Virus record (IMG/VR): IMGVR_UViG_3300025646_000173
Coordinates: 1-34,438 of that record
Length of the DNA stretch: 34,438 bases
From: a virus
Reading direction: 5' to 3' (one strand)
Below are positions 1 to 34,438 of the stretch, piece by piece; the first letter of the stretch is position 1; each line of letters begins with the position of its first letter. The position numbers and the translations under genes are program-made. Under the pieces are notes generated by a model. It had not been told where the DNA came from and made no database searches. It worked only from the letters and a program-made list of their open reading frames with translations.

Positions 1-122
1 GGGGACTCGTTCAGAACGTGTTCCCCAAACTCGACGTTCAGGAACGGGAGTTCTTGATCAATGGCATGTGGGATGTCAAGTCCGAAATCGCTGTTGAGAA
101 GTACGACAGCCTCCCGTTCTGA
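1..122 (+). CDS. C-terminal end of a small phage protein (5' partial)
   Basis: The frame beginning at base 3 is open from the window edge to a TGA at 120-122 and encodes 39 residues, ending in Leu-Pro-Phe. The stretch VQNVFPKL followed by QEREFLINGMW has the look of small acidic phage proteins in early gene clusters, but I do not recognise a named family. The start lies outside the window. A strong hairpin with a T-rich tail follows directly, so this is probably the last gene of a transcript. No catalytic motif is visible in the part present. Confidence 0.6.
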   Translation, partial: GLVQNVFPKLDVQEREFLINGMWDVKSEIAVEKYDSLPF

Positions 123-136
123 GTTGTATCTCCCGA

Positions 137-187
137 CCCGTCCCGGCGTCGCGGCATGCCGCCGCCGGGCGGGTTCGTTTTTCTTTT
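137..187 (+). terminator. Rho-independent terminator-like GC-rich hairpin
   Basis: CCCG-T-CCCGGCG (137-148) pairs with CGCCGGGCGGG (163-173) with one bulged T. The apex 151-162, GCGGCATGCCGC, is itself a perfect palindrome. A T-rich run follows at 174-187. It sits between two genes just upstream of the ribosome site of the next one, and is one of six similar GC-rich palindromes in the window. Confidence 0.75.
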
Positions 188-200
188 GGAAAGGAAAGCA

Positions 201-440
201 ATGGTCGCAGTAGACAAAGGCAAGGAAGATTTTAGTTTCGTGTTGAAGGAGGGAAGTGGCTTCGTATCAAGTCTTCTGCCCCTCTACCAGAAGATGATCA
301 CGGGAATGCACGAAGAGGATCGGAACGAGTTCTTTCAGGCTCCCACTCCCATCAACAACTGGCAGTTGTCGGTGATCCTGACCTACGCATCTCTCTTGGA
401 GAAGATGCTTGTGGATCAGGAGATGAACAAGGGTGATTGA
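201..440 (+). CDS. Hypothetical protein, 79 aa
   Basis: Small acidic protein of unknown function. I chose the ATG at 201 because GGAAAGGAAA lies just upstream; the frame stays open further 5' but only through the terminator hairpin. The N-terminus is rich in Lys, Asp and Glu and is followed by a helical region containing SGFVSSLLPLYQKMITGM, which suggests a compact helical protein. No membrane segment, Cys cluster or catalytic motif is seen. It stands alone between two GC-rich hairpins, which suggests its own short transcription unit or read-through control. The position among early small genes is typical of phage host-takeover or accessory proteins, but no specific role is claimed. Confidence 0.75.
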   Translation: MVAVDKGKEDFSFVLKEGSGFVSSLLPLYQKMITGMHEEDRNEFFQAPTPINNWQLSVILTYASLLEKMLVDQEMNKGD

Positions 441-446
441 CGTACG

Positions 447-519
447 CCCCCCCGCCGTCGGGTGCTTCGCCCCCGGCGGGGGGTCGTCCTTCTTGTTTAT
501 GGATGGCATGTTGCCATCC
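447..519 (+). terminator. Two tandem hairpins
   Basis: The first is a perfect 10-bp stem, CCCCCCGCCG (448-457) with CGGCGGGGGG (474-483), and its loop can form a further GGG/CCC stem. The second is GGATGGCA (501-508) with TGCCATCC (512-519) and a 3-base loop, followed by TGTTTCTTT. The pair fills most of the 115-base gap before the next gene. The second hairpin with its T-rich tail looks like a terminator. Confidence 0.65.
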
Positions 520-555
520 TGTTTCTTTGTCTGCATTCAATTGGAAAGGAATGCA

Positions 556-1164
556 ATGTCTGACATCTATGATCGACTTGGTTCTGATGAGTTGCTCGTT
601 CCCAACATCTCGACGGCGATCATCAGTGATGTGATTCCCGGGAGCAAGAACAGCAGTCTTGTGATTCTGTTCTCTCATCCGGAGGACATCGCCAACAAGA
701 CCATGGCCTACGAGAAGATCGGGTTCAACTACTCCGCCAATGCAGTGTTCACTGTGCGGAGTAACTCCGGTCCCTCGAAGGCGTACAACATCGGTAAGTA
801 CCGACTCATCTCTCTGCTGGAAGCACTCAAGGTTCCGGAAGAGGAGATTGATCAGATCATCAGGGCTCGTCGTGATGATCAGGTGTCCATGCTCCAGCGG
901 TTTGTGGGCATGGCTGTCACTTCCAACTACATGAGTGGTAGGGTGAAGGGCAGCGACGGAGTGATTCGTGTCAACTTCAAGTTCCCTGATCTGGATTGGG
1001 AAGACATTCAGGGTTCTCTCGACGACGCCAAGAACTCCTTTGTTCCTGCTCACGACGAGGAGTTGGGTGATGTTGTTGCTCGGGAAGCCAACCGCAAGGC
1101 GTTGACTCGTCCCGACAACGCTGTCGTGCCGATGAGCATGATGGACGGTGACGAGTTCGTGTGA
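556..1164 (+). CDS. Hypothetical phage protein, 202 aa
   Basis: The ATG at 556 is chosen because GGAAAGGA lies about 10 bases upstream; it gives an N-terminus beginning MSDIYDRLGS. The protein is mixed alpha/beta and soluble, with no membrane segment or Cys cluster. A helical middle part (around residues 80-120) contains LLEALKVPEEEIDQIIRARR, and the C-terminal 40 residues are acidic and Met-rich, ending DGDEFV. Length and composition suit a small DNA- or protein-binding phage protein, but I recognise no family. It is separated from its neighbours by a hairpin on each side, one of them built from the dispersed CCCCCCACT motif. Confidence 0.8.
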   Translation: MSDIYDRLGSDELLVPNISTAIISDVIPGSKNSSLVILFSHPEDIANKTMAYEKIGFNYSANAVFTVRSNSGPSKAYNIGKYRLISLLEALKVPEEEIDQIIRARRDDQVSMLQRFVGMAVTSNYMSGRVKGSDGVIRVNFKFPDLDWEDIQGSLDDAKNSFVPAHDEELGDVVAREANRKALTRPDNAVVPMSMMDGDEFV

Positions 1165-1178
1165 TTCTCTCATCTCTC

Positions 1179-1209
1179 GGAGTGGGGGGGAGTCGTGTCC
1201 CCCCACTCC
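1179..1209. terminator. Intergenic hairpin made of two inverted copies of the dispersed motif
   Basis: GGAGTGGGGGG (1179-1189) pairs perfectly with CCCCCCACTCC (1199-1209), an 11-bp stem with a 9-base loop. Both arms contain the dispersed motif CCCCCCACT in opposite orientation. No T-run follows on either strand, so it is a stable hairpin but not a classic terminator. Confidence 0.6.
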
Positions 1210-1230
1210 ACTTCATTGCAAGGATACGCG

Positions 1231-1773
1231 ATGACACTGATCAGACTGCACGACATTCGGGAAGCAGATGTGCATCCCGACGCTGGTATGTCCAACATAC
1301 CATGGGAGTATGAGTACGGCTTTCAACGTGAAGCCGACATCCTTGACGATCAATCGGAGATTCTTGATGAGTTGTATTTCTTCGGCTCGACCTCGACCGA
1401 CGAAGGTGTACTTGACGGTCTCAGTCCCGATGCCCCCACATACCGGGGCAACACCATCGTACAAGTCGGAACCTTTCTCACACGCTGCACCGTCCGTCGT
1501 AACGGTGAACTACAGTGCGTCACAGTCTCCCGTGAAGCACTCATCCTTGAAGCCAATCGGATACTTCGTGCAGCAGCAGAACTAGCCAAGTACGAAGTAC
1601 AACGTGAGTACATTCACGATGCTCCTCGACATGTCACCTATGTGTACGAGGTGAACCCTGCCGAAGTGAAGTCGCTCATCATTGACGGTGAGCCTTATCC
1701 TCTCTCCCAACTCCTCGACCTTCGAGGGTTTCCCTCAGTAGGGAAGATGGGATGGGAAGAGGATGTTGATTGA
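1231..1773 (+). CDS. Hypothetical phage protein, 180 aa
   Basis: The ATG at 1231 follows GCAAGGATACGCG, which supplies a modest ribosome site. The protein begins MTLIRLHDIREADV and is acidic and soluble. A helical stretch in the middle (SREALILEANRILRAAAELA, about residues 100-120) is followed by a beta-rich C-terminal part and an acidic tail ending EEDVD. No known motif, membrane segment or metal site is visible. Its end overlaps the next gene by 11 bases, so the two are probably translated together. I do not recognise a family. Confidence 0.8.
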   Translation: MTLIRLHDIREADVHPDAGMSNIPWEYEYGFQREADILDDQSEILDELYFFGSTSTDEGVLDGLSPDAPTYRGNTIVQVGTFLTRCTVRRNGELQCVTVSREALILEANRILRAAAELAKYEVQREYIHDAPRHVTYVYEVNPAEVKSLIIDGEPYPLSQLLDLRGFPSVGKMGWEEDVD

Positions 1774-1963
1774 AGTCAAGGTCACACGGATTGATGACAA
1801 GATTGTGGGCCTTGAAACCAACAACCACTTACGGAGTATTCCCCCCACTCTCCCCCTCTACACCAGATCGAGAGTGAAGGTCTCGATCTATCACCTTCCA
1901 CCCGCTGCGGTGGAATCCTTCTACAACAAACTAAGGATGCAGTTAGAAGAGAAGTCGATGTGA
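1763..1963 (+). CDS. Hypothetical protein, 66 aa
   Basis: Small basic protein starting at an ATG inside the end of the preceding gene (11-base overlap), which implies translational coupling. The sequence begins MLIEVKVTRIDDKIVGLETN and looks like a short beta-barrel or OB-like strand set followed by a C-terminal helix. One exact copy of the dispersed motif (1840-1849) encodes Pro-Pro-Thr in its middle. A canonical terminator begins three bases after the stop. Function unknown. Confidence 0.75.
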   Translation: MLIEVKVTRIDDKIVGLETNNHLRSIPPTLPLYTRSRVKVSIYHLPPAAVESFYNKLRMQLEEKSM

Positions 1964-1965
1964 TT

Positions 1966-2002
1966 GGGAGGGACTGGCTTCGGTCAGTCCCTCCCTTTTT
2001 TT
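1966..2002 (+). terminator. Rho-independent terminator
   Basis: GGGAGGGACTG (1966-1976) pairs perfectly with CAGTCCCTCCC (1985-1995) around a loop containing CTTCGG, followed by seven Ts (1996-2002). This is a textbook intrinsic terminator immediately downstream of the 66-residue gene. Confidence 0.95.
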
Positions 2003-2058
2003 ATGTGTTCTTGTTCAGCAGGGTAAAAACCGACATGAACATGCACCCTTCATCCACT

Positions 2059-2091
2059 GGCGTCCCGCCCGCAAGCGGGCGGCGGGACGCC
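2059..2091 (+). other. GC-rich hairpin upstream of a ribosome site
   Basis: GGCGTCCC-GCCCGC (2059-2072) pairs with GCGGGC (2075-2080) and GGGACGCC (2084-2091), with a 3-base GGC bulge and a two-base AA loop. A pyrimidine tract and a TTTTGGAG ribosome site follow, then the ATG at 2122. It may be a second terminator or an mRNA-stabilising leader. The 120-base gap from 2003 shows no convincing promoter. Confidence 0.6.
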
Positions 2092-2121
2092 GCTGCATTT
2101 CTTTTTCCTTTTGGAGCCGAC

Positions 2122-2412
2122 ATGGAACCGCGAGTACTGATGGGTTGGATCACAGACCACGCTTACGAGGAGAAGTACAACATCTACGCCATTGCAGTCC
2201 ACGGAGAACGAGACGGTCGCCTCCCCACTGCCACCGTTGTCACCAACAAGGTTGACGGCAAGATCGCAGGCCACTTCGTGTGTGTGGACGAGAAGGCAGG
2301 CAAGGTCAAGTTCTTTTCCGGCACCTACTTCGACCGCGATCCCGTGCCTCTTGCCTCAGCCATGGGATGGTTTGGCAGAGAAGTGACAGATTGTTTGTCC
2401 GTCTATGTCTGA
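2122..2412 (+). CDS. Hypothetical protein, 96 aa
   Basis: Starts at the ATG at 2122 behind TTTTGGAGCCGAC. The protein (MEPRVLMGWITDHAYEEKYN...) is short, soluble and beta-rich, with alternating hydrophobic residues in the stretches YNIYAIAVHGE and GHFVCVDEKAGKVKFFSG. No catalytic motif or membrane helix is visible. It is the first gene after a strong terminator, so it may open a new transcription unit running through the glycosylase and polymerase genes. I do not recognise it. Confidence 0.75.
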   Translation: MEPRVLMGWITDHAYEEKYNIYAIAVHGERDGRLPTATVVTNKVDGKIAGHFVCVDEKAGKVKFFSGTYFDRDPVPLASAMGWFGREVTDCLSVYV

Positions 2413-2439
2413 ACGTATAAGATACTCTGGAGGAAAGAA

Positions 2440-2727
2440 ATGCTTCCGGAGTTCCGCATGATTCAGAAAGAAGCCGCCGCCAACTTCACCACCTTCATGA
2501 CGGCAGCCGCCAACGAAGACGTAGCCCTCGTTGCCTGCAAGGATGCCAAGGGCCGGGAGTTCCAGACTCTCTGCATCGTGGCCCAGACCATGAATGAAGA
2601 CTACGTCTATCTCCCCTTCGCCCTCATGATCACGCCTTCCCTTTACCCTCTCATGGGTAAGGTGAAGCCTCCCGACAACCTCAAAGGAGAATGGATCTGG
2701 GATGACGACGACGATCCCCCTACCTGA
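2440..2727 (+). CDS. Conserved-looking small phage protein, 95 aa
   Basis: Strong ribosome site GGAGGAAAG before the ATG at 2440. The sequence has a predicted helix (residues 1-25), then beta strands with VALVACKDAKGREFQTLCIV, then a Pro- and Tyr-rich segment, and ends in an acidic tail of five Asp. The layout of an ALVxC strand followed by VPLA/LPFA and an acidic, Pro-rich end is seen in short phage proteins found in replication clusters; the function of those is unknown to me. It overlaps the next gene by 26 bases. Confidence 0.75.
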   Translation: MLPEFRMIQKEAAANFTTFMTAAANEDVALVACKDAKGREFQTLCIVAQTMNEDYVYLPFALMITPSLYPLMGKVKPPDNLKGEWIWDDDDDPPT

Positions 2728-3436
2728 ATTCCCCTCTCACCCAACCTGCAAACGCTGCGACCTCCATGCAGCAGCCAAGAACCCCGGGGTACCGACACGC
2801 TTCTTCGAGAAGTCGGACCCCGGCTCTCGTCTCGCACCACTCGTTGTGGTCGGCATGAACCCCGGTGTCAAAGAGGACGCCACCAACCGTTGCTTCTCCG
2901 GACCCTCCGGCAACCTACTCACCAACGTCTACCTCAACCACGCCGACATCCTGTCGCACCCCATCTACCTCACGAACGCTGCCCGCTGCCCTACGTTGGG
3001 CAACAACGAGAAGCCCAAGCAACGCCACTACAATTCCTGTTGGGGATACACCGACGACGACCTCAAGACTGTCGCCGCCGCTCACCCTGACCACATCGTG
3101 TACCTCCTCTGCCTCGGTGCTGACGCATATGCCTCCATCTCGAAGCACCTGCTCGGCAAAGCCATGGCTCTCCGTCACGGCTTCAACAACCAAGGCCAGA
3201 CAAATGTCCTCGGTTTTGTGGACCGCTTCCGAATCTTTGCTACCTTCCATCCTGCCGCTGTCCTCCGTGAACAGAAGTACCTGTACCCGGTGAGCGATCA
3301 TATCGAGTTGCTGTCCAACGCACTCAACGGCAGACTCCCAACCCCCTCTTCCCCCCACTTGGTGGATCCAACATGGCCTACCCCACCGACCCAGAAATCA
3401 AAGCAGCCTTCGAGCGAAACTTTCTGGACCAAATGA
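2702..3436 (+). CDS. Uracil-DNA glycosylase-like protein, family 4/5 type with 4Fe-4S site
   Basis: The 244-residue protein has the layout of 4Fe-4S uracil-DNA glycosylases, which remove uracil from DNA at the start of base-excision repair. The four expected cluster ligands are visible as C16-x2-C19 and C96-x16-C113. The active-site loop reads GMNPG (51-55), followed by FSGPSG (65-70), the strand motif NAARC (92-96), and the C-terminal FHPAA (182-186) in place of the usual HPS/YHPA loop. Phage members of this superfamily sometimes act in replication and not repair. The last 32 residues are Pro, Ser and Thr rich and low in complexity; they overlap the next gene, so the tail is probably overprinted. 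One copy of the dispersed motif (3350-3359) lies in that tail. No enzyme activity is proven. Confidence 0.88.
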   Translation: MTTTIPLPEFPSHPTCKRCDLHAAAKNPGVPTRFFEKSDPGSRLAPLVVVGMNPGVKEDATNRCFSGPSGNLLTNVYLNHADILSHPIYLTNAARCPTLGNNEKPKQRHYNSCWGYTDDDLKTVAAAHPDHIVYLLCLGADAYASISKHLLGKAMALRHGFNNQGQTNVLGFVDRFRIFATFHPAAVLREQKYLYPVSDHIELLSNALNGRLPTPSSPHLVDPTWPTPPTQKSKQPSSETFWTK

Positions 3437-3564
3437 AGTTGCACATGCTGGAGCATGAACTCTCCATGTATGACGCATTCATGGTCTGGTCCTTTGGCCT
3501 CTCTCAATTCAAGAAGAGTCGCCTCTACCAAATGAGGCAGGAGAACAAGAGCAATGAAGATTGA
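3373..3564 (+). CDS. Hypothetical protein, 63 aa, overlapping the glycosylase gene
   Basis: Short helical protein (MAYPTDPEIKAAFERNFLDQ...) of unknown function. The ATG at 3373 has GGTGGA upstream and lies 64 bases inside the glycosylase gene. An alternative ATG at 3433 would form a four-base ATGA overlap but has a weaker ribosome site and would drop the well-formed N-terminal helix. The upstream start is favoured because the first 20 residues look like a real protein while the overlapping glycosylase tail looks unstructured. The end overlaps the next gene by 11 bases. Confidence 0.7.
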   Translation: MAYPTDPEIKAAFERNFLDQMKLHMLEHELSMYDAFMVWSFGLSQFKKSRLYQMRQENKSNED

Positions 3565-3847
3565 CATCGACGAACAGATCTGTCTCGATGACCTTGAGAT
3601 CGACGGGCTTGACATGACAGTCACGTTGGACTGCGATGTGACACGCAACACTCTCACCGTCAACAAGGTTCACCTCTCCGAAGCCGACGAGAAGTTCATC
3701 GTGCAGGTTGTGAAGGAAGCAATCAAGGAACACTTCGAGGAGAAACTGGAGCCCCGTGAGATCTGGGACAAGGAGAAGGAGTGGCAGGAATCACAGGACG
3801 CCGAAGCATGGAGGGAGCAGAAACTGCTCGGAGAAGATGAATGCTGA
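3554..3847 (+). CDS. Hypothetical acidic protein, 97 aa
   Basis: Starts at an ATG overlapping the previous gene and ends seven bases inside the polymerase gene, so it is part of a tightly coupled cluster. The N-terminal half is beta-rich and highly acidic. The C-terminal half is a long charged helix running from SEADEKFIVQVVKEAIKEHF to the end, rich in Glu, Lys and Trp and probably a coiled coil. No catalytic residues or membrane segments are seen. Its place directly before the DNA polymerase suggests a replication-linked role, but nothing in the sequence proves it. Confidence 0.75.
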   Translation: MKIDIDEQICLDDLEIDGLDMTVTLDCDVTRNTLTVNKVHLSEADEKFIVQVVKEAIKEHFEEKLEPREIWDKEKEWQESQDAEAWREQKLLGEDEC

Positions 3848-5970
3848 TCAGCCTCGACATCGAGACGTACGGTGCTGCGAAGGGGAATCACATCGGTGTA
3901 CTCCTCCCCAACCAGACTGTCTTCCACCCCACGAAGTCCTACTACATCGACGGCGTGAGCCTCGACGACATGGTGCTGACGGCAGCCATCACGCTGCCCA
4001 AGGAACAGCCGACATCTCTGCGATTGAACTTCGACTTGCTGAGTCGGCTGGAGCCCGGTTCGACGATGGTGTTCCAACTCCATGACCCAGAACACCGCCG
4101 GATGCTGAAGGCATGGATCTCTTGTGCCACCACCATCATCGGTATGAACCTCCAGTTCGACATCCAATACCTGATGGCGGCGGACATTGATGTTCCCCCC
4201 GCCAAACTGGTGGACCTCTCCGTCCTCAACTACCTGCACTCCGAACTCCGGGAGGAGCGGAGCCTCAAGGCATTGGGTCCTGTCCTTGGTGCCTTCGCCT
4301 ATTCCGAGACCCTCAAAACCGTCCGTTACAAGCGGGCTACAGATCAAAAGTTGTTGTTCTACAATGCACAAGACACCCACAACACCATGCTCGCAGTCGC
4401 CGAGTTGTCTAAGCGACTCCTCAGCGAGAAGTTCGAGACCCACTACGACTCCGGCCTCGGGGCGTACTGCATTGAGTTCTATAGCCGCAGTATCTGGGCA
4501 ACTATTGGAATGTCCAGAGCGGGTATCCCCATGTCCTCACTCCGACTCCAAGACCTCATGGATACCCTTCGGTGTGACTGCGACGACGCCGAGACTGAGG
4601 CCGCAACCTACGGGCTCATCCTTCATGGTCCCGGTTCAGCCACCAGCAAAGACGAGTTCCTGAGTGAGACGATCTCCCTCATCGAGCGGACCACGAACCC
4701 CGACATCATGGACCGTCTCGATGTGACACCAAAGACCAAGAAGGTGTCCTTCTCCGAGAAGAATCGGCTCGCCCTACTCGAAGCCCTGCCCGACACCGAC
4801 GACACCCACCAGTACCGACGCTGCATCCAACTTGCCAACGGCCATGCCAAGGCCCTCAAGTTGATCTCGTCCTACTGCTATCCCCTCCTCTACCACCGTC
4901 GCAACAAGCCCGACGACATGTCCTCCATCCTGATTCCCATGGGTGGACGACAACTAGAACCACCCCAAAACCACAAGATCACGATCTTCTCGTCGGCAGC
5001 AGAACGGGTGGACGCAGCAGCCACCGCCATCATCAACGTCAGGACCCGGGCCTCCAACCGTTTCAACGCTGACCGTACTATCGACACCGCCGACGCCATC
5101 GCCTACCCCACTTGGTACGTTACCCCCAGCCACATCAAGAACGACACCGGCACATCCGGCGGCACCATTCAGGGCCGCATCACCTGCAAGCAGCCCAGTG
5201 CCCAGACCTTCCCCAAGGTTATCAAGAACTGCATCCGGTCCCGGTGGAAAGGTGGAGCCATCGTGGCGATGGACTTGTCACAGGCAGAACTCCGGGTCGC
5301 TGCCCTCCTCTCGGGAGAGACCAGCATGATCGACGCCTACACCGAAGGCCGTGACCTCCACGCAGAACGGGCACGAACCTTGTGGGGGGACTACGACGAC
5401 GACACCTCCACCCAGCACCAGCGACGACAGGTTGGCAAGATGATGAACTTTGCCGACCTCTTTCTGTCATCGGCACCCACGATGAAGGAGCAGGTGTACG
5501 CACAATCTGGAGGGGACATCGAACTTCCGCTTGACTTCTACCAAGAAGTTGTGGCGTCACGCCCAAGAGTTAGACCCCAACTCACCAAATGGCAACAGGG
5601 TCTCCTCAAAACTGCGGAGCGGGACCACAGAATCCTGCTGCCGTTGACGGGACAGTCCCGTACTTTCCTCGGGGACCTCGGTCCGGTGAAGTCTGAAGTG
5701 GTGAACTTCCCAGTCCAGACCACGGCAGGCAACGTGACGCTTGCGATCCAGCACGCACTGATGTCAAGGCTCAAGCCTTCCGCTTCCTACATGTTCCTTC
5801 AGATCTACGATGCCATCTATATCGACACAGCCCCCGGATATTCTGAAGGTGCGGTTGACGCGGTGGCAGATGCAGTGCAGTATGTGGTGACGGAGGGGTA
5901 CTGGAACGACCTCCAGCGGATCTACCGCAGGACAGTACCTCTCAAGCACGACATCGACATCCTGACTTGA
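3841..5970 (+). CDS. DNA polymerase, family A, with 3'-5' exonuclease domain
   Basis: Replicative phage polymerase of 709 residues. The exonuclease domain shows D6-x-E8 (SLDIETYG), N103/D107 (GMNLQFD) and Y174-x3-D178. The polymerase domain shows motif A with D478 (DLSQAELR), motif B as R529-QVG-K533-MMN-F537, and motif C as IYD657AIYID. Position F537 matches Phe762 of E. coli Pol I, a residue that published surveys of viral polymerases link to virulent phages. Oddities: motif C has Ala658 where His-Asp-Glu enzymes have the second acid, and motif B carries Phe541 where Tyr766 is usual. There is no 5'-3' exonuclease domain. The middle region (residues 190-440) is not easily assigned. A copy of the dispersed motif (complement, 5381-5390) encodes Leu-Trp-Gly-Asp. 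Confidence 0.97.
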   Translation: MLISLDIETYGAAKGNHIGVLLPNQTVFHPTKSYYIDGVSLDDMVLTAAITLPKEQPTSLRLNFDLLSRLEPGSTMVFQLHDPEHRRMLKAWISCATTIIGMNLQFDIQYLMAADIDVPPAKLVDLSVLNYLHSELREERSLKALGPVLGAFAYSETLKTVRYKRATDQKLLFYNAQDTHNTMLAVAELSKRLLSEKFETHYDSGLGAYCIEFYSRSIWATIGMSRAGIPMSSLRLQDLMDTLRCDCDDAETEAATYGLILHGPGSATSKDEFLSETISLIERTTNPDIMDRLDVTPKTKKVSFSEKNRLALLEALPDTDDTHQYRRCIQLANGHAKALKLISSYCYPLLYHRRNKPDDMSSILIPMGGRQLEPPQNHKITIFSSAAERVDAAATAIINVRTRASNRFNADRTIDTADAIAYPTWYVTPSHIKNDTGTSGGTIQGRITCKQPSAQTFPKVIKNCIRSRWKGGAIVAMDLSQAELRVAALLSGETSMIDAYTEGRDLHAERARTLWGDYDDDTSTQHQRRQVGKMMNFADLFLSSAPTMKEQVYAQSGGDIELPLDFYQEVVASRPRVRPQLTKWQQGLLKTAERDHRILLPLTGQSRTFLGDLGPVKSEVVNFPVQTTAGNVTLAIQHALMSRLKPSASYMFLQIYDAIYIDTAPGYSEGAVDAVADAVQYVVTEGYWNDLQRIYRRTVPLKHDIDILT

Positions 5971-6497
5971 AACGAGAATACGTCATCCTTCAGGACACCC
6001 GGGAGAAGAAGCCCCTCATCTTCCCCGAGACCCTCACGTTCCTGTCCGACGAGAAGCCTCCGTGGAACCGTCGGGAAGCAAGGGTCCGGATCCGGGTCCA
6101 CGAACATCCCCTCAAGACAGGGGACTACTGCCTCCTAGAGCATGAGTCCAACGTCCTCATCGAGAGGAAGGGATCGCTCCGGGAGGTGGCGGGGTACTGC
6201 CTCACCAAGGATGGCGTCCGCCGTTTCACCAGCCAGATCGACCGCCTCAAAGCAGAGTGCGAACGCCCCTTCCTTCTACTGGAAGGGACTCCTATGGATC
6301 TCCAAAGACCTACGCTCCATGTTGATAAGCCGGGCCTTGCCTTGGATTCTTTCCAAAGAATCCTGTTCGAGAGACAAGTGCCCCTTATACTATTACCAGC
6401 AGGCACCGCCTCCGCCCGCCGATCGGTCGGTGAGTGGGTGGCCCGCCTCCTGATCAACGGAGCCATGACCCATGCCTTGGGACATTCCAAAGACTAA
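5967..6497 (+). CDS. ERCC4/XPF-type nuclease-domain protein
   Basis: The 176-residue protein carries the signature of ERCC4-fold nucleases, a PD-(D/E)XK branch that cuts branched or flapped DNA. Visible are D10 in QDTRE, G52-D53 in KTGDYCL, and the core E66-R67-K68 in VLIERKGS, followed by a helix with RRFTSQIDRLKAE and a strand PFLLLEG. Typical members have Asp four residues after the Lys; here it is Glu73 in the loop REV. A TTG at 5967 is the likely start, overlapping the polymerase stop (TTGA). It probably processes replication or recombination intermediates made by its neighbours. There is no helicase or tandem HhH domain, so it is a minimal form. Confidence 0.82.
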   Translation: MKREYVILQDTREKKPLIFPETLTFLSDEKPPWNRREARVRIRVHEHPLKTGDYCLLEHESNVLIERKGSLREVAGYCLTKDGVRRFTSQIDRLKAECERPFLLLEGTPMDLQRPTLHVDKPGLALDSFQRILFERQVPLILLPAGTASARRSVGEWVARLLINGAMTHALGHSKD

Positions 6498-6876
6498 CGA
6501 AACCATTGCTGTTCAATTCAAGGGGAGTGGGGGTAGAGACTACGGCCCTACCTATCGAACAGAGGTAGAGAAGTTTCCTCTTGCGTACTACGAATTTAGC
6601 CGAACAGCAGGTAGCCTGACCTACAGTCTTGGTTGGCAGTACTCGGTAGACAACGAGAACTGGGTGGATCTCTTTGAAGTTTCAGGGGTCTCCAATGTTA
6701 TCGGCGTTACCGATCTTAGTCAGGTCTCAGCAAAACCCTCAGGTGCCAAATACTTCCGCGGCTACTTCAGTCCGGACGGAGCCATGGGAGGTGCCGATAG
6801 CATTCAAACTCTAGAACTTCGGCACGCTTGGTGGGTCGATGACATCGAAAACTCTTCTGGTGCAAAGGTAATCTGA
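6472..6876 (+). CDS. Stand-alone beta-sandwich domain protein, paralogue of the next gene's N-terminus
   Basis: 134 residues starting MPWDIPK, the same Met-Pro-Trp-Asp start as the next gene. Its body matches residues of the next protein's first 110 in pattern: an SVD-x2-NWV strand turn, then DLS-x-V, then KYFRGYFSPDG and a closing aromatic strand. The two are therefore diverged tandem copies of one beta-rich domain. Such domains in phage usually bind surface polysaccharide or form part of fibres, but it is found here inside the replication cluster. It overlaps the nuclease gene by 26 bases, and TGATG links it to the next gene. More AT-rich than its neighbours. Confidence 0.8.
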   Translation: MPWDIPKTNETIAVQFKGSGGRDYGPTYRTEVEKFPLAYYEFSRTAGSLTYSLGWQYSVDNENWVDLFEVSGVSNVIGVTDLSQVSAKPSGAKYFRGYFSPDGAMGGADSIQTLELRHAWWVDDIENSSGAKVI

Positions 6877-8726
6877 TGCCGTGGGATACTCATAACTTTA
6901 GCATTGACACTGGATTTGCGGTGGATACGGAGTTCTTCTCCCCCCACTTCCGGTCCTCTACCGAATACGGACCTCTCGCATCTGTCACGATTACCGATCG
7001 TGACAGCCAGACCTCATCCCTCCAAGCCTACATCAGTGTTGATGGGGTGGATTGGGTTGCTTCAGGTTCTCCGCTTACTGCAAGTGGTACTTTGGATCTG
7101 AGTTCTGTTCGAGCCCCATACTTCCGCTGGGGATTCAAGAACACCACTGCTTCTCCCGGGGGTATCTCAACCGCAGAAGTCACGATCACATCGTGGCTGG
7201 CGAGTAAGGAAGATGCCGTAAACGCCATTACTGTTCAAGAGCAGTACGTTTATGGGGACTTCAATATCGCCCAGCAAATGGTGAGCGGTAAGGCAAACGC
7301 TACGTTTGTTGGGGACAGCATCACCAATGATCAGAACGGCGGTGGAAGTACCCAAGTCTACAAGTCCTTTTTTTACGGGGCACTGGCAACTTGGCGACCC
7401 GCTGTCTGGGGTCAGGTTGGAATCCCCGCGATTGTCCCCGCAATCAACGCCACTACGGGACTTCGATACAACGTCAACACTTCAAGTGCCGTATCCTTTA
7501 ACCTCAAGCCGGGTGAACCGTTGAGTGGTGATGGTTCAAACTACCCAACTAGTCTTGTTGGTTCTAGCCCCCACACATTTAAGGTCGTCGAGATCACCGC
7601 AAACATTGGGTTGAATGGAAATATCTATTCAACAGGATGGCAGAAGGAAGTGTGGGATTCTGCTCAGGGAACTGCCCAGAACTTCTTCTTCAATGGAACA
7701 GAGTCTCGATACTTCACTGACTCCTCCGGGGCTTATACCTTTGCTGTTGACGGGGAAGATTACATCGCCAGATATATCTTTGTTGTAACCTCCGATCCGT
7801 TTACAGGTGCCGACGCGGGGGTGTTGTCCACCCTTTCAAGTGGAGGGATAAAGGCAAGGATTGAACTTCCAGAGACCGGTGCTTCTCCCGTTGATGCGGA
7901 CATTGATATCTCTGATCAGTATCCTGCAAGTGGTTCCAAGATTGTGTGGCAAGATGTGCCGTTCACTACCACTTCTACTTTCCCCCCCACTGAAGATCTC
8001 TACTTCCGGCTGTTTGGAAACGGGGACAACAACGTAAATACGGTCATCATCCAGCCCACTGTTCTTTTGAAGAGGGCGACCAAAACCGGCCTTGGTTTGA
8101 CGTATGTGGGGCAAGGTGCATGGGATCTTACAAACCATGCGTATGAATACGGCAACCCTAATGTCGTAGAAAATGATATTCCTGCATATCCCGGGGCGTA
8201 TTCAGATGACGCCTTGAAGCAGTGGATCCAAGCAAACGATCTTGATGTATACGTTTTCTTCATTGGACAAAATGACGGACGTATTTACAGCGCGGATACG
8301 GCAGAGGTTGCGGCTGCTGAATCGGATTACGACCTCATCGTTGAGAGGTACCGTAGGTTGCATCGAGAAGCCAAGGGAAACGCTGCAAAGTTCGTTCTGA
8401 TTACGAACTACAACACTGCAGAAAGTGATACCACTGGTGCTACGACCGCATCGCGTAGGCGTGCTTTCAATGAAAGACTTATTAGAAAGTACGGTGGAAG
8501 TTCTGATTGCCTTGTTGTAGATCTTGACGGATGGATCAGGCAGCAGTTTGAGTACGGGGATTATGGTGTAGGAGACAATCAGTTCAAGGCTCAATGGACA
8601 GAAGATGGAACCCATCCAATGAGTCTTCTTGGATCCAACGCCGCCCTCAATTTGTACGATGCAGCAGACAAGATGATGGAGTTTGTTTGGGACCGCATTG
8701 AGTACGCTTCGGGATCTACTGCGTGA
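6876..8726 (+). CDS. SGNH/GDSL-family hydrolase with N-terminal beta-sandwich and large internal insertion
   Basis: 616-residue esterase-like protein. The N-terminal 110 residues repeat the domain of the preceding gene. The SGNH hydrolase part shows block I as GDSIT with the nucleophile Ser148, block III as IGQND with Asn466, and block V as EDGTHP with Asp577 and His580. About 310 residues, mostly beta strands with Gly-rich loops, separate blocks I and III, which is far more than in ordinary family members and suggests an inserted carbohydrate-binding or trimer-forming domain. Family members deacetylate or de-esterify polysaccharides; on phages they often act on host capsule as tail proteins. 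No signal peptide is seen. Two motif copies (6939, 7981) lie inside. The block near 7561-7620 is 48% GC by count, against 62% in the polymerase block at 4981-5040. Confidence 0.88.
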   Translation: MPWDTHNFSIDTGFAVDTEFFSPHFRSSTEYGPLASVTITDRDSQTSSLQAYISVDGVDWVASGSPLTASGTLDLSSVRAPYFRWGFKNTTASPGGISTAEVTITSWLASKEDAVNAITVQEQYVYGDFNIAQQMVSGKANATFVGDSITNDQNGGGSTQVYKSFFYGALATWRPAVWGQVGIPAIVPAINATTGLRYNVNTSSAVSFNLKPGEPLSGDGSNYPTSLVGSSPHTFKVVEITANIGLNGNIYSTGWQKEVWDSAQGTAQNFFFNGTESRYFTDSSGAYTFAVDGEDYIARYIFVVTSDPFTGADAGVLSTLSSGGIKARIELPETGASPVDADIDISDQYPASGSKIVWQDVPFTTTSTFPPTEDLYFRLFGNGDNNVNTVIIQPTVLLKRATKTGLGLTYVGQGAWDLTNHAYEYGNPNVVENDIPAYPGAYSDDALKQWIQANDLDVYVFFIGQNDGRIYSADTAEVAAAESDYDLIVERYRRLHREAKGNAAKFVLITNYNTAESDTTGATTASRRRAFNERLIRKYGGSSDCLVVDLDGWIRQQFEYGDYGVGDNQFKAQWTEDGTHPMSLLGSNAALNLYDAADKMMEFVWDRIEYASGSTA

Positions 8727-9376
8727 GCAGGGTCCTCGTCATCGGAGACCTGCACTGTCCTGCCGACCTCACGAAGTATCGGCAGCACTGTCAGAAGATC
8801 CGTGACAAGTACCAGACGGATACCACCGTCTTCATCGGTGACGTTGTTGACGCTCATCGGTGGGGACGGTGGGATCCAGACCACGAAGCAGACTCTCCCC
8901 CCACTGAATACCTCAAGACCCGGAAGCGGGTGCAGTGGTGGCACGACAACTTTCCGGAGGCCACCGTCGTTATTGGCAACCACGACGAACGCTCCGTCCG
9001 CCAAGCACGCACGGTAGGAATCCCGGATGACCTCATCAAGGGATACCCAGAAGCGTGGGGCACCCCGTCATGGAAGTGGGGGGAAGCAGCCGAGATCGAC
9101 AAGGTCCGGTACTTCCATGGCACTGGGTTCTCCGGGAAGTTTCCCCACGCCAACGCAGCCATCGCTTCCATGCAGTCCATTGTGATGGGTCATATCCACT
9201 CCGTCGCAGGGATCCACTGGATCGCACGTCCCGGAGGACGCTTCTTCGGGATGTGTGTAGGCTGCGGCGTTGACCTCAAACACCCCTACATGCGGTACGC
9301 AGAGCGGCATCCTGTCCGTTCCATCCACGGATGCGGTGTCGTTCTTGACGGGCAGCCCTATCTGGAGGTCATGTGA
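8723..9376 (+). CDS. Calcineurin-like metallophosphoesterase
   Basis: 217 residues with a full set of metal ligands: D9 and H11 in GDLH, D40 in FIGDVVDAH, N86-H87-D88 in VIGNHDER, and G156-H157-I-H159 in MGHIHS. This is the two-metal active site of the calcineurin-like phosphatase and nuclease superfamily, which in phages is often near replication genes and may act on nucleotides, DNA ends or protein phosphates; the substrate cannot be told from sequence. The GTG at 8723 overlaps the preceding stop (GTGA). The C-terminus ends PYLEVM. Two motif copies of opposite orientation lie in it (8896, 9075), encoding Pro-Pro-Thr and Lys-Trp-Gly-Glu. Confidence 0.92.
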   Translation: MSRVLVIGDLHCPADLTKYRQHCQKIRDKYQTDTTVFIGDVVDAHRWGRWDPDHEADSPPTEYLKTRKRVQWWHDNFPEATVVIGNHDERSVRQARTVGIPDDLIKGYPEAWGTPSWKWGEAAEIDKVRYFHGTGFSGKFPHANAAIASMQSIVMGHIHSVAGIHWIARPGGRFFGMCVGCGVDLKHPYMRYAERHPVRSIHGCGVVLDGQPYLEVM

Positions 9377-9603
9377 TGGCAAAGAGTGAACTGGAAAAGG
9401 CTAGAAATCTAGTGGCCCAATTCATCGAAGAGTGTGGGGCGGATGCCCTAGTTGTTGTATACTCTAAGGTGAGAAAGCAGAGGACCGAAACGTATGTCAT
9501 TCCTTACGGGAATGCCCATACCTGTAATGCTCTCATTGACTACGCCTACGAAAACTACAATCCCCCCGAACTAGAACTAGCGGATACTGAAGAAGATGAG
9601 TGA
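9376..9603 (+). CDS. Hypothetical acidic protein, 75 aa
   Basis: Begins at the ATG at 9376 in a TGATG junction with the phosphoesterase gene; a GTG one codon earlier is also possible. The sequence has an N-terminal helix (AKSELEKARNLVAQFIEECG), three beta strands and an acidic tail ending TEEDE. It is small and soluble, with no catalytic motif. Its end overlaps the following membrane-protein gene by eight bases. Function unknown. Confidence 0.75.
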   Translation: MAKSELEKARNLVAQFIEECGADALVVVYSKVRKQRTETYVIPYGNAHTCNALIDYAYENYNPPELELADTEEDE

Positions 9604-9862
9604 CACTTCTTGCCAGCGTGTGTCTGCCGTGACCGGCGTCCTCCAACTCGCCGTCCTCATCGTCGGAGTGGGGGGAGTATTCTTCACCATCGGTGTGAGG
9701 GATGCGGCACTTGAGGATGCGGTGGCAGAAGTCTCAGAACTCAAGAGCATCAGCAGCGACCTCGTCAAGGCTCAGGTTCTTTCCTCCGCCAAGGACGGCG
9801 AGCATGACCGGATGCTTACTGATATCCTTCGGAGGCTCGAACGCCTTGAGACGCAACCCTGA
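9596..9862 (+). CDS. Small membrane protein with one transmembrane segment and a coiled coil, possibly holin-like
   Basis: 88 residues. One hydrophobic segment spans about residues 13-33 (LQLAVLIVGVGGVFFTIGV) and is followed by a charged helix with heptad-like Leu and Val spacing to the end. This shape occurs in some single-span holins and in i-spanin-like proteins, and the next gene encodes a lipoprotein, so a lysis role is possible. No muramidase or amidase gene lies beside it, which weakens that idea. An exact motif copy (complement, 9667-9676) encodes Gly-Val-Gly-Gly within the membrane segment. Confidence 0.75.
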   Translation: MSDTSCQRVSAVTGVLQLAVLIVGVGGVFFTIGVRDAALEDAVAEVSELKSISSDLVKAQVLSSAKDGEHDRMLTDILRRLERLETQP

Positions 9863-10469
9863 TTGGGACGCCCTTGAACGAAGACTCAATGTTGCCGCAG
9901 GAATCGCGATTGCGTTTCTTGTCCTTTTTCTTCTTCTTGGTTGTTCGCCGACACAACAGATCGCGACGACCTCGACCCGTATCTCTCAGACAGCAGCCTC
10001 GTCGAAGGAACGGTTTACCCTCATCGCGACCGAGGCCACAGCACAGAACCCTGACATTGGAATGATCGGGGTGCAGGCGGAAGAGGGAATCAGGGAGCAG
10101 GAAGAGATCATTCTACTTACCGGACGTATTCACAAGGCTCTCCCCGGAGTCGAGGATCAGGTACCCTACTGGGTAAATGTTCTCGAATACGGGGCGTTGG
10201 CCTTGATCATTCTCGGCGTTGCTTGGATACTATGGAACACGGGATTGGGCACACTGATCAAACGGTTGATCGGGTTCATCCCTGCACCCAAGCGACAAGA
10301 CGCCTCCCTCATCCGTCAGGCCATGGACCCGCAAAGTCCAGTAACCTTACGGGAGTATGTCGCGGCCCGTCGCGCATCTGATCCGGAGTTCGACAGGGCC
10401 TATGACCGATCAAGAACTGAACGCAATCCTTCGATTCGCCAAGATGCAGGACCCCATGCCCGGGTCTGA
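9846..10469 (+). CDS. Lipoprotein with a second membrane segment, possibly envelope or lysis protein
   Basis: The likely start is a TTG at 9846, ten bases after a GGAGG at 9831-9835, and it overlaps the previous gene by 17 bases. The 207-residue product has an N-terminal hydrophobic segment (18-31) ending in a lipobox, LLGC, with Cys33 as the probable lipidation site. A Ser/Thr-rich stretch follows, then a helical region, and a second hydrophobic segment at about 114-130 (YGALALIILGVAWILW). The C-terminal 70 residues are basic. A lipobox next to a small membrane protein recalls o-spanin/i-spanin pairs, but the second span and basic tail do not fit an ordinary spanin. Confidence 0.75.
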   Translation: MRRNPDWDALERRLNVAAGIAIAFLVLFLLLGCSPTQQIATTSTRISQTAASSKERFTLIATEATAQNPDIGMIGVQAEEGIREQEEIILLTGRIHKALPGVEDQVPYWVNVLEYGALALIILGVAWILWNTGLGTLIKRLIGFIPAPKRQDASLIRQAMDPQSPVTLREYVAARRASDPEFDRAYDRSRTERNPSIRQDAGPHARV

Positions 10470-10599
10470 CCTCTGGATCCAACAAGCGTCTGCCGTCATT
10501 CAGTCTCTCGTCACCCACATCAGGAGTAACCAATGCTGCTCGCATCCCTCGAATCCTTCCTCGGTTCCATCTGGTTCGCCGGTCTCGCCTGCCTTGTAG
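10402..10599 (+). CDS. Hypothetical small protein, 65 aa, overlapping both neighbours
   Basis: Starts at an ATG at 10402 with a weak ribosome site and encodes MTDQELNAILRFAKMQDPM..., a helical N-terminal 45 residues that look like a genuine protein. The last 20 residues are Cys, Ser and Pro rich and overlap the following small membrane-protein gene by 67 bases, so they may be a by-product of overprinting. The start lies 68 bases inside the lipoprotein gene. Probably real, but a shorter or absent product is possible. Confidence 0.5.
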   Translation: MTDQELNAILRFAKMQDPMPGSDLWIQQASAVIQSLVTHIRSNQCCSHPSNPSSVPSGSPVSPAL

Positions 10600-10670
10600 G
10601 CTACGTTGGTGGTCAGGTCTTCCCGATCACCAAGATCAAGAACCTGATCGGTAGCCGTACCGACTACTGA
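10533..10670 (+). CDS. 45-residue single-span membrane protein
   Basis: An ATG at 10533 follows CAGGAGTAACC, a good ribosome site, and the frame ends with TGA at 10668-10670. The product has a hydrophobic stretch over residues 8-32 (FLGSIWFAGLACLVGYVGGQ) and a basic tail ending GSRTDY. The TGATG junction with the next gene supports coupling. It joins two other membrane-associated products just upstream, so a holin or membrane-anchored accessory role is possible. Too short for most automatic gene calling. Confidence 0.65.
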   Translation: MLLASLESFLGSIWFAGLACLVGYVGGQVFPITKIKNLIGSRTDY

Positions 10671-11314
10671 TGCCCGGTATCTATACGGGCATTGGCTCAA
10701 GAGTCCTTCCTTCTTCGGTTCTTGAGATTATGAGATCTCTTGGCAGAACTCTTGCCAAGAGAGGTTACAAATTGCGGACAGGTGATGCCCCCGGAGCAGA
10801 CCGTGCGTTTGCCGAGGGGGCTGCGTCTTTTGCAGGAAAAGAGAAACCCATTGAAGAGTTGGTGGAACTCTTTGCACCCTTCGGGAACACAAGATTTCTT
10901 CCCCCCACTTTGACAAGGGCTCGAAGATTCCCGCCAAAGGAAGGTCCTGTATTTGACGAGTTGATGCAGTTGCTACAGGATTTTCATCCGCTTCAACCCA
11001 AAGGCAAAGGACTTCACTACAGTAGTAAGTTTCGATACCATTTCCGAAACCCTCTCCAGTTGTTTGGGGAAGGAATGGATAAGCCCTCTGACTTTGTGCT
11101 AGCAGCAGTCAACCCGAAGTATTTCAAGACAAAGAACATTCGGGATCTTGGAGGCACAGGACAGAACCTACGGATTGCTGCGGCTCGGGATATTCCACGA
11201 ATCATTTTGAATCCTGAATACCCTTCGGCCAAACGCTTCGCACTCTTAGATCGTCTTCGAGAGAGCAACCCAGACATAGACTGGGAAAAGTTCTTTAAGT
11301 ATCTCGAAGGCTGA
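10670..11314 (+). CDS. SLOG / DprA-like nucleotide-binding protein
   Basis: 214 residues. The N-terminus IYTGIGSR, then a helix, then KRGYKLRTGDAPGADRAFAEGA, is the Rossmann-like core of SLOG-superfamily proteins (DprA/Smf, YspA-like and related), where the Gly-rich GDAPGAD loop would bind a nucleotide or its derivative. A second Gly-rich segment, GGTGQNLRIA, near residue 165 closes the fold. Phage proteins of this type are of unsettled function; links to recombination mediation or nucleotide signalling are known in relatives. A motif copy at 10900-10909 encodes Pro-Pro-Thr. A GC-rich hairpin follows. Confidence 0.75.
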   Translation: MPGIYTGIGSRVLPSSVLEIMRSLGRTLAKRGYKLRTGDAPGADRAFAEGAASFAGKEKPIEELVELFAPFGNTRFLPPTLTRARRFPPKEGPVFDELMQLLQDFHPLQPKGKGLHYSSKFRYHFRNPLQLFGEGMDKPSDFVLAAVNPKYFKTKNIRDLGGTGQNLRIAAARDIPRIILNPEYPSAKRFALLDRLRESNPDIDWEKFFKYLEG

Positions 11315-11334
11315 GCGTCTACGAAATTGGCTGC

Positions 11335-11364
11335 CCCCGGCCCCGCGTTCGCGGGGGGCCGGGG
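11335..11364 (+). other. GC-rich intergenic hairpin
   Basis: CCCCGGCCCCGCG (11335-11347) pairs with GCGGGGGGCCGGGG (11351-11364) with one extra G on the right arm and a TTC loop. No T-run follows. The ribosome site TTTGGAGG and the ATG at 11388 lie just downstream, as with the similar hairpins before bases 201, 556 and 2122. Confidence 0.7.
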
Positions 11365-11387
11365 TCATCTCATCTTTGGAGGATCGC

Positions 11388-11582
11388 ATGAACGAGTACA
11401 AGTTCTTTCGGAAACTGACGCCGGAAGAAGAGCAAAAGTTTCGGGACTGGGCACACCGCAATTACGTCATCGGTGATCCAGTCGAACCCACATGGCATCC
11501 CGTCATCGTTGACGAGTGTCAGGCCATGATCTCAGGACTCATCAAGAAGGATCCCACCCGTGGCATGGATAGCAAAGAATGA
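11388..11582 (+). CDS. Hypothetical protein, 64 aa
   Basis: The ATG at 11388 has a strong TTTGGAGG ribosome site. The product (MNEYKFFRKLTPEEEQKFRD...) is a small soluble protein with an N-terminal Lys/Glu-rich helix, a central WHPVIVDECQ segment and a second short helix. No known domain. It opens the recombination cluster after the hairpin, and its 3' end overlaps the next gene by 23 bases. Confidence 0.75.
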   Translation: MNEYKFFRKLTPEEEQKFRDWAHRNYVIGDPVEPTWHPVIVDECQAMISGLIKKDPTRGMDSKE

Positions 11583-11904
11583 TCCCTCATGGGACAAGTA
11601 CCTCGAACAGCAGGAGTACGCCAACGACATGCGGTACGATGACGACGCACAGGCCCACGCCGCCAAGCACGGCGACATCGAGGGTCTCAAGAAAGAACTG
11701 GACAACCTTTTTGAATCTCTCCGTGAGATCGACTTCTTCGTCGATGTCCTTATGAGGAACCTCAATGACCTTAGAAACGGATTGGAACAGCACGCCACCT
11801 CCCGTCCCGGTGAACCACCCGTGGCCGAAGACATTGGGTCGGGAAGCCTACGAGTATCTGCAAGCGTTCGGAGTGAACGCGATAATCCCCCCACTCCGTT
11901 CTAG
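11560..11904 (+). CDS. Hypothetical protein, 114 aa, with coiled coil and overprinted tail
   Basis: Begins at a GTG at 11560 inside the previous gene. Residues 1-75 are a well-formed acidic, helical protein with a likely coiled coil (GLKKELDNLFESLREIDFF). The final 40-45 residues are low-complexity and overlap the start of the nuclease gene by 140 bases, so the C-terminal part was probably gained by reading into that gene. The motif copy at 11886-11895 is read in two frames at once, as Pro-Pro-Thr here and Pro-Pro-Leu in the nuclease. Function unknown. Confidence 0.65.
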   Translation: MAWIAKNDPSWDKYLEQQEYANDMRYDDDAQAHAAKHGDIEGLKKELDNLFESLREIDFFVDVLMRNLNDLRNGLEQHATSRPGEPPVAEDIGSGSLRVSASVRSERDNPPTPF

Positions 11905-13090
11905 TGACTACGGGGTCTGCCTGTCGGACCCCTTCGCCTACTACATGGCACGGCGACTCGGTGTCGTCCCTGCCCTGAAGTGGACCAAGGCCCTGAACCG
12001 GGGCACATGGATGCACCTCCGGTTCCAGCACTACCACCGATCCATCGTTGACGCACGCGAACGTATGGAACGGGCATTGGGTGAGCGACTTTCAGAACTT
12101 ACTGAAATGTGCAAAGACGTAGGGATGGTGGGCGAGTCCCTGCGTGGCATCCTTGAACGCGAGGAACGTGACATGCGTTCCTCTTTGGCTTGGTACGAAG
12201 CAGCCCGCGACCTTCCCTGCTTGGACGGCCAGTCGTTCGAGGATGTTCTCCTCAATCCCCGTTGGCATCGGATGGGTACCGAGTTCCGGCTCGTCACGTC
12301 TATCAAGACCGACGACCGGGCTCGGCCCATCCGTTGCATCTGTCAGCCCGACCTTCTCCTCTACAACAAGGAGGACAACACGGTATGGATCGTGGACCTC
12401 AAGACCACCGGCATCAGTCCCCGCACTCGGCTGGCTTCGGTTCCCATCGAGTTCCAGTGCGAGCATTACCTCTTCTCCGTCTCGGAGTTGATGAAGACCG
12501 GGCAGATCCAAGCAGCCTTCAAGATCCCGAAGGACGCCACGGTCGGAGGCATGATGCACCTTGCCATCCGGAAGCCGTCCATCGAGTTCGGCATGAAGGA
12601 CCGTGACTACACCATCGACATGACGCCCCTCAAGAGCGGACCCCGCAAGGGCCTGCCCAAGAACGTCAAGGTGTACGAGGGCGAGCCACGCTTCGACAAC
12701 TACCTCCTCCGCTGCGACGAGTGGTACCACGCAAGGGGGGACTACGCCGACAAGGAGGCGGAGTGGGCGGAGGACCCACCCGTCAACATCTCCGTCACGA
12801 AGTCCTCACTTCTACTTGACCCCGCCATAAACCGGAGGTATCGTGACAGAGTTCGCTTGGTCCAACACTACGCGATCTGTGACCCATACCCCGAGAACTT
12901 CCCGATGCCTGATCGGGTGGCCCACATGGGCAGGTTCTCGACGTACTCCCCCTTCATGCTCTCGCCTGTAGGGGACTGGCCGTCGCTCATTCAGAGCGAG
13001 GGATTTACACTCCGACGACGGGATGACCCAATCCCCGAGGAGATCGAGTTCGATGTCATTAGTGAACCGGGATCAGAGTTCGATGAGTAA
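11765..13090 (+). CDS. PD-(D/E)XK superfamily nuclease, RecB/Cas4-like
   Basis: 441 residues. Motifs in order: G80-x3-H84 (GTWMH), the acidic E173 in GTEF, D196 in QPDLLL, and D211-L-K213 in VWIVDLKTTG, followed by the aromatic-rich helix FQCEHYLFSVSEL. This is the RecB-type exonuclease arrangement used for DNA-end processing in recombination, as in phage exonucleases that pair with annealing proteins or ATPases. Genes for a Sak4-like ATPase and an SSB-like protein lie downstream in the same run. The ATG at 11765 follows ATGAGGAACCTC. No iron-sulphur Cys cluster of the Cas4/AddB type is evident. Confidence 0.88.
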   Translation: MTLETDWNSTPPPVPVNHPWPKTLGREAYEYLQAFGVNAIIPPLRSSDYGVCLSDPFAYYMARRLGVVPALKWTKALNRGTWMHLRFQHYHRSIVDARERMERALGERLSELTEMCKDVGMVGESLRGILEREERDMRSSLAWYEAARDLPCLDGQSFEDVLLNPRWHRMGTEFRLVTSIKTDDRARPIRCICQPDLLLYNKEDNTVWIVDLKTTGISPRTRLASVPIEFQCEHYLFSVSELMKTGQIQAAFKIPKDATVGGMMHLAIRKPSIEFGMKDRDYTIDMTPLKSGPRKGLPKNVKVYEGEPRFDNYLLRCDEWYHARGDYADKEAEWAEDPPVNISVTKSSLLLDPAINRRYRDRVRLVQHYAICDPYPENFPMPDRVAHMGRFSTYSPFMLSPVGDWPSLIQSEGFTLRRRDDPIPEEIEFDVISEPGSEFDE

Positions 13091-13385
13091 AACAAAGAGC
13101 AGGCAAATCTCAGACATGGCCTACCACTCCACCAAGAAAGGCAGGGCCGTCCTCAAGTCTCGGATCTTTCAGCGACTGGGGGTCTTCCCGTCAACGGACG
13201 ACGCTCTCGAAAAGAGCCTCAACTCCCCCCACCAATCTGTTTCTAGTACTCGACGCCACCTCGTCAAGCAAGGTCTTGTGGAAGCCAGTGGCAAGGTGCG
13301 GATCACCAGAAACGGACGCATGGCACAAGTCTGGCAACTCACAAAGGCTGGAATGGAAATCTGGAAGAAGAACAATAATGACTGA
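13083..13385 (+). CDS. Winged-helix DNA-binding protein, MarR/ArsR-like fold
   Basis: 100 residues starting at the ATG at 13083, which overlaps the nuclease stop. A basic N-terminus (MSKTKSRQISDMAYH) leads into helices and a recognition-like segment, QSVSSTRRHLVKQGLVEASG, followed by a beta wing (KVRITRNGRMAQVWQLTKAG). This is the usual helix-turn-helix plus wing of small transcription regulators or of DNA-binding subunits. No ligand pocket or metal site is visible. It may regulate the recombination cluster or help its enzymes bind DNA. A motif variant (13224-13233) encodes Ser-Pro-His just before the recognition helix. Confidence 0.75.
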   Translation: MSKTKSRQISDMAYHSTKKGRAVLKSRIFQRLGVFPSTDDALEKSLNSPHQSVSSTRRHLVKQGLVEASGKVRITRNGRMAQVWQLTKAGMEIWKKNNND

Positions 13386-13737
13386 TACCTTTGAGTTGGA
13401 GGTGGCCCAGAAGGTGATCCTCCCCAAGTTGCAGCAGGTGTACCAGCAGAACCCGGGCATCAGCAGCAAGGCAGAGTTCCGCAAGGAGTTCAACGCACTC
13501 CATGGGGTGAGCCTCTCAGCCGCCAAGTTTGAGGAGTACCTCTCCTACCTCAACATCAACTTCACCAAGAAGGTTGTGATTGAAGGCTTGTTCCCCGGTG
13601 TACCGCCCCGCCCGCAGGCCGGGGCGGCCACCCCGGAGGAATTGGAGGATGATGACTTCGTGTTCGACAACGAACCAAAAGCCCTTGATGAAAAATTCAG
13701 GGGATTGAATCCCCGTGACATGTTCGGACTGGCATGA
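13378..13737 (+). CDS. Hypothetical acidic protein, 119 aa
   Basis: The ATG at 13378 overlaps the previous stop and begins MTDTFELEVAQKVILPKLQQ. The N-terminal 65 residues look like a small helical DNA- or protein-binding domain. A Pro/Ala-rich linker (VPPRPQAGAATPEE) is encoded by a GC-rich palindrome at 13603-13627, and an acidic C-terminal tail ends in NPRDMFGLA. A short acidic tail ending in a hydrophobic motif is reminiscent of the partner-binding tips of SSB proteins, but this is inference. It is coupled to the ATPase gene by ATGA. Confidence 0.7.
   Translation: MTDTFELEVAQKVILPKLQQVYQQNPGISSKAEFRKEFNALHGVSLSAAKFEEYLSYLNINFTKKVVIEGLFPGVPPRPQAGAATPEELEDDDFVFDNEPKALDEKFRGLNPRDMFGLA
13603..13627. 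repeat. GC-rich palindrome inside a coding region
   Basis: CCGCCCCG (13603-13610) pairs with CGGGGCGG (13620-13627) across a nine-base loop. It encodes part of a Pro/Ala-rich linker in the 119-residue protein and resembles the intergenic palindromes at 2059 and 11335; it shares CCCGCCCGCA with the former. Confidence 0.6.
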
Positions 13738-14633
13738 CCCACACAACTCTCATGAAAGGAGAACCGTTGGGCTTTACCAAACTCGGTTTCTCGGGACAGA
13801 AGATGAAGTACCCACTCAATGCCCTCTTCGGCATGGTGGTGGGTGAGCAGAACACAGGCAAGTCCTACCTGTTCCAGTCCAACCCGGACGCCTTCATCAT
13901 CAACCTCGACCTCTCCTCCACCGTCACCCCCGAGTGCCGTGCCACCATCTGGCCGGGTGTCAACGACGAGGGCCTACCCATCGACATCGACGGAAGCCAC
14001 CTCGTTCTGACTTGGGACAAGGTGTTGGAGAAGAAGAAGCAGTTGATCGACATGGCGAGGGCCGGAGAGCCCCGTCCCAAGTGCGTGGTCCTCGACACCA
14101 TCACGCCCTGCGTCCGACTCCTCAAGCCCTACATCGCCAGCAAGATGGACCGCTCGTCCTTCGAGCAGGCTCACGGCCCAGCCGCCTACGACAAACTCTT
14201 CGACGAGATCCTGTCGTTCGCGTTCGACCTCCGGCAGGTTGGCTACGGGGTGTGGTTCATCGCCCACCTCAGCCGTGAGTTTCTTCAGGTTTCTGACGAT
14301 GGGGCCAAGACGGAGGAGTTGACGCTCAACATGTCGGCGGGTATGGTACGCCGCCTGACCCCAGCCGTTGAGATGATTGCCCCGGTCTGTTGTGATCGCC
14401 GGTCTACCACCGTTATGGAGACCAAGATTGTCAAGTCCGGGACAAAGGAGATCGAGCGGAAGATTCCAATTGAGCGGATTCTATACGAACGGAAACTGGC
14501 GTTCGACGATCCCCGCTTCAGCCGCATCATCCGCACTCGCACTACCAGCCGTATGCCAAATGTTCCCCTTGATCCTGTTGATCCTTGGGGGTCTTTCGAG
14601 TCAGCCTTCAATGAGGCAAATAAGGAATCCTGA
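13734..14633 (+). CDS. Sak4-like RecA-fold P-loop ATPase
   Basis: 299 residues. Walker A reads G37-EQNT-G42-K43-S44, Walker B ends at D121 in KCVVLDT, and a sensor-like His178 occurs in WFIAHLS. The overall size and pattern match phage Sak4-type and AAA_24-type recombinases, which bind single-stranded DNA and promote annealing or strand exchange together with a phage SSB. The SSB-like gene follows at once, and a RecB-like nuclease lies upstream, which fits a recombination set. The ATG at 13734 overlaps the previous stop. The C-terminal 60 residues are basic and may contact DNA. Confidence 0.88.
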   Translation: MTHTTLMKGEPLGFTKLGFSGQKMKYPLNALFGMVVGEQNTGKSYLFQSNPDAFIINLDLSSTVTPECRATIWPGVNDEGLPIDIDGSHLVLTWDKVLEKKKQLIDMARAGEPRPKCVVLDTITPCVRLLKPYIASKMDRSSFEQAHGPAAYDKLFDEILSFAFDLRQVGYGVWFIAHLSREFLQVSDDGAKTEELTLNMSAGMVRRLTPAVEMIAPVCCDRRSTTVMETKIVKSGTKEIERKIPIERILYERKLAFDDPRFSRIIRTRTTSRMPNVPLDPVDPWGSFESAFNEANKES

Positions 14634-14634
14634 C

Positions 14635-15147
14635 ATGAGTATCAAGCGAGCCGTCTTCGACAACTTCGAGAGCGACTTCTCGGCTGCCGAAGTGTCGCCG
14701 GGCTACAACGACTGGTTCCCCGAAGACGGGGACTACGAAGCCCTCATCACCAGCATCGTGCAGGTGGACTGCCCCTTCAAGGAGAGGGACGGAACCACCC
14801 ACGACGGCACCCTCATCAAGTTCACTTACCGTCTTCTTCAGGACGACGACCAGCCCGACAACCCCCGCTCCTTCGAGGGTGGCCCGATGGTCTTCCCCGA
14901 CTGCGGCAAGGCTGGCCTCAAGACTGATGGTGGTCAGGTCCGTGTGGACATCGCCATCAAGCGGCTCAAGCAGACCCTGACCGTCTGCCTTGGCGATGTG
15001 CCCTCCATGGGTGCTGGCCTCATGCAGATCGAGGAACTCCTTGGCACTGAGGAGATCCCGGTCCTCGTCCGTTGCAAGTCCCGTGAGGGTGCCAACGGCA
15101 AGGTCTACGGCGAGGAGCAGGTCCTCCGCCGTCTCCAAGAGTCCTGA
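14635..15147 (+). CDS. Putative single-stranded DNA-binding protein, DUF669-like
   Basis: 170 residues from the ATG at 14635, one base after the previous stop. The order of elements, a Phe/Asp-rich N-terminus (FESDFSAAEVSPG), then EDGDYEALIT, a long beta-sheet region, a helical lid, and a final strand pair VLVRCKSREGANGKVYGEE, resembles phage DUF669-type SSB-like proteins. The usual partner of this family is a Sak4-type ATPase, which is the gene directly upstream. It would coat single-stranded DNA during replication and annealing. No long acidic tail is present, unlike bacterial SSB. A long non-coding, hairpin-rich region follows. Confidence 0.7.
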   Translation: MSIKRAVFDNFESDFSAAEVSPGYNDWFPEDGDYEALITSIVQVDCPFKERDGTTHDGTLIKFTYRLLQDDDQPDNPRSFEGGPMVFPDCGKAGLKTDGGQVRVDIAIKRLKQTLTVCLGDVPSMGAGLMQIEELLGTEEIPVLVRCKSREGANGKVYGEEQVLRRLQES

Positions 15148-15157
15148 GCGAACCAAG

Positions 15158-15397
15158 GATAGGTGCCGGTCCGGGGCGGGCAACCACAGGCACCCTAGGT
15201 GGCCCCGTCTACTAAACTCTCTCTCGGGTCCCGTCTCCTTTTATCCATGGGGGAGGCGGGGCCATTCTCCCCCCCGCTCGCCTGTCCTACCCGGGATTAC
15301 TCCTTCATCTACCCAACTCGCTTCCTGCGGTGGAGGGGTAGGGCAGGCATTTCTTTCGTCCGCCCCGGCATCGGCTTCGGTCGGTGTCGGGGTTTTT
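15158..15397 (+). ncRNA. Candidate structured RNA ending in an intrinsic terminator
   Basis: No convincing protein is encoded from 15148 to about 15546. Four paired regions follow each other. P1 is TAGGTGCC (15160-15167) with GGCACCCTA (15189-15197, one bulge). P2 is GGCCCCGTC (15201-15209) with GGCGGGGCC (15255-15263, one G-T pair), enclosing TCCC (15229-15232) with GGGA (15251-15254). P3 is a 13-bp stem, 15280-15292 with 15336-15348, one G-T pair and a 43-base loop. P4 is a terminator at 15363-15392 with five Ts. Competing stems also exist, 15230-15238 with 15252-15260 and 15249-15255 with 15267-15273. It could be a 3' UTR, an attenuator or a free RNA. Confidence 0.5.
15363..15397 (+). terminator. 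Rho-independent terminator of the candidate RNA or SSB-like transcript
   Basis: CCCCGGCATCGG pairs with the stretch to CGGGG at 15388-15392 with two G-T pairs and a loop containing CTTCGG. Five Ts follow at 15393-15397. Confidence 0.85.
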
Positions 15398-15400
15398 CTA

Positions 15401-15429
15401 TTGAAGTTTGCCTTGGCTAGGGGTAGACT
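15401..15429 (+). promoter_or_regulatory. Possible sigma70-type promoter
   Basis: TTGAAG (15401-15406) and TAGACT (15424-15429) are separated by 17 bases. Each hexamer matches its consensus at four of six places. It lies four bases after a strong terminator, a natural spot for a new transcript, but the match is moderate and no TG extension is present. Confidence 0.3.
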
Positions 15430-15457
15430 TCCTGTACAAACTAGTCCCCCCACTTCC

Positions 15458-15491
15458 GGCGTGGGGTTGCCGTTGCTACGGTCCCCACGCC
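15458..15491 (+). terminator. Terminator-like hairpin, possible attenuator
   Basis: GGCGTGGGG (15458-15466) pairs perfectly with CCCCACGCC (15483-15491), and the loop holds an inner stem CCGT/ACGG. A T-rich tract follows. An alternative hairpin joins CCCCAC within the motif copy at 15445-15454 to GTGGGG at 15461-15466 and would prevent it. It begins about 30 bases after the possible promoter. Confidence 0.6.
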
Positions 15492-15546
15492 TTTCATCTC
15501 TTTCTCCTTGGCCCTATACTCTCTTCGGGGGGTATGGGGCTTTTCG

Positions 15547-16008
15547 TTGGACTCGGACTTGACGGACCATCCCGTATGGACTACGCTGGATCCGGTGCGG
15601 CATAACGACGCACCTGATGCGGCTGTCAGGATCCGCATCACGCAGGACCTAGAGTCGGTCCCGTTGCCCCGGTTGGACCACATTACCCTCACGGCTCGGG
15701 GGTTCTGGAGGCAGCAGGGAACACTCAGCGTCATCGGCCATTGGCTGGTGGCGAAGGTCGGAGAGGGCCCCGGGCCAGTCGAGAGCCTACGCCGTCCACT
15801 CGTCGTAGCCTTCAGACAGGTCCGGGGCTCCCTCAAATTCATTGACTTCGTCGTCACGCGAGACCACAAGGAAGAACTGGGGGGACTCATCTCCCCCCAC
15901 CAGATGTCTAGGCTCACGCCCGGACGCTGCCCTGCGGGCGTCCGGGCGACGCCCCCAGACAACTACGAGGTTTGGATACCCCTAGGAGACCCTGATGCAG
16001 CACGCTGA
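15547..16008 (+). CDS. Hypothetical protein, about 153 aa, start uncertain
   Basis: The frame is open from a TTG at 15508. I chose the TTG at 15547, which lies a short distance after a G-rich stretch, because residues upstream fall in a region of hairpins; a TTG at 15559 or a GTG at 15595 are also possible, and no ATG exists near the start. The product is beta-rich (RIRITQDLES, HITLTARGFW, SVIGHWLVAKVG), then has a motif variant read as Ser-Pro-His and a linker encoded by an 11-bp palindrome at 15917-15948. It ends overlapping the next gene by 14 bases. Function unknown. Confidence 0.6.
   Translation: MDSDLTDHPVWTTLDPVRHNDAPDAAVRIRITQDLESVPLPRLDHITLTARGFWRQQGTLSVIGHWLVAKVGEGPGPVESLRRPLVVAFRQVRGSLKFIDFVVTRDHKEELGGLISPHQMSRLTPGRCPAGVRATPPDNYEVWIPLGDPDAAR
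15917..15948. repeat. Perfect 11-bp inverted repeat inside a coding region
   Basis: CGCCCGGACGC (15917-15927) and GCGTCCGGGCG (15938-15948) pair perfectly over a 10-base loop. It encodes a Pro/Gly/Arg-rich linker near the end of the preceding protein. It belongs with the GC-rich palindromes listed elsewhere. Confidence 0.7.
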
Positions 16009-16225
16009 CCACATCACGATCGAAGACGTTACGACAGGCCCGGCCATCACAAGCCGGGTCTTTCATTGGGAGCATCTTCCGCAAGCAACCAGAGACCACA
16101 TAAAGAGTCTCATCAACGGTGCGATCGACAACGAGATCTCGCAGAATCTTGCCCCCGGTTCCGACATCCTCGAAGCAGAGGTCGTCGTCCAAGTCACCAT
16201 TCACACCCAGATCGCGGAGTACTAG
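15995..16225 (+). CDS. Hypothetical protein, 76 aa
   Basis: The ATG at 15995 has AGGAGA upstream and overlaps the previous gene. The product (MQHADHITIEDVTTGPAITS...) is a small acidic protein with a helical middle (ATRDHIKSLINGAIDNEISQN) and a terminal beta strand. No motif recognised. It abuts the next gene directly, stop TAG followed by ATG, so the three small genes here are probably one unit. Confidence 0.75.
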   Translation: MQHADHITIEDVTTGPAITSRVFHWEHLPQATRDHIKSLINGAIDNEISQNLAPGSDILEAEVVVQVTIHTQIAEY

Positions 16226-16444
16226 ATGGCTGAGAAAGAAGGATTCACCCCGGAAGAGGAACCAATGGCAATCATCGTCATGGCAGATGGAACGTGGTGT
16301 TCTGTCCGGGCAGTCACCATGACCATCATCACCCAAAAGCAGCACATTCAACTTTGTGACGGAGAGATCGAACCCAAGGACCTCGTGAATGTCCTTGATA
16401 TACATTTCCCCACATACTTCCACCGCTTTCGCGAAGAGGACTGA
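16226..16444 (+). CDS. Hypothetical protein, 72 aa
   Basis: Starts directly after the previous stop. A charged N-terminus (MAEKEGFTPEEEP) leads into a beta strand pair (AIIVMADGTWCSVRAVTMTI), then a helix and a Phe/His-rich end, FHRFREED. It is soluble. The final codons lie just before the DUF932 gene. No family recognised. Its position in a compact run before the DUF932 gene suggests an accessory role with it. Confidence 0.75.
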   Translation: MAEKEGFTPEEEPMAIIVMADGTWCSVRAVTMTIITQKQHIQLCDGEIEPKDLVNVLDIHFPTYFHRFREED

Positions 16445-16448
16445 GAAA

Positions 16449-17483
16449 ATGGCTCACGAAATCACATCCAATGATCACCTCGTTCTTGCCGGTAAGGCCG
16501 CATGGCATGGCTTCGGCACTATCGTCGAGGACGCACCAACCACCTACGAAGCCCTGAAGTTGGCCCGCATGGAATGGAACGTCCTTGAGACCAACTACCT
16601 CAAGGGCTACGCCCCCACGATGACGGCGGACAATGAGTACCGCACCGACAAGTGGAAGTTCACGGTGAGGGAGGACACGCAAGAGATCCTCGGTTGCGTT
16701 ACCTCAGGCTTCCAGCCAGTTCAGAACTCTGAACTAGCGAACTTCTGCTCGGAGTTGTCGATGGACTCCGTCGTCAAAGTGGAGTCGGCAGGTTCTCTCT
16801 TCGGTGGCCGCCGGGTCTGGTTCCTACTCAAGGCCGACACCTTCAACGTGGGGCAGAAGGAGGGGCCTACCTACGATCCCATCACTCCCTACATCCTCGT
16901 TGCCAACGGCCACGACGGATCCCTCTCCTTTACCGGCATGACGACCTCCGTCCGTGTTGTCTGCAACAACACGTTGTCATGGGCGTTGAAGGGCAAGGGT
17001 AAGGTGTTCTCCTACAAGCACACCGCCAACATCATGTCCCGCATCGACGACGCCCGCAAGGCAATGCACAACGCATTGAAGGGACTTGACAACTTCAAGT
17101 ATGCCTGCCACCATCTCCGCAGTCGCACCATGACGAGGCAGGAAGTGCAGGCGTTCTTCCTCGACGTGTACTCTCACGTCGTGGATCCCATCGTCAAGAC
17201 CACCCGCGAAGAGCGGCTGAACAACCCGTTCTCTCGGAAGGAAGAGACGGATCGTCGGTACGTCAACGCGATGGAGAACCTCGACAAGATCTGCCGCAAC
17301 TTCGATGACGAGTATCGGATTGCGGGTGCCACCTACTGGAACGCATTCAACGCGACCAGCAGTTGGCTTCAGGACCGCAATCGCAAACTCGGCGACCACC
17401 ACACTTACAATGTCGTGATGGGTACCGCCGCCGACAACACCAGCAAGGCGTTCAAGTTCGCACTGACCGCCGCTGGTACCTGA
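16449..17483 (+). CDS. DUF932 family protein
   Basis: 344 residues from the ATG at 16449, behind AGAGGACTGAGAAA. The family fingerprint is clear: an N-terminal AWHGFGTIV, then VLGxVTSGFQPVQN-like sequence (here ILGCVTSGFQPVQN), a beta-rich core with a GGRRVWFLL strand, and a C-terminal helical part ending in NRKLGDHHTYNVVMGTAADN. DUF932 proteins are common in phages and conjugative plasmids, and related proteins sit near replication and recombination genes; their chemistry is unsettled. A terminator made of the dispersed motif follows the stop. Confidence 0.92.
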   Translation: MAHEITSNDHLVLAGKAAWHGFGTIVEDAPTTYEALKLARMEWNVLETNYLKGYAPTMTADNEYRTDKWKFTVREDTQEILGCVTSGFQPVQNSELANFCSELSMDSVVKVESAGSLFGGRRVWFLLKADTFNVGQKEGPTYDPITPYILVANGHDGSLSFTGMTTSVRVVCNNTLSWALKGKGKVFSYKHTANIMSRIDDARKAMHNALKGLDNFKYACHHLRSRTMTRQEVQAFFLDVYSHVVDPIVKTTREERLNNPFSRKEETDRRYVNAMENLDKICRNFDDEYRIAGATYWNAFNATSSWLQDRNRKLGDHHTYNVVMGTAADNTSKAFKFALTAAGT

Positions 17484-17495
17484 CCATTTCTTTCC

Positions 17496-17531
17496 TCCCC
17501 CCCACTGGGCTTCGGTTCAGTGGGGGGTTTT
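17496..17531 (+). terminator. Rho-independent terminator built from two inverted motif copies
   Basis: CCCCCCACTG (17498-17507) pairs perfectly with CAGTGGGGGG (17518-17527), with a CTTCGG-containing loop and four Ts (17528-17531). Both arms are copies of the dispersed motif, so motif and terminator are the same sequence here. Confidence 0.93.
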
Positions 17532-17537
17532 GTGGAA

Positions 17538-17607
17538 GGGGCTGCGTTAGCCCCTGATCGGGAGGGGTGGGGGTTTTCCTGCCGAGGGCCCCTACCCCAA
17601 CCTTTTT
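17538..17607 (+). terminator. Two further hairpins, the second a likely terminator
   Basis: GGGGCT (17538-17543) pairs with AGCCCC (17549-17554). Then GGGGTGGGGG (17564-17573) pairs with CCCCTACCCC (17589-17598) at nine of ten positions, followed by AACC and five Ts. With the motif terminator this makes three hairpins in about 110 bases. Confidence 0.65.
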
Positions 17608-17616
17608 GGAGATGAC

Positions 17617-18018
17617 ATGCGGAAGAAGCATTGGATTATCGACGCCGTCAACCAGTGGATCGGGATCCCCGGTGAGAACAAAGGATTCAGAACCGAAGAT
17701 ATAGTGCGTCAGAGGTTTGTGTGGGCAGGCATCATCTTGGAGTTTGTGCCTGACATGCCACATCCCGACTTGGCAAAGATCGCCAAGGTCAAGACCCACA
17801 CTACTATTGGTCAATGGCTACAAGGCTGGAAATCCTTGCCGGTGCAGGTACGGCACTCATGGATTGAGTTCTTTATGGGGTCAGGCCACAAGCGAGCAAT
17901 GATGCTGATGCTTGGAAGGGATCCACTCTTCCAGTCTCTGGTCAATCCGTCACAAATTGATAGGGATCGAACACGTCGAAGGAAGAAGGCAGCATCCTTG
18001 CCTTCTCCGCCGTGCTGA
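17617..18018 (+). CDS. DnaA domain IV-like helix-turn-helix protein
   Basis: 133 residues from the ATG at 17617 behind TTTTGGAGATGAC. The stretch from TEDIVRQRFVWAGIILEF to LAKIAKVKTHTTIGQWLQGW follows the order of the DNA-binding domain of DnaA: an Arg-rich helix, a hydrophobic helix, then the DHTTVxHA signature, here THTTIGQWL. No AAA+ ATPase part is present. It may bind an origin or DnaA boxes of phage or host, helping phage replication or stopping host initiation; this is inference. The last 25 residues are basic and Pro/Ser-rich and overlap the opposing minus-strand gene by 77 bases. Confidence 0.62.
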   Translation: MRKKHWIIDAVNQWIGIPGENKGFRTEDIVRQRFVWAGIILEFVPDMPHPDLAKIAKVKTHTTIGQWLQGWKSLPVQVRHSWIEFFMGSGHKRAMMLMLGRDPLFQSLVNPSQIDRDRTRRRKKAASLPSPPC

Positions 18019-21000
18019 GATCCAACTCTTCAGGCGTCCGAGACTTGAGAGTTTCCAGACGCTCGACAAGATACGGGCGAACCTGCGGACGGAACTCCGG
18101 AGAGATCCTTTGGTACATCCGTTCCTTCAGGGGGACTTCTCTCAACTGAATGGCCCGGTCGATCTGGTCCTTCGTAACGGAGAGAGGCCGCTTGAAGCGT
18201 TTCTCAAAGGCTGCCTTGATCCGGCTGGCCTTGCCCATGTCGTTGGCAAGCACGGCATCGACATACTTCCGACGCTCCTGCACCACAGCGTCTCGGTTCT
18301 TGACAAGGAACGCATTGAGTTCCTGATCCGTCTTGAACATGTAGGAGTTGAAGCCAAGGCTCCCGAGGATGGTGCGGGGGGCACTCCGATACTCAAGAAG
18401 GCTCCCGTCTGCACGGTAGATGGGGACTTGTCCCTGCTCATTCATGGCGGTCCAGTCCGCCGACTCACGCTGGAGGCCCCCAAGAAACCCAGTGGGGGGA
18501 GCAACGCGGGGCAACGCATTCAGCAGGCGGGACGCCGCGATGCCGCCGGGGATGAAGCGGGGAGCCATCGAGCCGATCAGACTTACGTCGTCCTGCATCA
18601 GGGCTTGGGCTGCATCCCGAACCGTGCTGAAGGCGGGGGACAACGGGATGTTGTAGGCGGCTTCGCTGTCGGGCTCCAGCATGAAGGGGCCGACGATCGT
18701 AGACTCGTAGAGCGTCTGACCCGCAAGACCACGACTCAGGTCGATGCCCGCAGCATTCTTGCCGACCTCGTACACGATCGCAGAGGTTCCCATCATTCGC
18801 ATCAGGTCGTGAGCCATGGCGGAGAATCGACCCTCCGTCTCAAAGCCCGTGATGCCCCAAGTACGGCGACCCTGATTCACCATCGGCGTGGTGTCGGTCC
18901 AAGCAGTCAGCGTTCGGACAGGGAACGTGAAGAACTGACGGACCCACGGAAGACCGAAGCCCGTCCTCTGGAACAGGTCAGGGCTGTTGATAAGGTCAGA
19001 ACCGAACTGCGTGTTCTGCACCATCTCGCGGACGTTCTCGGCAACCTCGACATCCGCAAACTCCGTCTTTCCCCCCACTACGCGGTGGACGCCGTTCTTC
19101 ATTTCGAGGCCACGGAGGCGGCCCGCCTTCTGCATCTGGCCCAGCATTGCTTCACCCGTCACCGTACGGTTGAAGAGTTCCGAGTGCGTGAACAACTTCA
19201 GCGGCATCTCAGAAAGCCAGAAGTCTGCGGACCCCTTGCCACGGGCCTTGAGGGCGGCCTCCGCCGCAAAGGCCGTCGAGTCCATCAACTCGAAGTCCGT
19301 GGCCCGAATGTCCAGAAGGTCCATGCCAAGAGGCTGATCCTTCGTAGCGATGTTGGAAAGACGGAAGTGCTTGGCTCGGAGTTGATCCACCTGTAGGGGA
19401 TCGGCATTGAGCGGCAACTTTACACGCTCTCGCAGATACCCGAAGTACTGCTTGAGGGCACTGCCGTACGCCTTGACCATGACATCGGGATCCATCCAAG
19501 TCGCGGCGTACATGAGGGGCTGCATGAGGTTGAGCATCGCAGACCCAAGGTTCAAACCAAGGTGCGAAGCATAGAACACCTTGGTCAAACCCCGCCCAAG
19601 ATTGGAGCCTTGAGCGTCGGCCAAGTCCATGGCTCCGTACCGCTCAAGACTCTCGACAAACTTGGCGGGATATCCCCCCATCTTCTTGATGGATTGGAAG
19701 GCTTTGCTGTGGGCCATGGCGTCTGCCATGTCCATCGCCATCATGGTGGCGTACTCACTCATCATGTCTCGCATGGGCATCGAGCCTCTCATGCGGTTGA
19801 CGAGTGTCCCCATGATGTATTCGCGAGCCCTCTCTCCTCCCTTGCGACCAACCTTGTCGAGGTCCGTGGCAATCGTGTTGGAGGCCACCTCCAACAGGCG
19901 ATATCGAGTGGCACCCACTTCGCCAAGACCACCAAGAAGTTTGGTCTCAATACCTCGACGAGCCCCGGGCTTGGCGTACTCCAGCATCTGCAAGTAGGCA
20001 GGGTCGTTGGTTTCCCGAAGCCTACGGATGAACTGATCTTGATAAGCGTCGTCGATGTGGAGGACAAGGTCGTTGCGAGTCTGCTTCATGTACCGGCTGA
20101 AGGACGTGTTGTAATCAAGGTTCATCACCTGAACACGGTTGGCTTCTGCCGTTGCCGACGTTTCAATCTCGAACTTTCTGCTCCGCTCCATCGCGTCGTC
20201 AAGACGACCGTTCAAGAGACCACGACGCTTGTAGTCTTCTTCCAAAATCATCAAGTCGTCAGAGTCAATGAAGGGATCTTCAAGACTTCTCTCGTTGACG
20301 CGGCCCGAAAGCGAGGCGGCTCGATCCTTGGGGCTTACCTTGATGCTATCAGTACGACGCTTGACGATGTTGCCCGCCTCGTTGTCAACATAAGACCAGA
20401 CGTTGCGGGGCATAAAGTTGTCGAGGTCGTCGGCCTCCTTGCGAACGGACACCAGAAGATTCTGGAACTGCTCCAGCGTCATCTTCTTGCTTTGAAGGGC
20501 CTCGATGATCTTCTTGTAGCCGTCTCCCCCCACATACCCTTGGAACTCCTTGTGGAGGACGTTGGAGATTTCCTCCGCCGTCTTGGCTGCGGGGTCCGAC
20601 GACAACGAACGGAAGATACGAGTCAACTTGCCCTTGTCGTAGACCAGTTCCCCCGTGCGATCGAAGACCTCACGGTTGCCAAAGAGATCCACATACCGAG
20701 CCTTCATCATGGCCCGGCTCTGATCCAGTAGGGGCATGAACCCCTCGCGACGGAGCCACGCACCGGACAGGTTGTTGGGGTCAAGGGCTTGGATCTCGCG
20801 AGATTCAGTGAAGACACGGAGCGGAGACTCGCCCGGTACGTACTCCAACTTCTCGCCCCGAGTGGGAGTCATGCGAATCGCGACAGTCTCGTCGATGTCT
20901 TCCGCAACTCCCATCTTCTTCAGGAGTTTGGTGCGATTCTTGGCGATGTCGATGATCGCCTCGCGATGCCTATCGGCAAGAGCATCGTCGCCCGCGTCAA

Positions 21001-21853
21001 TCGCAGCCTGCATCTTCATGCGGCTTCGGAGCAAAGACCCTTCCAACTTGGAGAAGGCTTCGACATTCTTTGGATCAATGTCGTAAGTGCGAATCTTTCC
21101 GTCAAACCGGAACTGGATCTTTGCGTTGGGAGCAATCGTCGCCACCCTACGAACCGTGTTCTGGTTCATGCCCGACATGTGGAGGTGGGCGTAAGTGTTG
21201 AACTTCTTGAGATACTCCTTGAGGCTGACAGCCTCACCGTCGATCATGGCGGTGGCGACGGGAGCATCGTTGGGGTCAAGGCTGCGAACCGTCACCCCAA
21301 ACTTCTTCGACATGTTGGCAAGAACTTCCGACACCATGGGCTGGATGTCGGTCATGTCCTGTCGAGTCAACTGACTGAAGCGGGCTTGAGCAGAATGCAG
21401 GAAGGTGGAGAGGGGAGTACCTGCTCCGTACTGGTGAGCATTCAGAAGTCCAAGACTGGACAGGAATGAGTACCGACCAGTCACAAACTTGAAGTACTCG
21501 CTGCCTTCGTTGACGACAGTCTTGCCAAGACCCGAGAAAACCTTGGCTCCCGACTTTAGGGCGTTACCACCTGCCGGAGTCGTCAAGAACATGAACCACA
21601 CGAAAGGGTTCAGAGCGACATCCAACACCGAGTTGGTGAGGGGGTTGTCTCCAAGTGACTTCTTCAAACGAGAAACATAGGAGTCCCGCTCCGCCGGTGA
21701 GAGCGAAGCGGGATCCATGAATGTATCCCGTAGGCTACGGAAGGAAGATTCGCCCTCAAACATCTGCGACAACGCCACAGTTGGTGCGTCGTAGATCTTG
21801 ATGGGGTCGAACGATCCTGCGACGAAGCCTTCGTCGTCGTAGTTCGAAGGCAT
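17942..21853 (-). CDS. Large internal virion / polyvalent-type protein, 1303 aa
   Basis: Very large protein, last of the virion gene run. It is mostly helical. The N-terminal 130 residues contain hydrophobic stretches (PFVWFMFLTTPAGG), a long central part is charged and helical, and near residue 800 a Leu/Met-rich segment (FYASHLGLNLGSAMLNLMQP) resembles motifs of polyvalent proteins and of large phage proteins injected with DNA. Position after the tail genes and size fit an ejection or internal core protein of a podovirus, such as those that form a channel through the host envelope. No protease or lysozyme motif is clear. The start overlaps the previous stop (TGATG). Confidence 0.72.
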   Translation of the reverse strand: MPSNYDDEGFVAGSFDPIKIYDAPTVALSQMFEGESSFRSLRDTFMDPASLSPAERDSYVSRLKKSLGDNPLTNSVLDVALNPFVWFMFLTTPAGGNALKSGAKVFSGLGKTVVNEGSEYFKFVTGRYSFLSSLGLLNAHQYGAGTPLSTFLHSAQARFSQLTRQDMTDIQPMVSEVLANMSKKFGVTVRSLDPNDAPVATAMIDGEAVSLKEYLKKFNTYAHLHMSGMNQNTVRRVATIAPNAKIQFRFDGKIRTYDIDPKNVEAFSKLEGSLLRSRMKMQAAIDAGDDALADRHREAIIDIAKNRTKLLKKMGVAEDIDETVAIRMTPTRGEKLEYVPGESPLRVFTESREIQALDPNNLSGAWLRREGFMPLLDQSRAMMKARYVDLFGNREVFDRTGELVYDKGKLTRIFRSLSSDPAAKTAEEISNVLHKEFQGYVGGDGYKKIIEALQSKKMTLEQFQNLLVSVRKEADDLDNFMPRNVWSYVDNEAGNIVKRRTDSIKVSPKDRAASLSGRVNERSLEDPFIDSDDLMILEEDYKRRGLLNGRLDDAMERSRKFEIETSATAEANRVQVMNLDYNTSFSRYMKQTRNDLVLHIDDAYQDQFIRRLRETNDPAYLQMLEYAKPGARRGIETKLLGGLGEVGATRYRLLEVASNTIATDLDKVGRKGGERAREYIMGTLVNRMRGSMPMRDMMSEYATMMAMDMADAMAHSKAFQSIKKMGGYPAKFVESLERYGAMDLADAQGSNLGRGLTKVFYASHLGLNLGSAMLNLMQPLMYAATWMDPDVMVKAYGSALKQYFGYLRERVKLPLNADPLQVDQLRAKHFRLSNIATKDQPLGMDLLDIRATDFELMDSTAFAAEAALKARGKGSADFWLSEMPLKLFTHSELFNRTVTGEAMLGQMQKAGRLRGLEMKNGVHRVVGGKTEFADVEVAENVREMVQNTQFGSDLINSPDLFQRTGFGLPWVRQFFTFPVRTLTAWTDTTPMVNQGRRTWGITGFETEGRFSAMAHDLMRMMGTSAIVYEVGKNAAGIDLSRGLAGQTLYESTIVGPFMLEPDSEAAYNIPLSPAFSTVRDAAQALMQDDVSLIGSMAPRFIPGGIAASRLLNALPRVAPPTGFLGGLQRESADWTAMNEQGQVPIYRADGSLLEYRSAPRTILGSLGFNSYMFKTDQELNAFLVKNRDAVVQERRKYVDAVLANDMGKASRIKAAFEKRFKRPLSVTKDQIDRAIQLREVPLKERMYQRISPEFRPQVRPYLVERLETLKSRTPEELDLSTAEKARMLPSSFDVFDPYQFVTD

Positions 21854-22305
21854 CAGGCGGGACGGGTCCGATACCGAACGGTCACAAGAAGTTGAGCCTG
21901 ACTAGTGACATTTGTCTGGACAAGACAAACAAGAGCCCCAGTCGGAATTCTATTTGCCTCCTCCGTAGTATTGAGGCCCTTACCGCTGTAGGAAGTATGC
22001 AGAACCATGTTGCCACCAGCACCGTCACCAACAATGGTTTCAGTCACCTTGTTGTTTTCAGCATCCGTGTTAGCATCCCCGTCAGCCGCATAACCAATGC
22101 TGTGCTGAGCGGTACCCGGAGTGGTGGAAAGGGTTCCATTCACACGAAAGGTAAAAGAGTCGATGTAGATCGGGCGATCGGTCACGAACAGCGGGGTGTT
22201 AAGCCCGGTTCCGATACCATCCATACTGAAAATTGCAAACTCGTCGGGGTACTGAGTAGCAACCTTGTCGTTTGCAATATCCATTTCGTGCTGAACAATC
22301 GTCAT
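21853..22305 (-). CDS. Hypothetical virion protein, 150 aa
   Basis: Beta-rich, Thr/Gly/Asn-rich protein (MTIVQHEMDIANDKVAT...) without membrane segment or Cys cluster. The core pattern RPIYIDSFTFRVNGTL, then GDGAGGNMVLHTS, then a closing QLLVTVRYRTRPA strand, looks like a jelly-roll or decoration-type virion protein. It is in the late gene run between two internal-type proteins. Its stop is joined to the large-protein start. Ribosome site GGATTGACC is weak. Role uncertain; head or tail decoration is a guess. Confidence 0.72.
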   Translation of the reverse strand: MTIVQHEMDIANDKVATQYPDEFAIFSMDGIGTGLNTPLFVTDRPIYIDSFTFRVNGTLSTTPGTAQHSIGYAADGDANTDAENNKVTETIVGDGAGGNMVLHTSYSGKGLNTTEEANRIPTGALVCLVQTNVTSQAQLLVTVRYRTRPA

Positions 22306-22315
22306 TGGTCAATCC

Positions 22316-22801
22316 TTACTGGAAAAGGGAAGTGAATTCTTCGGGGTTGGTAGAGTTGCCCATTGCGTAGGCAAGTTCTTCCATGAGGTCTTGTCGTCGA
22401 GGACCACCCAAGACGACGGCTCCCTGAGGCAAGACTCTACCTGCCATGACTTGGGAGTACAGGTGGGGATCGCGGGAGGCAACCACCGCCATGTTTCGCT
22501 CGATCATCTCCTCAATACGACGGCGCTTGAGGTCTTCTCCCAAATTGCTCATCGCCTCGGAACGACGTTCCTGATAGCGACGTTCTGCTCGACCTTCGTC
22601 AATGAAGTCCTGAATAGGAGTAAGGTTGTAGGCTCCCTCTGCAATCGGAGCAACAACCTCTGACCCCAAAAATCCCGCAGTTGGCAACACAAGACCCGCA
22701 GTCACAAGAGGATGGTCACGGGCATAGGCCCGAACACTGTCGTTCTTGCTGAACCCACTGGCCGTCTTGAGAAGACTTCGGATGCCTTTTAGTACACTCA
22801 T
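22316..22801 (-). CDS. Hypothetical internal virion protein, 161 aa
   Basis: Starts at an ATG with ATGA overlap to the upstream gene. A basic N-terminus (MSVLKGIRSLLKTASGF) precedes a hydrophobic segment (HPLVTAGLVLPTAGFLGSEV, about residues 30-50), then a charged helix with RAERRYQERRSEAMSN and a Gly/Pro-rich end. The amphipathic plus hydrophobic layout is common in small DNA-ejection proteins that enter the host membrane. No enzyme motif. Its neighbours have the same flavour, which supports a shared role in DNA delivery. Confidence 0.72.
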   Translation of the reverse strand: MSVLKGIRSLLKTASGFSKNDSVRAYARDHPLVTAGLVLPTAGFLGSEVVAPIAEGAYNLTPIQDFIDEGRAERRYQERRSEAMSNLGEDLKRRRIEEMIERNMAVVASRDPHLYSQVMAGRVLPQGAVVLGGPRRQDLMEELAYAMGNSTNPEEFTSLFQ

Positions 22802-23505
22802 GGGAGTAGCCCTGCTCGGGCGTAAGCCTCCTGAAGACCGGGCTTGCTTCGCTGTCGGAGTTTAGCAAGTTCTCTGACTTGCTGAGCCCCCACCAACTCC
22901 TGAAGATCTCGGCTCACGCCCATTTGGTAGGGAGCGTAATTGAGAGCCTGCCGGGAAAGATCCTGTGAACGACGGAGTTGTTGAGTTGTGCTAGGAGTCT
23001 GGCCTGCTTGCAGAAGGTCCGCAATCTCGTTGCCCGCACCCCGACGGGCGACACTTGGACCTTCATCCGAAGCAGCCCCCTTCAGCATCATCAGCAGGTC
23101 AACGGCCATCAAAGCGGTACCAAGGGCACCAGCACCGTACAGCAGTTTGCTGCCAATGCCTCCCGCCATCCTGCCTGCCACCTTGCCACCAAACCGCATC
23201 TTGCGGCCACCTTCCATGGCCTTTCGAGCAGCGGCCCGCTTCTCCCGGGAAACCCTGCGTCCCTCGCGGTAGCCGCTTTCGGCTCCCTCAATGATGCCTG
23301 CTCGCCGCAAAGCCTCCGCCTGCTCCGGGGTAAGACGCCCCATGAATTCACGGGTAAAATCAGGATCTCCCAAGAGACTCCGAAGTTGATCTTCAATGTC
23401 CTTGCCCGGAGTTCCAATAGGAGAACTTCGGCTTCCCTTTGGAATGGGAGAAGCACCCGTCAAAAGCCCGAGAAGAGCGGCTTGTTCTTGAACGCTAAGA
23501 GCCAT
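22798..23505 (-). CDS. Hypothetical internal virion protein, Gly/Ala-rich, 235 aa
   Basis: 235 residues. The N-terminal 100 are mostly charged helix (LTPEQAEALRRAG, then YREGRRVSREKRAAARKAM). A Gly-rich hydrophobic segment follows (about residues 105-145), containing MAGGIGSKLLYGAGALGTAL, which could insert in a membrane. The C-terminus is Gln/Arg-rich. This resembles small podovirus DNA-ejection proteins in composition. The stop overlaps the next gene by four bases, and its start overlaps the upstream gene by 11. Confidence 0.72.
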   Translation of the reverse strand: MALSVQEQAALLGLLTGASPIPKGSRSSPIGTPGKDIEDQLRSLLGDPDFTREFMGRLTPEQAEALRRAGIIEGAESGYREGRRVSREKRAAARKAMEGGRKMRFGGKVAGRMAGGIGSKLLYGAGALGTALMAVDLLMMLKGAASDEGPSVARRGAGNEIADLLQAGQTPSTTQQLRRSQDLSRQALNYAPYQMGVSRDLQELVGAQQVRELAKLRQRSKPGLQEAYARAGLLP

Positions 23506-23824
23506 GAGGCATCCTCTCTAACACAGGAAGTGCAGTCATTGTACCGACTCGAATCCGGGATACATCAGATTCTTCGTCGTATTCAGTTTCTACAAAGGCC
23601 CGGTCCCGCTGGATAGGACGGGTATTCCGATGTTCCCAAAGGAACCGTCGGACGGCTTTAGGACTCAGATCGGGACCGGGGAAGGAACGCTCATAACCCT
23701 CATGGTAAAAAGGCACCGCCTCCTCCGGAAACTCCTCCACCGGAAAGTGGGGGGACTCCAGAAAGACCACGCCGCCCGGATGACGGCCTGCAACCACCTT
23801 CGAGATCTCCTTCCAATCTCTCAC
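23495..23824 (-). CDS. Hypothetical protein, 109 aa
   Basis: Begins at a GTG at 23824 in a GTGA overlap. Soluble, acidic and Pro/Glu-rich (FPVEEFPEEAVPFYHEGYERSF), with a C-terminal strand region (SRIRVGTMTALPVLER). No known domain. An exact motif copy (complement on the plus strand, 23746-23755) encodes Ser-Pro-His near residue 25. It lies among ejection-type proteins and may be a small virion or assembly protein. Confidence 0.7.
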   Translation of the reverse strand: MRDWKEISKVVAGRHPGGVVFLESPHFPVEEFPEEAVPFYHEGYERSFPGPDLSPKAVRRFLWEHRNTRPIQRDRAFVETEYDEESDVSRIRVGTMTALPVLERMPHGS

Positions 23825-25500
23825 TGTCCAGTTCTCCGGGCACGGCGTCCAGCAATAAGTTCTTCCAACGCCCCAACTTCTCCCATGGTTGCTCCTCGAT
23901 CGGCTCGAATCTTAGCCAAGTTGGTGAGGTCTTCGTCGAAGATCTCTTCAGTCTCTCTCTGCCGCAACATATCTTCAATCGTTCTTTCTTGGCTTCGAAG
24001 GCCCGCAAGTCCTGTCTCCAAGCCAGAGAAGTCGGTACCAAACGCGGGGCCTTCGTAATCCCCCAAGAGATCTTGAAGTGCGTCTACCCGGAAACCTTCT
24101 TCTCTCTCAACCTCAGCACCGAGGCTCTCTCTGAAGTCTGTAAGAGAATCAACAGAGTCCACTGACTCCCCAAGAAGAATCAGAGGAGTAGCGTTCTGGC
24201 CTCCAAAGATCTTCTTGGAGACGTAAGCACCAAACCCCGTCATAAACCCCGCGGCCCCGTAGTCCCTTTCCTCGTCAAGACCTTCAAGATCCTCGAAACT
24301 GTCAGGAACACCGGCAGTCATCAAAGCCTTTCGCCGTGCATCCAACTGGCGACCTGCGGTCTGAATCGCACTTTGAAGGATCAAAGGACTGACCTTGGCT
24401 TGGGCTGCAAGATCAACCAGTTTCTTCTTGGTGTCTTGAATTGAAGTGGGATCGTCGGAAAGACTCCTGAAGATGTCCTGCAACCCTTGGTTGATGATGC
24501 CCCGAGAATCCTCTTGGATTCCACCGAGAGCATTTGCAATACCCGAAGCCATTCGTCGGTTTAGAACTTCCCTTGCTCCCAAAGGCTCTACCCCGGTATC
24601 CATCCCGAGCATTCCCGCCACACCCGCTATAGCCTCTAGTTTGAACTCAGGAGAGCCAGTCGAAAGATTGGAAGCCACAAACTCACCAATGCCGGTGTCT
24701 TCGCCGAGAGCCTCCAACACCATTCTCTGTCGAGTGTTGAGATCTTCAAAAAACCACCGCGTAGGATTAAGGGCCTTCAGGATGTCTGTTCCAGCCCGAG
24801 ACAGCCTATCACTGTCAATGCCGAAAGCAGACAGATCTTGAGACTCAATCCAGTTTGCAGAGGCCAAGGAATCTGCAATGGATGCCCCTACCTTGTCCAC
24901 TACAATTTGGTTCTTGAGGATCTCATCGTCAAGACCCTTCATAATTTTCCGAAGATCTTCAGAAACATTCTCATTGCCCGTCCTCAGCATGGTCTGAGCC
25001 TTGATCATTGCGACCTCAAAGGCTGACCGCTTTTTACGGATTTCTGCAAGTTCTTCTTCGTAACGGAGTTGGGACTCTCCAAGGGCTCTTGCCTTCTTAG
25101 CCTCCAACTGTATCTCTTCATCCTTCATCGCAAGAAGTTCTGAGTACTTCTCACGCTCAAACGACTGTTCCTCTTCAAACCTGCTTTGTTCTTGACCCAT
25201 GCGTTCGCGAGCAACATCGGCTTCAATCCTCGCCTTCTCGGCGAGAAGTTTACGGTAGTCCTCCTGCGATTGAGCAGTAGCAGTAATTCCGGCAAGTTGG
25301 ACAGCATTTGAGGCAAGCCCCTGCTGACGAGCAAGATCCAACTGCTCGCGTTGCATCTGCTCCTGCGAACGCTGACGCTGGGCCGCCATCGCCTGCTGTG
25401 CCCGGATCTGCTGCTGCTGAACAGAAGTCTGTTGAGCCTGAGCAATAGGCTGTTGAGCGGCTTCAGCAGGATTGAAAAGAGGAGATGCGCCTCGGGACAT
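23821..25500 (-). CDS. Coiled-coil internal virion protein, 559 aa
   Basis: I chose the ATG at 25500, because GAGG lies six bases before it; a TTG at 25512 is the alternative. Residues 10-60 are Gln/Ala-rich. Residues 60-180 form a long coiled coil (LLAEKARIEADVARERMGQ, then FEREKYSELLAMKDEEIQLE). The rest is helical with Gly-rich turns, including a segment with GAAGFMTGFGAYVSKKIFGG that could touch a membrane. The Gln-rich start and long coiled coil are typical of podovirus internal or ejection proteins, which exit the capsid before DNA. No enzyme motif. It is translationally linked to its neighbours at both ends. Confidence 0.78.
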   Translation of the reverse strand: MSRGASPLFNPAEAAQQPIAQAQQTSVQQQQIRAQQAMAAQRQRSQEQMQREQLDLARQQGLASNAVQLAGITATAQSQEDYRKLLAEKARIEADVARERMGQEQSRFEEEQSFEREKYSELLAMKDEEIQLEAKKARALGESQLRYEEELAEIRKKRSAFEVAMIKAQTMLRTGNENVSEDLRKIMKGLDDEILKNQIVVDKVGASIADSLASANWIESQDLSAFGIDSDRLSRAGTDILKALNPTRWFFEDLNTRQRMVLEALGEDTGIGEFVASNLSTGSPEFKLEAIAGVAGMLGMDTGVEPLGAREVLNRRMASGIANALGGIQEDSRGIINQGLQDIFRSLSDDPTSIQDTKKKLVDLAAQAKVSPLILQSAIQTAGRQLDARRKALMTAGVPDSFEDLEGLDEERDYGAAGFMTGFGAYVSKKIFGGQNATPLILLGESVDSVDSLTDFRESLGAEVEREEGFRVDALQDLLGDYEGPAFGTDFSGLETGLAGLRSQERTIEDMLRQRETEEIFDEDLTNLAKIRADRGATMGEVGALEELIAGRRARRTGQ

Positions 25501-25508
25501 GGGATACC

Positions 25509-26570
25509 TCAAGCGTTGGCAAGGAACTCACTGAAACCAGAACTATAGTCTTTGACTCCCTCAATCTGACCGTAAGAAGTCAGAGTTGCAAGGAGAGGAG
25601 CAAAGGCAATGTTTGAGAATGGGTTGCTTTGAATGAACTGAGCATACTGCCAGTTGCCCATGCTCTCATGCTTTGCCGCTTCCAACTCCATCATGGAGAT
25701 CATGTTTGCTCCGGCCTGATGCAGACCGGAAGCCAAAGTGTTGTATTGAGATTCAAGACCTCCACCGGCAATCATGGCCTGCACCACATTCTGGCCCAAA
25801 CCCGCATTGAACTGCTGGTTCTGTCGGTAGATCTGGGTTTGCTGGGCCTGAACTTCGGCGTCTCTTTGACCCATGAGTTGCGATCTTTGAGCAATCAACA
25901 TGGGATCTCCAGTAGCCTTGATCTGGGCATCAAGTTGTTGGATTTGAGATCCGTAGTTCTTGACCAATCCGTAAGCAGCCTCTGACAGATAGGTCGAGCC
26001 TGCAATCTTTCCTTCTTCTTCCACGCGGCGGGCTTCTGCTACAATCTCGTTAGCCCTGTCCGCACCAATCCCAGCCAACTGTCCTGCAACATCCGTCAGT
26101 TGGCCCGCAGCCGTTTGCCCCGCCTCTCGAATGCTTTGCGCTCCCTGCGTCGTGGAGGCCAAAGCCTGATTCGCGGCTGCAAGATTCTGCTGGTAGTTGA
26201 ACTGATTGGTCTGCCCAGCGGTTGCTGCATCTCCCATTATCAGACCCATCATAGTGTCATAGTCGGTAAAACCACCAGACGACGGGGCTCGTTGAAACGT
26301 TACAGAAGAAAATGGATTCTGGAAGGATCCCCCCACTTGCCTTTGGAACATCCCGGTGGCGGGGTTGAAGTTGTAACCTTCGGGTGCTTGAGGCTGTACG
26401 TTTTGGAAAAGATCCATGTACGGGCCATAGGGAGACGCCGTTGGGGGCGGACCCTGAAAGCCGGGAGTATTCCCCCCACTCCCCATGTTGTAGCCCGGGT
26501 TCGTGGTGGAGCCGAAGTTCGTGAAGGTCGGCCCGCCTCCAAATGCTCCAAATGAACTCATCGAACTCAT
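25509..26570 (-). CDS. Internal virion or tail-linked protein, 353 aa
   Basis: The N-terminal 95 residues are Gly, Pro, Phe and Tyr rich with low complexity (SFGAFGGGPTFTNFGSTT..), and hold two exact motif copies at 26328 and 26471 read as Val-Gly-Gly and Ser-Gly-Gly. From about residue 110 it is an Ala/Gln-rich helical protein with a coiled-coil part (QSIREAGQTAAGQLTDVAGQ). Such a floppy head with helical body is seen in DNA-ejection proteins of podoviruses. The start forms a TGATG junction with the nozzle gene. Exact role unknown. Confidence 0.75.
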   Translation of the reverse strand: MSSMSSFGAFGGGPTFTNFGSTTNPGYNMGSGGNTPGFQGPPPTASPYGPYMDLFQNVQPQAPEGYNFNPATGMFQRQVGGSFQNPFSSVTFQRAPSSGGFTDYDTMMGLIMGDAATAGQTNQFNYQQNLAAANQALASTTQGAQSIREAGQTAAGQLTDVAGQLAGIGADRANEIVAEARRVEEEGKIAGSTYLSEAAYGLVKNYGSQIQQLDAQIKATGDPMLIAQRSQLMGQRDAEVQAQQTQIYRQNQQFNAGLGQNVVQAMIAGGGLESQYNTLASGLHQAGANMISMMELEAAKHESMGNWQYAQFIQSNPFSNIAFAPLLATLTSYGQIEGVKDYSSGFSEFLANA

Positions 26571-29218
26571 CAGGTGTTCCTTTCGCTGGTGTCGGTGTTC
26601 GTGGTGCGGCCCCTACAGATCACCGCCATCAACTTATAGTCTACGTCCGGACAGAAGATCTCGATCCCCGGATTGAGGGCTGAGTCCTGAATTCCGTGGC
26701 GGCCCCGGGTCTGAATGCCCGTGGCAGTGAACGCCGCGTAGTCTTCGGACTCCCCGTTCTTGATGGATTCCCCAATAATAGTACCAGAAAAATCCACGGG
26801 AATAGAAGAAACTGCCGCAGAATCCGATTCCGTGTTGTAGACAAGGCCCCGGAAGAACTTGTAGCCGGTAGTCCCTCCACTAACGTCGGAGAAGTGGCAG
26901 CCCACGGACGAGACCTGCTTGTTCTGGAAGAGGTCCATGGTGGACACCACCTGATTATCCTCCGTCCGGACCATGGGCAGGGCCCCGCCGACGTACCGGA
27001 ACAGGACCGGGCTCAGGGCGATAACGTCCCCCACCGCCAGAGCATCCCACCGATTGAAGACGATGGATCCTTGGCCGTACCCCGGAAGAGTCAGGTTGGC
27101 TGTGCCGGGGGTGACGCTGAAAATCTGCTTCTTGGTACCGACCTTTGAGGGGTCTGAAGACGCTACGACGTAAGCGTAGGCCCCAACAAGATCGTAGCCA
27201 GAACCAGACGAAATGCTCTTAGCCGTAGAAGTGTCAGTCAGAGGCTCTACCGTAGTGACACCGCTAGCCGTGGTGACTGATCCCACCTTGAAGATGACAT
27301 CGCCGTCATATTCTAGAGTACGGATCGTGGAGGTCCCGTTTGGGATAGCAGTTGCACCGTTCGACGCCTTGACCCGGTCAAAGTCTTGGATGTAGACGCG
27401 GGGTTGCCACCCGTCGGGGATATTGGCTGAGGAGGTAGAGGGGGCATTTTGAAGGAAGAACGCCCGCTCCACCATGACAGTGTCTACCCCGATCGAGGTC
27501 CCGGTCTTGGGCCAGATCCCGGTGCGAACGTCGTCAAATGGAACGTCGTGGAACTCAGAGATGCGTCCAGTCCCGAACCACATGCAGACAGCCTTGTGCT
27601 GGTTGGGGTTCTGGATGTAGAGAGACGACGAGTACGGATCGTAACCAAGCCTCAGATCCGCCAAGTCATCGTACCAATCCTCCAACAGGAGGTTGTCGAG
27701 GGCTTGAACATCGTTGAGTTGGCCGTTGTTGGCGACGGACTTGAGGCCCTTCGTCGTCAGGAAGTAAACGACCGGGCCGACAGATGCCACACCGTTCCGG
27801 GCTGCAAGGCCAAAGCCAGCGTGGAGATCCTCGATCCTCAGGTAGATCCCGTTCCGGCGGATGTGGTACAGGCGGTCGTTGCTGAACCCGATTGCAAACT
27901 CGCCAGTCCTCACCAACTTCGAGACACGATTCTGGAAGACATCCGGAACGTACTTGTTGTTGATGGGGAAGAGTTCCGGACTTCGCTCCGTGAGCGAGGA
28001 CCACCGAATCTCCCCGACGTTCCGCTTTCGCTCCGCCATGCTGATGGAGACTTGGAAGGGTCCGGATCCTTCCGGCACATTCGTGGGCCCATCCGGATCA
28101 CCAATGATGAGACTGCCCTCAAAGGGCACGGCGGCACCAGCGTACGGAACCTCAGCGTCATAAATCGAACGGTCAAGATAGATGTCCTGCATCGCCAAAG
28201 AGATGTCGCTCAGGGCAAAACTCACCTTCTTGACGTTGAAGTCTGCCGTGTACGGAACCGATCCGTTGTCAGCGTCGGTGAGGTCAGCGACATCGTAGAT
28301 GCCGTCAAGGTGCATGATGCTGCCTGCGTACACTCCCCCCACTGATTGGAGGCGGACAGACCGGAACAGGTAGATCTGGTCGTACTTCGTGGAGTCCACC
28401 TCGCAGTACAGCGTTACCTGCTGGGCGGATGCCCCGAAGTCTTCTTCTTCCTTGGAAGTAATTTCGCTGAGGGCGGTGCGGCGTCCCGTCAGGCTGTTGT
28501 GGAGGTAGAACGCGAAAGAGTAATCGCCCGCCTCAAAGGTGTGGTTGTCGCCAGCCTGCGTCTCCAGCACAAACCGGAACCGGGGGTACTCCTCCGCCGG
28601 GTCGCCCCACTGGGTCAGGCTGTCGAAAACCTCCTCAGTGGGGGGAAGGCCGGGGCCTGCGTCCAGTACCGTCGAAACGAAATTGCCAAGGCCCGTGGGG
28701 TCCTCAGTGTAGAAGACGCGGGGAGCCTCTCCCCTCACGAACACAAACACGAAGCGGCCCATCGACACCACCTCCATGTTGGCAGTGGGGCTGACGTGAC
28801 TTCCTCCCGTGTGATCACTCAGAAGAATGGTCCGCCAACTGGTAGCCGCGTCCACGGCGAGCGTGGTCTGGAAGTCCATGTAGACAGCGGCGTCTGAGCC
28901 CGTCTTCACTCGGTACACGAAACCGTGGCCGAAGTGATTCTCCTTGATCTGGAAATGGACGGGGTAGCAGTCCGTGACCCTCGAAGACTTTGTGGCGGCA
29001 GGAGGAGCGTCTGCTCCAAGACTGCTGAAGTCTTCGAGAGTGCCAAGAGTGTGGACATACTTGAAGCCCGAGGAAGGACGGCACCCAAACTTGCGAGAGC
29101 CATCAATGCCCACGACCTCATGGGCAAGACCCTCCCCACTGAGGGCGATTCGTTCAATGCCCTTGTTCTCAGAGGCAGTAATAGTTGGGTAGATCCACCG
29201 TCTATTGATCTCAGCCAT
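26570..29218 (-). CDS. Tail nozzle / tail tubular B-like protein, 882 aa
   Basis: Large beta-rich protein. The sequence from about residue 400 to 570 (RTGEFAIGFSNDRLYHIRRNG, GVASVGPVVYFLTTKGLKSV, ADLRLGYDPYSSSLYIQNPN) repeats strand-loop units like the beta-propeller and barrel parts of podovirus tail nozzle or stabilisation proteins (gp12 of T7 and gp10 of P22 are the known relatives by layout). It would form the distal tube through which DNA and ejection proteins pass. Two motif copies (28334, 28637) are read as Val-Gly-Gly and Pro-Pro-Thr. Assignment rests on length, layout and place, not on a catalytic motif. Confidence 0.78.
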   Translation of the reverse strand: MAEINRRWIYPTITASENKGIERIALSGEGLAHEVVGIDGSRKFGCRPSSGFKYVHTLGTLEDFSSLGADAPPAATKSSRVTDCYPVHFQIKENHFGHGFVYRVKTGSDAAVYMDFQTTLAVDAATSWRTILLSDHTGGSHVSPTANMEVVSMGRFVFVFVRGEAPRVFYTEDPTGLGNFVSTVLDAGPGLPPTEEVFDSLTQWGDPAEEYPRFRFVLETQAGDNHTFEAGDYSFAFYLHNSLTGRRTALSEITSKEEEDFGASAQQVTLYCEVDSTKYDQIYLFRSVRLQSVGGVYAGSIMHLDGIYDVADLTDADNGSVPYTADFNVKKVSFALSDISLAMQDIYLDRSIYDAEVPYAGAAVPFEGSLIIGDPDGPTNVPEGSGPFQVSISMAERKRNVGEIRWSSLTERSPELFPINNKYVPDVFQNRVSKLVRTGEFAIGFSNDRLYHIRRNGIYLRIEDLHAGFGLAARNGVASVGPVVYFLTTKGLKSVANNGQLNDVQALDNLLLEDWYDDLADLRLGYDPYSSSLYIQNPNQHKAVCMWFGTGRISEFHDVPFDDVRTGIWPKTGTSIGVDTVMVERAFFLQNAPSTSSANIPDGWQPRVYIQDFDRVKASNGATAIPNGTSTIRTLEYDGDVIFKVGSVTTASGVTTVEPLTDTSTAKSISSGSGYDLVGAYAYVVASSDPSKVGTKKQIFSVTPGTANLTLPGYGQGSIVFNRWDALAVGDVIALSPVLFRYVGGALPMVRTEDNQVVSTMDLFQNKQVSSVGCHFSDVSGGTTGYKFFRGLVYNTESDSAAVSSIPVDFSGTIIGESIKNGESEDYAAFTATGIQTRGRHGIQDSALNPGIEIFCPDVDYKLMAVICRGRTTNTDTSERNT

Positions 29219-29475
29219 CAGTCTTCGCTTTCATGAGGAAAGAGTTCGTTCCACTGTTTTCGTCTTTTGGCACACCCACAGTTAGATTTGAAGGAGGCAG
29301 AGAGTTTCTCTCCGACGTTCTCTAACTTCATTTTCCGGAGAGCCCGGGTAATGTCGTCTCCGAGACCCCTGCTCACGCCGTCATAGTCTTTGCACGACAA
29401 GCAGTCGCTGTTTGTGGGAGTTCCACTGAAGTGTCCCAGCGTGCAGTAAGGCCCATTCAGATTGTAGCACTTCAT
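29218..29475 (-). CDS. Small Cys-rich phage protein, 85 aa
   Basis: The ATG at 29475 is chosen because it makes an ATGA overlap with the preceding stop; a longer reading frame reaches 29577. Cys residues occur as C3, C10, C24 and C27 (CLSC), then C65 and C67 (CGC) before KRRKQWNELFP. The pattern CGC-x2-R followed by a short Trp/Leu-rich end is common in small phage proteins next to tail genes, and paired Cys could bind zinc or form a disulphide knot. A helix (GLGDDITRALRKM) lies between the two clusters. Role unknown, but its place next to the nozzle gene suggests virion assembly. Confidence 0.72.
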   Translation of the reverse strand: MKCYNLNGPYCTLGHFSGTPTNSDCLSCKDYDGVSRGLGDDITRALRKMKLENVGEKLSASFKSNCGCAKRRKQWNELFPHESED

Positions 29476-30548
29476 GGTGTTGGACAATTTGCAGCCCCCC
29501 AATCTTCGATGGTAGACCTTGCCGTGGCCCGGATAACTTGAGTCCTGCTCACAGTTGCAGGAAGACTCAAAACGCAAGGACCCGTATCGTAAATATCTAC
29601 TCCAGCAGCACTTCTAGTGTGAGGGGCTTGCTGTTCTCCTTGCTCACAAACTTCGGTCTCCGGGTAATTCAGATCTGGCAACCCAATAGGCAAATACCCA
29701 ATACCTAATGCCCTCTCCATAGCAAAGCACATGGCCTCCGTGTTTCCTTGGGCCAACTCGTAAGACCCAATATCATCATCGCAATCTACTCGGTTGTTCA
29801 GAATTCGATGTAAGTGGGCGTAAGGGAAGTAATAATCGTTTTGGTCAGAGATTGGAAATGTCTCTTGATAAACGATACTTCCACTTTCATCAAACTCTTG
29901 GACAAGTGTTTGTCCACTCCTTATCTGCCGATACGCGACAGACAATGTTTCAGGAAAAATGCTAGGGGTAAAAGCACTTCCTGCCCCATTTAAGACTCCG
30001 CCGTTCGGGATGAGAATCATGCACCTTTCTTCTTCATCACAATTGTAATCATCGTTTACAATATCCCATGCGTAGGCAGAAAAATTTGGGCCGGGTTCAT
30101 TAGAGCCAACGAAGAGAAAGTTGGAATTAGGACTTCCAAGATTTGACCATGTGACAGTGTAATCAGTTGTCACAACATTTCGTATTCGCTCTGAACCCAA
30201 GAAGTAGTAAGTCACACTCTCCGAGGAGTACGAACCACTTCCGGTAATAGAAAGACCACCGCTGATATTGCCATTGCTGTAGGGGTTAGATTTCGGGCAT
30301 GTGCAAATCCACTCAGGTGTTCCTATTCCACCTCGGTTTAGAATGTACCCCGGCTGCCCAATCGCAATAAACGAAAAGTTACGAGACATCGTCTCGTAAT
30401 CGTCATCAAAACAATCTGAAGAAGAATAGGTGTCAGTAAAAGTTCCAGTGGCTGTGTAATTCAGATCTACATACATGCAGTCAAGCCTGCACCTTTCGGG
30501 GGGGCAGTCACAACAGCACACGGAACCAGCAAGTCCACCTCTACTCAT
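29472..30548 (-). CDS. Cys-rich structural or surface protein, 358 aa
   Basis: Start at the ATG at 30548, two bases after the preceding stop. The N-terminus is Cys-rich (MSRGGLAGSVCCCDCPPERC), with more Cys at about 40, 80-82, and later pairs including YNCDEEERC. The body is a beta-rich, Asn/Ser/Gly/Tyr-rich protein (SITGSGSYSSESVTYYFLG) with no membrane span, typical of an extracellular-facing fibre or tail-surface protein. It is more AT-rich than its neighbours: the base block at 30061-30120 is 47% GC by count. That, plus the Cys content, hints at a separate origin. Not recognised. Confidence 0.7.
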   Translation of the reverse strand: MSRGGLAGSVCCCDCPPERCRLDCMYVDLNYTATGTFTDTYSSSDCFDDDYETMSRNFSFIAIGQPGYILNRGGIGTPEWICTCPKSNPYSNGNISGGLSITGSGSYSSESVTYYFLGSERIRNVVTTDYTVTWSNLGSPNSNFLFVGSNEPGPNFSAYAWDIVNDDYNCDEEERCMILIPNGGVLNGAGSAFTPSIFPETLSVAYRQIRSGQTLVQEFDESGSIVYQETFPISDQNDYYFPYAHLHRILNNRVDCDDDIGSYELAQGNTEAMCFAMERALGIGYLPIGLPDLNYPETEVCEQGEQQAPHTRSAAGVDIYDTGPCVLSLPATVSRTQVIRATARSTIEDWGAANCPTP

Positions 30549-30550
30549 GA

Positions 30551-31615
30551 CTAAACACAAGCCACACCAAGTGCAGGCATTCCTCCCATGATGTAGACGC
30601 GGCCAATGCCCCAAGACGCGGGAGCCTCAATCTCGACTGCCGTCACGATCGTGTCCACGGCATAGGCTTGAAGCGTGAAGGAGGCTACGACAGTTGATGG
30701 CTCGTTCTTGACGTTGACACTGAAGTCGTAGAGGACTCCAGCATTCGTGAACTCCAAGTCTTTGGAGCCACCGTCGTCCGCCAACACCACCTCCTGTACG
30801 GGATAGGAGTAGTAATCGACATTCCCGACGCTCCCCGCTGTAACCTCCCCCGTGATCTGGACAATGGTGGGGCGGCCCGTGGTGGAGATCGTGACCTTCG
30901 TATTGGTGCTGTCTGCCGCACCCACTGCCTTGATACCAAGCCCGTCCTCAAAGATGAGAGATGCGTTCTGGGCTCCAGCCTCAAAGGTCGTGGGATTCCC
31001 CCCACTATCGTTGACGGTGATGGTTTCGTGGAACCAGCGGTCAAACGAGAGGTTCACCGTCTGGCCGCTGGCGTCCGTCTTGATGTAATAGGATCGTCCG
31101 TTGGCTCCGCTCGTCCAGTCACCGGAGATCGTGAAGGTGTCGTCTCCTCCCGATGCGGAGATCGTGCCAGCATCCGACGCTACGTTGCCGTATCCGTCCA
31201 CCGCCGTCACACAAGAAACCAGAAACGAGCAGAGGTCGTCGCCCTTATCCAACTCGTAGTTGGTACCGCCCGCAACATTCGGGCTGGTTGTGATCCTGAT
31301 GAAGTCCGTATTGGCAGTCGTTATCGAAGTGTATGCGTTCCCCCCACCTCCACCACCGTCCGGGAAGTCAAAGTAGAAAGAATTCGGGGAAAAGAGACTG
31401 ATGTCTCCCATCGTGTTAACAAGAGACAAGCCGTTGCCATAACCAGACGCCATGGAATTGGCGTTGGAGTGTGGCACCCTGAACGCAAAATCAGTCAGGT
31501 TTCCCGGAATCGCCATCGACTCCGAAAACCCTGACATGATGTGGGGAGGATGGAGTCGAGGTACGATCGGTACCTCAACCCCGTCCATGTTGCTTGTGTC
31601 ATTCAGGTACGTCAC
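30551..31615 (-). CDS. Structural protein, beta-rich, 354 aa
   Basis: Begins at a GTG at 31615 in a GTGA overlap with a 45-residue gene; an ATG at residue 10 is an alternative. The N-terminus is disordered and Pro/Asn-rich, followed by a Gly-run, FPDGGGGGGNAY, encoded in part by a motif variant at 31339. The rest is Thr/Ser/Gly/Asp-rich beta structure (GGDDTFTISGDWTSGANGRS, then TIVQITGEVTAG). This is usual for phage tail or collar fibres. A second exact motif copy (30997-31006) encodes Ser-Gly-Gly-Asn. No catalytic motif. Confidence 0.72.
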   Translation of the reverse strand: MTYLNDTSNMDGVEVPIVPRLHPPHIMSGFSESMAIPGNLTDFAFRVPHSNANSMASGYGNGLSLVNTMGDISLFSPNSFYFDFPDGGGGGGNAYTSITTANTDFIRITTSPNVAGGTNYELDKGDDLCSFLVSCVTAVDGYGNVASDAGTISASGGDDTFTISGDWTSGANGRSYYIKTDASGQTVNLSFDRWFHETITVNDSGGNPTTFEAGAQNASLIFEDGLGIKAVGAADSTNTKVTISTTGRPTIVQITGEVTAGSVGNVDYYSYPVQEVVLADDGGSKDLEFTNAGVLYDFSVNVKNEPSTVVASFTLQAYAVDTIVTAVEIEAPASWGIGRVYIMGGMPALGVACV

Positions 31616-31749
31616 TTGTCGTCCAACTTATCCTTGATGTCTTGAAGGTCCTGCCGGATCCCTTTGACCATAGTGTAGTACACCAGTACCCACACAATCA
31701 GGGGCGTGACGTTGTTCTCAAGAATCGGAATCAGGGCTGTTGGTTCCAT
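31612..31749 (-). CDS. 45-residue single-span membrane protein
   Basis: ATG at 31749, inside the end of the upstream gene (19-base overlap), and TGA at 31612-31614 overlapping the next GTG start. The product has a hydrophobic segment (residues 12-26, NNVTPLIVWVLVYYT) and a charged tail with Asp, Lys and Arg heptad-like spacing (VKGIRQDLQDIKDKLDDK). This is the plan of some small phage holin or anchoring proteins. Too short for many gene callers, but its overlaps on both sides and conserved layout support it. Confidence 0.68.
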   Translation of the reverse strand: MEPTALIPILENNVTPLIVWVLVYYTMVKGIRQDLQDIKDKLDDK

Positions 31750-32282
31750 GGTGCCTCCCATCCCCACTGGGTGTTTAGAATCCCGAGGTCACTTCCCCCC
31801 ACTTTGCCGTCCCAGTCGAGGTCGGACCGCTGGGCGTCGGTGCCCCAATCCGCAAACAGCAGGCCCCGGTCTTCGCCGTCCACCTTGCCATCCTCGTTGA
31901 TGTCGCCTACAGGATACAGTCGGATTGCCCAATCAATGGGCACGACCTCTGTCTGGAGCGGCCCGACCGCAGTCTTCCACTGTGCGACGATCACCTTCTG
32001 CGACCACTCCCAGCAGACCTCCCCATCCGTTACCACGGGCTTCTTGCCGTCCGGGATCTTCCACCGCATCTGAAACGTGTGGAGCCGGTTCGACGCCATC
32101 TTGTTCTCGGTGGTGATCTCGCCGTCCATCTGCCACTCCCAGTCGGTGGTCTCGATGGTGTAGATCACATCGGTCTTCTTGTCGGTATTGTCGTCATGGG
32201 CTTCAACCACCCAGATCCCGTCAAGGAAGAGCCGGGTGGCCTGCATGGCGGTAAGTGCTACTGCACAAATCGGGACTTGCAT
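31731..32282 (-). CDS. Dockerin-like protein with two calcium loops, 183 aa
   Basis: The N-terminal 120 residues are a beta-rich domain with many Trp (TDWEWQMDG, CWEWSQKVIV, AQWKTAVG). The C-terminus holds two EF-hand-type loops: D127-x-N129-x-D131-G-K-V-D135-x2-D138, and D154-x-D156-x-D158-G-K-V-G162-x2-D165, each followed by a hydrophobic helix (RGLLFADWG and LGILNTQWG). This doublet is the type I dockerin fold, which in bacteria docks to cohesins; Planctomycetota genomes are full of such modules. The second loop has Gly where the first has Asp, and the codons there are a copy of the dispersed motif. The start overlaps nothing upstream and follows a hairpin-rich gap. Partner unknown. Confidence 0.78.
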   Translation of the reverse strand: MQVPICAVALTAMQATRLFLDGIWVVEAHDDNTDKKTDVIYTIETTDWEWQMDGEITTENKMASNRLHTFQMRWKIPDGKKPVVTDGEVCWEWSQKVIVAQWKTAVGPLQTEVVPIDWAIRLYPVGDINEDGKVDGEDRGLLFADWGTDAQRSDLDWDGKVGGSDLGILNTQWGWEAPWNQQP

Positions 32283-32493
32283 TCCTGATTCTCCACTATT
32301 TCTCGGACGAGAAAATGGGGTAATTCAAAATCCAACTTTGAATTGCCCTTGTGACAAACCGCTACGCCACGAGGGCAATGACCGACACTTCATCACAAGA
32401 GTTAGCGTTTTCCGCTAACCTCCCTAACTTCGGTATACCTTTCTGTCGCTTTATGGGCGATTTAACGAGATAGTTGCCAGTATTGGCACTTTC
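32283..32493 (-). other. Hairpin-rich intergenic gap
   Basis: The only sizeable gap in the minus-strand run (211 bases) and visibly AT-richer. It holds five inverted repeats: TTTCTCG-GA-CGAGAAA (32299-32314, perfect), AATTCAAA/TTTGAATT (32322-32329 with 32337-32344), TGCCCTTGTG/CACGAGGGCA (32344-32353 with 32368-32377, one T-G), GTTAGCG/CGCTAAC (32401-32407 with 32413-32419, loop TTTTC), and GCCA-GTAT-TGGC (32475-32486). They could end the tail-fibre transcript and start or control the next one. I see no convincing promoter hexamers and no gene. Confidence 0.6.
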
Positions 32494-32703
32494 TCACGCG
32501 GGCGGGGTGTAGTTGATCGCCTTGAGGGCAGTCGCACTTGCGGCGAGACCGTTGGCCGCAGCGACGAGCGCGTCGATCATCGCGTCATCGACGGAGGTCC
32601 GCTGCTGGACATCGGTGAAAGTGGTTCCGAGTTCGGTCACAGCCGACTCGATGATCGTGAGCGCGGTCAGGGCCTTCTGGTATTGAGAGGTGGTGCTAGC
32701 CAT
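32494..32703 (-). CDS. Hypothetical helical protein, 69 aa
   Basis: ATG at 32703 in a TGATG junction with the tail-fibre stop. Product is Ala/Thr-rich and helical (MASTTSQYQKALTALTIIES...), with heptad-like hydrophobic spacing throughout and a Pro-Pro-Ala end. No Cys, no membrane segment. A small coiled-coil protein directly after a fibre gene may be a fibre chaperone or a cap, but this is inference. The hairpin-rich gap follows. Confidence 0.72.
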   Translation of the reverse strand: MASTTSQYQKALTALTIIESAVTELGTTFTDVQQRTSVDDAMIDALVAAANGLAASATALKAINYTPPA

Positions 32704-34438
32704 CAAAGGTCTTCCAAGTTGAGGTGTGTAACAGTAGTTCCACGACCACTGTATTCGTAGTTGATCCAGTCAACGTGGTAATAACTAGTGACTGCATCGG
32801 CGTTGTTGTAAAGCATGATCGTGAAGCCGGGACACCCAGTGTCAGTGTAGATGTTCTGGGTGAATGCTTGGGTTCCGTCGATGTATGCGGTGACTTCCCA
32901 ATACTCGATGCCAAGCAGTTCCGCACGCTTGCAGTGCAATCCAAGGCGAACCCACTGGTTGTTCGTGAAAGCAAATGAGAGCAGGTCAGACTCTGACGAG
33001 TTCTGGTAAGTGCCTTCATTGTCTCGATGGAATCTTCGCCAGTACGGCAATGCCGGGTTTCCATAACAAGTCAACCCAACGTGGCAGATGTCTCCCCATC
33101 CCGAGCCTGAGATGGTTGACTGCAATCCCTCAGTGCCATCGCCAAACCAACAACCAAATGAGATCTCGGCTCCGTTGGATCGCAGGTCCGGATCAAAGTA
33201 GACCTCGCACAACGCTTCCTCTCCGACCGTTCTTCCGATCATCGGCTCAACGTCAATGTTCGCTCGTCGCCACGACTGGTTGGCGGTGTAACCACGGACG
33301 ACTCCGTGGTGGTCGTTGTAGATTCCTGCCAACTGGGTCCAGTATCCAGACTGAGTTCCAAACAGAGGGTATAGGCTCTGCATGTCATCAAACAACTTGA
33401 CCGTCCCACTTTTTGGAGTGATCTTGTAGTTGTCATCAGCCAAGACAAGGTCGTTGTTGAACTTCGACAAGTTGATGCTGCTGAGAGCAGTTGATGCCGC
33501 CTGATTGCTGGCATTGCCGAGGAAGATCCTGTCTTCGTTCAGGTTCGGGACTGCGTTGGTACGACCTGCACCGCCGACCTTGATGATGCCAGCGGGTCCG
33601 CCGCCGGGGTTGACGCGAGCAACCCACCCGATGTTCTGGATCAGGTTGCCTTCGCCGGTCGGGGGCGAGTCAGTGAATGTTCCCGCCGTGCCGACGTAGA
33701 CGTTCGAGCCGAGCGTGTAGGTTCCGGACGGAACGTCTACTCCCTCGACGCTGCCGAGCGTGGCGATATGCGTCTCGGCATTGGGGTTGACGCTTGCGTC
33801 TCGAACCATGCCGAACGCGGGCATCTTCGCTGGGTCAGAACAGTCCGCAAGACCAACGGTCGGGGTAGAGCCAGAGACACCATTGATGTAGACGATGTCA
33901 CCGACCGTGAGCGTTACACCGCTAGCGTTCTTTGCCCGAAACGTCACGGCACCATCAAGGTCTCCGTGGATGTCCAGCCAACGGAAGTCTTCGGTGCCGA
34001 TGTTGTAGGTCAGGTCGGCACTCGGGTTCAGGTCGATGCTGAGGCTGCCGCTCGTTAGTTGGCTCGCAGCGATCGAGAGAGCAGCCTCGTGTTGAGTGAC
34101 GCTCGACTCGGAGATGCGGGCGTCGGCGAATGTCCCACTCGTAACGTCCGTGGCAGCGTGGGTGTGGGCCGGAAGATCACCACTCGTCAGGTCGTTGGTG
34201 AAGTCCGTCAGACTCCAGTTGCTGGCTGCCCGAGCCCGGATGTTTGACCCATCCGTATAAACGATATTGTCCGCCGTCTTTGTAATCGAGACATCGGAGA
34301 ACGAGTTAATCGGAATTGTCGAGACGCGAGCGGCAGCAAGATCACCCGTGGTCAGATTTGCAGCGTCGTTTGTACCAAGGGCCGTACGGGCAGCACTTGC
34401 GGTCGTGGCTCCAGTGCCTCCTTTGTCAATCGGCACAA
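32703..34438 (-). CDS. Tail fibre protein, C-terminal 577 residues (5' partial)
   Basis: The frame is open to the window edge. The visible part begins with the classic tail-fibre repeat PIDKGGTGATTASAARTALG, then more short repeats (TSGDLPAHTHAATDVTSG, GTFADARISES). A middle section around residues 150-300 resembles a fibre domain with VKVGGAG and Gly-rich turns, and the last 210 residues form a beta-sandwich with Trp and Asn (FGCWFGDGTEG, SFAFTNNQWVRLGLH) that looks like a receptor- or sugar-binding tip. It would attach the phage to its host. No motif copy lies in it; a possible reason is recent exchange of fibre genes. Confidence 0.85.
   Translation of the reverse strand, partial: VPIDKGGTGATTASAARTALGTNDAANLTTGDLAAARVSTIPINSFSDVSITKTADNIVYTDGSNIRARAASNWSLTDFTNDLTSGDLPAHTHAATDVTSGTFADARISESSVTQHEAALSIAASQLTSGSLSIDLNPSADLTYNIGTEDFRWLDIHGDLDGAVTFRAKNASGVTLTVGDIVYINGVSGSTPTVGLADCSDPAKMPAFGMVRDASVNPNAETHIATLGSVEGVDVPSGTYTLGSNVYVGTAGTFTDSPPTGEGNLIQNIGWVARVNPGGGPAGIIKVGGAGRTNAVPNLNEDRIFLGNASNQAASTALSSINLSKFNNDLVLADDNYKITPKSGTVKLFDDMQSLYPLFGTQSGYWTQLAGIYNDHHGVVRGYTANQSWRRANIDVEPMIGRTVGEEALCEVYFDPDLRSNGAEISFGCWFGDGTEGLQSTISGSGWGDICHVGLTCYGNPALPYWRRFHRDNEGTYQNSSESDLLSFAFTNNQWVRLGLHCKRAELLGIEYWEVTAYIDGTQAFTQNIYTDTGCPGFTIMLYNNADAVTSYYHVDWINYEYSGRGTTVTHLNLEDL

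Follow-up and report, generated by a model that had tools for sequence, protein, structure and literature searches.

A dense, strand-polarized and lineage-specific motif in uncultivated phages as a putative Chi-like site

What could account for a 10-base motif, TCCCCCCACT, that recurs again and again in the genes of an uncultivated phage? The window, that is, the whole 34,438-bp stretch of DNA analyzed here, is a fragment of such a phage and contains 19 exact copies, 14 on the plus strand and 5 on the minus strand. This recount matches that of the first-pass annotation, as does the expectation under an order-2 Markov model (≈0.09 exact copies with both strands summed, previously given as about 0.1). 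Under the same model, no other 10-mer of the window comes close to TCCCCCCACT in over-representation. The earlier figure of 28 copies including one-step variants was a slight undercount: 35 copies carry at most one mismatch, compared to 3.7 in dinucleotide shuffles (largest value 10 in 100 shuffles). The motif is short, non-palindromic and strongly over-represented; TCCCCCCACT is its C-rich strand, and read on the G-rich strand it is AGTGGGGGGA. Among the C runs in the window, those of exactly six between T and A predominate, and seven-C runs are rare.

The IMG/VR record 3300022198_002462 overlaps the window (20,988 bp, 99.97%), giving a joined phage genome of 47,126 bp that contains an unsequenced gap. 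The motif was not confined to the window, as the first pass had left possible: in the joined genome the full motif has 26 exact copies, and its 9-base core, TCCCCCCAC, has 31. Nor did matched shuffling give similar counts. Permutation of synonymous codons in the joined genome left a mean of 2.8 exact copies (maximum 6 in 300 permutations), and codon shuffling of three relatives had a similar outcome.

Neither megablast searches with 17 kb of window sequence nor tblastn searches with the terminase and portal proteins found a cultured relative. The plus-strand arm encodes UDG-like, PolA, ERCC4 nuclease, metallophosphoesterase, DprA-like, RecB-like nuclease, Sak4-like and DUF932 proteins. The minus-strand arm encodes the large terminase subunit, and the other virion proteins there were assigned by position and size. 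The genes most relevant here are the following:

3841-5970, plus strand: family A DNA polymerase gene, which served to find and orient relatives
11765-13090, plus strand: RecB-like PD-(D/E)XK exonuclease gene
13734-14633, plus strand: Sak4-like annealing recombinase gene (AAA_24)
14632-15147, plus strand: conserved gene after Sak4, without a family match; possibly a single-strand-binding protein, judging by position and conservation
17942-34438, minus strand: virion gene arm, in which the motif polarity is unchanged

The gene at 2702-3436 belongs to the uracil-DNA glycosylase superfamily but falls under the family 4 cut-offs; it lies beside PolA in most of the phage family. In relatives, a DUF5906 SF3-type helicase opens the plus-strand arm (e.g., L043:5337-6731 in genome G010), and the helicase of the window phage itself probably falls in the unsequenced gap.

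The copies of the motif in the window are distributed as follows, with the relatives that share a site given by genome number:

1181-1207: inverted motif pair; 1181-1190 on the minus strand with one mismatch, 1198-1207 on the plus strand exact
1840-1849, plus strand: exact TCCCCCCACT
3350-3359, plus strand: exact, within the UDG-like gene
5381-5390, minus strand: variant TCCCCCCACA; 9-base core shared with G005, G006 and G020
6939-6948, plus strand: exact
8896-8905, plus strand: exact; conserved in G005, G006, G008 and G020
9075-9084, minus strand: exact; aligned relatives have TTCACCCA[C/T] instead
9667-9676, minus strand: exact
10900-10909, plus strand: exact, within the DprA-like gene
11886-11895, plus strand: exact; conserved in G003, G007 and G020
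13224-13233, plus strand: variant TCCCCCCACC
15445-15454, plus strand: exact; conserved in G003, G007, G008 and G020
15876-15901: inverted pair, both with one mismatch; the core at 15892 is conserved in G003 and G007
17497-17528: inverted pair, both with one mismatch, then TTTT, between the convergent gene arms
18491-18500, minus strand: exact
19070-19079, plus strand: exact, antisense to a 1303-aa gene; conserved in G003 and G007
20525-20534, plus strand: variant TCCCCCCACA
23746-23755, minus strand: exact
26328-26337, plus strand: exact
26471-26480, plus strand: exact
28334-28343, plus strand: exact
28637-28646, minus strand: exact
30997-31006, plus strand: exact
31339-31348, plus strand: variant TCCCCCCACC
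31794-31803, plus strand: exact

Three inverted repeats (1181/1198, 15876/15892 and 17497/17519) account for five of the near copies, the sixth arm, at 1198, being exact. Judging from its sequence, the pair at 17497-17528 with its TTTT probably forms an intrinsic terminator where the two arms converge.

The sites are under selection as DNA, including at silent positions. When eight related genomes were compared with one another, 87 of 185 comparisons (47%) had the 9-base core at the aligned position, although pairwise comparisons of relatives share sites and are not independent. Among controls, aligned identity was 15.8% for 9-mers rich in C/G, 13.5% for all remaining 9-mers and 8.8% for those located 20 bp to either side; a comparison of sites with their flanks was a check that the first pass had proposed. 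Where the encoded peptide was unchanged, 72% of motif sites were identical, compared to 19% and 21% of control 9-mers. About half of the sites are lost between relatives, and the density of the motif seems to be maintained despite this turnover.

Most sites are intragenic, in both sense and antisense orientation (four genomes). Four genomes from the clade of the window have the C-rich strand of the motif predominantly on the genome plus strand, both in plus-strand genes (26:6) and in minus-strand genes (35:15). The orientation is thus the same in both gene arms, and the direction belongs to the DNA molecule, not to transcription. With terminase or polymerase setting the orientation of each genome, and every clade scored with its own motif, the C-rich strand was mostly on the plus strand in all 22 genomes (452:202 overall), with no turn-over along the molecule; many of these genomes are closely related and do not constitute 22 independent tests, and the polarity of a single genome is often only weakly significant. 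There is about one site per 1-2.5 kb, and the spacing is near random in most genomes.

The finding reaches beyond one phage. Relatives collected with the terminase (76 loci) and the polymerase (20 loci) gave ≈35 records long enough for analysis, and nearly every long record had one dominant asymmetric motif, usually G-rich, with z ≈10-45. These motifs differ between lineages:

AGTGGGGGGA: the window's clade
GTGGGGGGGA: the clade sister to the window's
CGTGGGGGGAC: G027, G031, G033 and G048
TGGGGGGAG: G014-G016
AGTGGGGGAG: G012
CTAGTGGGGAA: G049
AGCGGGGAA: G040
G[C/T]TGGTGGGG: eight genomes (G037-G039, G041, G042, G044, G047 and G050)

Each type is restricted to its own branch in four trees (terminase, PolA, Sak4-like protein and RecB-like nuclease). 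Even the length of the C run is lineage-specific: it is exactly six in the clade of the window but seven, again exactly, in the clade sister to it. Exact copies occur at ≈0.4-0.7 per kb, and at up to ≈1 per kb in the GCTGGTGGGG clade. G[C/T]TGGTGGGG contains the E. coli Chi sequence, GCTGGTGG, and fits the H. influenzae Chi, GNTGGTGG. The family as a whole carries a lineage-specific, polar motif, one version of which includes a known Chi.

We consider it probable, though well short of assured, that the motif of the window is a Chi-like site, serving as a recombination hot-spot and nuclease-attenuation site for a host helicase-nuclease of the RecBCD/AddAB type. This reading is favored because the motif is asymmetric, G-rich, polar regardless of gene direction, selected at silent sites, replaced in one lineage by a Chi-containing version, and in excess over Markov, dinucleotide and codon null models. 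It is also favored by the presence of a Sak4-like recombinase and by the fact that none of the scanned proteins (many of which have no family match, from a gapped genome) matched Gam or Abc2 in Pfam; Bobay and colleagues found Chi to be over-represented in lambdoid phages that have a recombinase and lack a RecBCD inhibitor (PMC3784561). In the mechanism that we infer, from the reader and its host origin to the attacked end and the benefit, the host enzyme would attack a free phage DNA end, unwinding and degrading the DNA until it met a correctly oriented motif, where degradation would cease and a single strand would be passed to a recombinase. Dense sites in a single orientation would shield the genome and fuel recombination, and lineages in hosts whose enzyme reads another sequence would carry that sequence instead.

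The sign of the polarity fits enzyme entry at the non-terminase end. RecBCD approaches Chi from the 3' side, and of the two ends of lambda DNA, the one bound by terminase is occluded and the other is open (PMC2082072). A packaging start near the terminase genes would leave the exposed end at the start of the plus-strand arm, and for an enzyme entering there, the strand read from the 3' end would be the minus strand, on which most of the G-rich motifs lie. The sign would consequently suit an active Chi if packaging starts near the terminase, with an even chance that the agreement is accidental. We also counted the AGCGGGGAA motif of G040 towards a Chi-like role, since the B. subtilis site is AGCGG. 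Counting against it are the length of 10 bases, which is above that of known Chi sequences, and the GG that follows 71-90% of the GCTGGTGG copies per genome in the GCTGGTGGGG clade and is not needed by E. coli RecBCD. The AGTGGGGGGA of the window itself matches no known Chi, such identity being found only in the G[C/T]TGGTGGGG clade. The broader proposal, that the motif of each lineage is the signal of its own host's RecBCD/AddAB-type enzyme, which would provide several previously unknown Chi sequences and a link between phage and host, could as easily be wrong as right.

Other explanations must be weighed against this one. That the motif arises simply from codon usage, skewed composition or slippage in homopolymers would agree with the mild excess of C on the genome plus strand, but has a close to negligible probability: codon shuffling leaves 2.8 copies where 26 are observed, the run length is specific (six C in the window and seven in the sister lineage), and a motif is still present in relatives with 41-45% GC. 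Composition artefact and codon bias are ruled out by the shuffles and by the identity at silent sites (72% vs. 19-21%). Stoperators, the phage-repressor sites that block transcription elongation in cluster A mycobacteriophages, share with our motif a comparable copy number, in the tens, and an asymmetric sequence that has diverged into lineage-specific versions (PMC6550527). However, stoperators are bound by a phage repressor and oriented along transcription (PMC6550527). In mycobacteriophage SWU2, which we analyzed alongside, the top 12-mer has six copies, and these too follow transcription, whereas the orientation here is identical in both arms and no HTH repressor was recognized among the scanned proteins. 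We rejected stoperators on the grounds that the polarity is independent of transcription, and a role of this kind appears very improbable.

A site for a primase or primosome, marking the starts of lagging-strand primers in one-directional replication, would explain the same-strand polarity throughout the genome with about one site per 1-2.5 kb, and a DUF5906/SF3-type helicase is present in relatives. Known primase sites, however, comprise only 3-5 bases, no primase family was recognized among the scanned proteins, the motifs are not clustered near the helicase gene, and their spacing is near random in most genomes; we regard this explanation as decidedly unlikely. A DNA-binding protein encoded by the phage could also read the motif genome-wide, its specificity having diverged with the phage lineages, and might act in nucleoid-like organization, as a packaging aid or as a recombination hot-spot factor. 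The agreement between motif type and phage phylogeny in the four gene trees points in this direction, as does the failure to find a motif-bearing host chromosome in the genomes sampled. On the other hand, the proteins seen to be conserved in the family (polymerase, nucleases, Sak4, UDG, SF3-type helicase and virion proteins) include no recognizable dedicated sequence-specific DNA-binder, albeit with many lacking a family match, and a motif that contains Chi is not predicted by such a reader alone. A phage-encoded reader is unlikely, but deserves attention.

If the motif is a Chi-like signal of the host, a host chromosome enriched in it might be expected, but none was found among the bacterial genomes sampled. 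The only bacterial genome with a close relative of the phage, found in one contig scan, was the Myxococcales MAG NP1036 (G021), in which the relative is apparently complete on three contigs (C7, C18 and C72; L147-L150; 48.6 kb). Outside of these contigs, the MAG contained two exact copies of the motif, with none in ≈300 kb sampled. The GC content of the MAG is similar to that of the phage, so the contigs may have been binned by composition and the host link is weak; if the MAG is the true host, its lack of enrichment means that the host-Chi reading is wrong for G021. Myxococcota were dropped as candidate hosts, since the terminase occurred in only 1 of 379 genomes and the motif was not enriched in 112 others. 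Small replicon samples of Aeromonas, Burkholderia, Cupriavidus, Phaeobacter, Novosphingobium and Sinorhizobium contained at most one copy of the window motif, and the other lineage motifs were not enriched in these six samples either, only plain GCTGGTGG being frequent, in Aeromonas. Relatives of the DUF932 protein were too widespread to serve as a clue to the host.

The first-pass annotation had likened the motif to uptake sequences, Chi sites or skew motifs, and had also suggested packaging and binding of host proteins as possible roles. Chi is the best supported of these, while uptake sequences and plain skew fail on the lineage-specific replacement. The DNA uptake sequences of Neisseria and Pasteurellaceae are similar in density and scatter, but their sequences differ from this motif, and the phage family shows no link to uptake and has a different motif in each lineage. 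Like the motif, E. coli and lambdoid Chi, GCTGGTGG, recognized by RecBCD, is short, asymmetric, G-rich, over-represented, polar and scattered in genes. It differs in that the sequence in the window is not a known Chi and that Chi occurs at 0.2 per kb in inhibitor-less lambdoid phages without a recombinase (PMC3784561), compared to ≈0.4-0.7 per kb here. Other bacterial Chi-like sites, including GNTGGTGG in H. influenzae, GCTGGCGC in P. syringae, AGCGG in B. subtilis, GAAGCGG in S. aureus and GCGCGTG in L. lactis (PMC5959072, PMC8022716), are likewise G-rich, lineage-specific variants of a single functional site. They were found in chromosomes, whereas the variants described here come from phage genomes, and most of the latter (AGTGGGGGGA, GTGGGGGGGA, CTAGTGGGGAA etc.) are not among the Chi sequences in those two reports.

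Few bacteria have an established Chi-like sequence, and for most Proteobacteria a systematic search was unsuccessful (PMC8022716). Should phages concentrate and orient Chi sites, Chi could be read from phage genomes, and the motif would offer a way, open to testing, of tying uncultivated phages to the bacteria that they infect. Should the phage itself encode the reader, this would represent an undescribed system of genome-wide recognition whose specificity changes between lineages. Our literature search found no earlier account of motifs of this kind from uncultivated phages. When viral contigs were scanned for close motif pairs, an insensitive method, only one family member was returned, the best other match being a tandem repeat.

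Some further repeated sequences were observed along the way. Relatives of the 577-aa minus-strand protein (32703-34436) in loci L003 and L007 share GGGCCTCAGG, with four copies in 6.2 kb and three copies in 4.4 kb, which is perhaps another lineage motif. G011 and G012 (L061, L045-L047) have a second motif, GCTGCGGTGC, with six copies on a single strand in 17 kb of G011. The unrelated Vibrio phage CAU_VPP01 (L195, first 50 kb) has a dense motif of a different kind, the palindrome GCAATTAATTGC, for which 18 matches on both strands correspond to nine places.
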